DNA from: Prevotella sp.
GTDB lineage: Bacteria; Bacteroidota; Bacteroidia; Bacteroidales; Bacteroidaceae
Length of the DNA: 54,499 nt
Direction of reading: 5' to 3'
Assembly: GCA_017400455.1 (NCBI GenBank)
Contig: JAFPTC010000122.1
Location: forward strand, 1 to 54,499
The position numbers and the translations under genes are program-made. The notes under the pieces were generated by a model. That model saw only the letters and a program-made list of their open reading frames with translations. It was not told the DNA's origin and searched no databases. Positions 1 through 54,499 of the stretch are shown here, in pieces (within the stretch, counting starts at the first letter, position 1; each line of letters starts with the position of its first letter).

Positions 1-1002
1 ATCCATAGTGGTCTTGAGGGTCATTGTACCATCATTCTCCACATTTACCAGTTCAACATCAGTACTCTCTGGATCAGTGACATCAATAACTACGGGCTCA
101 CTGCCTTCACCATCCCCCAGTGTCAGCTTCTCACCGTCCCAAACGGCAAAGATGCCATAAGCATGGCCGTTTTGTAAGCTAATGTCGCTGCTGATGCGGT
201 TTTCAGAGCGTATCTCTTCGCCATTGATTTCGGCTATAAGCTGGGCATTTTGAATCTTCTTACCAGTTGGAATGTAGAAAGATGACACTTGCGGGAAAGA
301 ACTGCCATTGTACACATTTATGACTTTAGGCTTTCCCTTCTTATCTCCGTCTTGAGAGGCATTTTGAATGTGCCCATCTTCAACTGAAACCTCAGCCGAG
401 GTATAGTACCATTTCTCTTCAGCATCAAAGCCTTTGTGGACAAACACAAAAGGTTTGCTGGACTTGTTAATAACATATAAGATTTCTGCTACACCAGCTA
501 CTTGTGATGTGACTGAAGAACTTCCTCTTTGGCCCGTGAACCAAAAGTTAGAAGTTGCATTGCGCACCAAATCTTGGCGATAGAACAATTCGTGGTCATC
601 TACGTTGAATGCTCCTGATAAGCCGTACAGTTGATAGGAGGCTTTTGTGTCCAGTTTCGATGCATCTACTTCCACTCTAAATTGTCCGTTTTCCGAGTCG
701 ACGGTAGAAATGGGATATTGGCCCATGTTAATAATTTTCCCATTTTGTTTGGCAAACATAAAAACATTCCCAATGTCGTCCCATTTAGAACTGAACTGGA
801 CCTCATTCCCATCGGCAAGTTCGCTGTTGACTAATATGTTCGGCGTTGGGTTGGGCATGGTGAATGCCATAGAAATCTTGTCAACACTTTCCTCCTCCTC
901 CTCTTGGGATTTCATTTTTATCTCTCCTATGGTACATGAGGTCAAAAAAGCCAAGAAAATAGGCAATAGAAGTACATTCGTGATTTTCGAATTTTTCATC
1001 AT
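1..1002 (-). CDS. Surface lipoprotein, 3' end outside window
   Basis: An open frame of 334 codons runs on the minus strand from ATG at 1002 off the left edge with no stop, so the C-terminus is missing. The N-terminus is a lipoprotein signal peptide (MMKNSKITNVLLLPIFLAF, then the lipobox LTSC at about residues 20-23), followed by an acidic EEEE stretch. The rest is rich in beta-strand-like, aromatic and Gly/Asn segments, as in Bacteroidales fimbrillin-like or other exported surface proteins, but I recognise no specific family. A second ATG lies one codon downstream (999). The gene has its own promoter. It could be the N-terminal part of a larger adhesin; the missing end decides. Confidence 0.75.
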   Translation of the reverse strand, partial: MMKNSKITNVLLLPIFLAFLTSCTIGEIKMKSQEEEEESVDKISMAFTMPNPTPNILVNSELADGNEVQFSSKWDDIGNVFMFAKQNGKIINMGQYPISTVDSENGQFRVEVDASKLDTKASYQLYGLSGAFNVDDHELFYRQDLVRNATSNFWFTGQRGSSSVTSQVAGVAEILYVINKSSKPFVFVHKGFDAEEKWYYTSAEVSVEDGHIQNASQDGDKKGKPKVINVYNGSSFPQVSSFYIPTGKKIQNAQLIAEINGEEIRSENRISSDISLQNGHAYGIFAVWDGEKLTLGDGEGSEPVVIDVTDPESTDVELVNVENDGTMTLKTTMD

Positions 1003-1040
1003 ATAGTTTATAGGTTTATAATAATTCGCAAATAGTTTTG

Positions 1041-1071
1041 CAAAGTTACACAAAAAAATGGTAACAGCAAA
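1041..1071 (-). promoter_or_regulatory. Bacteroidales-type promoter for the lipoprotein
   Basis: On the minus strand TTTG (1071-1068), a 19-base gap and TAACTTTG (1048-1041) match the Bacteroidales -33/-7 pattern. The start codon follows 38 bases further on. Confidence 0.7.
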
Positions 1072-1109
1072 AAAAACTCAAAAAAATGAATTAAGGAAAG
1101 CCTGGTATG

Positions 1110-1892
1110 CTATTCGGGGCCGTATTTGTGGCCGAAATAATACTGTCCTCTTTTGCGCGTGATTTGCCCGTAGTTGATGGCGTGGACGGGGCAGTGGTGG
1201 TAGCAGCTGAGGCAGCAGGTGCAGCGTCCGTCATGCTTCCAGCTGGGCGTTTCCTCGAAGGCAATCTCGCCCACGGGACATTCCTTGGCGCAGCGTCCGC
1301 AGTGGATGCAGACATCGGCGTCGACGGTGAATTTCTTGTCGGTAATCATATACCGGTTGAAATAGGCACCGATGACATGGCTGAATGTCCAGGGCGTCAA
1401 ACCCCGCTTCAGGCGGCTGTAGCCCGACTGGCGGTTGATGACAACCTTGATGAATTCGTCAAGGTCGTGCCGGGCCTGCTCCGTCTTCTCGCGTTCGCGC
1501 TCCGGCGAGTCCGTGTACATGAAAGGCAGGCAGACGTAGCTTTCGGGCATGATGAGCGATTGGCAGCTCTGAAGGCCGATGCCTTTGAGGGCCAGTTCCT
1601 TCGTCAGCATTTTCACGGACAGTCCTGTGCTGTCGCCGCAGGTGCACAGCGCATAGGCATAATGGCCCGCTGCCTCGTGGATGGTCATCCGGCTAATGAA
1701 CTCGCGGACGATATGGGGCGGCTGCCACCCATGTACAGGGAAGCAGAAGCCGATGCGCTCCTGTTCCGCAAGCGTATATTCGCAAGGCGTATTCAGCTCG
1801 TCGGCTATGGACAACAGCCGCTCGTGCGTGGCTGCTGCCAGCTGTTCGGCGGCCCAGCGTGTATTGCCTGTACCAGAGAAATAGAAGATCAT
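1110..1892 (-). CDS. EFR1-type flavodoxin/ferredoxin fusion protein
   Basis: A 260-residue soluble redox protein. The N-terminus MIFYFSGTGNTRWAAEQLA is the FMN phosphate-binding loop of a flavodoxin-like domain (roughly residues 1-150). The C-terminal part (about 185-245) holds two 4Fe-4S motifs, CIHCGRCAKECP and CTCCLSCYHHCP. This order is that of the EFR1 family (flavodoxin plus bacterial ferredoxin), thought to move electrons to unidentified partners. Its ATG overlaps the stop of the upstream rhodanese gene in ATGA, so the two are probably translated together. No signal peptide, so cytoplasmic. The substrate cannot be told from the sequence. Confidence 0.9.
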   Translation of the reverse strand: MIFYFSGTGNTRWAAEQLAAATHERLLSIADELNTPCEYTLAEQERIGFCFPVHGWQPPHIVREFISRMTIHEAAGHYAYALCTCGDSTGLSVKMLTKELALKGIGLQSCQSLIMPESYVCLPFMYTDSPEREREKTEQARHDLDEFIKVVINRQSGYSRLKRGLTPWTFSHVIGAYFNRYMITDKKFTVDADVCIHCGRCAKECPVGEIAFEETPSWKHDGRCTCCLSCYHHCPVHAINYGQITRKRGQYYFGHKYGPE

Positions 1893-2263
1893 AGCGGCAT
1901 TTTCCTTTTAATCCATTCCGTGATGCCACCTTCCAGGTTGACGCACTTATATCCTTCGGCACTCAGCATGCCGCAAGCCTTGGCCGAGCGTCGTCCGCCA
2001 CGGCAGTAAACGGCTATGGTCCTGTCGGTGGGTAACGAGGCCTTAGCCTGCTGAAGGAAGTCGTCCTTCTTCACGTCGATGTTCATGGCCCGCTGAATGT
2101 GGCCTTCGCCGAACTCTTCTGCCGTCCTCACGTCGAGGACCACCACGCTGGAGTCGGCAATCAGTGCTGCAAACGCCTCTACGTCGGCATCCTGATAGTT
2201 CTTCTGGCCGCAGGCCGATGTCAGGCCCAGGACAGCCAGCAGGTAAGCGATGATTTTCTTCAT
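1889..2263 (-). CDS. Rhodanese-domain lipoprotein
   Basis: A 124-residue protein with a lipoprotein signal (MKKIIAYLLAVLGLTSAC, Cys18) and a single rhodanese domain over residues about 27-120. The active loop is CRGGRRS, with the catalytic Cys in the usual place, and LDVRTAEEFGEGHI is the conserved CH2A-like motif. Rhodanese domains carry sulfur as a cysteine persulfide; this one should sit in the periplasm, tethered to a membrane. The coupling to the downstream flavodoxin/ferredoxin gene suggests a shared redox job, which is inference because that partner is cytoplasmic. Confidence 0.92.
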   Translation of the reverse strand: MKKIIAYLLAVLGLTSACGQKNYQDADVEAFAALIADSSVVVLDVRTAEEFGEGHIQRAMNIDVKKDDFLQQAKASLPTDRTIAVYCRGGRRSAKACGMLSAEGYKCVNLEGGITEWIKRKMPL

Positions 2264-2323
2264 ATTCTTGCTGTTTTGTTTGCTTGGTTCGCGTCATTTT
2301 GCTGTTTCAGCAGAAATCTTCTG

Positions 2324-2331
2324 CAAAAATA
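2324..2331 (-). promoter_or_regulatory. -7 element for rhodanese/EFR1 pair
   Basis: TATTTTTG reads on the minus strand 60 bases before the rhodanese start codon. A clear -33 TTTG at the right distance is not visible, so the call is moderate. Confidence 0.5.
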
Positions 2332-2433
2332 GTGTTTTTTTGCTGATTGCCGCTCTTTTTCTGCCATAAATTTGTGATTATTTATGAATAATTCAGCAGC
2401 CTGTTCAGAAAAGGCATAGCGCGAGAATTTTCC

Positions 2434-2566
2434 GGGGAGCCTTCCCGTGAAAATTTCTCACGCGAGATTTTTTTCTGGGGAGCCTTCCCGTGAAAATTTC
2501 TCACGTGAGATTTTTTTCTGGGAGGCCTTCCCGTGAAAATTTCTCACGTGAGATTTTTTCACGCGA
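2434..2566 (+). repeat. 43-bp palindromic repeat array, site A (3 units)
   Basis: Three tandem units of exactly 43 bp. Each has the core palindrome TCTCACGTGAGA (first copy TCTCACGCGAGA) centred in A/T tracts, at 2456-2467, 2499-2510 and 2542-2553. They alternate with a second near-palindrome of the form GGGAGGCCTTCCC. The array lies between two divergently read genes. The same unit recurs near 18.1, 32.9 and 54.1 kb. Confidence 0.9.
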
Positions 2567-2631
2567 GCAGGGTGGGGCGGTGCGACGTGCCGTTTTCGTC
2601 GAAAAAAGTGCCGCATTTCGTCGAAACTTGC

Positions 2632-2662
2632 TTGGGGGAAACAATGGAAAATAGTAATTTTG
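2632..2662 (+). promoter_or_regulatory. Promoter of the beta-barrel/kinase operon
   Basis: TTG (2632-2634), a 20-base gap and TAATTTTG (2655-2662) match the Bacteroidales promoter form. This rules out a start at 2660, inside the -7 element, and supports the ATG at 2690. Confidence 0.65.
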
Positions 2663-2689
2663 CACCAGAATCAAGACAAAACAAGAAAA

Positions 2690-5209
2690 ATGAATAGCAA
2701 AATGACGAAAAAACTCTTTCTTTCACTGGCCGTGAGCCTCATGGCCACGACGGCCGGCGCCCAGACCACGGTGAAGGGCGTGCTGGTGGATCAGACGCTG
2801 GGCGAAGGCGAGCCCTATGCCACCGTGCGCATCATCAAGCAAGGCAGCGAGAAGGCCGCCGCTCAGTTCCTCACCGGCGTGGACGGCCGCTTCAGCCAGC
2901 AGGTCAGCGGACGTGGCAAGTACGACATCGTGTTCAGCAGCGTGGGCAAGGAAGACCTCCACCGCCCCATCGAGCTGACGGGCAGCGGTACGCTGAATCT
3001 CGACACATTATATATAAAGGACAGCGCCACGGCCCTGCAGGGCGTGGAGATAGTGGCCCAGAAGCCGCTGGTGAAGATGGAGGTTGACAAGATGAGCTAC
3101 AACGTGGCCGAGGACGACGATGCCAAGGCCTCGACGGTGCTCGACATGCTGCGCAAGGTGCCCATGGTGAGCGTCGACGGCCAGGACAACATCTCGGTCA
3201 ACGGCTCGTCGGCCTTCAAGGTCTATGTAGACGGAAAACCCAACATGATGTTCTCCACCAACCCGTCGATGATCTTCAAAAACATGCCCGCCTCAATGGT
3301 GAAGAGCATCGAGGTGGTGACCAACCCTGGTGCCAAGTATGACGCCGAGGGCGCTACGGGCGTGCTCAACATCGTGCTCAACAAGGAGGGCTTCGGCGGT
3401 GCTGCGGGCGCTGCTGGCAGTAGCAGCATGGACGGCTTCAGCGGCAGCCTGCGTGCCCAGGCCGGCACCAACGGCTGGGGTGGCGGTGCTTTCCTCAGCG
3501 GCCAGAAGGGCAAGCTTTCCTATAGTGCCAACGCCATGTACAACCAGATGAAGCCCGGCACGCCGAAGGTGAGCCAGGAGATGATACAGTCCCTGATGGA
3601 GCAGACCACCGAGAGCCGCACAGAGACACGCCTGCCCTTCACCATGGGCAGTCTCTCGCTGGGCTACGAACTCGACTCGATGAGCACCGTGGGCCTGACG
3701 GCCCAGCTCACCAGCATGAACATGAAGAATACCGGCTGGACGAAAAGCGCAATAAGCTTCCCCCACTTCTCGACGCCGACGCTCAACGGCTGGCAGTACG
3801 GCAGCGACATTGACATGCGCAACCGCCAGACCAGCTTCAGCGGCTCGGCCGACTATCAGCGCTTCTTCAACCGCGAGCGCACCAGCTTCCTGGCCCTGAC
3901 CTATCAGCTGTCGTACAGTCCCAACCACAGCAAGACCACCACCGACTTCCATGCGGTGGACGGACTGCCCATCGACCTCACCGACCGCCTCTCTGACAAC
4001 CGCGAGAAGACCACCGAGCATACCTTCCAGGCCGACTACACCACGCCCCTGGGCAGCAGCATGGAGGGCACCACGCCCACCCACACGCTGAACCTGGGCG
4101 GCAAGATAATGCTGCGTCGCGCCAGCAGCTTGGCCGACTACTACCAGGCTGGAACTTTCATGCCCGACATGAGCATGGACTACGTCCACGAGAACCGCAT
4201 CGGCGCCGCCTACGCCGAGTATGAGGGACGCTACGGCAGCGTCAGCGCCAAGGCCGGACTGCGCTATGAGCACACCTGGCAGGACGTGGAGTACAAGACG
4301 GCCACGGCCCAGGACTTCTCCACCGACTATGGCAACCTCGTGCCTTCGGCCAGCCTGAGCTATGCCTTCGCTCCCACCACCAACCTGGGCCTCACTTACA
4401 ACCTGCGCATCTCGCGTCCGGGCATCACCTATCTGAACCCCTACATCGACCGTTCTGACCCCACGGCTCGCACCTATGGCAACAGCAACCTCGACGTGGA
4501 GAAGACCCACAACGTGAGCCTCGTCTTCAACCAGTACAGCACGAAGCTGATGCTCAACGCCACGCTGAGCCATAACTTCTCTGACAACGGCATCGAGCAG
4601 TATAGCTTCGAGCGTGATGGACTGCTCAATACCACCTATGGCAACCTGGGCCACCGCCACCAGACGGCCCTGAACGTCTATCTGAACTGGCTGCTGCACA
4701 AGAACACCCGCCTCTTCATGAACGGCGGTGGCAGCTACGTGGACTTGCGCTCCGACGCCATTGACGCCCACAACAGCGGCTGGCAGTACAACCTCATGGC
4801 CGGCCTGCAGCAGACGCTGCCCTGGCAGCTGAAGCTGGGAGCCTACGTCGTGAGCCAGTCGAAGACCTACACCCTGCAGGGCTGGAGCGGCGGCGCCAAC
4901 CTGCTCATCGGCAACCTCACGCGCTCGTTCTTCAACGAAAAGCTCACCTTGGGCATCCAGGGCCTGACGGGCCTGAACAAGGGCGGCTGCCTGAACATCG
5001 AGACCGAGAGCCAAGGCAGGGACTTCTATAACCACAGCCTGGTTCGCGTGCCCATCTACAATGTCAGTTTCACCGTGAGCTACACCTTCGGCAATGCCGG
5101 CCAGCGCATGATGGCGCAGCAGCAGCGTCAGACGCGCATCGAGAGCGACTTCATTGAGCAGAAGTCGCAGGGCGAGATGATCCAGGGAGCCGGAAACATG
5201 GGCAATTGA
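2690..5209 (+). CDS. Outer-membrane beta-barrel protein (TonB-receptor-like)
   Basis: An 839-residue exported protein. The start MNSKMTKKLFLSLAVSLMAT lies 28 bases after the promoter; MTKKLF at 2702 is an alternative. After signal cleavage near AGAQ comes a carboxypeptidase-like regulatory domain (about 30-115), then a plug-like domain with VEVVTNPGAKYDAEG and GVLNIVLNK (about 125-235), then a long aromatic beta-barrel region to the C-terminus. This is the layout of the outer membrane beta-barrel family of Bacteroidales, which resembles TonB-dependent receptors but is not a SusC. No SusD partner follows. The histidine kinase gene starts 2 bases after the stop codon, so barrel and sensor are probably one transcript. 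Substrate unknown. Confidence 0.88.
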   Translation: MNSKMTKKLFLSLAVSLMATTAGAQTTVKGVLVDQTLGEGEPYATVRIIKQGSEKAAAQFLTGVDGRFSQQVSGRGKYDIVFSSVGKEDLHRPIELTGSGTLNLDTLYIKDSATALQGVEIVAQKPLVKMEVDKMSYNVAEDDDAKASTVLDMLRKVPMVSVDGQDNISVNGSSAFKVYVDGKPNMMFSTNPSMIFKNMPASMVKSIEVVTNPGAKYDAEGATGVLNIVLNKEGFGGAAGAAGSSSMDGFSGSLRAQAGTNGWGGGAFLSGQKGKLSYSANAMYNQMKPGTPKVSQEMIQSLMEQTTESRTETRLPFTMGSLSLGYELDSMSTVGLTAQLTSMNMKNTGWTKSAISFPHFSTPTLNGWQYGSDIDMRNRQTSFSGSADYQRFFNRERTSFLALTYQLSYSPNHSKTTTDFHAVDGLPIDLTDRLSDNREKTTEHTFQADYTTPLGSSMEGTTPTHTLNLGGKIMLRRASSLADYYQAGTFMPDMSMDYVHENRIGAAYAEYEGRYGSVSAKAGLRYEHTWQDVEYKTATAQDFSTDYGNLVPSASLSYAFAPTTNLGLTYNLRISRPGITYLNPYIDRSDPTARTYGNSNLDVEKTHNVSLVFNQYSTKLMLNATLSHNFSDNGIEQYSFERDGLLNTTYGNLGHRHQTALNVYLNWLLHKNTRLFMNGGGSYVDLRSDAIDAHNSGWQYNLMAGLQQTLPWQLKLGAYVVSQSKTYTLQGWSGGANLLIGNLTRSFFNEKLTLGIQGLTGLNKGGCLNIETESQGRDFYNHSLVRVPIYNVSFTVSYTFGNAGQRMMAQQQRQTRIESDFIEQKSQGEMIQGAGNMGN

Positions 5210-5210
5210 T

Positions 5211-6266
5211 ATGAAAAGACCAACGAAAAAAGATTGGACCACCTTCGGCATACAAGTGGGAGTATGGGCGGCAGTAATCCTGCTGCCCGTGCTCACGTCG
5301 TGGCTCATCACCAGCAACGGCCAGTATGCCATGGACACGCTGATGATGACGGGCAGCATGCTCCAGTCGCCCATGCTCCTCTATTTCCTCAATTTCTATG
5401 TCTTCGACCGCTGGCTATTCCAGCCGCGCCGCTACTGGTGGTTCGCACTGGCCAACCTGGCGCTGATGGCGGCCCTTAACTGGGGCATCGTCTTCTGGGC
5501 CGACTACGCGCCGCAGATGCCCGCCATGGCCTGGCTGGGCATGGCCATCGGGTTCTTCGTCTACTTCCTGCTGAACCTGGCCATGATAGCGGCGGCCCTG
5601 GGCATTCGCCACTTCATGCGCATCAGACGCATCCGCCAGCAGTTGCAGGAGGAGCAGGCCCGCCGCACCGAGGCCGAGCTGGCCTGGCTGAAAAACCAGA
5701 TCAATCCCCACTTCCTGTTTAACACGCTCAACAACATCTCGTCGCTGGCCGCCATCGACGGCGAGGCCACCCAGGAGGCCGTGGCCCAGCTGAGCGACCT
5801 GCTGCGCTATGCCATGTACGAGACCAACAAGCCCAGCGTGGCGCTACAGGGCGAGGTGGACTTCATGCGCAACTATATAGCACTGATGAAGCTCAGGGTA
5901 GGGCGAAACACCGTGGTGCAAACCCAGTTCGAGCTGTCCAACCCCCAGCAGGAGGTGGCCCCGCTGCTCTTCATCTCTATCATCGAGAACGCCTTCAAGC
6001 ACGGCGTGAGCAGCAACAAACCCTCCTACATTGTTCTTCAGCTGAAACAGCAGGAGAAGGAACTGTGCTTCGAGTGCCGCAACTCCTACTATCCCAAGAC
6101 GGCCGCCGACCACAGCGGCAACGGCATCGGCATCGAGAACACCCGCCGCCGGCTGGAACTGCTCTATCCCGACCGCCACTCGTGGGAAATGGGGCTCACC
6201 GACAACGGCCAGACCTACTACTCGCGCATTACGCTGCATTTTCCTGCCCCCGCAGGCAATAAATAG
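5211..6266 (+). CDS. LytS/YehU-type sensor histidine kinase
   Basis: A 351-residue membrane kinase. Four hydrophobic segments (about residues 12-33, 47-66, 75-93 and 104-128) are followed by a short coiled stretch (130-160), then the His_kinase domain with NQINPHFLFNTLNNIS (phospho-acceptor His167) and an ATPase region with ENAFKHGV and GNGIGIENTRRRL. This is the short LytS-like class that normally phosphorylates a LytTR response regulator. No such regulator lies in the window: the next gene is a glycosidase. It starts 2 bases after the beta-barrel gene and probably shares its transcript, so it may sense the state of that barrel or the envelope (inference). Confidence 0.93.
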   Translation: MKRPTKKDWTTFGIQVGVWAAVILLPVLTSWLITSNGQYAMDTLMMTGSMLQSPMLLYFLNFYVFDRWLFQPRRYWWFALANLALMAALNWGIVFWADYAPQMPAMAWLGMAIGFFVYFLLNLAMIAAALGIRHFMRIRRIRQQLQEEQARRTEAELAWLKNQINPHFLFNTLNNISSLAAIDGEATQEAVAQLSDLLRYAMYETNKPSVALQGEVDFMRNYIALMKLRVGRNTVVQTQFELSNPQQEVAPLLFISIIENAFKHGVSSNKPSYIVLQLKQQEKELCFECRNSYYPKTAADHSGNGIGIENTRRRLELLYPDRHSWEMGLTDNGQTYYSRITLHFPAPAGNK

Positions 6267-6313
6267 GGCCTCTGGAGCGTTTCTTCCAGTAAAAGGACTA
6301 ATAACCAAAAACA

Positions 6314-8323
6314 ATGAGAAAAAGAGCATTATGCATGCTGCTGTGCCTGATGGCAATGGCAGCGCGGGCAGGCGTGAAGGTAAATACCGTGGCCTCGCCC
6401 AATGGCAAGGTGGTGGTGACCGTCACCACCAACGGTGAGCAACTCCTTTGGCAGGTGAGCAGCGCTGATACCGAGGTGCTGCAGCCGTCGGCCATCCAGG
6501 CCGTGGTCGATGGGCGGCCCGTCATCAGCGGCAATGGCAGCGTGAGCCGCAAGCAACTGGTGAAGTCGGCCTTCAAGACGCCCGTCTATCGGCAGCAGGA
6601 GGTGGCCGACAACTATGGGCTGCTGGTGATGACGTTTGGCGGGGGCACCACCGTGGAGTTCCGTGCCTACGACGACGGTGCTGCCTATCGCATAGGCATT
6701 GGCAACCAGAAGGCCACGAGGGTTGACGGCGAGACCGTTCAGCTGCGCTTTCCGGGCGACTATAAAGCCTTCGTGCCCTATGTGAACGATCTGAGGAACG
6801 GCGAGCGCTACACCTTCTCCTTCGAGAGCTACTACGACGAGCAGCGTCTCTCGCAGATGTACCCCGACTCGCTGGCCATCACCCCGCTGTGTGTCTGTCT
6901 GCCCGACGGGCAGAAGGCCGTGGTGATGGACTGTGGCGTGGAGGACTACCCGGGCATGATGCTGAAGAAGGGCAGCGAGCCCAACAGCCTCGTGGCCGAG
7001 TTTGCGCCCTGCGTGCTGGAGCAGCGGCCCAACGGACTGAACATCATACCCACGAAGCGGGCCTCCTACATTGCCCAGATCAGCGGCCGGCGCATGCTGC
7101 CCTGGAGGGCCGTGGTCATTAGCCAGGACGATGCCCAGCTGCTCACTTGCGACATGGCCATGCGCTTGGCGCCCGAGCAGCGACTGGCCGACACCAGCTG
7201 GATCAGGCCCGGCAAGGTGGCCTGGGACTGGTGGAACAACACCAACGTATGGGGCGTGGACTTTCAGTCGGGCATGAACACCGCCACCTATAAATTCTAT
7301 ATTGACTTTGCCCAGAAAAACCACTTGGAATATATCATCATCGATGAGGGATGGAGCGGCCGCGAGTCGCTCATCGACAACCTGAACCCCGCCATCGACC
7401 TGAAGGAGCTGGTGCTCTATGGCAACAGCCGTGGCGTGGGCATCATCCTGTGGAGTTCGTGGCGAAACATGGTTGGCAACGATACCCAGGATGGCCGCGA
7501 GGCCATGGAGCGATATATGCAGCACTACGCCCAAATGGGCATCAAGGGCTTCAAGGTGGACTTTTTCGACCGCGACGACCAGCACTGCATTGGCTCGGCC
7601 TATCGCATGGCCGAGGTGGCTGCCCGCCACCACCTGCTGCTCGACTATCATGGCCTGAAGCCCATGGGCGTCCAGAGGGCATGGCCCAACGTGGTGAACT
7701 TTGAGGGTGTGAAGGGCCTGGAGAATTCGAAATGGGAGCCCCGCAAGGGCGACGGTCCCCTGCACGACCAGCCGCGATATGACGTCACCATTCCTTATCT
7801 GCGCATGCTCTGCGGACAGCTGGACTATACGCCCGGTGCCATGGACAACGCCACCCGCGACAATTTCTTCGGCAACAACAACCACCCCATGAGCCAGGGC
7901 ACCCGTGCCCACCAGGTGGCCATGTACGTGGTGTTCGATGCCCCCCTGCAGATGCTGGCCGACAGCCCCACGAAGTACATGCGTGAGCAACAGACCACCG
8001 ACTTCATCAGCCAGATTCCCACCACCTTCGACGAGAGCGTGCCCCTCTGCGGACAGATGGGCGAATATGTGGCCATAGCCAGGAGAAAGGGCAACACATG
8101 GTATGTAGGCGCCATGACCAACTGGACATCGCGCACGCTGAAGCTCGACCTCTCTTTCCTGGGCACTGGCAACCATGAGGCCCAGGTGTTTGCCGACGGC
8201 GTGAACGCCTTCAGCAGCAAGGAGGCCATGGACTATCAGCTGAGCCGCACGACGCTGAACGCCACCGAAGGACTCACCGTGAAGCTGGCCCCCGGCGGAG
8301 GCTGGGCTGCCATCATTAGGTGA
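6314..8323 (+). CDS. GH97 family glycosidase, probably retaining type
   Basis: A 669-residue exported enzyme with a signal peptide (MRKRALCMLLCLMAMAARAG). GH97 hallmarks are an N-terminal beta-sandwich beginning VASPNGKVVVTV, the barrel start WDWWNNTNVWGVDF, then YIIIDEGW, KGFKVDFFDRDDQ, LLLDYHGLKP and NFEGVKGLE. GH97 holds both inverting alpha-glucosidases (SusB) and retaining alpha-galactosidases. The retaining enzymes use an Asp nucleophile on the strand where KVDF lies (Asp416 here) and a Glu acid/base; Glu464 or Glu470 are candidates. I therefore favour an alpha-galactosidase-like retaining enzyme over a SusB-type alpha-glucosidase, with moderate certainty. It starts 47 bases after the kinase gene. 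Confidence 0.92.
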   Translation: MRKRALCMLLCLMAMAARAGVKVNTVASPNGKVVVTVTTNGEQLLWQVSSADTEVLQPSAIQAVVDGRPVISGNGSVSRKQLVKSAFKTPVYRQQEVADNYGLLVMTFGGGTTVEFRAYDDGAAYRIGIGNQKATRVDGETVQLRFPGDYKAFVPYVNDLRNGERYTFSFESYYDEQRLSQMYPDSLAITPLCVCLPDGQKAVVMDCGVEDYPGMMLKKGSEPNSLVAEFAPCVLEQRPNGLNIIPTKRASYIAQISGRRMLPWRAVVISQDDAQLLTCDMAMRLAPEQRLADTSWIRPGKVAWDWWNNTNVWGVDFQSGMNTATYKFYIDFAQKNHLEYIIIDEGWSGRESLIDNLNPAIDLKELVLYGNSRGVGIILWSSWRNMVGNDTQDGREAMERYMQHYAQMGIKGFKVDFFDRDDQHCIGSAYRMAEVAARHHLLLDYHGLKPMGVQRAWPNVVNFEGVKGLENSKWEPRKGDGPLHDQPRYDVTIPYLRMLCGQLDYTPGAMDNATRDNFFGNNNHPMSQGTRAHQVAMYVVFDAPLQMLADSPTKYMREQQTTDFISQIPTTFDESVPLCGQMGEYVAIARRKGNTWYVGAMTNWTSRTLKLDLSFLGTGNHEAQVFADGVNAFSSKEAMDYQLSRTTLNATEGLTVKLAPGGGWAAIIR

Positions 8324-8326
8324 GTT

Positions 8327-8368
8327 ATGAGTTAAGAGTTAAGAATTAAGAGTTAAGAGTTAAGAGGT
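8327..8368. repeat. GAGTTAAGAGTTAAG simple repeat between convergent genes
   Basis: Five near-copies of GAGTTAA/GAATTAA fill the 53-base gap between the ends of the GH97 and S41 genes. Similar low-complexity runs occur at 15.7 and 53.2 kb. Confidence 0.8.
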
Positions 8369-8376
8369 GAGGGGTT

Positions 8377-9957
8377 TTAGGGGGTTGCGGTGAGCAGCTC
8401 CAGGGCCTTGGCCACTATCTTGCTGTCTTCATTCATAATGGAATAGTATTCGCTCATGTCCCACAGGTCGCGGGCAATGAGCGCCTTCAGCTGGAGGGAG
8501 AGCACGGGCAGTGTCTTCTCACTCTCTTCGTCGTTGCGGGGCGTCACCTTCTGCTGAGCGCCTTCCTGGAACACGGCGTCGAGCAGCTCCTGAGGCACCT
8601 GGAACTGCTGCTTGAACTCCTGGAAGTCGGGGTATAGCTTCTTCAGCTGCTTGCGGTGGCTGTCAACATAGCGCAGCGTCTGCTGGATAATGACGCCCTT
8701 GGCGGCCAGCTCGCGGTGGAAGCGTGTGTAGTGGGTGGTGTCGAGCGGCACGAAATAGTCGGGCATGATGCCGCCGCCGCCATAGACCGTGCGGTGCTCC
8801 TTCAGCGTCTGGAACTTCAGCGAGTCGGCAAAGTGGATGCTGTCCTGGCTGGTCAGCTCGCCGTTCTTCAGGCGGTTCACCATGTCCATGGCGTAGCTGC
8901 GCTGGTTGCCCTTCTCATAGGGCTTCTGGATGCAGCGCCCCGAGGGGGTGAAGTAGTGGGCAATGGTGAGCCTGATCATCGAGCCGTCGGGCAGGTCGAT
9001 GGGGCGCTGCACCAGTCCCTTGCCAAAGGTCCGGCGGCCCACCACCTGTCCGCGATCCTGGTCTTGGATGGCGCCCGTGACAATCTCGGCCGCCGAGGCC
9101 GAATATTCGTCGACCAGCACCACCACGCGGCCCTTGGTGAAGCTGCCGTGGGCCCGGGCGCGATAGTCGCGGCGCGGCACGCTGCGGCCCTCGGTATAGA
9201 CGATGAGGTCGCCCTGGCTCAGCAGCTCGCCGGCCATGTCGGCCGCTGCCTGCAGATAGCCGCCGCCGTTGCCCTGGAGGTCCAGCACCAGGTCGGTCAT
9301 GCCCTGGCCCCGCAGCCGCTCAAGGCTCTCCATAAACTCATGATAGGTGGTTGCCGAGAAGCTGCCCACGCGGATGTATCCAATGCCCGGGCGGATCATA
9401 TAGGTGGCATCGATGCTGTAGACGGGAATCTTGTCGCGCACCACGTCAAACCTGAGCGTGTCGCTGATGCCCCGCCTCACCACCTTCAGCCTGGCCACCG
9501 TGCCCTTGGGGCCTCGCAGGCGGCGCATAATCTCCTCCTTCGACATCTTCACCCCCGCAATGGCTGTGTCGGCCACGGCCACGATGCGGTCGCCGGCCAG
9601 GATGCCTATCTTCTCGGAGGGGCCGTTGGTCACGGGCTGTATCACCAGCAGCGTGTCGTCGGCCATGTTAAACTGCACACCAATGCCCTCGAACGAGCCG
9701 TTAAGCGGTTCGGTCATGGCCTTCGTCTCTTTCGCGTCGCTATACGAGCTGTGGGGGTCCAGCTTCTCCAGCATGCCCCTGATGGCATCCTCGGTCAGCT
9801 TGTCGGCATTCACCGTGTCCACATACAGTGCCTCTATGGCAGCCCATGCCGTGCTCAGCTTGCGCAGTCGCTCCATGTCGCTGCTGCGCTGGGCCATGAG
9901 GGTGCTCGTGGCCATCAGCAGCGTCATTGTCACTATGAAAAGTCGCTTCATCTTCAT
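8377..9957 (-). CDS. S41 (C-terminal processing) peptidase
   Basis: A 526-residue exported serine peptidase. The start is taken as MKMKRLFIVTMTLLMATSTL at 9957: the in-frame codons further upstream overlap the promoter. A PDZ domain (about 80-165, with GDRIVAVADTAIAG) precedes the S41 core, which has GSFSATTYHEF, a DLQGNGGGYL block, the nucleophile region EYSASAAEIV and the lysine motif RRTFGKGLVQ. The family cuts proteins near unstructured C-termini in the periplasm. The C-terminal 150 residues are a helical extension. Monocistronic by context, convergent with GH97. Confidence 0.93.
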   Translation of the reverse strand: MKMKRLFIVTMTLLMATSTLMAQRSSDMERLRKLSTAWAAIEALYVDTVNADKLTEDAIRGMLEKLDPHSSYSDAKETKAMTEPLNGSFEGIGVQFNMADDTLLVIQPVTNGPSEKIGILAGDRIVAVADTAIAGVKMSKEEIMRRLRGPKGTVARLKVVRRGISDTLRFDVVRDKIPVYSIDATYMIRPGIGYIRVGSFSATTYHEFMESLERLRGQGMTDLVLDLQGNGGGYLQAAADMAGELLSQGDLIVYTEGRSVPRRDYRARAHGSFTKGRVVVLVDEYSASAAEIVTGAIQDQDRGQVVGRRTFGKGLVQRPIDLPDGSMIRLTIAHYFTPSGRCIQKPYEKGNQRSYAMDMVNRLKNGELTSQDSIHFADSLKFQTLKEHRTVYGGGGIMPDYFVPLDTTHYTRFHRELAAKGVIIQQTLRYVDSHRKQLKKLYPDFQEFKQQFQVPQELLDAVFQEGAQQKVTPRNDEESEKTLPVLSLQLKALIARDLWDMSEYYSIMNEDSKIVAKALELLTATP

Positions 9958-9978
9958 GTTTGTTAGGTTTTCAGCCTG

Positions 9979-9986
9979 CAAAGTTA
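9979..9986 (-). promoter_or_regulatory. -7 element of the S41 peptidase gene
   Basis: TAACTTTG on the minus strand, 21 bases before the ATG at 9957. Confidence 0.6.
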
Positions 9987-10136
9987 CGAATAAGCGAGCG
10001 AAAAAACAAAAGATTTTTGGTTTTTCCGAACGAGAGTACCTCGACCGCTAAGTCAAAGGCCACCATTTCCCCGTTGAAACCTCAACGATTCGCCAAAAAT
10101 CTGCTCCTAAGGCATAGAATTATAACAGTTTTTTAT

Positions 10137-10423
10137 CTTGCACTTCTTGCACCTCCTGCACTTCTTGCACCTTCACCACCTCATGGCGCCCCCCTTTCAC
10201 GCGGGGCCGAGATTTTTTCATGGGAGGCCGAGATTTTTTCATGGGAGGCCGAGTTATACATTCAACAAAGATTTATAAGATTTAAAAGATGACATGCGGA
10301 TTGTCCCGTCACGCACAAGCCATCTTTTAAATCTTATAAATCTTTGTCAGAAAAGAAATCATTGCGCGAAATAATTATGCGTAGTTACCCTCAAAGCGGT
10401 GCAAGAAGTGCAAGAAGTGCAAG
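10137..10423. repeat. Composite nested inverted-repeat element
   Basis: The outer arms are a left block of CTTGCAC/TTCTTGCAC words (10137-10171) and its inverse complement, GGTGCAAGAAGTGCAAG and following (10398-10423). Inside lies a perfect inverted repeat: 27-base arms 10265-10291 and 10321-10347 around a 29-base loop. No coding frame is plausible inside, and no transposase is present. The remaining DNA from 9987 to 10136 shows nothing I can name. Confidence 0.8.
10195..10253. repeat. 21-bp derivative of the 43-bp repeat
   Basis: Two to three tandem copies of the unit GGGAGGCCGAGATTTTTTCA plus one base. It matches the 43-bp unit found elsewhere with 22 bases removed: the half carrying the CACGTG centre. 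Confidence 0.65.
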
Positions 10424-10450
10424 TATATACAAATATTAGAGTATGAAAAC

Positions 10451-10621
10451 TCAGTGTGTCATGCCTAATGCACGGGCAACGGCATTCTTGATGAATGCGT
10501 TGATGGTAATGCCCTCCCTACTGGCAGCCATTGCCGCGCCACTATGCATCTCAGGACTTAGCCTGACGTTCAGCACGCCGGTATAGGGCTTTTTGGGAGC
10601 AATGCCTTTCTCCAGGCACAT
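10451..10621 (-). pseudogene. HicB-family antitoxin, N-terminally truncated
   Basis: A 56-codon frame too short for most gene callers. It matches only the C-terminal part of HicB antitoxins: the linker KGIAPKKPYTG followed by the ribbon-helix-helix domain LNVRLSPEMHSGAAMAASRE and ITINAFIKNAVARAL. The N-terminal partial-RNase-H fold of HicB is absent. A TAG codon lies directly before the ATG, and upstream of that is a hairpin rather than coding sequence. No HicA toxin is visible. It may be a relic, or a small stand-alone DNA-binding protein if still expressed. Confidence 0.75.
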
Positions 10622-10624
10622 CTA

Positions 10625-10658
10625 AAAAATCCGAATAGATGCAGCTATTCGGATTTTT
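10625..10658. terminator. Perfect 14-bp hairpin with A/T ends
   Basis: Arms AAAAATCCGAATAG (10625-10638) and its exact complement (10645-10658) around a 6-base loop. With a T run on either strand it can act as a bidirectional intrinsic terminator. It abuts the start of the truncated hicB and the next gene's promoter. Confidence 0.65.
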
Positions 10659-10663
10659 ATTTG

Positions 10664-10671
10664 TATCTTTG
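10664..10671 (+). promoter_or_regulatory. -7 element of the small lipoprotein gene
   Basis: TATCTTTG, 28 bases before the ATG at 10700. An upstream in-frame start at 10661 would lie within or before this element, so 10700 is preferred. Confidence 0.6.
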
Positions 10672-10699
10672 CCAACGAAAACAAAAAAAACAAGCAACT

Positions 10700-11245
10700 A
10701 TGAAGAGAATATTATTAGCTACAATGGTGATGCTGGCGACGGCTTGCAACACCGAACAGATGAAGTACGGAGAGGGCGGACGCAATGCCTGCCAATATGT
10801 AAAGGAACAGGTGCCAGGGATGCGCGACGACATCGAAAGCATAGAAGTGATAGACGAAGATTCTCTGCTGGCCGACAAGATATTCATCATGGCTGGCACG
10901 AGAGCCTTATATGAAGCCGAGACGAACTACTACAATGGAACAATCAGTCGGCAACAGCTTGATGCAGTGATAGACAGCGTGGCACAGGCACTGACAGACG
11001 TAGAACAATCGTGGGCATACGGCATCGTCGTGAACGATTCCCTGCGGAAGTTGGAGAAATACAAAAGCCAATGGCGCAAAGTCTATAAAGTGCAAGTAAC
11101 CATGAAGAGCGGAGACGTGAAGTGTCCGAGGGTAGTGATGAGCCACAACGGCGTGACACCAGACTGCATGGAGAAGGACATAGAACGGACAATCAGAGAG
11201 CACACCGTGGAAATGACGGACATCATCAAAAATATCATCTACTGA
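10700..11245 (+). CDS. Small lipoprotein of unknown function
   Basis: A 181-residue protein with a lipoprotein signal (MKRILLATMVMLATAC, Cys16). The mature part is charged and largely helical (for example YKSQWRKVYKVQVTMKSGDV, then HNGVTPDCMEKDIERT). I recognise no family. It has its own promoter and stands alone between repeat-rich DNA and a terminator-like hairpin. Lower GC than its neighbours is apparent by eye, and with the nearby gene scraps this hints at an acquired or decaying patch. Confidence 0.8.
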   Translation: MKRILLATMVMLATACNTEQMKYGEGGRNACQYVKEQVPGMRDDIESIEVIDEDSLLADKIFIMAGTRALYEAETNYYNGTISRQQLDAVIDSVAQALTDVEQSWAYGIVVNDSLRKLEKYKSQWRKVYKVQVTMKSGDVKCPRVVMSHNGVTPDCMEKDIERTIREHTVEMTDIIKNIIY

Positions 11246-11271
11246 AAGAAGCCGAAAAGTAACCCCACACA

Positions 11272-11315
11272 AATGAATCCCGCGAATAGTAGCGATACCA
11301 TTCGCGGGATTCATT
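11272..11315. terminator. 16-bp perfect stem-loop
   Basis: Arms AATGAATCCCGCGAAT (11272-11287) and ATTCGCGGGATTCATT (11300-11315), loop 12 bases, 27 bases after the lipoprotein stop. There is no long T run, so it may be a processing or protective hairpin rather than an intrinsic terminator. Confidence 0.6.
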
Positions 11316-11561
11316 ATGTTTGGAATCAAAATCGACGACAGTGTAGTGATGCAGCAGAGCCAAGTACTAGAAAAGGCTCTCTCTAACAACCCCAAGACCC
11401 AAGAAATCTACCTATTGATTCATCCACGATATTTTCATTCAAATGCGGTTCAACTCAGTTGCCTCCCGGATGGGCAGGTCTTTCAAGTGATAAAAGGGTA
11501 TTTCGCTGACGAGTTGTCCCATCAGCGGGGGGAACAGCGACATGACCACGCTGTAGTGTAG
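11316..11561 (+). pseudogene. Possible gene scraps between lipoprotein and tRNA-Lys
   Basis: The plus-strand frame begins MFGIKIDDSVVMQQSQVLEK and looks like the true start of a protein for about 30 residues. It then degenerates into sequence that reads better on the other strand: a stop-free minus frame (11442-11564) with hydrophobic MSLFPPLMGQLVSEIPFYHL ends at 11439. The two half-genes appear joined head to head. I cannot name either parent. Neither frame has a clear promoter. Confidence 0.35.
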
Positions 11562-11643
11562 CCTTCATAATTCCGCCTGAACCGTAGAAGGCAAAACAAA
11601 GCGGCAAGCTACCGCTGAGGGGCTGCTTGCCGCTTTTGAGGAG

Positions 11644-11716
11644 TGATCCGCTTGGGGTTCGAACCCAAGACCCCAACATTAAAAGTGTTGTGCTCTACCG
11701 ACTGAGCTAGCGGATC
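11644..11716 (-). tRNA. tRNA-Lys (anticodon UUU)
   Basis: A 73-base cloverleaf on the minus strand: acceptor GATCCGC pairing with GCGGATC, D-arm GCTCAGTCGGTAGAGC, anticodon loop CTTTTAA (anticodon TTT), T-arm with GGTTCGAACC, discriminator A. CCA is not encoded. Confidence 0.97.
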
Positions 11717-11746
11717 AACCTTTGGGCTTTGTTGCCAAAGCGGGTG

Positions 11747-11754
11747 CAAAGGTA
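11747..11754 (-). promoter_or_regulatory. -7 element upstream of tRNA-Lys
   Basis: TACCTTTG on the minus strand, 30 bases before the mature tRNA 5' end; it gives the tRNA a promoter separate from the permease gene upstream. Confidence 0.6.
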
Positions 11755-11793
11755 CAACGTTTTTTTGAAATGACCAAATGTTTCGGCCTTTTT

Positions 11794-12999
11794 TTATTCG
11801 TGCATGTGCCAAATGGCGCGTACCTTGCGGTTGATGGCTATGTGGTTGATGGCCGTGACCAGCAGGAAGAGCGCCACGCCCGTGAGCAGGGTGGGGACAA
11901 AGGCCGATGGCTCGAAACGGGCGTCGAGGCTGCCCAGGAGCGGCAGGTACCACTGGCGCAGCAGCACGACGGCCACCAGGGCCAAGACGAGCACCAGGGC
12001 GTTGAGCACCAGGGCCAGCAGGCGGAAGGGACTGGCCACGCTGGCCGGTGAATAGCCGATGAGCAGCAGGTTGTCGATCTTCTCGGTGTGCTTCTGAAGG
12101 AGCAGGAAGATGCTGAGCAGCAGCACGTAGAAGGCGAGCGCCGAGATGAGGAGGCCGACGGCGAGCACCACGGTGATGATGATGCGCATGAGGCTGGCCG
12201 TCTTCGAGGCATCGGCGTCGTTGGCCTCGGTGTCGTAGCCCATGTCGCTCAGGTATTGTGCTATCCGCTCGTCGGCGGGGTTGTCGGTCTCGATGATGAG
12301 GCGCGCAGCCTGTGGCGTGCGGCCGGGCGAGAGCTGCTGGTTCATGTGGTCGAGGAACTGCTGCGGCACGAGGATGGTGTTCAGTCGGCGCGAGAAGGCC
12401 ACCACGCGGCCCGTCTTCAGTTTCACGCCGTGGGTGCCCGTGAGGCGCAGGCGCACGGCCACTTTCCCCGCCAGTTTCTCGGAGATGGTGGGCAGGCCCT
12501 GGCTGCTGGCGAAGCCGAAGTTATAGAGGTTGAGGTAGGCGCGTGGAAGGATGATGGGCACGTCGTCGCTCTCGGGGTCATAGCTCCACTTGTCGGTCTG
12601 CACGTCGATGAACTCATCGGGCACGGCCTCGAAGAACATCTCGGTGGAGAACTCCATGCCCATCTGCTGGCTGCCGATGGTGGCAAAGACGCTGAACATG
12701 GCGGGCGTGTACTGCCCCAGGCGCTGGACGAAGGGCTGCTGCTGCATGCGGCGAATCTCCTTCTCGCTGAAGGCGGGCGATTTGCCGGTGAGGGTGCCCA
12801 CGCTGCTGACGCGCTTGGTGACCACCACCTGGCCCGGGCGCAGGAAGCTGTCGCCGGCGGCGAAGAGAGGCTTCACGTCGGCATGGAACTGCACGGCGGC
12901 CAGCACGATGGCCATACCACAAAGGTTAGCGAGCACGAAGCCCGCTAACTGCCATGTGTTGATGTGGTGCCGGAGCAGTTTGTTCAGCAGCCGGTTCAT
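11794..12999 (-). CDS. FtsX/MacB-like ABC transporter permease
   Basis: A 401-residue inner-membrane protein. It has one N-terminal transmembrane helix (about 18-38), a periplasmic domain of some 230 residues, then three helices (about 272-300, 322-346 and 370-392): the MacB/FtsX permease topology. No ATPase gene lies beside it, so the nucleotide-binding partner must be elsewhere or it works without one. It begins 12 bases after the DUF4836 lipoprotein stop and is probably co-transcribed with it. Confidence 0.8.
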   Translation of the reverse strand: MNRLLNKLLRHHINTWQLAGFVLANLCGMAIVLAAVQFHADVKPLFAAGDSFLRPGQVVVTKRVSSVGTLTGKSPAFSEKEIRRMQQQPFVQRLGQYTPAMFSVFATIGSQQMGMEFSTEMFFEAVPDEFIDVQTDKWSYDPESDDVPIILPRAYLNLYNFGFASSQGLPTISEKLAGKVAVRLRLTGTHGVKLKTGRVVAFSRRLNTILVPQQFLDHMNQQLSPGRTPQAARLIIETDNPADERIAQYLSDMGYDTEANDADASKTASLMRIIITVVLAVGLLISALAFYVLLLSIFLLLQKHTEKIDNLLLIGYSPASVASPFRLLALVLNALVLVLALVAVVLLRQWYLPLLGSLDARFEPSAFVPTLLTGVALFLLVTAINHIAINRKVRAIWHMHE

Positions 13000-13011
13000 C
13001 GGTTGTGATGC

Positions 13012-14538
13012 TTAGAGATAGTCCTCAACCAGCTTGATGAGTGCCTGGACGGGATTGGTCTTCTTGCTCTTCGTGGTGATGCGGAGCACGGCCTTGCCGT
13101 TGCCCTCGTAGTACATCTCGGCGGCGTCGTAGGTGTCGGCCACTTTCTCTGCTATGTCAGCCTCTTCGCCACGCATCTCGCTGGCCAGCTTGTTCAGGAA
13201 GCCGAAGTTGAAGCGTGCGTAGAAGCCTTTGCCCTTGAGTTCCTTCGTGGGGAATTTCTCGCCGGTGGCGCTGAAGGCGGTCTCGGGATCGGTGACGTAG
13301 TAGGTCATGCCGTTTCTGTAGCCTACGCCCTGGAAGCCCTTGAACTCGTAGGTTTCAGAGAACCAGTCGTACTCGTTGATGGGGATGAGGTATTCGCCGT
13401 CGCCGTTGTTCACCACTGAGTCGGCCATGTTCTCAAGCACGAAGTTGATGGGCTCGTCGTTCTTGGTGCCCACGTAGAGGCTGAACTGGGGCTCGCTTTC
13501 GTCGTTCAGACCATAGAGGTCGAAGGCCACCGTGCCGTCGAGGCTCTTCACCAGCTGGTCGATGATTTCCAGCTCGTCGCTGCCTGCGCCCATCTGCTCC
13601 TTCAGCACGGGCTTCAACAGCTTGTAGTAGGTCTTGATGTCGAAGTTGGCAAAGACGCTGAGGGCTTCGCCCGAAACATACTTGCACTGTTCCTTGGTGA
13701 AGTCGAGAGCCGTCTTGTCGGTCTTGTCGATGTATTCCTGCCATGCGTCGGAGAGGGGCACGGTCTCAGTGCTGATCAGCAACTCGCCGTCGCCCAGCGT
13801 GAAGTCGGTCAGCGAGGCGACGTCCTTCAGCTCGGCGCCGTCGGGCAGCATCTTGTTGATGGCTTTCTTAGCCTCTTTCACTTCGCGGGTGTTCATGGCT
13901 TCTATGCCGGCTCCGAGGAAGAGCATCTGGGCCAGTCCGTCTTTCTTTTCCAGCTTGGCAAAGGCCGGCGTGTTGGCGAAGTTCTTGCTGCTGCTGGCGC
14001 GCTCCTGCAGCTCGGCCACGGTCTCTTCAATGTCCGAGGCCTGTCCGGCATATACCCAGTCGCTGCTGAAGATGAGGGCCGTGCCGTGCATGTTGACATA
14101 CTGCACGCCGCCTTCAGCCTCTTCCAGTTCCAGGTCGCCGTCTTCCTCCAGTATGGCTTTCAACAGGTCCTTGAAGCTTCCCTGGTCGGCCATGGAGGCC
14201 ACGAAGCCCAGGTCTACCTTGCGCTCCATGTCGCCTGCGAAGTAGAAGTAGATAGGTTCAGTGAAGTCGATGCCCGATGCCGTGGGGTCGTCGACAATTT
14301 CGAGCAGGCGGTTGCGCAGCTCCTTGTCCATGTCGGCATCCTTGATGAATTCGCGGATGCGCTTCTTCAGTTCCGACTTGCCGTCGTTCATGCCCGACTG
14401 CTCCTGCATCTTGGTCACGTCGAAACGCATCACCATGAGTGCATCCTCGGGAATGAGGCTGGCCGACTGGTTCTTACTACACGATGCCAGCAGCAGCATG
14501 GCTACCAGCAGGGTCATTACGAATGAGATTCTTTTCAT
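13012..14538 (-). CDS. DUF4836 family lipoprotein
   Basis: A 508-residue lipoprotein (MKRISFVMTLLVAMLLLASC, Cys20). The mature N-terminus SLIPEDALMVMRFDVTKM and the later block FYFAGDMERKVDLGFVASMA are the pattern I associate with DUF4836, a Bacteroidales family with no known role. It is acidic and Lys-rich, with a duplicated alpha/beta look (two halves each beginning with a strand such as ALMVMRFD or ALSVFANFD). It lies between the AI-2E permease and an FtsX-like permease on the same strand with short gaps (26 and 12 bases), so an envelope-transport role is possible but unproved. Confidence 0.82.
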   Translation of the reverse strand: MKRISFVMTLLVAMLLLASCSKNQSASLIPEDALMVMRFDVTKMQEQSGMNDGKSELKKRIREFIKDADMDKELRNRLLEIVDDPTASGIDFTEPIYFYFAGDMERKVDLGFVASMADQGSFKDLLKAILEEDGDLELEEAEGGVQYVNMHGTALIFSSDWVYAGQASDIEETVAELQERASSSKNFANTPAFAKLEKKDGLAQMLFLGAGIEAMNTREVKEAKKAINKMLPDGAELKDVASLTDFTLGDGELLISTETVPLSDAWQEYIDKTDKTALDFTKEQCKYVSGEALSVFANFDIKTYYKLLKPVLKEQMGAGSDELEIIDQLVKSLDGTVAFDLYGLNDESEPQFSLYVGTKNDEPINFVLENMADSVVNNGDGEYLIPINEYDWFSETYEFKGFQGVGYRNGMTYYVTDPETAFSATGEKFPTKELKGKGFYARFNFGFLNKLASEMRGEEADIAEKVADTYDAAEMYYEGNGKAVLRITTKSKKTNPVQALIKLVEDYL

Positions 14539-14564
14539 GAGTAAAACGTTTTATGATGAATGAA

Positions 14565-15674
14565 TTATGTTTTCGTTTTTTCTGGCAGCGGGGGTGCCTC
14601 AGGTTCTTCCTCGCGGGTGATGTAGCGCTGGTAGTAGGCTATGAGCAGGGTGGTGAGCGGCAGGGCGATGATGAGTCCGATGAAGCCGAGCAGGGCACCC
14701 CACACCGAGAGCGAGAGCAGCAGGATGGCGGGGTTCAGTCCCATGGCCTTGCCCATGACCTTGGGCGTGACCACCATGTCGATGATGACCTGGACGATGG
14801 CAAAGACGGCCAGCGCCGAGAGCAGGATGATCCAGAAGTTCTGGCCCGTGTCGGCCGCCTTCAGCAGCGACAGGAACACCGTGGGCACCAGGGCCAGCGT
14901 GTGCAGATAGGGCACCAGGTCCATGATGCCGATGAGGATGCCCAGGCCGATGGCCATGGGGAAGTCGATAATGGTGAAGCCGATGCAGAACAGGACGCCC
15001 ATGATCAGCGCCACCAGTCCCTGGCCGCGAATGTAGTTGCTCAGCTCGCGCTCGGCGTCGCTGGCCAGCTCGTTCCAGAAGGGGCGGCTCTTCTTGGGGA
15101 ATATTTTGATCCACGCCTTGGTCAGGTACTCATAGTCCATGAGGATGAAGAACATGTAGAGCAGGGCGATGAGCGAGCCGCCGATGCTGATGATGACGTT
15201 GGCCGTCTTGCCCACCACGCGGAACATGTTCGGAACGGCTTCTTTCAGTCCTTCGCTGAACTCCCTGCTGTGCAGGAACTTCTGTATGCCGTCGCGGTTG
15301 TTCTCCGTCCATTGGCGTATGGCCTCGGGAATGCTGTCGATGTTGGCCGCATGCTGAATATAGTTGGTGGCCAGCTGGCCCAGCTTGGCGAACTGCTCAA
15401 TCATGGGCGGGATGATGAACCACAGCGTGCCTACCACCAGCGCGATGAAGCCCACGAGGGTGACGATGATGCTGAGCACGCGCCCCGGCACGTGCAGCTT
15501 GAACTGCACGAACTTCACGATGGGGTAGAGCAGGTAGGCCAGCAGCCAGCCCACGGCAAAGGGCAGCAGCACGCTGCTCAGATAGTTCAACAGCAGGAAA
15601 ATACCAATGACCAGCAGACCATAGCCCAGCCAGCGCACAAAGGTGTCGAAAGTAATCGTCTTACTATATGTCAT
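14565..15674 (-). CDS. AI-2E family (PerM-like) membrane transporter
   Basis: A 369-residue polytopic protein with about seven to eight transmembrane helices: paired helices at about 13-65, a soluble helical stretch at 85-150, and a C-terminal bundle from about 155 to 345 with GLGILIGIMDLVPYLHTLAL and PLTTLLIAYYQRYI. This is the AI-2E exporter/PerM family, which includes efflux proteins and Na+/H+ antiporters, so the name does not fix the substrate. The C-terminus is a charged tail, EEEPEAPPLPEKTKT. Confidence 0.9.
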   Translation of the reverse strand: MTYSKTITFDTFVRWLGYGLLVIGIFLLLNYLSSVLLPFAVGWLLAYLLYPIVKFVQFKLHVPGRVLSIIVTLVGFIALVVGTLWFIIPPMIEQFAKLGQLATNYIQHAANIDSIPEAIRQWTENNRDGIQKFLHSREFSEGLKEAVPNMFRVVGKTANVIISIGGSLIALLYMFFILMDYEYLTKAWIKIFPKKSRPFWNELASDAERELSNYIRGQGLVALIMGVLFCIGFTIIDFPMAIGLGILIGIMDLVPYLHTLALVPTVFLSLLKAADTGQNFWIILLSALAVFAIVQVIIDMVVTPKVMGKAMGLNPAILLLSLSVWGALLGFIGLIIALPLTTLLIAYYQRYITREEEPEAPPLPEKTKT

Positions 15675-15678
15675 ATCA

Positions 15679-15745
15679 TTTCCTCACTTATCACTTATCA
15701 CTTATCACATATCACTCATCACTCTTAACTCTTCCCTCCTCACTC
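15679..15745. repeat. TCACTTATCACTTATCAC simple repeat
   Basis: Imperfect copies of CACTTATCA/CACTCTTAACT fill the gap between the AI-2E and tdk genes and run into the last codons of tdk. Confidence 0.8.
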
Positions 15746-16305
15746 TTTTTGTAGCATTCTCGGCACAGCGGCTCATATTCCTGTGTCTCGCCGAGCAGCA
15801 CGCGGCGGTCGTTGTCCACCAGGCGGTGGCTCACGTAGGCCAGGTTGCCGCAGCGCACGCAGATGGCGTGCACCTTGGTTACGTCGTCGGCAATGGCGCA
15901 CAGGGCCGGCATGGGGCCGAAAGGTACGCCACGGAAGTCCATGTCGAGGCCGGCCACGATGACGCGCACTCCGCGATAGGCCAGCTCGTTGCACACGTCC
16001 ACCAGTCCCATGTCGAAGAACTGAGCCTCGTCGATGCCCACCACGTCAATGTCGTTAGCCAGCAGGAGGATGCTGGCCGACGAGTCGATGGGCGTGGACT
16101 GGATGTGCTTCTGGTCGTGGCTCACCACGTCCTCCTCTGAATAGCGCACGTCGATGGCGGGCTTGAATATCTCCACACGCTGACGGGCGAACTGCGCCCT
16201 GCGCATTCGCCTGATCAGTTCTTCGGTCTTGCCCGAGAACATCGACCCGCACACTACTTCTATCCGGCCAGGACGGTGGGCCTCGCCTGTTGCATTCTCT
16301 ACCAT
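15712..16305 (-). CDS. tdk: Thymidine kinase
   Basis: A 197-residue type II thymidine kinase, which phosphorylates thymidine for salvage. P-loop [14 protein letters not shown], the DEAQFF lid region, and a zinc-binding set CVRCG with CRECY near the C-terminus. A longer frame reaches 16335, but the promoter -7 element TACCTTTG sits at 16320-16313, so translation must begin at [13 protein letters not shown] (16305), only 7 bases after the element. The final residues (about EEGRVKSDE) are encoded by the simple repeat that fills the 3' gap and are not family-conserved. Confidence 0.96.
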
Positions 16306-16312
16306 TTGCCTG

Positions 16313-16320
16313 CAAAGGTA
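16313..16320 (-). promoter_or_regulatory. -7 element of tdk
   Basis: TACCTTTG on the minus strand ends 7 bases before the tdk ATG, implying a nearly leaderless mRNA. Confidence 0.7.
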
Positions 16321-16440
16321 ATAATAAGTTGTCACTTTGAAGCAGGAGTGCTGGGAGTTTTTTGCAAGGCCGATGGATAAAAAAAGTTAAATGGCTGCAA
16401 TTAACGCCAAGGGCATGACCACTAACTCCTAACTTTTGCT

Positions 16441-16448
16441 TAATTTTG
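16441..16448 (+). promoter_or_regulatory. -7 element of rsmI
   Basis: TAATTTTG ends 9 bases before the ATG at 16458. A TTG start at 16446 would lie inside the element and is rejected. Confidence 0.65.
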
Positions 16449-16457
16449 CCGCCGATT

Positions 16458-17129
16458 ATGGGCATTTTGTATATAGTACCCACACCCGTGGGCAACATGG
16501 AGGACATGACGCTGCGCGCCATCCGCATACTGAAGGAGGTGGACGTGGTGCTGGCCGAGGACACCCGCACGTCGGGCATCCTGCTGAAGCATTTCGACAT
16601 CCATCAGCAGCTCCTGTCCCACCATAAGTTCAACGAGCACGGCACCAGCAGCGCCGTGGTCGAGCGGTTGCTGGCGGGTCAGAACGTGGCCCTCGTCAGC
16701 GACGCCGGCACGCCGGGCATCAGCGACCCCGGCTTCTTCCTCGTTCGCGAGGCCGTCAGGGCCGGCATCGAGGTGCAGACGCTGCCGGGCGCCACGGCCT
16801 TCGTGCCCGCCTTGGTGAGCAGCGGCCTGCCCTGCGACAGGTTTGTGTTCGAGGGCTTCCTACCCCAGAAGAAGGGGCGCCAGAGCCGCATCGAGGCCCT
16901 GCGCGAGGAGCGTCGCACCATGGTGTTCTACGAATCGCCCTATCGGGTGCTGAAGCTGCTGCAGCAGTTGGCCGAGGTCTTCGGCCCCGACCGCCAGGCC
17001 AGTGCCTGCCGCGAAATTTCCAAGATTCATGAAGAGAGCGTCAGGGGCACCCTGCAGGAGCTGACCGCCCATTTCACCCAGACCGAGCCTCGCGGCGAGT
17101 TCGTGGTGGTGGTGGCCGGCAAGGACTGA
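16458..17129 (+). CDS. rsmI: 16S rRNA (cytidine-1402-2'-O)-methyltransferase
   Basis: A 223-residue SAM-dependent methyltransferase of the tetrapyrrole-methylase fold that modifies C1402 in the decoding centre of 16S rRNA. It opens MGILYIVPTPVGNMEDMTLR, followed by VLAEDTRTSGILL, the glycine-rich LVSDAGTPGISDPG and LPGATAFVPALVSSGLP, then FEGFLPQKKGRQSR. Length is on the short side of the family (many are about 230-290). Divergent from tdk with both promoters in the gap of about 150 bases. Confidence 0.95.
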   Translation: MGILYIVPTPVGNMEDMTLRAIRILKEVDVVLAEDTRTSGILLKHFDIHQQLLSHHKFNEHGTSSAVVERLLAGQNVALVSDAGTPGISDPGFFLVREAVRAGIEVQTLPGATAFVPALVSSGLPCDRFVFEGFLPQKKGRQSRIEALREERRTMVFYESPYRVLKLLQQLAEVFGPDRQASACREISKIHEESVRGTLQELTAHFTQTEPRGEFVVVVAGKD

Positions 17130-17156
17130 ACGATCATTTAAACAAAATAAAAGACT

Positions 17157-18011
17157 ATGATGAAAAAATGGTTTATGTTTGCACTGCTCGCCATAGTGGT
17201 GTGCAGCTGTAACGAGAAGAAGGGCGGCAACCAGCCCGACCTGGAGTCGGACGCCATGGAGGCCCTTCAGCGCGAGAACGAACAACTGATTAGTGAGCAG
17301 GAAGATCTGCTGGCCACCCTCAACGAAATTGAAGACGGCTTCCGCGAAATTAGCGAGGCCCAGGGCCGCATGACCATCGACCGCCGTGGCGAGGGTGCTG
17401 ACGCCCGTGAGCGTCTGCGCGAGAACATGCAGTACATTCAGGAGACTATGGCTCAGAACAACGAGCTGATCGAGAAACTACGTTCCCGCCTGCGCGAGGG
17501 CGGCCGTATGAACGAGCAGCTGCGCCACACCATTGAGAACCTGACGGCCCAGATGGAGCAGAAAAACACCGAGATTGAGCAGCTGCGCGACGAGCTGGCT
17601 GCCAAGAATATCCGCATCTCCGAGCTGGAGGAGCAGACGGCCAACCTGAACCAGGACGTGAGCACCCTGCAGGAGCAGAACCAGCAGCAGGACCAGACCA
17701 TCAGCCAGCAGGACCGCCAGATCAATGCCGCCTGGTATGCCATCGGCTCGAAACGGGAGCTGAAGGATCACAACATCCTCAAGAGCGGAAAGGTGCTGCA
17801 GGGCGATTTTGACGCCTCCTACTTCACCGAGATCGACATCCGCCGCGTCAGCCAGATCAACCTGAACTCGAAGAAGGTAGAGATACTGACCTCGCATCCC
17901 GCCGGCTCCTACACCCTGGAGCGCGACCAGAACAAGATGTACACCCTCTACATCACCGATGCACAGCAGTTCTGGAGCACCAGCAAGTACCTCGTGGTGC
18001 AGGTGAAATAG
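17157..18011 (+). CDS. Coiled-coil lipoprotein of unknown function
   Basis: A 284-residue protein with a lipoprotein signal (MMKKWFMFALLAIVVCSC, Cys18; a second ATG follows at 17160). Residues about 35-195 are a long heptad-rich coiled coil, rich in Glu, Gln and Asn (for example QMEQKNTEIEQLRDELAAKN). The C-terminal 90 residues (AWYAIGSKRELKDHNILK, then FTEIDIRRVSQINLNSK) form a small alpha/beta domain. It starts 27 bases after rsmI and may be co-transcribed. A periplasmic spacer or scaffold role would fit the shape; that is inference. Confidence 0.85.
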   Translation: MMKKWFMFALLAIVVCSCNEKKGGNQPDLESDAMEALQRENEQLISEQEDLLATLNEIEDGFREISEAQGRMTIDRRGEGADARERLRENMQYIQETMAQNNELIEKLRSRLREGGRMNEQLRHTIENLTAQMEQKNTEIEQLRDELAAKNIRISELEEQTANLNQDVSTLQEQNQQQDQTISQQDRQINAAWYAIGSKRELKDHNILKSGKVLQGDFDASYFTEIDIRRVSQINLNSKKVEILTSHPAGSYTLERDQNKMYTLYITDAQQFWSTSKYLVVQVK

Positions 18012-18049
18012 GCCTTCCTACACCTGCGGCACCACGTGCCAAAAAACTG

Positions 18050-18182
18050 TGGGGCCTCCGCATGAAAATTTCTCACGTGAGATTTTTTCACGCGGAGGCC
18101 CCACAGAAAATTTTCTCACGTGAGATTTTTTTACGGGAGGCCTTCCCAGAAAAAAATCTCACGTGAGATTTTTTTACGGGGC
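18050..18182. repeat. 43-bp palindromic repeat array, site B (3 units)
   Basis: Core palindromes TCTCACGTGAGA at 18071-18082, 18114-18125 and 18157-18168, exactly 43 bp apart, alternating with GGAGGCC-type palindromes. It fills the gap between the convergent ends of the coiled-coil lipoprotein and ybeY; each core with its A/T flanks could end transcription in both directions. Confidence 0.9.
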
Positions 18183-18195
18183 GCCTCCCCCCTGT

Positions 18196-18606
18196 TCACA
18201 GGAGCTTCAACGCGTTGTTTTCGGCGGCCTCCATCTGCTCGCGCTCGCCGGGGCCCTTGTCGTTCTGGCCGCAGAGGTGGAGGATGCCGTGGATAATGAC
18301 GCGGTGGAGCTCCTCGTCGTAGTCCTTGCCCAGCTGCTGGGCGTTGGAACGCACGGTGTCGAGCGAGATGACGATGTCGCCGTTGATGGTGTCGCCCTCG
18401 TCGTAGTCGAAGGTGATGATGTCGGTGTAGTAGTCGTGGTTGAGGAACTCGCGGTTCACCTCCAGAATCTTCTCGTCGTCGCAGAAGAGATAGCCCACTT
18501 CGCCCACTCGCTTGCCGTAGGTGGCGGCCACGCGGCGAATCCATGCCGTGGTATCGCGCCGGCGGATGTTGGGCATTTTAACGTTTTCGCTGTTGTAAGT
18601 AATCAT
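18196..18606 (-). CDS. ybeY: Endoribonuclease YbeY (rRNA maturation)
   Basis: A 136-residue metal-dependent RNase needed for 16S rRNA 3' maturation and ribosome quality control. The metal motif reads HRVIIHGILHLCGQNDK: the first two His are present and the usual third His is replaced by Asp in the ND position, as I expect in Bacteroidetes. FNHDYYTDIITF-like strand motifs (here EFLNHDYYTDIITFDYDEGD) precede it. Last gene of the minus-strand run that starts with the U32 gene. Confidence 0.94.
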   Translation of the reverse strand: MITYNSENVKMPNIRRRDTTAWIRRVAATYGKRVGEVGYLFCDDEKILEVNREFLNHDYYTDIITFDYDEGDTINGDIVISLDTVRSNAQQLGKDYDEELHRVIIHGILHLCGQNDKGPGEREQMEAAENNALKLL

Positions 18607-18631
18607 CGATATATAGATGAAAATAGTTTAT

Positions 18632-18653
18632 ATAAACACAGAGGTACAGAGGT
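18632..18653. repeat. ACACAGAGGTACAGAG element
   Basis: The motif AAACACAGAGGTACAGAGG lies between ybeY and coaD. The same word occurs as a perfect inverted pair near 33.1 kb, so it is an interspersed element rather than chance. Confidence 0.6.
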
Positions 18654-19151
18654 TTATTTCTCATCTGCCCTCTCTCCCCTCTCCTCTCTCCTCTCCCGCC
18701 GTGGCAGAAACTGGCTGATGTCGAGGCCGAAGTGCTGCAGCTCGCGCACCATTGACGACGAGATGCTGCTCAGGTGGGGCTCGGCATAGAGCAGGATGGT
18801 TTCCACCTCGCCGCCCGAGATGAGGCGGTTGATGTCGGCCTGTTCGCGCTCGTACTCAAAGTCCTTGGCCGAGCGCACGCCCTTCACGATGAAGCGTGCC
18901 TGCTGGGCGCGGGCAAAATCGACGGCCAGCCCATAGTAGGGCAGCACCGTGATACGCGGCTCGTCGGCATAGAGGCGGCAGATGGCCTGCATGCGCTCCT
19001 CGGCGGGGGCAATGTGGGGCTTTTGCACGTTGTCGCCCACGACGCCTATGACGAGGCGGTCGAAGAGGGGCAGCGCCCGCCGGACAATGCTGTCGTGGCC
19101 AATGGTGAAGGGGCTGAAGGTGCCCACGAAGATTCCTGTCTTCTGGTTCAT
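18654..19151 (-). CDS. coaD: Phosphopantetheine adenylyltransferase
   Basis: A 165-residue enzyme for the fourth step of coenzyme A synthesis. Nucleotidyltransferase signature GTFSPFTIGHDSIVRRAL (T-x-G-H), VVGDNVQKPHIAPAEERM, KGVRSAKDFEYEREQADINR, and the ISSSMVRELQHFG block that closes the fold. The last 15 residues (RRERREERGERADEK) are encoded by a CT-rich simple repeat and extend the usual length of about 150-160. Its ATG overlaps the stop of the TPR gene (ATGA). Confidence 0.95.
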   Translation of the reverse strand: MNQKTGIFVGTFSPFTIGHDSIVRRALPLFDRLVIGVVGDNVQKPHIAPAEERMQAICRLYADEPRITVLPYYGLAVDFARAQQARFIVKGVRSAKDFEYEREQADINRLISGGEVETILLYAEPHLSSISSSMVRELQHFGLDISQFLPRRERREERGERADEK

Positions 19152-20605
19152 GTCTTTTCAAGCATTTTGTTGATGAGGCCCAGCAGCGAGTTGCCCTGAC
19201 GTACAATCATCTTCGCCTGCGAGCGCACCTGCTTCTCGTTGCTCAGGTCTTCCTGCTCCAGCTGCTCGCCGGCGCTGATGATGGCCGAGAGAGGCGTGCG
19301 GAAGTCGTAGGCAATGTCGGTGAAGAAGGCCTCGCGCTGCTGTTGAAGCTGCTGCTGGGCGCGCTGCTTCTGGGTGCGGGCGCGGAAGTGGCTCCACATG
19401 ATCCACATGATGATCATGGCCACCAGCAGGATGGCTATGGCCACGGCGATGATGGTGGCTTTCTGCGAGCGCTGCAGGGCCAGGCTGTCGTTGGCCTGCT
19501 GCAGCTGGTGCTCCTGGCGCAGGCGTTCGCTGGCTATGCGCTGGTTCTGCACGTTGGTCACTATCTTGGTGTTCACCAGGCTGTCCTTCAGGTGGGTGGC
19601 CAGCCGGTAGTTGTCCAGTGCCTGTCGCAGGTTGCCCGTCTTCTCATAGAGCTGATAGTAGAGCTCGTAGACCTTGGCCTGCTGCTCCTGCGAGCCGATG
19701 CGCTGGGTGGTTTTGTTGGCCATGTCGAGGTAGGTGTGGGCGTCAGCCGTCTTGCCCTGCACTATGCATAGGTGGGCAATGTTCAGCACGGCCTCCATCC
19801 AGTGCCAGTCGTCGCCCACCTGCTCCAGTATGTGATAGGCCTTCTGATACTCGTCGATGGCTTTGTTCAGCAGCCCCTCGGCCTCGTCCAGCTCGCCGAA
19901 GCGGATGTGGCAGAGGCCGATGCCCAGCTGGGATTGGGCCTGCTTGTTCATCTCAAGCGACTGCTCGTAGTAGTAGCGGGCGGAGTCGAGCTGGTTCAGG
20001 CTGCTTTTAATGGAGCCGATGTTGGCCAGGTTGATGGCCTGGCCCAGCTTGCTGTCGAGCTGCTTCTCGGCGGCAAGGGCTTGGCGGAAGAATTTCTCGG
20101 CGTGCTCGTAGTTCTCCAGCCCCATGAGCACGTTGCCCATACCGTTGAGCGAGTTGGTGCGGTTCTTGATGGCTTGCTGGCTGTTGGGCTGCGAGACGTT
20201 GGCACTGTAGAGCACGGCCAGCTGATGGAAGGTGGCGGCCTCTTCGAGCGAGCCTAAGCGGCGGTAGTTGGTGCCGATGTTGTTCAGCGCCTGAATCATC
20301 TCCAGCGTGTCGTTGGTCTGCGTGGCCAGCTTCAGTCCTTCCTGGTGGCTCTCCAGTGCTTCCATGAACATGCTGCTGTCGCGGTAGCGCTTGCCAAGGT
20401 GGCGCAAGGTGACAATCTGGCCCAGCAGGTTGCCGCTCTGCTGATAGCTGTTCAGCATGGCGCGCAACGAGTCGGTGCTGTGGATGTCCTGCACCATGGA
20501 GTCGAGGGTCTGCCGCTCGGCATTGGTGTATGTCGGGGCGTTGGAGTCCTCTTCGCAGGCAGTTAAGAGGAGCAGTATGAGCAGGAGGTAGGAGAAGGCT
20601 TTCAT
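19148..20605 (-). CDS. TPR lipoprotein with degenerate, truncated kinase domain
   Basis: A 485-residue protein. The start MKAFSYLLLILLLLTAC at 20605 (lipobox Cys17) is chosen over a longer frame that runs back into ruvB. Residues about 45-350 are tetratricopeptide repeats (for example GNVLMGLENYEHAEKFFRQA). A transmembrane helix at about 384-407 (IIAVAIAILLVAMIIMWIMW) leads into a dimerisation region like that of histidine kinases, FFTDIAYDFRTPLSAI, but the phospho-acceptor His is Tyr433 (TAC in place of CAC or CAT). The protein stops about 50 residues later with no ATPase domain. Family members usually continue into a full kinase. It is translationally tied to coaD and follows ruvB by 4 bases. 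Confidence 0.85.
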   Translation of the reverse strand: MKAFSYLLLILLLLTACEEDSNAPTYTNAERQTLDSMVQDIHSTDSLRAMLNSYQQSGNLLGQIVTLRHLGKRYRDSSMFMEALESHQEGLKLATQTNDTLEMIQALNNIGTNYRRLGSLEEAATFHQLAVLYSANVSQPNSQQAIKNRTNSLNGMGNVLMGLENYEHAEKFFRQALAAEKQLDSKLGQAINLANIGSIKSSLNQLDSARYYYEQSLEMNKQAQSQLGIGLCHIRFGELDEAEGLLNKAIDEYQKAYHILEQVGDDWHWMEAVLNIAHLCIVQGKTADAHTYLDMANKTTQRIGSQEQQAKVYELYYQLYEKTGNLRQALDNYRLATHLKDSLVNTKIVTNVQNQRIASERLRQEHQLQQANDSLALQRSQKATIIAVAIAILLVAMIIMWIMWSHFRARTQKQRAQQQLQQQREAFFTDIAYDFRTPLSAIISAGEQLEQEDLSNEKQVRSQAKMIVRQGNSLLGLINKMLEKT

Positions 20606-20609
20606 TTTC

Positions 20610-21659
20610 TTATCCAAAGAGGTCGGGTTGCATGATGTTTCCACTGTAGGGATTGCGGCCGAAGTGACGATAGGCCAGCTCGGTGACCATGCGGCCACGC
20701 GGGGTACGCTTGATGAAGCCCTCCATGATGAGGAACGGCTCGTAGACCTCCTCCACGGTGCCGCTGTCCTCGCCAATGGCGGTGGCGATGGTCGTGATGC
20801 CCACGGGTCCGCCTCGGAACTTGTCGATGATGGTGAGCAGAATCTTGTTGTCAATCTCGTCGAGGCCGTACTTGTCGATGTTCAGGGCCGTGAGGGCAAT
20901 CTTCGAGATGGCGGTGTCGATGCCGCCATTGCCCTTCACCTGGGCAAAGTCGCGCACGCGGCGCAACAGCGAGTTGGCTATTCGGGGCGTGCCGCGTGAA
21001 CGGCTGGCAATCTCCATTGCGGCATCCTCGGTGATGGGCACGGCCAGCAGCCTGGCCGAGCGCTCGATGATGGTGCAGAGGGTCTCGGGAGCGTAGTATT
21101 CCAGGTGCATGTTGATGCCGAAGCGGGCGCGCAGCGGGGCCGTGAGCAGGCCGCTGCGCGTGGTGGCGCCAACAAGGGTGAAGGGATTGAGGTCTATCTG
21201 AATGCTGCGGGCCGAGGGGCCTTTGTCGATCATGATGTCGATGCGATAGTCCTCCATGGCAGAATAGAGGTATTCTTCAACGACGGGGGACAGACGGTGG
21301 ATCTCGTCGATGAAGAGCACGTCGCGGGGCTCCAGGCTGGTGAGGATGCCGGCCAGGTCGCCCGGCTTGTCGAGCACGGGGCCGCTGGTAATCTTGAAGC
21401 CCACGCCCAGCTCGTTGGCAATGATGTTCGAGAGGGTGGTCTTGCCCAGGCCTGGGGGGCCGTGAAGCAGCGTGTGGTCCAGCGGCTCGCCACGGTATTT
21501 GGCAGCCTCGACGAACACGCGCAGGTTGTCCACCACCTTCTGCTGACCGGAAAAGTCGTCGAAGGCCAGCGGGCGGAGGGCGTTCTCGAAGTCCTTCTCG
21601 CCACTGCTGGGAGAAGCATAGCGCTCCTGGCGTATGTCAAAGTCGTTGTTGTTGTCCAT
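20610..21659 (-). CDS. ruvB: Holliday junction branch migration ATPase RuvB
   Basis: A 349-residue AAA+ motor of the RuvAB complex. Walker [21 protein letters not shown], Walker [20 protein letters not shown], sensor [18 protein letters not shown], and the C-terminal winged helix ending [17 protein letters not shown]. Full length. ruvA and ruvC are not in the window. It starts 28 bases after sufE in the same run. Confidence 0.98.
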
Positions 21660-21687
21660 GAAGTGGGGTGTAATGGGCTTGATGGGG

Positions 21688-22110
21688 TTAATGGGAAAGA
21701 AAGGCGAGGGCGTAGGCCTTCATCTGCTTCACCATGGCCACGAGGCCGTTGGAGCGGGTGGGGGAGAGGTGCTCGCGCAGCCCGATGCGGTCAATGAAGT
21801 AAAGGTCGGCATGGAGGATGTCGTCGGGGCGCTGGTCGTTGAGCACGCGGATGAGCAGGCTGACGATGCCCTTGACGATGAGGGCGTCGCTCTCGCCCTG
21901 GAAGTGAATGACTCCCTGCTCAGCCTGGTAGTCGGCCTGCAGCCAGACGCGGCTCTGGCAGCCCTCAATGAGGTTGCTCTCGGTTTTGTATTTCTCGTCG
22001 AGGGGCTCCAGGCTGTTGCCCATGTCGATGAGCAGCTGGTAGCGGTCCATCCAGTCGTCGAAGTCCTCGAACTCCTCTATGATCTCGTCTTGTCGTTCGT
22101 TGATGGTCAT
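21688..22110 (-). CDS. SufE family sulfur-transfer protein
   Basis: A 140-residue SufE-fold protein that takes persulfide sulfur from a cysteine desulfurase (SufS type) for Fe-S cluster assembly. The sulfur-accepting Cys lies in [13 protein letters not shown], and the C-terminus [20 protein letters not shown] is typical. No sufS, sufB, sufC or sufD is nearby. The ATG overlaps the upstream stop (TAATG), so it is coupled to the U32 gene, whose tRNA-modifying relatives carry conserved cysteines; the pairing may be functional. Confidence 0.93.
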
Positions 22111-23351
22111 TATTCTGAAACTAATTTAAAGAGTTTGTCGCTGGGGCGTACCTTGCCCGTCACGGGAATGGCGATGCGCTGGCCCTGCGGAGCCTCGCTG
22201 ACGGGGCGGCCGTCGTTGTCGTGAATCTCGGTGGCGGTGAGGTACATCACGCCCGTCGTGGGGCCGGTGACCAGCAGGCGGTCGCCCAAGGCAAAGGTGG
22301 TGGCCTCTACCTGGAACTCGCCCACGCCTAAGCGGGAATAGTATTTCGTGGCTTTGCCTACGTAGACCTTGCGCTCGGTGGCGTTGCTGCCGTAGGTCTT
22401 GTTCCATTCGCCCATGAGCTGGCCCTGGTAGTAGCCGTCCCAGAAGCCACGGTTGAAGACGCGTGCCAGCCGCTCGTCCCACTGGTCCTTGCGCTCCTCG
22501 GTGAAGGTGCCGTCGAGAACGGCCTGGATGGCCTCCTTGTAGCAGCGCACCACCTGATAGACGTATTCGGGCCCACGGGCGCGTCCCTCAATCTTATACA
22601 CGCGTGCGCCCGCGTTCATTAGTCTATCTATGAAGCGGACAGTCTTCAGGTCCTTCGGGCTCATGATATATTTGTTGTCTATCTCCAGCTGGTGGCCCGT
22701 CTCGTTGTCGGTCACGGTGTAGGAACGGCGGCAAATCTGTATGCACTCGCCACGGTTGGCACTGCGGTTGGCGGCGTGCAGGCTCATGTAGCACTTGCCG
22801 CTGATGGCCATGCACAGGGCACCGTGGCAGAACATCTCAATCCTGACTGGCTGGCCGCTGGGGCCGCAGATGTGTTCTTCCACGATGTGGCGGTGTATTT
22901 CCGCTACCTGCGCCATCTGAAGCTCGCGGGCCAGCACCACCACGTCGGCAAACTGGGCGTAGAAGCGCAGGGCCTCTACGTTGGAGATGTTGAGCTGGGT
23001 GCTCAGGTGCACTTCGATGGGGTTGGGGGTGGCCCTGCAATATTGCATCACGGCCACGTCGCTGGCAATGATGGCGCTGATGCCAGCCTCGCGGGCGGCA
23101 TCAACAATCTGGTGCATAAGGGAAATGTCGTCGTCGTAGATGATGGTGTTCACGGTGAGGTAGCTCTTCATACCGTGCTCGTGGCAGGTGGCAGCAATCT
23201 CTTTCAGATCGTCAATGGTGAAAGCCGATGCCGAACCGGCACGCATGTTCAGCTTGCCAATGCCGAAGTAAATGGAGTCGGCACCAGCCTGAATGGCGGC
23301 TGCCAACGACTCGTGACTTCCCACGGGTGCCATCACCTCGAAGTCGTTCAT
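22110..23351 (-). CDS. trhP: U32 family protein, TrhP-like tRNA hydroxylation factor
   Basis: A 413-residue U32 'peptidase' family member. It opens MNDFEVMAPVGSHESLAAAI. Conserved cysteines lie in CHGALCMAISGKCYMS and GECIQICRRSY, with the block YIMSPKDLKT and later KIEGRARGPEYVYQVV. Relatives (TrhP/YegQ) are needed for 5-hydroxyuridine at tRNA position 34 rather than proteolysis; I assign this role by family, not proof. The frame stays open to 23594, but the -7 element at 23375-23368 means the start is MNDFEV (23351) or a leaderless MIANMNDFEV (23363). Confidence 0.88.
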   Translation of the reverse strand: MNDFEVMAPVGSHESLAAAIQAGADSIYFGIGKLNMRAGSASAFTIDDLKEIAATCHEHGMKSYLTVNTIIYDDDISLMHQIVDAAREAGISAIIASDVAVMQYCRATPNPIEVHLSTQLNISNVEALRFYAQFADVVVLARELQMAQVAEIHRHIVEEHICGPSGQPVRIEMFCHGALCMAISGKCYMSLHAANRSANRGECIQICRRSYTVTDNETGHQLEIDNKYIMSPKDLKTVRFIDRLMNAGARVYKIEGRARGPEYVYQVVRCYKEAIQAVLDGTFTEERKDQWDERLARVFNRGFWDGYYQGQLMGEWNKTYGSNATERKVYVGKATKYYSRLGVGEFQVEATTFALGDRLLVTGPTTGVMYLTATEIHDNDGRPVSEAPQGQRIAIPVTGKVRPSDKLFKLVSE

Positions 23352-23367
23352 GTTTGCAATCATGGTG

Positions 23368-23375
23368 CAAAGGTA
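23368..23375 (-). promoter_or_regulatory. -7 element of the trhP-sufE-ruvB run
   Basis: TACCTTTG on the minus strand, 4 bases before ATG 23363 and 16 before ATG 23351. It probably drives the whole run down to ybeY, since no other clear promoter is seen. Confidence 0.65.
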
Positions 23376-23415
23376 CGAAGAAAGCGGCAATAAGCCAAAT
23401 TTAGCCTCTGTTTTT

Positions 23416-23524
23416 TTGCCACGGTTTTTCACGGTTTCTTTTGAATGCGGGAATATTTGCCACGGTTTTTCACGGTTTCTTTTGAATCCTTGAAAAGCGA
23501 TTAAACCGTGAAAAACCGTGGCAA
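23416..23524. repeat. Direct and inverted repeats, strong hairpin
   Basis: A 31-base block beginning TTGCCACGGTTTTTCACGG occurs twice (23416-23446 and 23457-23487). Its first 22 bases recur inverted at 23503-23524. Lying 15 bases after the acetylesterase stop and before the trhP promoter, it can fold into a 22-bp hairpin that may end or protect the acetylesterase mRNA. Confidence 0.8.
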
Positions 23525-23538
23525 TAAACCGTGGCTGG

Positions 23539-25515
23539 CTACTTGAAGCGCAGTTCGAAGGGCGACAGGGGCAGCCCATCGAGGCTGTAGGCATTTGCCC
23601 CTAGGGGGTTGTCCTTCCAGGCGTAGCGCACGATGACGGGAGCCGTCATAGGCGCCTTGATGGTCACGAGGTTGCCCTCGGCCTGGGCTTCGGCGTTCTG
23701 GAAACGACCGTCGCTACCGGCCAGCTCAAAGTATTTCAGCTGTCCATTGCGCAGGGGCTGGTCCAGGGTGAGCACCACTTGCCCGTCTTTCACTTCGTGG
23801 CCCACGACCTGGGGGAAGAGGTTCACCTTTTTGCCCCATACCAGCCGGTCGAGGCAGAGGCCGATGCGCTCGGCCACCTCCTTCTTTCGCAGCGGGTGGA
23901 TGTCCTGCGTCTCTCCTAAGTCGATGTTGACCACGCTCTCGGCCCACGGGTCGGCCAGGGCAACGGTGCGCTGCGCCTCGCGTACCTGGCTCCATCCCGT
24001 GTTCTGGGGCTGCTCCACACAGGCCATGTAGTTGGCCAGCTGGACAATGACGAAGGGCAACTGCGGGTTGTCGAAGAGCTGGCGCCAGCCGCCCATCAGC
24101 TTCCGCAGCATGGGGGCGTAGTCGCGGGCGTTGCCGGTGTTTGATTCGCCCTGATACCACACTACGCCAGCCAGGGCGTAAGGTGCCAGGGGATGGAGCA
24201 CGGCGTTGTAGAGCGTGGTGGGCATGTTCTGCAGACTGACGTCGCCGCTGGGACAACTGGGCATCGAGGCACCGTCGTGCTGCTTCCACTCCTCGCCAAG
24301 GGTGATGACGTCCTTGGGCAGCGGGTTCAGGCTCTGACGGTCGTCGCCGAAGGCCAGCAGATAGGGCTTCTCGGGAATGAAATGGGCGGCGCCGTACTTG
24401 TTGATGAAACGGACGGTGATGACGTTGTCGCCTTCGCGCAGCAGTCCTTCGGGTATGTCATAGCGGCGTGGGGGGTACTGGTAATAGGTTCGGCCCACCT
24501 GTCGGCCATTAATATAAGTAATGTCAGCATCGAAGAGCGTGCCAAGCAGCAGTCGGGCCGGCTTTCCGGCGTGAGCCTTGTCAATCTGCACGTGTTGCCG
24601 CAGCCACACGCTGCCCACGCCTCTCCAGCGCCATTGCCACTGGTTGACCTTGGCCCATTGCGAGTCGTCGTAGCCAAGAGCGGTGAAGCGGTGCTCTCCT
24701 TCCACCTTCGTCATGCCCGGGTCGCGCTCGTCGAGCAACTGGTTCCAGCGGCGGTCAGCCTGTTGGTTGGCCAGCTGCTGGGCGCGAACGAAGTCGGCAT
24801 TATCGTATAGGCGAGTCTTCTCCACCAGCAGGGGATAGTCCTGGCGGAGCGAGTCCGCGCTGACCCAAGCCTCGATGGGGGTTCCGCCCCAGCTGTTGAC
24901 GATGATGCCCTGCGGCACCTTCGTCTCTTCCTGCATGCGCTTACCCAGGAAATAGCCCACGGCCGAGAAGAGCCATGCGTTCTGCTTCGTCAGGGGCTTC
25001 CAGTTGATGCTGGTGGGACGGATGTCGTCCTTCGGACCGCTGGTGCTCGTCTCGTTCTGCACACGGAAGAGGCGTACCTGCGGGTTCTCATATTGGTCGA
25101 TCTCGGTGGTGTACCAAGGATAGACGCGCTCGATGGTAACGTCGATGTTCGACTGGCCGGAGCACAGCCACACGTCGCCCACCAGCACATCCTTAATCTG
25201 GGAAGTGTAGTCCGGGGATTTTATGTTCAGCGTGAACGGACCACCTGCCTTGATTTTCTTTTTCGGCAGTCGGGCTTGCCATTTACCTTGCTCGCTGGTG
25301 ACGGCCGTGGCGGCGCTCACCACCTTTCCTTTGTCGTTGAGCATTTCAATACTAATTTCATCTCCTGCGTCGGCCCACCCCCAAATGGGAATGTCGGCGC
25401 CGCGTTGCAGCACCATGCCGTCTTGGAACAATTGGGGCAATTTCACTTTTGCTGTTGCCTCGCTGGCGGTCAAGGCCATCAGCACGATTGAAAGTAATAA
25501 AAGACTTCGTTTCAT
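23539..25515 (-). CDS. SASA-type (sialate) O-acetylesterase
   Basis: A 658-residue exported esterase, signal peptide MKRSLLLLSIVLMALTASEATA. The SGNH/SASA core has WLCSGQSNID (catalytic Ser122), the block GVVWYQGESNT and the C-terminal catalytic pair in DIHPLRKKEVAERIG. A beta-sandwich domain (about 265-360) is inserted in the hydrolase fold. Database names call this family sialate O-acetylesterase, but members also de-acetylate plant xylan. The divergent GPH transporter and GH43 gene make an acetylated plant hemicellulose at least as likely as sialic acid. No sialidase is in the window. Confidence 0.9.
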   Translation of the reverse strand: MKRSLLLLSIVLMALTASEATAKVKLPQLFQDGMVLQRGADIPIWGWADAGDEISIEMLNDKGKVVSAATAVTSEQGKWQARLPKKKIKAGGPFTLNIKSPDYTSQIKDVLVGDVWLCSGQSNIDVTIERVYPWYTTEIDQYENPQVRLFRVQNETSTSGPKDDIRPTSINWKPLTKQNAWLFSAVGYFLGKRMQEETKVPQGIIVNSWGGTPIEAWVSADSLRQDYPLLVEKTRLYDNADFVRAQQLANQQADRRWNQLLDERDPGMTKVEGEHRFTALGYDDSQWAKVNQWQWRWRGVGSVWLRQHVQIDKAHAGKPARLLLGTLFDADITYINGRQVGRTYYQYPPRRYDIPEGLLREGDNVITVRFINKYGAAHFIPEKPYLLAFGDDRQSLNPLPKDVITLGEEWKQHDGASMPSCPSGDVSLQNMPTTLYNAVLHPLAPYALAGVVWYQGESNTGNARDYAPMLRKLMGGWRQLFDNPQLPFVIVQLANYMACVEQPQNTGWSQVREAQRTVALADPWAESVVNIDLGETQDIHPLRKKEVAERIGLCLDRLVWGKKVNLFPQVVGHEVKDGQVVLTLDQPLRNGQLKYFELAGSDGRFQNAEAQAEGNLVTIKAPMTAPVIVRYAWKDNPLGANAYSLDGLPLSPFELRFK

Positions 25516-25537
25516 TGTTAATGATAAGTTAGTGTTG

Positions 25538-25545
25538 CAAAAATA
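25538..25545 (-). promoter_or_regulatory. -7 element of the acetylesterase gene
   Basis: TATTTTTG on the minus strand, 22 bases before the ATG at 25515. Confidence 0.55.
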
Positions 25546-25652
25546 CACAAAAACCTCGTTGAAACCTATTTTTTTTGCGTTTTCTTTGTTAAATGAAACA
25601 AAAATGAATCATTATGTAACAAAAGAAAAGACAAAAATTGTGGGAAAAACCT

Positions 25653-25660
25653 TACCTTTG
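25653..25660 (+). promoter_or_regulatory. -7 element of the sugar transporter operon
   Basis: TACCTTTG followed by a 30-base AT-rich leader to the ATG at 25691. It excludes the longer frame that starts at 25223 and overlaps the divergent esterase. Confidence 0.6.
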
Positions 25661-25690
25661 CACCAAATAACTAATAAAAATAAGAATAAA

Positions 25691-27094
25691 ATGTCACAAA
25701 ACACGGCTACTACAGAAGCGAAAGGCTTCTATAAGCTTAGCTGGCTCCAGCGCATCGGCTTCGGTTCGGGCGACCTGGCCCAGAACCTCATCTTTCAGAC
25801 GGTAGCTACCTATCTGATGATTTACCTTACGACGGTGTTGAAGATTAACCTCGCCTTCGTCAGCGGACTCATTCTCACCGTCCGTCTCATCGACTGTTTC
25901 TGGAGTCCTGTGGTAGGTCGGTACATTGACAACCGCAATCCCAAGTTAGGCAAGTACCGTGCCTATCTGCTCTATGGTGGTATACCTCTTACTATTGCTG
26001 CCTGCCTGCTGATGCTTCCTCAGGCAGCTGCATGGTCCATGCCGATGAAGATGGTCTATGCTGCCGTGAGCTATACCGTGCTGAGTATGATCTATTCCGT
26101 AGTGAACATCCCCTACGGCTCCATCATGGCCAGTATGACACGCGACAACGACGAGGTGCTGATTCTTACTTCCACCCGCATGGTATGCGCCAACATCGGT
26201 CAGATTGTTGTTCAGGCCGGCTTCCCCATTGGCCTGGCTATGTGCATCCATTCCGCCATTGACTGGAATCAGGCCACCTTCATGGCCATTGGCACCATTC
26301 CCGCCTTTGTCATCCTGCCGTCAATGCCCATCCTGAAGAAGTGGCTGGGCAAGAAGGGCCTTTATTACACCCTTCTCACTATCGGCCTGATAGGATTTGC
26401 CATTCTGTTCACCGTTGGTAAGTTCTTTGACGTGGCTTCTGCCAACGCCCTCGTTCAGACGGCAAAGGTGATGACGGGAGTAGGCCTGCTTGTCGGTTCG
26501 CTGATGTGGGCACTGGTTCCTGAAGTCATCACAGAGGCTGAGTATCGCACCGGCAACCGGCCCGCTGCCACCGTCAATGCGTTGGCCGGCGTGGCCTTTA
26601 AGGCCGGTTTCTCCATTGCCGGATGGATTACGCCGTTGGTAATGGGCTGGGTAGGATTTAACTTCGTTAATGAGGAGTCGGCCCTGCCTACCGATCCCAT
26701 GGCCTGGTTCACGGTCACGGCCGTGTTTGCCCTGGTGGGCTTTGTGCTTCTGATGCTGTGCTTCATGGGCAGTAAGGAAAATATCACCACCACCCCCGAG
26801 AAGCCCGTTTCGTTTGGCCAGATGTGGCAAGAGTTCAAGGCCAACAAGTGCCTGCAGCTGGTACTCGGCATCTTTGTTGTGGTGTTCCTGGCCTCGTTTA
26901 TCAGCGCCCCCGTCAATGCCTACTATGTGAAGCTGGCCAATTATTCTGACATTGCGCAGAATGCCATACTGATGTTCACGACGGTCATCCCGGCCCTTCT
27001 GCTCTTGGTGGTGGGCTACCTCATTTATAAGTATCCGCTGACCGATGAGAAGCTCGACGAGATGAACAAGGAGATAGAAGCTCGTAACAAATAA
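25691..27094 (+). CDS. GPH family sugar:cation symporter
   Basis: A 467-residue polytopic transporter with about 12 helices. It opens MSQNTATTEAKGFYKLSWLQ, then RIGFGSGDLAQN, the start typical of the glycoside-pentoside-hexuronide family, with RLIDCFWSPVVGRYIDN after helix 2 and NIPYGSIMASMTRDNDE after helix 4. Members import xylosides, galactosides or hexuronides with a cation across the inner membrane. The gene is followed by a cytoplasmic GH43 after 18 bases, so it probably brings in the short oligosaccharide or glycoside that GH43 cuts. Confidence 0.93.
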   Translation: MSQNTATTEAKGFYKLSWLQRIGFGSGDLAQNLIFQTVATYLMIYLTTVLKINLAFVSGLILTVRLIDCFWSPVVGRYIDNRNPKLGKYRAYLLYGGIPLTIAACLLMLPQAAAWSMPMKMVYAAVSYTVLSMIYSVVNIPYGSIMASMTRDNDEVLILTSTRMVCANIGQIVVQAGFPIGLAMCIHSAIDWNQATFMAIGTIPAFVILPSMPILKKWLGKKGLYYTLLTIGLIGFAILFTVGKFFDVASANALVQTAKVMTGVGLLVGSLMWALVPEVITEAEYRTGNRPAATVNALAGVAFKAGFSIAGWITPLVMGWVGFNFVNEESALPTDPMAWFTVTAVFALVGFVLLMLCFMGSKENITTTPEKPVSFGQMWQEFKANKCLQLVLGIFVVVFLASFISAPVNAYYVKLANYSDIAQNAILMFTTVIPALLLLVVGYLIYKYPLTDEKLDEMNKEIEARNK

Positions 27095-27112
27095 TCTTAT
27101 CAGCAACATAAT

Positions 27113-28144
27113 ATGAAAGCAAGGTATCTATTCCCACAGGACTATATGGCCGACCCGGCGGCCCACGTGTTTAACGGCAAGCTCTACGTCTATCCCTCCC
27201 ACGACCGCGAGGGCGGCGTAGCCTTCGACGACGATGGCGGCCATTTCCAGATGCGCGACTATCATGTGCTCTCCTTCGACAACGTAGAGACCGACGCCGC
27301 CACCGACCACGGCGTTGTCCTCGACCAGGACCAGGTGGCCTGGGTGGAGAAGCAGATGTGGGATAGCGACGTAGTGGAGAAAGACGGCAAATACTACCTC
27401 GTCTTCTCGGCCAAGGACTATAACGGCGAGTTCCACCTTGGCGTGGCCATTGCCGACAAGCCCGAAGGCCCGTTCATCCCCCAGGAGCACCCCATCCGTG
27501 GCGCCTACAGCATCGACCCCTGCGTGTTCAAGGACGACGACGGTGCCATCTACTGTTACTATGGCGGCCTTTGGGGCGGACAGCTGCAGTGGCATGTGCC
27601 CCTGAGCGTGAAGCCCATCATGCAGCCCGACACCGAGGCCGCTCCCGCCGGCTATGTCGACCTGGGCCATGCCTCCGACAAGAAGACCGAGCTGTGGGCA
27701 CCTGCCGATGCTCCCGCCCTGCCCAGCTACGTGGCCCGCATGAGCGACGACGTGCTGCAGTTCACCGAGGCCCCCCGTCCCGTCGTCATCGTCAACAAGG
27801 ACGGCCAGCCCCTGAAGGCCAGCGATCCCCACCGCTTCTTCGAGGCCTCGTGGATGCATAAGTACAACGGAAAGTATTACTTCAGCTACTCCACGGGCGA
27901 CAGCCACCTGCTCTGCTATGCCATTGGCGACAACCCCTACGGCCCGTTCACCTATCAGGGCGTGCTGCTCGAACCCGTCGTAGGCTGGACCACCCACCAC
28001 TGCATTGTGGAATATCGCGGCCAGTGGTATCTGCTCTTCCACGACTGCGTGCCCTCAAACGATGTCACCCATCTGCGCTCGCTGAAGGTGCAGCGGCTGT
28101 TCTATCGTGAGGACGGCACCATCGAAACCGTTGTCAATGACTAA
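27113..28144 (+). CDS. GH43 family glycosidase, cytoplasmic
   Basis: A 343-residue five-bladed beta-propeller hydrolase without signal peptide. It opens MKARYLFPQDYMADPAAHVF, which holds the catalytic base Asp13 (MADP). SIDPCVFKDDDG gives the pKa-modulating Asp and RFFEASWMHKYNG the general acid Glu. The family covers beta-xylosidases, alpha-L-arabinofuranosidases and related activities; the subgroup cannot be fixed by eye. Its location after the GPH importer fits intracellular trimming of imported pentose oligomers. Its last 8 bases overlap the sigma factor start. Confidence 0.92.
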   Translation: MKARYLFPQDYMADPAAHVFNGKLYVYPSHDREGGVAFDDDGGHFQMRDYHVLSFDNVETDAATDHGVVLDQDQVAWVEKQMWDSDVVEKDGKYYLVFSAKDYNGEFHLGVAIADKPEGPFIPQEHPIRGAYSIDPCVFKDDDGAIYCYYGGLWGGQLQWHVPLSVKPIMQPDTEAAPAGYVDLGHASDKKTELWAPADAPALPSYVARMSDDVLQFTEAPRPVVIVNKDGQPLKASDPHRFFEASWMHKYNGKYYFSYSTGDSHLLCYAIGDNPYGPFTYQGVLLEPVVGWTTHHCIVEYRGQWYLLFHDCVPSNDVTHLRSLKVQRLFYREDGTIETVVND

Positions 28145-28643
28145 CCGCAACCTCATAGAAAGCTACTATCGCCTCCACCGCGACGAGCTGCTCGCCTTTG
28201 TGAGCAGCCGTCTTGGTGCGGGTCGTCATTTCCTGGCCGAGGACATGGTGCAGGAAGTCTTTCTGCGCCTGCTGGGCAATGAGCGCCTGGTCGTCAGCCA
28301 GGAGACGCTTCCCAGTCTGGCCTTCACCATGGCCGCCAACCGCGTGGCCGACCACTATCGCCACCTCTACTATCAGCGGCTCCATGCCGACTGCATGCGT
28401 GCCTCCGCCCAGGCTGACTACAGCATCGAGCCCGCCGTCTATGCCCATGAGACCATCGCCCGCATCGAGCGCCGTCTCAGCCGACTGCCTCAGCCCTGTG
28501 CCGAGGTCTACCGCCTCCATCTCTATGGTGGCATGAAAGTGTCCGAGATCTCCCGTCGCCTTGGCCAGGACTACAAGGCCGTGGAGTATCGCCTTGGTCA
28601 GGCTCGCCGCGAGGTGCGCCAGCTGCTGTCGGCCAGCGTCTGA
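28137..28643 (+). CDS. ECF-type sigma factor
   Basis: A 168-residue sigma-70 family protein. Region 2 is seen in FLAEDMVQEVFLRLLGNE and region 4 in LPQPCAEVYRLHLYGGMKVS with the helix-turn-helix EISRRLGQDYKAVEYRLGQA. The start MTNRNLIESYYR is taken at 28137; the GH43 stop lies within this overlap, so the two are translationally coupled. Bacteroidales ECF sigmas usually precede an anti-sigma gene and a SusC; neither follows here. Only a relic and then the 1187-residue secreted protein lie downstream. Confidence 0.92.
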   Translation: MTNRNLIESYYRLHRDELLAFVSSRLGAGRHFLAEDMVQEVFLRLLGNERLVVSQETLPSLAFTMAANRVADHYRHLYYQRLHADCMRASAQADYSIEPAVYAHETIARIERRLSRLPQPCAEVYRLHLYGGMKVSEISRRLGQDYKAVEYRLGQARREVRQLLSASV

Positions 28644-28717
28644 CCGCCCTCTTTTCCCAATAAAAAGTTTCCAAAGTACACTTTTTGTCATTTTTGATGA
28701 AAAAAACTTTGGAAAAT

Positions 28718-28749
28718 GATACGACTTACCGAATTTTTGCTTATCTTTG
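28718..28749 (+). promoter_or_regulatory. Promoter with flanking inverted repeat
   Basis: TTTG (28718-28721), a 20-base gap and TATCTTTG (28742-28749): a perfect spacing. The -33 element sits in the right arm (28716-28725, ACTTTGGAAA) of an inverted repeat whose left arm is 28668-28677. The downstream gene is a relic. Confidence 0.7.
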
Positions 28750-28766
28750 CAGCGCAAACAATTGCG

Positions 28767-29091
28767 ATGGCAAGAATTTGGCCATTGGATTTACGTTCTA
28801 AAGCTAATGGATATACTGCCCAGGAATCCCTTTGCGCCAAATGGCGTAGTCTTCAAGCGGCTCGGAGAAACATCTAATTTAACCGAGCTGACGCGTGAGG
28901 AGCGCATGAAGTATGATACTGCCATTCGTCAGTATTGTGACACTCTCAATATGTTTAAGGACGAAAAGAAGCGAGGCCGTGCTGAAGCCATGCTTTCGGT
29001 GGTCAGAAACATGAAGGCGGCGGGGCTTGGCATGGGGATTATTCAGCAGGTTACAGGACTCCCGCCTGAAGTCATTGACCGAATGGAATGA
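28767..29091 (+). pseudogene. Rpn/PD-(D/E)XK transposase-like nuclease, internal deletion
   Basis: The last 100 or so codons (frame from about 28777) match the C-terminal third of Rpn family recombination-promoting nucleases: FGHWIYVLKLMD, VFKRLGETSNLTELTREERM, YDTAIRQYCDTLNMFKDE, and the closing VRNMKAAGLGMGIIQQVTGL. The promoter is intact and is followed by ATG GCA AGA (28767), which resembles the usual Met-Ala-Arg start. That start is in a different frame from the C-terminal part, and the whole nuclease core is missing. A deletion joining both ends is the simplest reading. A 94-residue product from ATG 28807 remains possible. Confidence 0.65.
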
Positions 29092-29170
29092 TTTGCGCAA
29101 TACGCCTGCAACTATTTACTAACGAACTTTTTTACCAACTTTTATTTACTAACTTTTAAAATTAACGCTT

Positions 29171-32100
29171 ATGAAATTTTCAAAACTACTCGTTTTGAGC
29201 GCTTTGGCCCTCATGGGACTGAGTGCAAACGCAGCAGACTTGAATGAGCGCACAGCTCCGGAAGAGCCGATGGGCCTGATTGATGATATCGGGTCAATCG
29301 ACAAGACGGCAGCCGACTTCGTTGTCGGTGACTGCTATGTGCTTTACAACAAGGGTGCTGAGATGTTCTATTACCAGGGAAATGCTTGGGGAACCCAGGC
29401 AACGGGTGCCGTTGACCAGGCTCTGGTTGTACGCTTCGTCATGCCAAGCGGCAAGACCTTGGACGACAAGCAGCTCTACATTCGCAACTACACCCTGAAC
29501 CAGGGTGGCTGGCGTACTGCTTTCATCACCACTGGTGAGAACAAGGTGAACTCTGTGGAGTATTACGGTCCGAACACGCCGACACTGTTTGTTGACAACA
29601 ACGACGGCGGTGCTGCCCTGATGTGGATTGAGGCCACAGGCAACAAGACCTATCGTATCAGCATTTCCGAGGCCAACACGGCTGCACAGCCCGAGGGTTG
29701 CTTCCTGGGTATTGACTCTAACAGCCCCGGCATTGAGGGCGGCGCAGATGGTACGACCATCATGCCTAAGCTGGCCGAGGGTGAGGGCGTCAACCTGGAC
29801 TGGGAACTCTATCCCATGCCCGAGTGGACCAACTACTTCAAAGAGCTGGATGTGTTCAACAAGGCTGAAGAGCTGAAAGAGCTGATCCTCACCGCCGAGG
29901 GTGCCAAGGTTGACGTTAGTGCAGCCGTGGCAGTCTACAACAACCTCAATGCTACCGTTGAGCAGCTGCAGAAGGCCATTGAAGACCTGCGCGTGCTGAT
30001 GGCCAACGCACTGGGCAGTGCCTCTGAGGATAATCCGCTCGACGCCACCTTCATGCTGAAGAACGCTGACTTCAGCTCTGGCAATGCCGACGGTTGGGAC
30101 ATCACCTATAAGGGAGGTTCTACCGAGGCTACCAACATTGGTTACCAGGGTGCCAGCTACACCAATGGCAACGTGACCATTTCGGGCTTCATCGAGGCTT
30201 GGAAGGACAGCAATACCCCCAACTACCTTGGCGATGGCAGCATCACACAGACCATTCTCCAGTTGCCTGCTGGTAAGTACATGCTGGGCGTTGACGTGAT
30301 TGCCAACAACCAGGGCCGCAAGAGCGACGTTAACAATCCCGACGGTCTGCCCGACGACGTTGAGCTGTTTGCCACCGCTTCTGCCGACGGCAAGACCTAC
30401 AAGACCAACATGGCCACCAAGAACGGTGCTCCCGAGCACTTCGAGTTCACCTTCGTCCACACCGGTGGCGACATGACCATGGGTCTGCGCGTCATTGGCA
30501 GTGCCCAGGCTACCATGCCTGCCAACTGGATTGCTATGGACAATCTCACGCTCACCTACTACGGCGAGGTGAAGGAAGATCCCGACAAGGTGCTCATGGA
30601 TCTCACCGTGGCCGACGCCCTGAAGGCTTATCCGCTCGATGGTCTTGACGACATCGTGGCCTATGTAGGCGACAAGGAAGCCTTCAAGACCGCCATCGAG
30701 GAGGCTCAGGCTGCCACCGAGAACTATCTCGAACATCGCGACAAGGTTGAGGCTGCCAAGAAGCAGCTCGACAATTCTGTCGCTGCCTACAAGAACTTCA
30801 GCGCCAAGGTGGAAGACTGGATGGCCAAGGCCATCAGCTTCGACTTCGAGAGCGATGCTTGGTTTGCTTTCTGCGACTTCGTGGGCAACTCTGACGTGCC
30901 CGAGGGCTATCCCGAGCAGATGCCCGAGGAAGTGCTGGAGCAGCAGAACCTGAGCATTGAGCAGATCAATGCCTACATTGACCAGGTTGACGCCCTCTTC
31001 CAGAAGGCCTTCGCCGGCAGCTTGACCGACGGTTCCGATGTGACGCTTCTCATCAAGAATGCCGACCTCGTCAACGGCCGCACCGGTTGGGATGCCACTG
31101 CCGCTAATGGTAACTTCCAGCCTGGTGGCTTCGACCTCTACCACGTGTTCGAGGCTTGGCATGCCACCAACTTCAACTTCTCGCAGACCATCGAGAATCT
31201 GCCCGTCGGCGTGTACGAGCTCTCTACTCAGGGCTACATGCGCTATCTCGACGGTCAGTCCGCTATTGACCAGGCTGCCAACTGCCCGGCCAACGTGCCC
31301 ATCTACATCTACATGAACGATTCGAAGGCCAACCTGCCCAACTGGATGAGCTACAAGCAGGAACCCGGTTTCTTCAACGAGTTCAACACCATGCTCACCG
31401 AGAACGGCTACTGGGCTAACCCCTCTTCTGCTACCTTCCTGACCGATGCCGATGGCTACGAGTATCCCGACAACATGTCGGCTGCTGCTGCTGCCTTCCA
31501 CAAGGGCGACTACACCGTGCGCACCTTCGGTCTCGTGGCTAATGAGGGTGAGAGCTTCACCATTGGTATCAAGGGCGACGTCACCGAGCAGCAGTACTGG
31601 CCGCTTTGGGGACAGTTCAAGCTCATCTATCGCGGCTTCAACGCCGAAGTCATTGCCGAGGCTCTTGAGAGCGCCCTGCCTATGATCGACACCAGCAAGC
31701 CCATGGCTAAGTCGCTCTTCGCCAAGGCCACCGAGCTGAAGGAAGCTGCCGATGCCGCCAAGGCTGCCAACGACGGCGAGAAGATGTTTGCCGTGCTGAA
31801 GGACATCTATGCCCTCACCGAGGACATCGCTAAGAGCGTGGCCCTGTTTGCCCAGCTGCAGACGGCTGCCGAGGATCTCATTGGCGTGGCCAACGAGAGC
31901 GGCTCAGCCAGCAAGAACGAGGCCCTGGCCCTGGCCGACGAGATTCAGACTGCCATCGAGGCTCGCTCGATTGAGAATGCCGACGCCGAGGCCTACATGG
32001 TGAAGATTGCTGCCATGAAGACCAAGCTGCGCCTGCCCGAGAACATGAACGCTGCCACTGACGAGGCTCCCGTCAACGCTACCGCCGTCATCGAGACTCC

Positions 32101-32734
32101 CGGCTTCGAGAAGGACGCTACTAACAGCATCTATGGCTGGACTGCTACCGGCCAGAAGTTCGGCAACAGCGACCAGCTGAGTGCTATGGCCCTGGAGTCG
32201 TGGGAGAGCATCTTCCACATCTATCAGGACATCTACGGACTGCCCGAAGGCACCTACACGCTGAAGGTGAACGGTTGGGAGCGCACCGGCTCGCCCACCT
32301 ATCTCTATGCCGAGTCTAACGGCCAGACCTTCGCCAAGGAGCTCATCACTCAGGAGGCTGGTTTGCCCGAGGGTATGACAGCTCCTGGTGGACTGATCGA
32401 AGCTCGCAACATGTTCGACGAGACCACCTACATGAACCAGATTGTGCTGAAGCACGCTGGCGACAAGCTGCGCATTGGTGTCCGCAAGGACCAGACCACC
32501 AGCGCTGACTGGATTGTCATTGACGAGTTCCAGCTGTGGTACCACGGTGCCAACAGCTCGCTCACTCCCGACGGCGATGCCACTGGCATTGAGAGCGTGG
32601 CTGTTCCTCAGAGCGTGAAGGTTGAATACTTCACCCTCGACGGCCGCAAGGCTACCTCCGTACAGAAGGGCATTCTGATTCAGAAGGTGACCTTCGAGAA
32701 CGGTTCGGTCGTGGTTCGCAAGATTCGCAAGTAA
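29171..32734 (+). CDS. Large modular secreted protein with three binding-type modules
   Basis: An 1187-residue exported protein, signal peptide MKFSKLLVLSALALMGLSANA. Residues about 45-215 form a beta-rich domain (DFVVGDCYVLYNKGAEMFYY onward), perhaps a beta-trefoil. Helical linkers (about 225-285, 495-615 and 840-960) alternate with three related beta-sandwich modules at about 288-480, 620-835 and 965-1135. Each module opens with a residue pattern like LLIKNADLVNGRTGW and holds an LP-G-Y core (QLPAGKYMLGV, NLPVGVYELST, GLPEGTYTLKV), as in carbohydrate-binding modules. The C-terminus YFTLDGRKATSVQKG, then a basic end RKIRK, resembles Bacteroidales C-terminal sorting (type IX) tails. No catalytic domain is recognised. 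Its leader has repeated TTTACTAAC words. Confidence 0.85.
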   Translation: MKFSKLLVLSALALMGLSANAADLNERTAPEEPMGLIDDIGSIDKTAADFVVGDCYVLYNKGAEMFYYQGNAWGTQATGAVDQALVVRFVMPSGKTLDDKQLYIRNYTLNQGGWRTAFITTGENKVNSVEYYGPNTPTLFVDNNDGGAALMWIEATGNKTYRISISEANTAAQPEGCFLGIDSNSPGIEGGADGTTIMPKLAEGEGVNLDWELYPMPEWTNYFKELDVFNKAEELKELILTAEGAKVDVSAAVAVYNNLNATVEQLQKAIEDLRVLMANALGSASEDNPLDATFMLKNADFSSGNADGWDITYKGGSTEATNIGYQGASYTNGNVTISGFIEAWKDSNTPNYLGDGSITQTILQLPAGKYMLGVDVIANNQGRKSDVNNPDGLPDDVELFATASADGKTYKTNMATKNGAPEHFEFTFVHTGGDMTMGLRVIGSAQATMPANWIAMDNLTLTYYGEVKEDPDKVLMDLTVADALKAYPLDGLDDIVAYVGDKEAFKTAIEEAQAATENYLEHRDKVEAAKKQLDNSVAAYKNFSAKVEDWMAKAISFDFESDAWFAFCDFVGNSDVPEGYPEQMPEEVLEQQNLSIEQINAYIDQVDALFQKAFAGSLTDGSDVTLLIKNADLVNGRTGWDATAANGNFQPGGFDLYHVFEAWHATNFNFSQTIENLPVGVYELSTQGYMRYLDGQSAIDQAANCPANVPIYIYMNDSKANLPNWMSYKQEPGFFNEFNTMLTENGYWANPSSATFLTDADGYEYPDNMSAAAAAFHKGDYTVRTFGLVANEGESFTIGIKGDVTEQQYWPLWGQFKLIYRGFNAEVIAEALESALPMIDTSKPMAKSLFAKATELKEAADAAKAANDGEKMFAVLKDIYALTEDIAKSVALFAQLQTAAEDLIGVANESGSASKNEALALADEIQTAIEARSIENADAEAYMVKIAAMKTKLRLPENMNAATDEAPVNATAVIETPGFEKDATNSIYGWTATGQKFGNSDQLSAMALESWESIFHIYQDIYGLPEGTYTLKVNGWERTGSPTYLYAESNGQTFAKELITQEAGLPEGMTAPGGLIEARNMFDETTYMNQIVLKHAGDKLRIGVRKDQTTSADWIVIDEFQLWYHGANSSLTPDGDATGIESVAVPQSVKVEYFTLDGRKATSVQKGILIQKVTFENGSVVVRKIRK

Positions 32735-32760
32735 TCGCGAAACCTTCCTATAAACGCATT

Positions 32761-32797
32761 CGCTGCGGGGCCCCTGGCTCCGCAGCGTTTGTCTTTT
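32761..32797 (+). terminator. Intrinsic terminator after the modular protein
   Basis: CGCTGCGG (32761-32768) pairs with CCGCAGCG (32780-32787), followed by TTTGTCTTTT, 27 bases after the stop codon. Confidence 0.8.
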
Positions 32798-32814
32798 CTG
32801 GCAGGGGGTGGCTC

Positions 32815-32998
32815 CGCGTGAAAAAATCTCACGTGAGATTTTTTTACGGGAGGCCTTCCCAGAAAAATTTCTCACGCGAGATTTTTTCACGGGAGGCCTC
32901 CGCAGAAAATTTTCTCACGTGAGATTTTTTCACGGGAGGCCTCCGCAGAAAAATTTCTCACGTGAGATTTTTTTACGGGAAGCCTCCGCAGAAAAATT
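32815..32998. repeat. 43-bp palindromic repeat array, site C (4 units)
   Basis: Core palindromes at 32827-32838, 32870-32881 (CGCG centre), 32913-32924 and 32956-32967, each 43 bp apart, alternating with GGGAGGCCT-type palindromes. It directly follows the terminator; open frames across it are artefacts. Confidence 0.9.
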
Positions 32999-33039
32999 CC
33001 GTACGCTGTGGTTGTGCTGTAGCTTGTCCCTGCGCGCAG

Positions 33040-33248
33040 CTCTCCCCGCCCCTGCAAGGGGAGGGGTAGGGGGTGGGGTCTGTAACCTCCCCCCTTGCTA
33101 CAAACATCATTCTTATTATCAACACAGAGGTACAGAGACACAGAGCTTAGTCTTTAAATCTCTGTACCTCTGTGTCTTTGTGTTTAAAATATTGGAAGGA
33201 TGGTTACAGACCCCACCCCCAACCCCTCCCCTTGAGGGGCGGGGAGAG
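33040..33248. repeat. Nested long inverted repeats
   Basis: Outer arms of about 47 bases: 33040-33087 (begins CTCTCCCCGCCCCTGCAAGG) and 33202-33248 (ends in the inverse complement). Inside is a perfect 17-base inverted pair, ACACAGAGGTACAGAGA (33122-33138) and its complement (33159-33175). No transposase or plausible gene inside. Confidence 0.85.
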
Positions 33249-33699
33249 TTGCGTGGTGGCCCGTCAGGAGCCTTGCTGCCCAGAATTTACCCCAGATAGC
33301 TTGCTTGAGAAAAGGGAGGAACACCAATCTCCAGGAATGCACCACAAATATTATACCACGGAGGGACTGGATTAACCCATCCTGACATCAATCTCCACAA
33401 ATGAACCACAAATAATACCCAAAAAGAGATTTTGTGTAAGATGGATGCAGATTTTTGTTCCAATGACCTTTTGAGTTCTCATTTCTCCCGTGCGATGAAC
33501 TCACCATCCGCCCCCGTGTTGGGAAAAGCTAAGACTTTGTCAAACAAGTATCAGCTTTTTTCCGCTCACCCGCCCCCGAGGACCCGAAAAACGGCGCAAA
33601 AATAGGACAGCGAGCGCTGGGAGTGTTAAAACTACACCGTTTTTTAACATCTGGCTAAAAAAAACCGTGAAAAATGATACGAGTTTTTAAATTTTTGAT
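33249..33699. other. Non-coding stretch, little recognised
   Basis: No plausible gene. Two imperfect 30-base direct repeats (around 33331-33360 and 33389-33415) share the words CAATCTCCA and ACCACAAAT. A short stem, TGTTAAAA with TTTTTAACA, lies near 33623-33650, just before the promoter of the FAS1-SusCD operon. Confidence 0.5.
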
Positions 33700-33707
33700 T
33701 AACTTTG
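33700..33707 (+). promoter_or_regulatory. Promoter (-7) of the FAS1-SusCD operon
   Basis: TAACTTTG. The 35 bases before it (GAAAAATGATACGAG and an AT-rich run) resemble the sequence before the Rpn-relic promoter at 28.7 kb. It sets a transcript start about 215 bases before the first gene. Confidence 0.6.
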
Positions 33708-33926
33708 TAGCCGAAATGTGCCGAGAGGTGCAAAAAACTGTTAATAACGATTAATCGAAAACAACTGTTGCTTACTAACTTTATGATCCTATACCAGGGA
33801 ATCGAATGTTGCGGCGAGGCTTTCGCCGTGAGGAACGTTCGCTCTGTACGTCCTCTCTTCCAGGGAGGTAGGTGCTGAGTGTCCACTTAACGTGTAAATA
33901 CAATTAATTAATATAAACCAAAACCT
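33708..33926 (+). promoter_or_regulatory. Structured 5' leader with 31-codon upstream ORF
   Basis: The leader holds TTACTAACTTT and then ATG at 33783 opening a 31-codon frame (begins MILYQGIECCGEAFAVRN, stop at 33876-33878). Two stems lie within it: CGGCGA/TCGCCG (33812-33817 with 33823-33828) and CCTCTC/GGGAGG (33852-33857 with 33863-33868). Length and structure suggest post-transcriptional control or a leader peptide, but I match no known riboswitch. Confidence 0.45.
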
Positions 33927-36680
33927 ATGAAACGAAAAACTTTCATCAAGCAAGGACGATGCGTGGCCGTGGCCACCTGCGGGCTGCTGATGAGTGCAGG
34001 GGTGTTGCAGTCGTGTAAGGACGACGTGCTCACCGGCCAGCCGGAATGGCTGGGCAACTCCATCTATGAGCGTTTGCAGGAAGAAGGCACCTACACCACC
34101 GTGCTGCGTCTGATTGACGACCTGGGCCAGAACGAGGTGCTGGGTCACACGGGTTCAAAGACGCTCTTTGCTGCCGACGACCAGGCCTACCAGCAATGGT
34201 ATCAGAACAACAGCTGGGGCGTGCGCAGCTATGAGCAGTTGACGGATGCTCAGAAGAAGCTTCTTCTGAACAACTCCATGATTAACAACGCCTACCTCAT
34301 CGAGCTCATGGCCAACGCCAGGGCACAGGGCGATGCCGCCACTCCCGAGGAGGGCCGCACCATGCGCCGCGAGACGGCCCTGAGCCTCTATGACTCGGTG
34401 TATGTGATGCCGGCATCGAAGATGCCCGACACCGAGGCGTGGGCCAGCTACAAGCAGAGGGGCAAGAGCATGCCCATCTTCATGGACGCCACCACCGCAC
34501 CCATGATCCACTTCCTGCCGGCCTACATGACCTACAACAAGATCTCGGCCGAGGACCTGGCCATCCTCACCAACCACCAGGCCACCTCCATCGACGAGGC
34601 ATGGGTGAACGGCAAACGCGTGGTGGAGCGTGACATCACCTGCAAGAACGGCTACATTCAGAAGGTGGACGGCGTCATCGAGTCGTCGCCCAACATGGCC
34701 GAAATCATCCGCCAGCATCCCAACATGTCGATGTGGAGCCACCTGCTCGACCGCTATTCGGCTCCTTACTACGATGCTGCTCTCACACGCGAGTACAACC
34801 GTATATATAATAATGAGGACTCCGTCTTCGTGTTGCGCTACTACAGCAGCCGCTCGGCCGGTGGCAACGAGAACAGCCGCGACCCCAAGGGCAACCCCTG
34901 GACGGGCGGTCTGCTCAGCTTCGACCCGGGTTGGAACCAGTATGTGGATGCCAACTCGAACAACGACCTTCACAACGACGCCGGTGCTATGATCGTGCCC
35001 ACGAACCAGGCCCTGCAGGAGTGGTGGGAGAACGAGGGACGCGACCTGCGCGACGAGTATAAGGAGTGGGACTCTATCCCCTCTACCACGCTGGCCAAGC
35101 TGCTGCGCGTGAACATGCTCAGCACCTTCTCAGAGTCGGTGCCCTCGAAGTTCGAGAGCGTGCTCAACGACGCCAAGGAAAGCCTGGGCATCAAGAAGGA
35201 GGATGTTGACAGCTGCTTCATGGGCTGCAACGGCGTGATCTACCTCACCAACAAGGTGTTCACCCCGGCCGAGTACAGCTCGGTGGCCTATCCCGCACTG
35301 GCCCACGCCTCGACGATGAACATCATCTACTGGGCCATCGACCAGCGCAACTTCCTGCCCTACCTGCTCTCCATGGACTCGAAGTACGCGCTGCTCATCC
35401 CCACCAACGATGCCATGCTCTACTACATCGATCCCGCCAGCTATGGCGGCACGAACACGCTGAAGGACCAGGCCGGCAACGACAGCATCACCTTGGAGTC
35501 GGCCGACCTCATCGAGTTCCACTACGATCCCACTAAGGCCTCCGACCGCCGCGTGCAGGCCAGCCGCTGGGCCGTGACCATCGACAAGGACGGCAACTTC
35601 ACCAAGACCGGTGACCGCGCCAAGCAGGCCGAAGTGGCCAGCAACGTCATCAACAAGATCATGGACCAGCTCATGGACCAGCTCATCATCGTCATCCCCG
35701 ACAAGTCGATGACGCTCGAAGACTACGTTAACCAGGGCTACAGCTATTTCAAGACCAAGGGCGGCGCCATGACCCGCGTCACCATGGGTGCCGACGGCAG
35801 GCTGGCCTTCGAGGGCGGCTTCCAGATGGAGCACGGTGGCCACGCCATCCCCTCCACCGAGCGCTACCCGAAGGTCAACGGTGTTAGCTATCAGCTGGAG
35901 CAGTCAGTGCCCCTGGGCGCCGAGAAGTCGCTCTACACCATGCTGAAGGAGCACCCCGAGTATCAGGCCTTCCTGAACCTGCTGGTGAACGACTACTGGC
36001 AGATTGACCAGAAGAGCGCCCTGCTGAGCACCAAGCTGAGCAACAAGTACAACCCCGGCCTGATGGCCCAGGAGAACCAGAACCTGCGCCTCTTCGACAA
36101 CTACAACTACAACGTCTACATTCCAACCAACGCCTCAATCGAGAAGCTCCAGAACGACGGCATCCTGCCCAAGTGGCACGAGCTGGAGATGGGCGACGAG
36201 AACAACGAGGTCATCGACAGCATCTGCCGAGCCGAGGGCTGGTATGAGCTGGGACCCGACGAGGCCACCGTGCAGGCCAAGGTGGGTGCTGCCATCGTGG
36301 GCATCCTCACCGACTTCATCCGCTATCACGTGCAAGACCACTCAGTGGCCATTGGCATGGCTTCCGACCAGTACAGTGGCGTGAAGTATGAGAGCATGAA
36401 GCGCAATCCCGAGACCGGACGCTTCCTGCCGCTGGAAGTCACCTTCGACCAGAACAGCCTGTCGGTGAAGGATGTGGCCGGCAACGTGCGCCACGTCGTC
36501 ACCACTCCCGGACTCTACAACAACATCGGACGTGAATACTGGTTCGAGGGCACCGGCAACAGCGCCCGCCTGTTCATGGCCAGCGACATCGTGGTTCACC
36601 AGATCGACGGCCCCCTGCAGTACAGCGAGGACGGCTGGAAACCCTGGCGACAGGTTGTCAGAGAAGCACTTAACCAATAA
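33927..36680 (+). CDS. Fasciclin (FAS1)-type surface lipoprotein 1
   Basis: A 917-residue lipoprotein; the signal ends at GVLQSC (Cys30). Repeated FAS1-like units are read from motifs of the form strand, TLF/LLIPTN, helix, then a His-containing closing strand: TVLRLIDDLGQNEVLG with KTLFAADDQAYQQWYQN (about 45-200), KYALLIPTNDAMLYYIDP (about 480-500) and YNVYIPTNASIEKLQNDG with FIRYHVQDHSV (about 725-810). FAS1 domains mediate adhesion or ligand binding on cell surfaces. First gene of the seven-gene block; 18 bases separate it from SusC1. A small in-frame duplication (MDQLMDQL) is visible near residue 575. Specific ligand unknown. Confidence 0.8.
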   Translation: MKRKTFIKQGRCVAVATCGLLMSAGVLQSCKDDVLTGQPEWLGNSIYERLQEEGTYTTVLRLIDDLGQNEVLGHTGSKTLFAADDQAYQQWYQNNSWGVRSYEQLTDAQKKLLLNNSMINNAYLIELMANARAQGDAATPEEGRTMRRETALSLYDSVYVMPASKMPDTEAWASYKQRGKSMPIFMDATTAPMIHFLPAYMTYNKISAEDLAILTNHQATSIDEAWVNGKRVVERDITCKNGYIQKVDGVIESSPNMAEIIRQHPNMSMWSHLLDRYSAPYYDAALTREYNRIYNNEDSVFVLRYYSSRSAGGNENSRDPKGNPWTGGLLSFDPGWNQYVDANSNNDLHNDAGAMIVPTNQALQEWWENEGRDLRDEYKEWDSIPSTTLAKLLRVNMLSTFSESVPSKFESVLNDAKESLGIKKEDVDSCFMGCNGVIYLTNKVFTPAEYSSVAYPALAHASTMNIIYWAIDQRNFLPYLLSMDSKYALLIPTNDAMLYYIDPASYGGTNTLKDQAGNDSITLESADLIEFHYDPTKASDRRVQASRWAVTIDKDGNFTKTGDRAKQAEVASNVINKIMDQLMDQLIIVIPDKSMTLEDYVNQGYSYFKTKGGAMTRVTMGADGRLAFEGGFQMEHGGHAIPSTERYPKVNGVSYQLEQSVPLGAEKSLYTMLKEHPEYQAFLNLLVNDYWQIDQKSALLSTKLSNKYNPGLMAQENQNLRLFDNYNYNVYIPTNASIEKLQNDGILPKWHELEMGDENNEVIDSICRAEGWYELGPDEATVQAKVGAAIVGILTDFIRYHVQDHSVAIGMASDQYSGVKYESMKRNPETGRFLPLEVTFDQNSLSVKDVAGNVRHVVTTPGLYNNIGREYWFEGTGNSARLFMASDIVVHQIDGPLQYSEDGWKPWRQVVREALNQ

Positions 36681-36698
36681 GAGAGGAGGACACATCGT

Positions 36699-39600
36699 AT
36701 GAGAATACTTAAAGCCATCATATTGACCCTGGCCCTGACACTCACCACAGCCGTGAGGGCACAGGAAATTACGTCGGTTCACGGCACCGTGAGCGACGAA
36801 CTGGGCGGACTGATGGGTGCCACCGTGTGTGAGATCGACGCCAACGGGCGTATCATCAACTCGGCCGTCACCGACCTCAACGGTAACTTCACCATGAAGG
36901 TGAAGAGCACCAAGGACAAAATCCGCTTCACCTACGTAGGTATGGCCGCACAGGTGCTGCCAATCAACAAAACCACCTACAACATCAGCATGAAGAGCAA
37001 GACCACCATCAAGGAAGTGGTGGTGAAGTCGAAGAAACGTGCCAACGGCAACGGCCTGCCCATCCCCGAGCGAGAAATATCCTACGCCTCGCAGACCATC
37101 TCCATGAAGGAGTTCGAGGGTCTGGGCATGACCACCATCGACGAGGCCCTGCAGGGACGTATCGCCGGTCTGGACATCATTAGCAACTCTGGTGACCTGG
37201 GTGCCGGTTCCACCATGCGTCTGCGTGGCGGCGGCTCGCTCTCTACACTGACCGACGCCAACCCGCTCATCGTCGTCGACGGTAACATCCGCGAGGTGAA
37301 CCTCGACAACTTCGATATGGCTGGCGCCAACAACGAGAAGTTTGCCGAGCTGCTGAACATCAACCCCGAGGACATCGCCAGCATCACCGTGCTGAAGGAT
37401 GCCGCCGCCTGTGCCGTCTACGGTTCGCAGGGTGGTAATGGTGTCATCGAGCTCACCACCAAGCGTGGTGCCTTCGGTAAGCCCCGCATCACCTACTCGC
37501 TGAAGCTCACCGGCACCTACCAGCCCAAGGGCTACGACCTGCTCAACGGCGACGACTACACCATGATGCTGAAGGAGGCTTACTTCAACCCCCGTCAGGA
37601 CGACAACGCCAGTGACGCAGGACGTATTCCTGAAATCAACTATCTGGACAACACCGGCGGCTTTGCCGAGTGGCGCCAGTACCGCGACAACACCGACTGG
37701 CGTGACGCCGTCACCCAGTGGGGCTTGCGCCAGAACCACTACGTCACCATCAGCGGTGGTGGTGAGAAGGCCTCGTTCCGCATCGGCGGTGGTTTCGACC
37801 ACGAGACGGGTACGATGATCAAGCAGAAGCTGAACCGCTTCTCCACCCGCGTGGCATTGGACTACAAGGTGTCAGAGCGTATCCGCGTCAGCACCAACTT
37901 CTCGCTCACCTACACCAAGAACGACCGCAACAGCGACGGCCTGCTCTCGCTGGCCTTGAAGAAGATGCCAAATATGAGCATCTACGAGAAAGACCCCATC
38001 ACGGGCGAGAACACCGGTGCCTACTACACCATTCCGCAGCTCTCGCAGGCTGAGATCAATGCCCGTGGCGGCACCGACGTCTTTGCCAACGACCAGCGCA
38101 CCTATGTCAACCCCGTGGCATCGGCTAACCTGGCCAAGAACGAGCAGCGCACATACGACATGAGCCCCGAGCTGATTATCGACTACAACCTGCTGGGTCT
38201 GGACGAGGACCACTGGCAGCTGAAGTGGAAAGGCTCGGTCTACATGAACATCTTCAATCAATATGACGACAGCTTCTATCCTCAGGAGCTGAAGCGCGTG
38301 AACTGGGAGAACAAGGTCAACACCTCGAACACTGGCTCGTCGAAGAGCGTGTCGTTCAACACCAAGCAGACGCTGACCCTCATTCCCGCCTTCAAGAACA
38401 AGGACCACGCCATGATGATGATGGGCCGCTTCGAGCTGACCAGCGGTTCGTCGAACTCGCAGTCGACCAGCGGCTACGGCCTGCCTTCGACTAACGGCGC
38501 CATCGTCAACCCCGCAGGTGGCGGCATGATCGACACGCCCAGCAGCAGCTACAGCCAGTGGCGTTCGATGTACTACACCTTCTCGGCCCACTACGCCTAT
38601 AAGGAGCGCTACGTGCTCGACGCCACCGTGCGTATCGACGGTACCACCAAGTTCGGTCCTGGCAGCCGTTGGGGCTACTTCCCCAGCTTCTCGCTGAAGT
38701 GGATCCTGAGCGACGAGCCTTGGATGAAGTGGGCTAAGGGCAGCGAGGAAAAGAACTACCTCTCGATGTTTGCCGTGCGCGCCAGCTGGGCCCGCAACGG
38801 TAACCAGCCCGGACAGAACTATCTGTACACCTCTAAGTACGGCTCTGGCTCGCGCTACATCGACATGGCCTCCATGCGCCCCCTGAACATCCGACTCACC
38901 GACCTGAAGTGGGAAAAGAAGATTGGCTACAATGCAGGTATCGACCTGGGCTTCTTCAACGGACGCCTCACCCTGGCCATCGAGGGCTATAGCGAGACCC
39001 GAGACGACATGCTCATGGGCGGCTTCCGCATCCCCTCGAACACCGGTTTCGCCACCGTGCCCTATCATAACAATGGTAAGATGCGCAACACCGGTTGGGA
39101 GTTCCACATCAACTCGAACGAGGTTGTCAAGGCTGGCAAGTTCTCCATGGACGTGAATGCCAACTTCGGTAACAACCGCAACGAAATCCTGGAAATGGAC
39201 GAGTATATCCTCGACCAGAAGAACTCCACCTATGGCTATGCCAACGGTGAGACGCTGAAGCGCGTGCAGCTGCACAACCCCTTCGGTGCCATCTACGGCT
39301 TCAAGTACCACGGTGTCTACCAGTACAACTACAACACCGTCAAGAACGCTGTGGCCGGCATGACCGAGGACGAGATATATGCATGGTGGAACGAGTTCAC
39401 CGCTGCCGGCAAGACGGCTCCTGTGGCCGTGGCTGCCGACGGACGTGTCATCCTCGATGCCAACAACGTGCCTGTGCGCATGCGCTACGACTATCGTGTG
39501 GACGGAACGGGTCACGACCAGAACTTCCCGGGCTTCAATGGTGGCGACGCCATCTATGAGGACCTGAACCACGACGGCCAGATCAACGCACTCGACATCA

Positions 39601-40115
39601 CCTATCTGGGATCGTCGCTGCCTAAGCTCACCGGTGGTTTCGGCTTCAGCTTCCGCTATGGCGACTGGCGCCTCACCACGCAGTTCACCTATCGCGTGGG
39701 CAACAAGATCATCAACCGCGCCCGCCTGGATGCCGAGGCCATGACTGGCAACAACAACCAGAGCCAGGCCGTGAACTATCGCTGGCGTAAGGAAGGCGAC
39801 GTCACCTCTATCCCACGCGCCATGTTCGGTAGCAACAGTAACTACAACACCCTCATCAGCGACCGCTTCGTGGAGGACGGCTCCTATCTGCGTATGAGCT
39901 ATGCACAGCTGAACTACGCCATCAGGAAGAAGTACCTGAAGTGGATTGGCCTGAACGGTGTGTCACTCTATGCCTCTATCAACAACCCCTTCGTCATCAC
40001 GAAGTATTCGGGTGTTGACCCCGACATCGCTTTCGGTGGCGAGGATCCGGCTATCGACGGAGCACAGACACCGCGTTCGCGCTCCTATACACTGGGTATC
40101 ACCGTGAACTTCTAA
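36699..40115 (+). CDS. SusC-like TonB-dependent receptor 1
   Basis: An 1138-residue outer-membrane transporter. The signal MRILKAIILTLALTLTTAVRAQ is followed by a carboxypeptidase-like regulatory domain (about 27-105, VHGTVSDELGGLMGATVCE), a plug domain (about 125-245: ALQGRIAGLDIIS, MRLRGGGSL, PLIVVDG, ITVLKDAAACAVYG, GVIELTTKRG) and a barrel of about 880 residues ending in an aromatic C-terminus (YTLGITVNF). SusC proteins form the barrel that SusD lids cover, importing ligands with TonB energy. It is paired with SusD1, 33 bases downstream. No sugar enzyme lies in the operon, so the cargo is open. Confidence 0.95.
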   Translation: MRILKAIILTLALTLTTAVRAQEITSVHGTVSDELGGLMGATVCEIDANGRIINSAVTDLNGNFTMKVKSTKDKIRFTYVGMAAQVLPINKTTYNISMKSKTTIKEVVVKSKKRANGNGLPIPEREISYASQTISMKEFEGLGMTTIDEALQGRIAGLDIISNSGDLGAGSTMRLRGGGSLSTLTDANPLIVVDGNIREVNLDNFDMAGANNEKFAELLNINPEDIASITVLKDAAACAVYGSQGGNGVIELTTKRGAFGKPRITYSLKLTGTYQPKGYDLLNGDDYTMMLKEAYFNPRQDDNASDAGRIPEINYLDNTGGFAEWRQYRDNTDWRDAVTQWGLRQNHYVTISGGGEKASFRIGGGFDHETGTMIKQKLNRFSTRVALDYKVSERIRVSTNFSLTYTKNDRNSDGLLSLALKKMPNMSIYEKDPITGENTGAYYTIPQLSQAEINARGGTDVFANDQRTYVNPVASANLAKNEQRTYDMSPELIIDYNLLGLDEDHWQLKWKGSVYMNIFNQYDDSFYPQELKRVNWENKVNTSNTGSSKSVSFNTKQTLTLIPAFKNKDHAMMMMGRFELTSGSSNSQSTSGYGLPSTNGAIVNPAGGGMIDTPSSSYSQWRSMYYTFSAHYAYKERYVLDATVRIDGTTKFGPGSRWGYFPSFSLKWILSDEPWMKWAKGSEEKNYLSMFAVRASWARNGNQPGQNYLYTSKYGSGSRYIDMASMRPLNIRLTDLKWEKKIGYNAGIDLGFFNGRLTLAIEGYSETRDDMLMGGFRIPSNTGFATVPYHNNGKMRNTGWEFHINSNEVVKAGKFSMDVNANFGNNRNEILEMDEYILDQKNSTYGYANGETLKRVQLHNPFGAIYGFKYHGVYQYNYNTVKNAVAGMTEDEIYAWWNEFTAAGKTAPVAVAADGRVILDANNVPVRMRYDYRVDGTGHDQNFPGFNGGDAIYEDLNHDGQINALDITYLGSSLPKLTGGFGFSFRYGDWRLTTQFTYRVGNKIINRARLDAEAMTGNNNQSQAVNYRWRKEGDVTSIPRAMFGSNSNYNTLISDRFVEDGSYLRMSYAQLNYAIRKKYLKWIGLNGVSLYASINNPFVITKYSGVDPDIAFGGEDPAIDGAQTPRSRSYTLGITVNF

Positions 40116-40148
40116 TGATAGTTAATTGAAGATTGAAAATTGAAGATT

Positions 40149-41939
40149 ATGAATACCAAGAATAAAAAGACATATAAGGCTGGTTTGCTGTGTTGCGGCG
40201 TAGCCGCAGCCGTGGCAGGCCTCAGCTCCTGTGCCGACTTCCTGGAAATTAAGCCCCAGAGCGAAATCATCCTGGAAGACTTCTGGAACGAGAAGGCCGA
40301 CGTCGACAATGTGGTCATGGGATGCTACAGCGCCCTGCAAAGCGACGCCGTGCGCAAGAGAATGATTGTCTGGGGCGAGGTGAGAAGCGACAATATCATG
40401 TCGGGCCAGAACCTCAACAGTTCAGATGTGGACCTCTATAATGTGGTGCGCGAGAACATCAACGCCATGAACTCCTACACGGTATGGGACGGCTTCTATG
40501 ATGTCATCAACCGCTGCAACACCGTGCTGAAATACGCTCCCGGCGTGGCTGCCGAGGACCCCGGCTACACCCAGGGCGACCTGAACGCCACCATTGCCGA
40601 GATGACGGCACTGCGCGACCTGTGCTACTTCTACCTGATACGTACCTTCCGCAACGTGCCTTACAGCACAGTGGCCTTTACTGACGACGATCAGAAGATG
40701 GACCTGCCCGCCACACCGTTCTATGATGTGCTCGACAGCCTCATCACCGACCTGGAGCGCGTGAAGAACGACGCCGTGGTGCGCTATCCTGAGACAAAGC
40801 CCCGCTATCAGACGGGACGCATCACCCGCGATGCCATCTACGCCATGCTCTGCGAGATGTATCTGTGGAAGAAGGACTATGACAACTGCATCCGCTATGC
40901 CGAGCTGGTCATCAACTCGAAAAAGGATATGTATGAGGAAGAGCGTGCCAAGGGCAACAGCGGCCGCACTACTGCCAGCCTGTCGGCCCTGAACGTGGTG
41001 GATAACCGTTTCAATGGCTATCCGCTGGTGGCCGATGCCACCTCGGGCAACTTCTTTGGCGATGCCTATCAGGAAATCTTCAGCCAGGGAGCCAGCCGCG
41101 AGACCATCTTCGAGCTGAACTATGATGAGTCGCCCGAATCAAGCGGCATGCCCAGCAGCTCGGCCATCTCATCCTTCTATGGTCACAGCAATGCCAACAA
41201 GGGCCTCCTGGCTCCTACGTCGGTCATCATCGACGACGTGTCGGCCACGTCGGGACGCACCATCTTTGAGGACAAGAACAAGAAGCTGGATGCACGCCTC
41301 TATCTGAATCTTGACGCTGAGGGCGGAAGCATCACTAAGCTTGCTACTCGCAGCGTGAACATTGACGCTTCTAATGCTGCAAATAACGTGACCACATCGT
41401 ATTCTTACTACACGCAGAACAACAACAGCAGCCAGTGGATTATCTACCGCCTGCCCGACATCATGCTCATGGAGGCCGAGGCCATCTGTCAGCAGATGCA
41501 GGAGGGCAGCGAGCAGAGCGTCATCGACTTCAACGCCCCGAAGCTGGAGAAGTGCTTCCGCCTGGTGAACGCCATCAACAAGCGTTCTATCTGCAAAGCC
41601 ATCTTGGCAGATGCCGACACCCTGAAGCCTACTGATTACACCACCAAGGCCCTCATGGAGGAACTGGTGCAGCGCGAGCGTCAGCGCGAGCTGATGTTCG
41701 AGGGCAAGCGCTGGTTCGACCTGGTGCGCTACTCCCTGCGCGCCGGCAACACCGAACCTGTTATTGCTGCCGTGGTGAAGCGTGACGACGTGAACGCTAC
41801 CTTCGCTCAGAACTTCTTCAAGAAGATGGACGCCATCTTCTGGCCCTACAACAACGATGAGATGAAGGTGAACAAGAACCTGGTGCCCAACCCCGTCTAT
41901 GGCACGGGCGAGAGTACCAGCTATGAGAAAACCAAATAA
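40149..41939 (+). CDS. SusD/RagB-like lipoprotein 1
   Basis: A 596-residue surface lipoprotein. The start MNTKNKKTYKAGLLCCGVAA is chosen over an ATG 9 bases upstream that lies in the AT-rich spacer. Lipobox AGLSSC, then the SusD opening ADFLEIKPQSEIILEDFW. TPR-like helices follow (AEMTALRDLCYFYLIRTF), and the C-terminal block ELVQRERQRELMFEGKRWFD is the family hallmark. It should bind ligand as the lid of SusC1. The signal-peptide codons contain a hairpin TGCGGC-GTA-GCCGCA (about 40194-40208). Confidence 0.95.
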   Translation: MNTKNKKTYKAGLLCCGVAAAVAGLSSCADFLEIKPQSEIILEDFWNEKADVDNVVMGCYSALQSDAVRKRMIVWGEVRSDNIMSGQNLNSSDVDLYNVVRENINAMNSYTVWDGFYDVINRCNTVLKYAPGVAAEDPGYTQGDLNATIAEMTALRDLCYFYLIRTFRNVPYSTVAFTDDDQKMDLPATPFYDVLDSLITDLERVKNDAVVRYPETKPRYQTGRITRDAIYAMLCEMYLWKKDYDNCIRYAELVINSKKDMYEEERAKGNSGRTTASLSALNVVDNRFNGYPLVADATSGNFFGDAYQEIFSQGASRETIFELNYDESPESSGMPSSSAISSFYGHSNANKGLLAPTSVIIDDVSATSGRTIFEDKNKKLDARLYLNLDAEGGSITKLATRSVNIDASNAANNVTTSYSYYTQNNNSSQWIIYRLPDIMLMEAEAICQQMQEGSEQSVIDFNAPKLEKCFRLVNAINKRSICKAILADADTLKPTDYTTKALMEELVQRERQRELMFEGKRWFDLVRYSLRAGNTEPVIAAVVKRDDVNATFAQNFFKKMDAIFWPYNNDEMKVNKNLVPNPVYGTGESTSYEKTK

Positions 41940-41953
41940 AACCAGTACGAGAT

Positions 41954-44095
41954 ATGAAGACAAAGATTTTTAAAATATTCTGCGCCTGTCTGGTGGGTTG
42001 CGGCCTCTCCGCAACGTTCACTGCCTGCTCTGACGAGCCCGACACTGAGCATTTCTACACGTTCACTGGCGAGATGATGAGCGACTATCTGGCTAATCGT
42101 CCACAGTACAGTGAGTTCAAGACCATTGTTGAGCGTGCAGAACTGATGGACCTCCTGGCCACCTACGGCCAGTACACCTGCTTCCTGCCCAGCAATGATG
42201 CTATCCACACCTATTTGCAAGAGAAAGGCTTGCAGAGCATCGACCAGCTGAGCGATGCCGACTGCGACACCATCGCACGTACGCACCTCGTGGCCAATAT
42301 GTACTCTACTTTCGAGATGAATCAGGACCGCCTGATCACTGCCAACATGCTGGGACGCTATCTGGCCACCTCACAGGGTGTGGATGCCGACAGCAATGCC
42401 GTGGTCTTTCTTGAGGGAACGGCTCACATCATCTTCGAGCAGACACTGGCCGACGGTACTGTGATTCATCAGAACGACTCGGTGGAGAACGGTATCGTGC
42501 AGCCCATCGACATGGTCATCGAGAAGTCGAACAGCTATATTGCTGACATTCTGCGCGACAACCCCAAGATCAGCATCTTCTATGATGCACTGCAGGCAAC
42601 GGGCGTTCGCGAGCAGATTCTGCCGGTGGACGATCCCACCTACAACAAGAACCAGCCTAAGTACCGCTACAAGTCGCACACCTGGAATGAAGTGGCATGG
42701 GTGCCCAGCACCAGGAAGTATGGCTTCACGGCCTTCGTAGAGCCTGACTCGGTTTATCAGGCCAAGTTCGAGGAGTACGGCATCTCTACGGCCAATGGCA
42801 CCTTGCGCGCACTCTATGACCTGGCTTGCAAGATCTACGATCCCGTATTCCCCGGCGATGTGAATGCCGCTGGCCACAGCTTCGAGAACCTGACCGACAG
42901 CGTGAACCCGCTGCACCGTTTCATGCAGTATCACATCATGACCCGCTACGTGCCGGGCACCAGCGATCTCACTGCACTGGTATGCCCCGAGACGAAGGAG
43001 GCCTTCGGCTTCGACACCAAGCTGATAAACCCCATCGACTGGTATCAGACCCTGCTGCCTCACACCATGCTGAAGGTGGAGCAGCTCACCATGACCCGCG
43101 ACGAGCAGGGCAACGACTGCCGTGGCACTGACGGTGCCTACGTAGGACGTCACTTCCTCAACCGCCGCTATGCTGCCCCTGAATACAACTTCCGTGGCGC
43201 CTTGGTCGACAACACCGTGGAGAAGGAGCCTGTTCACGATGCACTGAACGGACACTACTTCTACGTTGACGATCTGGTGGTGTTCAGCTATGAAGTGCAG
43301 AACATTGTGCAGAACCAGCGCATCCGCATGGACTTCTCGACCGTATGGCCTGAGGTGATGACCAACGACATGCGTCTGAAGGGTAACTATACCGTGGACG
43401 ATAACGCCAGCACGCCTGACGACTCGAACGAGCCTAAGAACGGTAAGAACTACTACTTCCCCGAAGGCTATCTGGACGGTGTGACCATCAACAACAACGG
43501 TTACCTGGTGATGCGTCGCCCGCACTGCAACTTCTGGTCGTGGCAGGGTGACGAGTGGAACCTCTTCGGCGACTACGACATGACCTTCCGCATCCCGCCC
43601 GTGCCCTATAGCGGTGAGTGGCAGATGCGCCTGGGCTACTGCGCCATTGAGACGCGTGGCGTCATGCAGAGCTACTTCGACGGCATTCCCCAGGGCATCC
43701 CCGTGGATATGACGAGATTCCTCAATTCCGAGACTTACCTGGGCGACCGCTACGTGATTGACGAGTCGCTGGGCGACTACAAGAAGAAGACCGACGAAGA
43801 GAAGGCCGAGGAGCAGAAGACCCTGAAGAACCTGGGCGTATACCGCGACGGACGCAGCATGTATCACTTCTCCAGTGGTGGCTCGAAGTATTACTTCATG
43901 GGTAACGAGCGTACCCACCGTAAGATAGTCTACCAGGGCTATGTCGATGCCACCAAGGACCACTACGTGCGTTTCCGCGTGGCCAGCGACGGTAAGCAGG
44001 GTAACAACAACGAGTTCATGTTCGACTTCTGGGAAATGGTTCCCAAGAGCGTCTACGGCGTCGATGGTGACGGCGAGATGGAGGACGACCTGTAA
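41954..44095 (+). CDS. Fasciclin (FAS1)-type surface lipoprotein 2
   Basis: A 713-residue lipoprotein, lipobox TFTAC (Cys25). Two FAS1 units are inferred: about 45-195 (MSDYLANRPQYSEFKTIVER, YTCFLPSNDAIHTYLQ) and about 195-455 (ILRDNPKISIFYDALQATGV, RFMQYHIMTRYV, LNGHYFYVDDLVVF). The C-terminal 250 residues are a beta-rich domain with several Tyr/Trp clusters (NFWSWQGDEWNLFGDYDMTF), possibly the ligand face. It starts 14 bases after SusD1, the place where surface glycan-binding proteins sit in polysaccharide loci. A 7-bp hairpin GTTGCGG/CCGCAAC lies in the signal codons at 41997-42015. Confidence 0.85.
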   Translation: MKTKIFKIFCACLVGCGLSATFTACSDEPDTEHFYTFTGEMMSDYLANRPQYSEFKTIVERAELMDLLATYGQYTCFLPSNDAIHTYLQEKGLQSIDQLSDADCDTIARTHLVANMYSTFEMNQDRLITANMLGRYLATSQGVDADSNAVVFLEGTAHIIFEQTLADGTVIHQNDSVENGIVQPIDMVIEKSNSYIADILRDNPKISIFYDALQATGVREQILPVDDPTYNKNQPKYRYKSHTWNEVAWVPSTRKYGFTAFVEPDSVYQAKFEEYGISTANGTLRALYDLACKIYDPVFPGDVNAAGHSFENLTDSVNPLHRFMQYHIMTRYVPGTSDLTALVCPETKEAFGFDTKLINPIDWYQTLLPHTMLKVEQLTMTRDEQGNDCRGTDGAYVGRHFLNRRYAAPEYNFRGALVDNTVEKEPVHDALNGHYFYVDDLVVFSYEVQNIVQNQRIRMDFSTVWPEVMTNDMRLKGNYTVDDNASTPDDSNEPKNGKNYYFPEGYLDGVTINNNGYLVMRRPHCNFWSWQGDEWNLFGDYDMTFRIPPVPYSGEWQMRLGYCAIETRGVMQSYFDGIPQGIPVDMTRFLNSETYLGDRYVIDESLGDYKKKTDEEKAEEQKTLKNLGVYRDGRSMYHFSSGGSKYYFMGNERTHRKIVYQGYVDATKDHYVRFRVASDGKQGNNNEFMFDFWEMVPKSVYGVDGDGEMEDDL

Positions 44096-44126
44096 ATTAG
44101 TAATGAGTAATTAGAAATCTACAATT

Positions 44127-45986
44127 ATGATTACCAAGATATATAAGATATTGTATGCAGGACTGATGAGCTGCGGCGTGGCCGCAGCCCTCACCGCCTG
44201 CACTGAGACATGGGATGACCACTACGAGAGCCTGGGCGACAGCAGTGGCATGCACGAAGGGTCGCTATGGCAGGCCATCAAGAGCAATCCCAACCTGAGC
44301 AACTTCGCCAGCGTCATCGAGGGCTGCGACTTCGCAAAGACGCTCGACGGCAGCCAGGTATTCACCGTGTTTGCTCCCACAAACGACAGCTTCTCGCAGT
44401 CTGAGGCTCAGGCACTCATCGCTGAGTATAAGCAGCAGGAGGCCGCCAACGTGGTGGAGGAGGACAACACCGTGCTGAAAGAGTTCATCCACAACCATGT
44501 GGCGCTCTACAACTATTCGGTTTCCACCAACAGCGAGGACTCCATCACGCTGCTCAACGGCAAGTATGCCGTGCTGAAGAGCGACAACATCGACGGCGTG
44601 CAGCTGCTGACGAAGAACCAGCTCTATGGCAACGGTGTGCTCTACACCATTAACAAGCCCGTGAACTACTTGCCCAGCGTGTTTGAGTATATCCGTAGCG
44701 ATGCCGACCTCGACAGCCTACGTTCGTTCCTCTACAACAGCAAGTTCTACTATCGCGAGTTCCAGCCAGAGCTGAGTGTGCCGGGCAGTATCGTCAACGG
44801 TAAGACCCAGTATCTCGACTCCGTCTTCGTTCAGCGCAACGAACTGTTCAACATTCTGGGCCGCATCGGCACGGAGGACAGCTCCTACATCATGGTGGCT
44901 CCTACGAACGCCGTGTGGAGGGACCTCATCGAGGAGTATGAGCCTTATTTCAACTATCCTACGAATGTGGACAAGCGCGACTCGCTGGTCTATACCAACA
45001 GCCGTCTGGCCATCGTGAACGGAACGACGTTCAGCCGCACCTTCAACACTGATGAGTCGCTGAAGGACTCGGCCATGTCGGAGAACTCTATGAAGGCCTA
45101 TAACTATCGCAAGATCCAGTGGGGCGCTCCCTTCGAGTATTACCAGTATCGCAGCCCGCTGACCCAGCCCTATGGCGCCCTGGCTCAGAGCGAGGTGGCC
45201 AGCTGCAGTAATGGTGAGGTGCGCAAGGCCACACAGTGGAACATTGACAAGCAGATGACTTTCTTCCGCTACATCATCGTGGAGGCAGAGTCGCGCAACA
45301 GCATCAAGGAGGTGAGTAAGCTGGTTGACACCCGTGGCGACTCCATCGCCACCATCTCTCCCACCACCCGCTATGTCACCAACGACAATGCTACTTACTA
45401 CGACAAGGTGTGGAGCAACTCCTTCGTGGAGTTCGTTCCTAACAATGCCGTGGTGAACCATTCTGTTACGTTCAACCTGCCGAATGTGCTGTCGAACATT
45501 GGCTACGATATCTACTTGGTCACTGCACCTGCACTGGCCAACGATAGCAATGCCACCGACATTCAGCGTCTGCCCACGCTGATGCGCTGCACCATCAGCC
45601 AGCCTGGCCAGCAGCCCGATCAGATAAAGGGTGAGAACGGCAAGGTGAAGGAATTCCAGACCACGCCCGACGCCATCGACTATTTCCTGGTGGCTGAAAA
45701 CTACAAGTTCGCCGTTTGTACCTATGGCATTGACGACGAGAACCTGCAGACGACGCTGAAGGTCGAGACCCGTGTGGGCAGTACCCAGGTGCGTAACAAC
45801 ATCCTGACGCGTACCATGCGTATCGACTGCATCCTGTTGGTGCCTCACGGTTCGTTGCAGCTGGTCGACGCCCTGCCTTCCGACAGCTCCGTTCCCTCTC
45901 GCATGTGGGGCACTCCCGGTCTGTTGATGTATCCTCATGGTCAATTCACCGACCGGCCCTTCAAGTGGTGGTATATGCAACGTTAA
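44127..45986 (+). CDS. Fasciclin (FAS1)-type surface lipoprotein 3
   Basis: A 619-residue lipoprotein, lipobox ALTAC (Cys25). The first FAS1 domain is clear (about 45-195): NLSNFASVIEGCDFAKTL, VFTVFAPTNDSFSQSEAQAL, FIHNHVALYNY, LYTINKPVNYLPSVFEYI. A second, weaker one lies at about 195-400 (YIMVAPTNAVWRDLIEEYEP). The rest (400-619) is a beta-sandwich-like domain ending RPFKWWYMQR. Its architecture parallels lipoprotein 2, so a duplication followed by divergence is likely. A perfect 8-bp hairpin GCTGCGGC-GTG-GCCGCAGC sits at 44170-44188, inside the signal codons. Confidence 0.87.
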   Translation: MITKIYKILYAGLMSCGVAAALTACTETWDDHYESLGDSSGMHEGSLWQAIKSNPNLSNFASVIEGCDFAKTLDGSQVFTVFAPTNDSFSQSEAQALIAEYKQQEAANVVEEDNTVLKEFIHNHVALYNYSVSTNSEDSITLLNGKYAVLKSDNIDGVQLLTKNQLYGNGVLYTINKPVNYLPSVFEYIRSDADLDSLRSFLYNSKFYYREFQPELSVPGSIVNGKTQYLDSVFVQRNELFNILGRIGTEDSSYIMVAPTNAVWRDLIEEYEPYFNYPTNVDKRDSLVYTNSRLAIVNGTTFSRTFNTDESLKDSAMSENSMKAYNYRKIQWGAPFEYYQYRSPLTQPYGALAQSEVASCSNGEVRKATQWNIDKQMTFFRYIIVEAESRNSIKEVSKLVDTRGDSIATISPTTRYVTNDNATYYDKVWSNSFVEFVPNNAVVNHSVTFNLPNVLSNIGYDIYLVTAPALANDSNATDIQRLPTLMRCTISQPGQQPDQIKGENGKVKEFQTTPDAIDYFLVAENYKFAVCTYGIDDENLQTTLKVETRVGSTQVRNNILTRTMRIDCILLVPHGSLQLVDALPSDSSVPSRMWGTPGLLMYPHGQFTDRPFKWWYMQR

Positions 45987-46016
45987 TGTTCACATGACTA
46001 AAATATAGAAAGATTT

Positions 46017-49000
46017 ATGAAACGATATATCTTATTTGGATTTTCACTGCTGATGGCGTTCCCTGCGTCTACCTTCGCCCAGGACGACTTGGAGGAGGAA
46101 GAGGAGCAGGTGCCCGTCAAGATCATGAAAGTGAAGCAGAAGAACTATGAAACGCGTGTCATCAAGGGCCTCGTGCTCGATGCCACCACGGGTCAGCCTG
46201 TGGCCGGTGCCATCGTGCGTGCCGCTGAGATGGATGGTTATAGCATCCTGACCGAGGACAACGGTTCCTACGAGCTGAAGGTGCCCGTCTTTGCCACCTC
46301 GCTCTATGTCTCTACACCCGACTACAACGGCGTGCGCATCGGCTTGGTGAAGGATGAGCAGCAGAAGACTGCCATGCTCTATCCCACGACGTTCAATGCC
46401 GAGTACAGCAATCAGACGAATGTCCGGGGCGACCAGTCAAGCGCCAACTTCGCCTATACCAACGCCGTGAACATCAAGTCTGAGATTCAGGACCAGCTGG
46501 GAGCCTTCGTCCACACGGTGGGACGCAACGGCACGCCTGGTGTTGGCAGCGTGATGTTCATGCAAGGTCTGAACTCGCTTAACGTCAATGCACAGCCGCT
46601 GGTGGTGGTCGACGATGTCATCATCGACCAGCAGTATGGCCGCACGCTACTCCACGACGGCTTCTACAACGACGTGCTCACCAACATCAATCCCTCTGAT
46701 ATTGAGAAGGTGACCGTGCTGCGCAACGGAACCGCCCTCTATGGCTCCAAGGGTGCCAATGGTGTCATCCTCATCCAGACGCGCCGCAACAAGTCCATGG
46801 CCACCCGCATCACTGCCACGGCCTCTGCCGGCGTGACGCTGGAGCCGAAGTATATCTCGGTGATGGATGCCGGCCAGTATCGCAGCTATGCATCTGAGCT
46901 GCTCAAGTCTACCAATACCACCATCCGTAAGTTCAGTTTCCTCAACGAGGATCCCACTTACTACTACTACGATCAGTACCATCAGCAGACCGACTGGAAG
47001 GACTACGTCTATCGTACTGCCATCAGCCAGAACTATGGTATCAACATCGAGGGTGGTGACGACGTGGCCAACTACAACCTCTCTGTGGGCTATGGCAACA
47101 TGCAGAGCAACCTCAAGGAGAACGGCATGGGGCGTCTGAACATACGCTTCAATACCGACATCAACCTCTCTCAGCGCATTGGCGTGCGTTTCGATGCATC
47201 GTTCTCGAATGTCACCCGCAACCTGCGCAACGACGGTGCTCCCGAAAGCTACGACGAAGGCACTCCCACGGCGCCCAGCTTCCTGGCCTACGCCAAGAGC
47301 CCCTTCATGAGCCCCTACAGCTATGGTCACGACGAGACAGGTAAAGGCCGCTTCGCCGACAGCCACTACGACATCACGCAGGAGTCCTACCTCTCCGAGG
47401 CCCTGGCCAACTACAGCGGCTACAACTGGCAGCTCGGTAACCCCGCCGCCATTCTCGACTACTCAGAAGGCGAGAACAAGAACCGCTTCGAGAACTCTAT
47501 GCTGAACCTCACCGTTACGCCGAAGTACAAGTTCAATCCTCACCTCTTCGTGAGCGAGCACTTCAGCTACAACCTGGTCAACACCAACGAGATGTTCTAC
47601 ATCCCCATCAACGGCACGCCCCGCTACTATGTCACCAGCCTGGGTGGCTATCGTGAGAACGAGGTGCGCTCGCTGGCTTCAAAGCAGAACTCCGTTCAGA
47701 GCGACACCCGCATTGACTGGAACAACCGCTACGGTGCTCATTTCATCCATGTCTTTGGCGGCGCCCGCATCAACTGGGAGAGCTTCACCACCAATTCGCA
47801 GGTGGGCTACAACACCGGTAGCGATAAGACTCCGTTCATGAGCGGAAGCTTGCAGAACAAGGATGTGGTAGGCCTCAACGAGAATTGGAACACCCTCTCC
47901 TGGTATGCACAGGCTGAGTACAACTACATGAGCCGCTACTATCTGCAGGCCAATCTCTCTGTCGACGGTTCGTCACGCTTCGGCGAGGATGCCGGCGACA
48001 TCAAGATTCTCAAGGCGCCTTGGGCCATCTTCCCCGGCTTGCAGGCTGCTTGGGTCATCAGCAACGAGCCTTGGATGGCTGGTGTGAAGGGCATTGACTA
48101 CCTGCGCCTCTCTGCTGGCTACGACATCAGCGGTAACGACGACATCGACTTCTATGCCGCCCGAAGCTACTTCCGCGCTTCTCAGTTCCTGCACACCATC
48201 TCTGGTCTGTCGTTCGACGGCATTGGCAACAATGAAATCCAGTGGGAGACCACCCGTCGCTTCAACGTAGGCCTTGAGTCCAACCTGCTGAACAATCGCC
48301 TGTCGTTCAGCGTCAACTACTTCCGTTCCAACACCGACAACCTGCTCACCCGCCAGTCGCTGGGCTTCCTCAGCGGTCTTGACATGAACTGGAACAACGG
48401 TGGTAAGTTGAAGAACGAAGGCTTCGACGTGAGCTTCACCGCCAAGCTGCTGGCTCTGAAGAACTGGCAGTGGCAGCTGGGAGCCAGCGCTGGTCACTAC
48501 AAGAACGAGATTACCGACCTGCCCGATGGCAAGCAGTACCTCGACAACGAGGTCTATGGTGCTACCATCCGCACCCAGATTGGCCAGGTGGCCAACGCCT
48601 TCTATGGCTACAAGTCCCTGGGCGTCTTCGCCACCACTGAGGAGGCTCAGCAGGCCAACCTCTACTTCATGGCCGACAACGGTGTTGACCGCAACTACTT
48701 CAAGGCTGGCGACGTTCACTTTGCCGACCTCAACAACGACGGCATGATTACCGAGGCCGACCAGATGATTATTGGCGATCCCAATCCCGACATCTACGGC
48801 AACATTTTCACCACCCTGCAGTGGAAGCGCCTCAAGCTCGACGTGCGCTTCAACTACTCGCTGGGCAACGATGTCTACAACTACATGCGTTCGCAGCTCG
48901 AAGGCGGCAGCCGCTTCATAAACCAGACCACTGCCATGCAGCGCCGCTGGCAGGTGGAAGGCCAGGCTACTGACATTCCCCGCATCACCTTCCAGGATCC

Positions 49001-49274
49001 CATGGGCAACTCCCGCTTCAGCGACCGCTGGATCGAGGATGGCAGCTACCTGCGCCTGAAGTCGGCAACGCTCAGCTACGACCTGCCTCTGAAGTCCGAG
49101 TACATCCAGGGCCTGCAGCTTTGGGTGCAGGGCAACAACCTGCTCACCTTCACCAAGTACCTGGGCAGCGATCCTGAGTTCACCATGACCAGCAGCGTCA
49201 TTGGTCAGGGCATCGACCTGGGCCGTCTGGGCCAGAGCCGCAGCATCGTGGCTGGTGTGAAGATCAACCTGTAA
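46017..49274 (+). CDS. SusC-like TonB-dependent receptor 2
   Basis: A 1085-residue outer-membrane transporter. The signal MKRYILFGFSLLMAFPASTF ends near AQ, then an unusual acidic run (DDLEEEEEQ), then a carboxypeptidase-like domain (about 45-120, VIKGLVLDATTGQPVAGAIV). The plug follows (about 135-260: GVGSVMFMQGLNSLNVNAQP, then LVVVDDVIIDQQYG, VTVLRNGTALYGSKGANGVI) and a barrel to the C-terminus. Sequence similarity to SusC1 is only at the family level, so this pair is not a recent copy of the first. Start 30 bases after FAS1-3. Confidence 0.95.
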   Translation: MKRYILFGFSLLMAFPASTFAQDDLEEEEEQVPVKIMKVKQKNYETRVIKGLVLDATTGQPVAGAIVRAAEMDGYSILTEDNGSYELKVPVFATSLYVSTPDYNGVRIGLVKDEQQKTAMLYPTTFNAEYSNQTNVRGDQSSANFAYTNAVNIKSEIQDQLGAFVHTVGRNGTPGVGSVMFMQGLNSLNVNAQPLVVVDDVIIDQQYGRTLLHDGFYNDVLTNINPSDIEKVTVLRNGTALYGSKGANGVILIQTRRNKSMATRITATASAGVTLEPKYISVMDAGQYRSYASELLKSTNTTIRKFSFLNEDPTYYYYDQYHQQTDWKDYVYRTAISQNYGINIEGGDDVANYNLSVGYGNMQSNLKENGMGRLNIRFNTDINLSQRIGVRFDASFSNVTRNLRNDGAPESYDEGTPTAPSFLAYAKSPFMSPYSYGHDETGKGRFADSHYDITQESYLSEALANYSGYNWQLGNPAAILDYSEGENKNRFENSMLNLTVTPKYKFNPHLFVSEHFSYNLVNTNEMFYIPINGTPRYYVTSLGGYRENEVRSLASKQNSVQSDTRIDWNNRYGAHFIHVFGGARINWESFTTNSQVGYNTGSDKTPFMSGSLQNKDVVGLNENWNTLSWYAQAEYNYMSRYYLQANLSVDGSSRFGEDAGDIKILKAPWAIFPGLQAAWVISNEPWMAGVKGIDYLRLSAGYDISGNDDIDFYAARSYFRASQFLHTISGLSFDGIGNNEIQWETTRRFNVGLESNLLNNRLSFSVNYFRSNTDNLLTRQSLGFLSGLDMNWNNGGKLKNEGFDVSFTAKLLALKNWQWQLGASAGHYKNEITDLPDGKQYLDNEVYGATIRTQIGQVANAFYGYKSLGVFATTEEAQQANLYFMADNGVDRNYFKAGDVHFADLNNDGMITEADQMIIGDPNPDIYGNIFTTLQWKRLKLDVRFNYSLGNDVYNYMRSQLEGGSRFINQTTAMQRRWQVEGQATDIPRITFQDPMGNSRFSDRWIEDGSYLRLKSATLSYDLPLKSEYIQGLQLWVQGNNLLTFTKYLGSDPEFTMTSSVIGQGIDLGRLGQSRSIVAGVKINL

Positions 49275-49304
49275 TTAGTAATGAGTAATTAGGAATTAAT
49301 AATT

Positions 49305-51170
49305 ATGATTAGTCTCAAGAATAAATATTATCATCGGGCTGGCTCGGTATGCTGCGGCTTTGCCGCCGCCCTTCTGGCTCTTGCAACGTTCACATCCTGC
49401 GACGATTTCTTCGAGCAGAATTCTGACGACGTGCTTTATGCCGACAAGGAGCATCTGAACAATGCTGTCGACACCATCTATTCTGTGACGGGCATTCTCA
49501 CCAAGATGCAGGCACTGGCCGACCGCACCATCCTGCTTGGCGAGGTGCGTGGCGACCTGGTGGACCTCACCAACATTGCCAGCAACGACCTGCGCGAGTT
49601 GGCCCAGTTCAATGTCAGCGACGACAACATGTACAATCGCCCCAGCGACTACTATGCCGTCATCAACAACTGCAACTACTTCATTGCCCATGCCGACACC
49701 GCCCTGCGCAGCAACAGCAACGACTATGTGTTCATGAAGGAGTATGCCGCCGTGAAGGCCTTCCGTGCCTGGACCTATCTCCAGCTGGCCCTCAACTACG
49801 GCCACGTGCCCTTCTTCACCGAGCCCCTGCTCAGTAAGGAAGAGGCCGAGGCTGCCGAGACCGCCAACAAGGCCGACCTGCAGACCATCTGCTCTTACTT
49901 CATCAACGACCTGATGCAGCTGCCCGAGCGCTACAACACCGAGCTGCCTGGCTACCGCACCATTCGTGGCGTGGAGTCGAGGATGCTCTTCTTCCCGCTG
50001 AGCATCATCCGTGGCGACCTCTATCTCTGGCGTGCCACCGTCACCGGCAGCAAGGAAGACTATCGCCAGGCTGCGCTGAACTACTACAAGTACATCAGCG
50101 AGCGCAACGGCACCAACTCAGCCTATCCCACCGATCTTGCCTACTCCATGTGGGATGCAGGCTCCTCCACCTGGACCATGCGTGTCTCGCGCAACATCAC
50201 CAGCAGCTCAGAGGCCTTCGGCGAGAATGGCGAGCTGATTGCCATGATTGCCGGCGACTCCATCCGTGCCGAGGGTAACTACAGCGAGCTGCGTAACCTG
50301 TTCAACTCCAACGAGGACAACGACTACAAGGTCAGCATCACGCCTTCTCAGCGCATGTTCGACATCTCCGAGTCGCAGGCCTACGCCCAGCTGTCCTACG
50401 ATGGCAACAGCGTGGAGTACGCCCCTGCCGGACTGCCCGACCACGAATCTGGCGACCTTCGCCTCTGCACGTTCTATAGCGAGGGCTTCACTCGCGACCG
50501 TGCCACTGGCGAGCGCATCGAGACCCAGAGCATCGGCAAGTATGCCACCCGCAACGTCCACATCTATCGTCGCATGATGGTCTATATGCGTATGGCCGAG
50601 GCCCTCAACGGTGCCGGCTATCCCCGCATGGCCTATCAGATCCTCTCCGAGGGTCTCAGCGACCGTGTCATGCAGACCAGCGTCTTCCCCTACTATGACA
50701 CCGAGGACAAGAGCGACTCTCTCTTCCTGGCCAAGTTCGAGTTCCCCGACACCCGCTACGCCGTCATGGACGTTGGCGACATCATTGGCGTGGGCTCTTC
50801 TACCCACAACATGATGGGCATCCACACCCGTGGCTCGGGCTGGACGCCGATGAACGCCTACTATCAGCTGCCCAACGACACCATCGAGCCCGACGCCTCT
50901 AAGCGCGCCCAGCTCACGGCCGAGCAGCAGGTCTTCGTCGACAGCCTCCTGCTCAACGAGTGCGCACTGGAGTTTGCCTTCGAGGGCACCCGCTACTACG
51001 ACATCATGCGCTTCGCCCTGCGTCAGGACAATCCTGGCGAATTCATGGCTAAGCACATCTACGCCCGTCGTGGTCAAGACAAGAGCGGCGAGATGCAGGC
51101 AGAGATCAAGGCCAACTTGGCTGACCAGCGCAACTGGTATCTCAACTGGAAGGGCAAGATTGGCTATTAA
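49305..51170 (+). CDS. SusD/RagB-like lipoprotein 2
   Basis: A 621-residue surface lipoprotein, lipobox TFTSC, opening DDFFEQNSDDVLYADKEHLN. TPR-like helices (EYAAVKAFRAWTYLQLALNY) and the C-terminal LLNECALEFAFEGTRYYDIM match the SusD family. It pairs with SusC2, 30 bases upstream, and ends the operon; the following 100 bases start a repeat array. The signal codons hold GCGGC-TTT-GCCGC at 49354-49366. The spacer before it carries a 20-base word identical to the one before FAS1-3. Confidence 0.95.
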   Translation: MISLKNKYYHRAGSVCCGFAAALLALATFTSCDDFFEQNSDDVLYADKEHLNNAVDTIYSVTGILTKMQALADRTILLGEVRGDLVDLTNIASNDLRELAQFNVSDDNMYNRPSDYYAVINNCNYFIAHADTALRSNSNDYVFMKEYAAVKAFRAWTYLQLALNYGHVPFFTEPLLSKEEAEAAETANKADLQTICSYFINDLMQLPERYNTELPGYRTIRGVESRMLFFPLSIIRGDLYLWRATVTGSKEDYRQAALNYYKYISERNGTNSAYPTDLAYSMWDAGSSTWTMRVSRNITSSSEAFGENGELIAMIAGDSIRAEGNYSELRNLFNSNEDNDYKVSITPSQRMFDISESQAYAQLSYDGNSVEYAPAGLPDHESGDLRLCTFYSEGFTRDRATGERIETQSIGKYATRNVHIYRRMMVYMRMAEALNGAGYPRMAYQILSEGLSDRVMQTSVFPYYDTEDKSDSLFLAKFEFPDTRYAVMDVGDIIGVGSSTHNMMGIHTRGSGWTPMNAYYQLPNDTIEPDASKRAQLTAEQQVFVDSLLLNECALEFAFEGTRYYDIMRFALRQDNPGEFMAKHIYARRGQDKSGEMQAEIKANLADQRNWYLNWKGKIGY

Positions 51171-51188
51171 GGCTGTTTCTTGACTATC

Positions 51189-51767
51189 TTAGAAGACAAC
51201 TTAGGATTTCTTTTTTAGAAGACAACTTAGATTTTCTATTTTAGAAGACAACTTAGACAACTTAGACAACTTAGGACAACTTCTTCTCTTTCTGTTTTGG
51301 AAAAGAAAGTTGTCCTAAGTTGTTTTAGTTGTCTTCATCTACTAAAAGAGGCAACTTGAGACAACTCCTTCTCTTTCTGTTTTGGAAAAGAAAGTTGTTC
51401 TAAGTTGTTTTAGTTGTCTTCATCTACTGAAAAAGTCAATATAGGAAGCTCCTTCTCTTTCTGTTTTGGAAAAGAGAGTTGTCCTTGTTGTTTTAGTTGT
51501 CTTCATCTACTGAAAAAGTCAATATAGGAAGTTCCTTCTCTTTCTGTTTTGGAAAAGAAAGTTGTCCTAAGTTGTTTTAGTTGTCTTCATCTACTGAAAA
51601 AGTCAATATAGGAAGTTCCTTCTCTTTCTGTTTTGGAAAAGGAAGTTGTCCTAAGTTGTTTTAGTTGTCTTCATCTACTGAAAAAGACAATATAGGAAGC
51701 TCCTTCTCTTTCTGTTTTGGAAAAGAAAGTTGTTCTAAGTTGTTTTAGTTGTCTTCATCTACTAAAA
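51189..51767. repeat. 84-bp tandem repeat array before gdhA
   Basis: Six units start at 51284, 51369, 51453, 51536, 51620 and 51704 (spacing 83-85), each opening TTCTCTTTCTGTTTTGGAAA and containing AAGTTGTCCTAAGTTG with TTTTAGTTGTCTTCATCTAC. In front are three copies of TTAGAAGACAACTTAG (51189-51204, 51215-51230 and 51241-51256), whose complement is close to words inside each unit, so long-range pairing is possible. No open frame of note. It separates the SusD2 stop from the gdhA promoter. Confidence 0.9.
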
Positions 51768-51811
51768 AAAGACAAAATGCTAACAAAGGGCCAAAGATTT
51801 TGCCTTTTTTC

Positions 51812-51843
51812 TTTGGTTGTTCAGGGAAAAATGCCTAATTTTG
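51812..51843 (+). promoter_or_regulatory. Promoter of gdhA
   Basis: TTTG (51812-51815), a 20-base gap and TAATTTTG (51836-51843); the ATG is 43 bases further on. Confidence 0.75.
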
Positions 51844-51886
51844 CGGTGTACTAATAACTATCTGTTTAACTTTAAGACATAACGCT

Positions 51887-53227
51887 ATGGAAGTAGAGAA
51901 AATCATGCAAGCCTTGGAGCGCAAGCATCCGGGCGAGTCAGAGTATCTGCAGGCTGTGCGCGAGGTTCTTGAAAGCATCAAGGACGTGTACAACCAGCAT
52001 CCCGAGTTTGAAAAAGCAAAAATCGTGGAGCGCATCGTAGAGCCCGAGCGCATCACCACCTTCCGCGTGCCCTGGGTCGACGACAAGGGCGAGGTGCAGG
52101 TCAACCTGGGCTACCGCGTTCAGTTCAACAGCGCCATTGGCCCCTACAAGGGCGGCCTGCGTTTCCACCCGTCGGTGAACCTGAGCATCCTGAAGTTCCT
52201 CGGTTTCGAGCAGACGTTCAAGAACGCCCTCACCACGCTGCCCATGGGCGGTGGCAAGGGCGGCAGCGACTTCGCTCCCCGTGGCAAGAGTGAGGCCGAA
52301 ATCATGCGTTTCTGCCAGGCCTTCATGACCGAGCTGTATAAGGTCATCGGCCCCGACATGGACGTGCCCGCCGGCGACATCGGCGTGGGTGGCCGCGAAA
52401 TAGGCTACCTCTTCGGCATGTACAAGAAGCTCACCTCCCAGTTCCATGGAGCCACCCTCACGGGTAAGGGCCTGGAGTGGGGCGGCAGCATCCTGCGTCC
52501 CGAGGCCACGGGCTTCGGCGCCCTCTATTTCGTTCACCACATGCTCGATGCCCATGGCCTCGACATCAAGGGCAAGACCGTTGCCCTCTCCGGCTTCGGC
52601 AACGTGGCTTGGGGTGCCGCCAAGAAAGCCACTGAGCTCGGCGCCAAGGTCATCACCATCAGCGGTCCCGACGGCTATATCTACGACCCCGCCGGCCTGG
52701 ATGCCGAGAAGATCGACTACCTGCTGGAGCTGCGTGCCTCAGGCAACGACATCTGCTCACCCTATGCCGAAGAGTTCCCCGGCTCCACCTTCTTCGAGGG
52801 AAAGAAACCGTGGGAGCAGAAGGCCGACATCTATCTGCCCTGCGCCACACAGAACGAGCTCAACGGCGACGATGCCGACCAGATCCTGGCCCAGAAGCCT
52901 CTCTGCGTAGCTGAGGTCTCCAACATGGGCTGCACCGCCGAGGCTGTCAACAAGTTCATTGCCGCCGGTCAGCTCTTTGCTCCTGGCAAGGCCGTCAATG
53001 CCGGTGGCGTGGCCACCAGCGGCCTGGAGATGACGCAGAACTCCATGCGCATGTCGTGGACGGCCGAGGAGGTAGACCAGCGCCTCCACCAGATCATGCA
53101 GGGCATCCACCAGCAGTGCGTGAAGTATGGCAAGGAGCCTTCGGGCTACATCAACTACGTCAAGGGTGCCAATGTGGCTGGCTTCATGAAGGTGGCCAAG
53201 GCCATGCTGGCCCAAGGCATTGTGTGA
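51887..53227 (+). CDS. gdhA: Glutamate dehydrogenase, hexameric (NADP type)
   Basis: A 446-residue enzyme that makes glutamate from 2-oxoglutarate and ammonium. N-terminal domain: GYRVQFNSAIGPYKGGLRFH and the catalytic-lysine region LPMGGGKGGSDFAPRGKS. Then DVPAGDIGVGGREIGYLFGM, and the nucleotide-binding domain with GFGNVAWGAAKKA. Length and motifs fit the small hexameric bacterial type; NADP preference is expected from the family but not proved here. The C-terminus ends MLAQGIV, followed at once by a GTGATAAGTGA-type simple repeat. Confidence 0.96.
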   Translation: MEVEKIMQALERKHPGESEYLQAVREVLESIKDVYNQHPEFEKAKIVERIVEPERITTFRVPWVDDKGEVQVNLGYRVQFNSAIGPYKGGLRFHPSVNLSILKFLGFEQTFKNALTTLPMGGGKGGSDFAPRGKSEAEIMRFCQAFMTELYKVIGPDMDVPAGDIGVGGREIGYLFGMYKKLTSQFHGATLTGKGLEWGGSILRPEATGFGALYFVHHMLDAHGLDIKGKTVALSGFGNVAWGAAKKATELGAKVITISGPDGYIYDPAGLDAEKIDYLLELRASGNDICSPYAEEFPGSTFFEGKKPWEQKADIYLPCATQNELNGDDADQILAQKPLCVAEVSNMGCTAEAVNKFIAAGQLFAPGKAVNAGGVATSGLEMTQNSMRMSWTAEEVDQRLHQIMQGIHQQCVKYGKEPSGYINYVKGANVAGFMKVAKAMLAQGIV

Positions 53228-53266
53228 AGTGATAAGTGAAGAGTGATAAGTGAAAAGTGAAGGATT
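53228..53266. repeat. AGTGATAAGTGA simple repeat
   Basis: Four imperfect copies of AAGTGATAAGTGAA join gdhA to the next frame and supply its GTG start codon. Confidence 0.7.
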
Positions 53267-53724
53267 TCTTGCGTCCCATTGGTAGCAAGCGGCAAAGCCG
53301 AGCGACTTACGCTGCCGTAGTCCTACGGCGAGCAGTGCTTATAGTGCTGTTCATGTTCTTTGCTGCCGCAAATTCTTCACTTTTCACTTTTTCTTCTTCT
53401 CTTTTGCATGCCCAAAACGTGCAGAAGGGCATCGCATCTTACTATGGCAAGCAGGCCACGGGCCGCCTCACCAGCAGTGGCGAGCGACTTCATCACGACA
53501 GCCTCACCTGTGCCCATCGCACCCATCCCTTCGGCACGCGTCTGCGTGTCACCAATCCCGCCAACGACAGTGTCGTCGTTGTCCGCGTCAACGACCGTGG
53601 CCCCTTCGGCCGTGGTCGCATCGTCGACCTCTCTTGGGAAGCCGCCCGCCTGCTGGGCATCCTCCGTCAGGGCATCGCCCCCGTGGTCGTAGAAGTGGTC
53701 AGCGATTCAACAAAGGGAGAATAA
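53257..53724 (+). CDS. rlpA: RlpA family double-psi beta-barrel protein
   Basis: A protein of up to 155 residues with the RlpA double-psi beta-barrel: [59 protein letters not shown] and EAARLLGI. Some relatives are lytic transglycosylases that cut naked peptidoglycan. The start is uncertain: GTG at 53257 lies in a simple repeat and gives an odd, basic N-terminus encoded by a hairpin-rich segment. A GTG at 53344 or ATG at 53353 would leave only the hydrophobic signal part, and FSSS-type residues before HAQ are also encoded by low-complexity DNA. An exported, periplasmic protein in any case. Confidence 0.85.
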
Positions 53725-53754
53725 ACTTTTTATAAACACAATAATTATTAATAG

Positions 53755-54015
53755 ATGAAACAAAAGAAAGCCACAACAATCCTCTTTGCAGTGTGGTTTA
53801 TCTTGAACTTTGTGCTGCTGAAAACGAAAATCTATGAAGACAGTGAGATAGTAAAGGGAATCCTGATCATGGCTCCGTGCGTGCTCAGCGGCGTTATCAT
53901 CGACGAGCTGATATGCGAATGGCAGGGCGAGCGGCGCAAGCACTCCATCGTCAACCATGCTGTGATGGCCGTGATGCTGCTGGCTATAGCCTGCGTCTAC
54001 CTGTTTTTTACTTAG
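53755..54015 (+). CDS. Small membrane protein of unknown function
   Basis: An 86-residue protein with three hydrophobic segments (about 8-24, 35-51 and 68-85) and a charged loop (CEWQGERRKHS) between the second and third. No family recognised. It starts 30 bases after rlpA and may share its transcript. Confidence 0.7.
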   Translation: MKQKKATTILFAVWFILNFVLLKTKIYEDSEIVKGILIMAPCVLSGVIIDELICEWQGERRKHSIVNHAVMAVMLLAIACVYLFFT

Positions 54016-54050
54016 TCGAGGGCTGTTTTAGCAGCAGCCAACGGGACAGA

Positions 54051-54160
54051 AAAAAATCTCACGTGAGAAATTTTCACGCGGAGGCCTCCCAGAAAAAAAT
54101 CTCACGTGAGAAATTTTCACGCGGAGGCTCCGCAGAAAAATTTCTCACGTGAGATTGATT
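54051..54160. repeat. 43-bp palindromic repeat array, site D (3 units)
   Basis: Core palindromes TCTCACGTGAGA at 54057-54068, 54100-54111 and 54143-54154, again exactly 43 bp apart, with GGAGGCCTCC-type palindromes between. It lies between convergent gene ends, as at site B. Confidence 0.9.
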
Positions 54161-54172
54161 CCTGTCTTGACC

Positions 54173-54499
54173 CTATCTGGGTCGCTTGGCAGTGACTATA
54201 TTGAATTGGCGCGTCTGCGAGTTCACCACGCTGTTGCCCTGGGCCACGCCTATGCGCACCAGAATCCGCCCGTTGCGCAGGCTGCGGTCAGCGGCCAGGG
54301 TGGCGGTGTAGCGCACGGCCTGATGGGGCGCAATGCTCTCGATGCGCAGGTTGGGCGAGATGTGGACGTGGCGGTTGCCCGTGGCCTCCTCCACCAGTGG
54401 GAAGATGTCGTAGACGGGCCGGTCGCTGGTGTTGGCAATTTCAAACACCACCTCGCAGGTCTCACCCCGCGTGAGCACGCCGTCGCGCTGCGACTCATA
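54173..54499 (-). CDS. C-terminal part of an unknown beta-sandwich protein
   Basis: The last 108 codons of a minus-strand gene whose start lies beyond the right edge. The visible part (GETCEVVFEIANTSDRPVYD, then SIAPHQAVRYTATLAADRSL and VRIGVAQGNSVVNSQTRQFN) reads as an immunoglobulin-like sandwich of the kind used in exported Bacteroidales proteins. An internal GTG at 54478 is not the likely start, because the frame is open to the edge. Function unknown. Confidence 0.7.
   Translation of the reverse strand, partial: YESQRDGVLTRGETCEVVFEIANTSDRPVYDIFPLVEEATGNRHVHISPNLRIESIAPHQAVRYTATLAADRSLRNGRILVRIGVAQGNSVVNSQTRQFNIVTAKRPR

Follow-up and report, generated by a model that had tools for sequence, protein, structure and literature searches.

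Seven consecutive genes, of which three encode FAS1 lipoproteins and four encode two SusC-SusD pairs, in the order F1-C1-D1-F2-F3-C2-D2, form a cassette at positions 33927-51170 of the window (the 54,499-nucleotide stretch of Prevotella DNA analyzed here), all on the same strand. The seven-gene set is common to many gut and other Bacteroidota, with its order preserved. We propose, with about even confidence, that its products constitute one heteromeric outer-membrane machine that would capture and import plant cell-wall oligosaccharides and would be powered via C1 alone; the complex, the powering and the cargo are what we infer here. One machine fits better than two importers because C1 and C2 are sister clades, their trees mirror each other, the genes travel together, and a TonB box is recognizable in C1 only.

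Gene content of the cassette

Open reading frames and profile searches confirm the gene order that had been given in an earlier reading made from the letters alone (the sequence-only reading), namely FAS1, SusC, SusD, FAS1, FAS1, SusC, SusD (Table 1). The gaps along the seven genes are 18, 24, 14, 31, 30 and 30 bases; the range is 14-31 bases instead of the 14-33 stated earlier. In both pairs, a SusD-type lipoprotein, identified by Pfam profiles, is encoded directly 3' of the SusC gene. D1, D2, F1, F2 and F3 each have an N-terminal lipobox Cys as read from the sequence; in F1 and F2, this Cys reaches at least 90% conservation. A Pfam profile scan finds no enzyme among the seven genes. The earlier statement that no enzymes are present therefore holds for the cassette, but not for the window, where a scan of ten upstream ORFs finds a GH43 gene and an MFS sugar transporter gene on the same strand, neither of them mentioned in that reading.

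Table 1. Cassette genes and upstream genes in the window
Feature	Position	Strand	Description
MFS sugar transporter gene	25223..27094	+	Adjoins the GH43 gene; Pfam MFS_2 E 6.8e-54; start uncertain owing to overlap with an opposite-strand ORF
GH43 glycosidase gene	27113..28144	+	Pfam Glyco_hydro_43 76 bits
DUF5013-domain secreted protein	29171..32734	+	1187 aa; Pfam DUF5013 29.1 bits (cut-off 28.5)
F1	33927..36680	+	917-aa lipoprotein; four tandem FAS1-type domains, the third weak
C1	36699..40115	+	SusC-type transporter, 1138 aa; N-terminal extension, TonB box (IKEVVV), plug
D1	40140..41939	+	SusD-type lipoprotein, partner of C1; SusD_RagB E 2e-21, SusD-like_3 1.3e-15
F2	41954..44095	+	Lipoprotein; two FAS1 domains and a non-FAS1 C-terminal domain
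F3	44127..45986	+	Lipoprotein; two FAS1 domains, the one clear and the other weaker, and a non-FAS1 C-terminal domain
C2	46017..49274	+	SusC-type, full-length; plug and barrel; no recognizable TonB box
D2	49305..51170	+	Divergent SusD-type lipoprotein, partner of C2; SusD_RagB E 2.4e-08

The FAS1 assignments survive profile searches: F1 (E 9.7e-12, 45.6 bits), F2 (E 3.2e-11, 44.0 bits) and F3 (E 4.8e-11, 43.4 bits) all match Pfam Fasciclin above its cut-off. When parts of each protein are aligned by hhalign to a FAS1 profile, the probabilities are 99.5, 96.5, 76.1 and 98.9 for residues 38-265, 262-460, 455-665 and 660-905 of F1, 100.0, 97.7 and 0.2 for residues 35-195, 195-450 and 440-713 of F2, and 99.6, 90.5 and 0.1 for three parts of F3; this test is partly circular, since the profile was built from Pfam-matched segments, some of which come from cassette proteins. 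An AF2 model of F1 (pLDDT 91.6, pTM 0.85) matches FAS1 structures, and its best Foldseek targets are TGFBIp and periostin (E ~1e-19). The alignment to these human secreted proteins covers nearly the whole length of F1 and is accompanied by the profile match, but identity is ~12% and the TM-score by target only 0.31-0.34, so that the domain arrangement differs. A weak MiXBM match (E 0.014) raised xylan binding for the C-terminal domain of F2; it was dropped, as the domain alone gives E 0.77.

Occurrence and gene order

Within the limits of the DNA available for each, 61 of 80 named relatives show the cassette order, and all seven genes stand in order in 18 of 40 regions across the order Bacteroidales (F1 is cut in one). 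The arrangement is therefore not unique to the window. Culturable carriers include Prevotella communis E15-14 (locus L114) and Hallella seregens ATCC 51272 (locus L131). Outside Bacteroidales, the order is kept in all seven F1-bearing loci, with D2 cut in five. In next-gene tallies, which include locus L101, C1 comes next after F1 in 101/104 cases, D1 after C1 in 97/105, F2 after D1 in 94/98, F3 after F2 in 94/102, and C2 after F3 in 89/95. The 29 exceptions from F1 to C2 comprise 16 sequence ends, nine opposite-strand ORFs, two unlabelled ORFs and two second copies of F2; D2 follows C2 in 24 of 91 cases, the remaining 67 being sequence ends. Note that genes were called by a crude procedure that takes the longest ORF first, and that an unlabelled ORF stands at an expected gene position in 8 of the 80 rows. 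Variants lack F3 (L208) or F2 (L227), have two F2 (L125, L159, L217) or are reduced (L225, L303).

F1 is present in 52 of 149 sampled genomes of the genus of the window. In genome G124, nine C1 and nine C2 make up 18 of the 28 SusC rows over the cut-off, and in the window's own genome the cassette accounts for 6 of 16 SusC over the cut-off, one of the six being split at a contig end. Describing the cassette would also give a name to the system from which much of the SusC complement of some genomes comes.

Relationship of the two SusC proteins

C1 and C2 score 669.8 and 548.9 bits against TIGR04056 (cut-off 368.25), the match of C2 spanning positions 2-981 of 981, and Pfam Plug is found in both alike. 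Compared with each other by phmmer they give 215-220 bits against self scores of 2616 and 2482; they are thus only distantly alike, as had been noticed earlier.

In the tree, C1 and C2 are each monophyletic (support 1.0, 23 sequences each), and the two are sister clades with respect to ten other SusC (support 0.95), these controls being the SusC of one genome only. Provisionally on this control sampling, C1 and C2 appear to derive from a single old duplication. For the 31 loci in which all seven genes are complete, 26 of 28 splits are common to the C1 and C2 trees and none is strongly contradicted; with random labels, the mean number of shared splits is 0.29 and the maximum three. The cassette gene trees are imperfectly congruent, with 0-3 strongly contradicted splits per pair, and the distance correlation of C1 and D1, calculated from the same kind of complete loci (with L101 left out of C1), is only 0.64. 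As judged from sister clades and mirrored trees, the cassette is an operon-like unit, inherited largely whole from the old duplication.

The sequence-only reading had considered it likely that there are two cargoes or two steps. Independent importers of the ordinary SusCD kind, placed in one operon, would accord with the distance between C1 and C2, and tandem SusCD pairs are known in characterized loci. However, almost every locus seen has both pairs and has them in the same order, the sister clades C1 and C2 have trees that mirror each other, nine C1 stand against nine C2 in one genome (G124), and C2 has no recognizable TonB box. We have set independent importers aside as the leading reading on the mirrored trees, and now regard them as unlikely.

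TonB box

In sequence terms, C1 has kept a TonB box, whereas none is recognizable in C2. In alignments inspected by eye, the box lies between the N-terminal extension and the plug in 31 of 31 C1, and no TonB box or conserved box-like strand is found in any of 30 C2. A TonB-box matrix, from whose scoring the C1 of locus L101 (a second, unrelated SusC there) and C2 of at most 230 aa were left out, gives at least 13.4 for 46 of 50 held-out C1 (median 22.4) and less for the other four. All 81 C2 score at most 11.2, with a median of 6.3; the median of shuffled sequence is 6.0 and its 95% point 11.2. The lowest C1 score (6.9) is equalled or exceeded by 35 of the 81 C2, and none of them reaches the 10th percentile of C1 (15.1). 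The box is also present in all ten non-cassette SusC of the window's own genome, nine of which were in the training set of the matrix. A matrix made from these ten controls alone places 10 of 24 C1 and 1 of 27 C2 above the shuffled 95% point order-wide; because it is too weak at this scale, we base the order-wide claim on the alignment by eye.

A mechanism in which both pairs are active, with C2 energized through an unrecognized TonB contact and the cargo handed over or taken by both, has a modest chance of being correct. C2 retains plug, full barrel and SusD partner, and three C2 of a divergent subtype (L043, L048, L049) have an NETxVTP stretch near the position of the box. However, the 30 aligned C2 have no conserved box-like strand, and the reduced C2 of L303 (936 aa) has too little room before the plug for an N-terminal extension. 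Powering via C1 alone remains our preferred reading. In Bt1763, the TonB box follows the N-terminal extension, and mutants without the box behave as non-functional on levan, according to the part of PMC7782687 that was consulted. TonB boxes are short and variable elements, which counts against the C1-only reading.

Flanking genes

The GH43 gene of the window probably belongs to the same glycan locus as the cassette. The gene for the DUF5013 protein lies 1192 bases upstream of F1, and a relative scoring above 70 bits occurs in 43 of the 80 named loci. A GH51 gene precedes F1 in 11 of the 80 relatives, GH43 adjoins a copy of the cassette in the window's own genome (L035), and GH67 occurs in L174. 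The GH51 assignment comes from Pfam in L112 and L244, and from similarity to L112 in the other ten rows of Prevotella type. Among the matches listed, GH51, GH2, GH5 or glycosidase-core proteins stand beside some cassettes in other families, and a few loci have genes for M60 and M16 peptidases in their vicinity. Other neighbors include L-rhamnose genes within ~7 kb upstream in four loci, an alpha-amylase in L120 and an M60 peptidase in L170. A Pfam scan of nine neighbor representatives finds no glycosidase, and one of 73 representatives does, among the first 25 families listed. The GH43 and sugar MFS genes of the window, together with the GH51, GH43, GH67 and L-rhamnose genes of other loci, speak for plant cell-wall glycans as cargo. 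Since the neighboring enzymes are mixed, and since no neighboring enzymes are seen in many loci, the cargo is weakly constrained. According to the sequence-only reading, glycosidases as a usual part of homologous loci would count against its proposal; they accompany some of these loci, but not usually.

Several flanking genes, among the families listed, are for large secreted proteins in which lectin-like domains or T9SS tails occur; the flanks are rich in such tails, with 19 of 51 proteins scanned (of 106 listed) having one. Dependence of the cassette on T9SS was considered and rejected: SprA is present in 235 of 247 genomes of the order, so that its co-occurrence with the cassette is uninformative, and one genome in which SprA is not matched, G122, carries a reduced cassette.

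These secreted proteins, together with the likeness of F1 to four-FAS1 matrix proteins, would suit an apparatus mainly for adhesion or matrix binding, with FAS1 domains used as in periostin and TGFBIp and with uptake secondary. Such a role seems improbable, because both SusC are full-length with plugs, the TonB box is retained in C1, and sugar-degrading genes flank a number of loci.

Proposed machine and comparison with known systems

In the machine that we prefer, F1-F3 would be located at the cell surface and would hold the glycan, a task that usually falls to surface glycan-binding proteins, whose position in classical loci they do occupy in the cassette, as the sequence-only reading had observed. 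The C1D1 and C2D2 pairs would form an asymmetric version of the SusC2D2 dimer, in which TonB would pull the plug of C1 only and C2D2 would be the docking or gating half. Enzymes would come from flanking or distant genes, and cassette copies within a genome may differ in cargo, i.e. arabinose-, xylose- or rhamnose-bearing glycans. More tentatively, and with rather less than even confidence, we suggest that an ancestral FAS1-SusC-SusD unit was duplicated and that one half lost its TonB contact, becoming a permanent unpowered partner; a heteromeric SusC1D1-SusC2D2 core, accompanied by a periostin-like surface protein of four FAS1 domains, would thereby replace the symmetric utilisome across the class Bacteroidia.

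To our knowledge, RagAB of Porphyromonas gingivalis is a SusCD-type pair without a dedicated glycosidase, and it consists of a single pair without FAS1 proteins. A RagAB-like importer of peptides or glycoproteins would agree with seven genes that include no enzyme, with RagA being one of the solved structures related to C1 and C2, and with the M60 and M16 peptidase genes that neighbor a few of the loci. We nevertheless consider it very improbable: by sequence comparison, the best solved relative of both C1 and C2 is the dextran SusC 8aa4, which they match better than RagA, and the nearby enzymes are mostly for plant glycans.

As far as we know, in part from the portions consulted of PMC7782687 and PMC7618045, the solved structures of SusCD complexes are interpreted as symmetric dimers, with TonB driving each SusC. 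A unit that is widespread and strongly conserved and has no TonB box in its second SusCD pair would offer a natural experiment on the role of the second half of the dimer. In the portions of the open literature covered by our search, no description of such a FAS1-SusCD system was found, in agreement with the earlier statement that no characterized system of this make-up is known.

The levan and dextran utilisomes of Bacteroides thetaiotaomicron have, like the cassette, a SusCD core with adjacently encoded surface lipoproteins (PMC7618045, consulted in part). Their SusC2D2 core is built from a single kind of SusC and of SusD and is joined by a glycoside hydrolase and a glycan-binding protein, whereas the cassette has two sister SusCD pairs, three FAS1 proteins and no enzyme among its seven genes. 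BamGH was rejected as a precedent for a non-importing SusCD, since BamG is FadL-like (PMC12611786, in the part consulted). The same article, whose main text contains neither "FAS1" nor "fasciclin", describes the SusCDE complex of Flavobacterium johnsoniae (Fjoh_0403-0405). This system combines SusCD with an unrelated surface lipoprotein, its function being described as unknown in the part consulted, and has one SusC, one SusD and one additional lipoprotein.

Gene content of the cassette

The seven genes lie where the sequence-only reading had placed them, on a single strand and with intergenic gaps of 14 to 31 bases. Its assignments were borne out by Pfam, which found Fasciclin in F1, F2 and F3 (the FAS1 lipoproteins), SusD in D1 and D2, and Plug in the two transporters C1 and C2; NCBIfam also called both transporters SusC.

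By profile comparison, F1 has four FAS1-type repeats, of which the third is weak (probability 76), F2 has two, and F3 has a clear one and a weaker one; the final third of F2 and of F3 is not FAS1. The predicted structure of F1 is confident (pLDDT 91.6, pTM 0.85, from 83 sequences). In the PDB it matches TGFBIp and periostin best: E-values are about 1e-19 to 3e-18, the alignments span 881-892 columns with 12-13% identity, and the TM-scores are low, 0.31-0.34 by target. Against single FAS1 domains, the TM-score of the model reaches 0.78. From the repeats in the profile together with the structural matches, we conclude that the repeats are FAS1 and that their number is four. Judging from the model, F1 has as many FAS1 repeats as the two human proteins but differs from them in arrangement, as the low TM-scores by target indicate.

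Recurrence and gene order

The source genome is a 2.5 Mb draft, 71% complete, and most of the best-matching named relatives of the window, among the matches listed, are Prevotella MAGs from the rumen or hindgut of herbivores. This genome contains a second complete cassette (L035, contig C31) and, at the ends of contigs C14 and C158, cassette parts that are both broken inside C1 (L036 and L037); although unjoined, these parts probably represent one third cassette.

A FAS1 search gave matches in 14 of 40 genomes, including the source genome. Scanning named genomes with the F1 alignment yielded at least 570 relatives among at least 592 matches, 80 of which were kept. In 61 of these 80, the order F1 C1 D1 F2 F3 C2 holds until the fetched DNA ends; nine end earlier, two have two F2 genes, and in eight the gene caller used placed an unlabelled ORF where a gene was expected. 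When the 80 are pooled with the window and 31 fetched loci, C1 comes next after F1 in 101/104 cases and C2 next after F3 in 89/95.

Within the genus, F1 is present in 52 of 149 genomes (source genome included), in up to 7 copies. In Bacteroidales as a whole, 60 of 247 genomes, again with the source genome counted, have a FAS1 match. Among 40 regions fetched around chosen matches, 18 contain all seven genes in order (F1 being cut in L206), and in several others contig ends truncate the cassette. The remainder include loci without F3 (L208) or F2 (L227), with two F2 genes (L217), with an unlabelled gene in place of F1 (L236), with an opposite-strand ORF in place of F2 (L224), and a reduced form (L225). 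In L226, L234 and L238-L242, no gene near the FAS1 gene carries a SusCD label; the FAS1 genes of L238-L242 encode stand-alone proteins, 443 to 1453 aa long, that consist of strong FAS1 repeats.

In a draw across the phylum, F1 matched at 1e-15 in 7 of 296 genomes, one being the source genome. The other six come from other orders of the same class, and all seven of their loci keep the order F1-C1-D1-F2-F3-C2-D2; in five of the seven, the fetched DNA ends within D2.

The 2.7 Mb genome G124 (L305-L332) has 28 SusC rows above the cut-off, of which two are abutting pieces, and 18 of the 28 belong to the cassette, nine matching best as C1 and nine as C2 with wide margins.

Descent of the cassette

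In a tree of 23 C1, 23 C2 and 10 other SusC proteins (controls, all from the source genome), C1 and C2 each form a clade of their own (support 1.0), and they are split together from the controls with support 0.95. C1 and C2 are therefore provisionally sister clades, provisionally because the controls come from one genome.

For 31 complete loci, the C1 and C2 trees have 26 of 28 splits in common and none strongly contradicted, against an average of 0.29 (at most 3) with random labels. Across the 21 gene pairs, 20 to 26 of the 28 splits are shared and 0 to 3 strongly contradicted, distance correlations range from 0.64 (C1-D1) to 0.87 (C2-D2), and in 13 of the 31 loci all seven genes have the same nearest neighbour.

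L303 (genome G122) and L225 (G207) carry a reduced six-gene form, F-C-D-F-C-D, with a C2 of 936 aa. The form in L303 suggests that the founding event may have been a tandem duplication of a FAS1-SusC-SusD unit.

TonB box

The levan SusC of B. thetaiotaomicron is described in PMC7782687 as having a putative TonB box, VDEVVV, at residues 81-86, past an N-terminal extension, and its mutants without the box as behaving as non-functional. C1 of the window has IKEVVV at this place, and all ten non-cassette SusC above the cut-off in the source genome have a TonB-box motif.

We trained a position matrix on nine of these ten controls and half of the C1 proteins. Controls scored 17-23, and the 50 held-out C1 had a median score of 22.4, 46 of them reaching at least 13.4; on the alignment, variants of the strand can be seen in the four low-scoring C1 (IAPVTI in two, IEDLIV and MKEVVI in one each). 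The 81 C2 proteins scored no better than shuffled C2 (median 6.3, maximum 11.2, against a shuffled median of 6.0 and 95% point of 11.2); 35 of them reach the lowest C1 score and none the 10th percentile of C1. A matrix built from the ten controls alone was too weak across the order, placing 10/24 C1 and 1/27 C2 above the shuffled 95% point, so that the claim there stands on the alignment judged by eye. By that judgement, the strand [LIVMF]xx[VALI]x[VI] is present in 31/31 aligned C1 rows and in 0/30 C2 rows at the matching place.

Three C2 proteins (L043, L048 and L049) have NETxVTP near the box place, so a TonB contact of another kind may exist. In the reduced C2 of L303, about 90 residues precede the plug motif, too few to accommodate an N-terminal extension.

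Neighbouring genes

Genes of the window around the cassette
Feature	Position	Strand	Placement
TonB-dependent receptor-like protein (OMP_b-brl_3, plug)	2660-5209		far upstream of cassette
GH97 gene	6314-8323		far upstream of cassette
Esterase-like gene (SASA)	23542-25548	opposite to cassette	
Sugar MFS gene and GH43 gene in tandem	25223-28144	same as cassette	upstream of DUF5013 gene, then cassette
DUF5013 gene (1187-aa secreted protein)	29171-32734	+	upstream of F1
Cassette, F1 to D2	33927-51170	+	

The earlier statement that no enzymes are encoded holds for the seven genes themselves, but a GH43 gene lies upstream of them; this gene and the MFS gene probably belong to the same glycan locus as the cassette. 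The DUF5013-type gene is separated from F1 by 1192 bases (32735-33926), in which an Rfam scan found no family. Among the 80 kept named loci (of at least 570), 43 have a relative of this gene; where such a relative is the immediate upstream neighbour elsewhere, the gap is 8-587 bases. Upstream of F1, 11 of the same 80 have a gene for a GH51-type alpha-L-arabinofuranosidase, in ten of them 8 to 71 bases away.

The second cassette of the source genome has a divergent GH43 gene, and L174 has GH67 upstream. Our scan of Prevotella-type neighbours covered 73 of 83 representatives and gave three GH43 matches and one each of GH10, GH67, alpha-fucosidase and rhamnogalacturonan lyase 11. Around cassettes from other families of the order (L243-L282), the 51 scanned flanking proteins include 19 with a T9SS (type A) tail, five histidine-kinase-like proteins, three GH5, three glycosidase cores and two rhamnogalacturonan lyases. 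A SprA search gave no match in G122, so the reduced six-gene form, at least, occurs without T9SS. Single scans at three loci identified, downstream of D2, GH51 and GH2 and, upstream of F1, a glycosidase core that also carries H-lectin and a T9SS tail. L-rhamnose genes (isomerase, kinase-like or transporter) lie about 7 kb or less upstream at four loci (L215/L273, L211/L270, L224/L282 and L297); NCBIfam identified the isomerase in L273 and in L297, where it is cut by the locus end, and L270 and L282 have isomerase- and transporter-like genes by similarity.

The common thread of these neighbours is plant cell-wall sugars (arabinose, xylose and rhamnose), with partners varying by copy. Counter-examples are an alpha-amylase beside L120 and an M60 peptidase beside L170, and at many of the loci scanned no enzyme was seen beside the cassette.

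Proposed assembly and known systems

We infer that the cassette encodes one surface machine. In the simplest account, C1D1 and C2D2 would form a heteromeric SusCD core powered through C1, and the FAS1 proteins would hold glycan on the cell surface.

Among the papers listed from the open literature, a scope lying mostly outside subscription papers, for fasciclin or FAS1 together with any of SusC, SusD, TonB, Bacteroides and Prevotella, none was seen to describe such a system, and a search by phrase gave no SusC described as without a TonB box. In PMC10199937, the single mention of fasciclin falls in the reference list. Known utilisomes, as presented in PMC7618045, combine a SusC2D2 core with a hydrolase and a binding protein. 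The cassette differs from them in that its second SusCD is a distinct, provisionally sister, pair that retains the barrel, the plug and the lid while lacking a recognisable TonB box.
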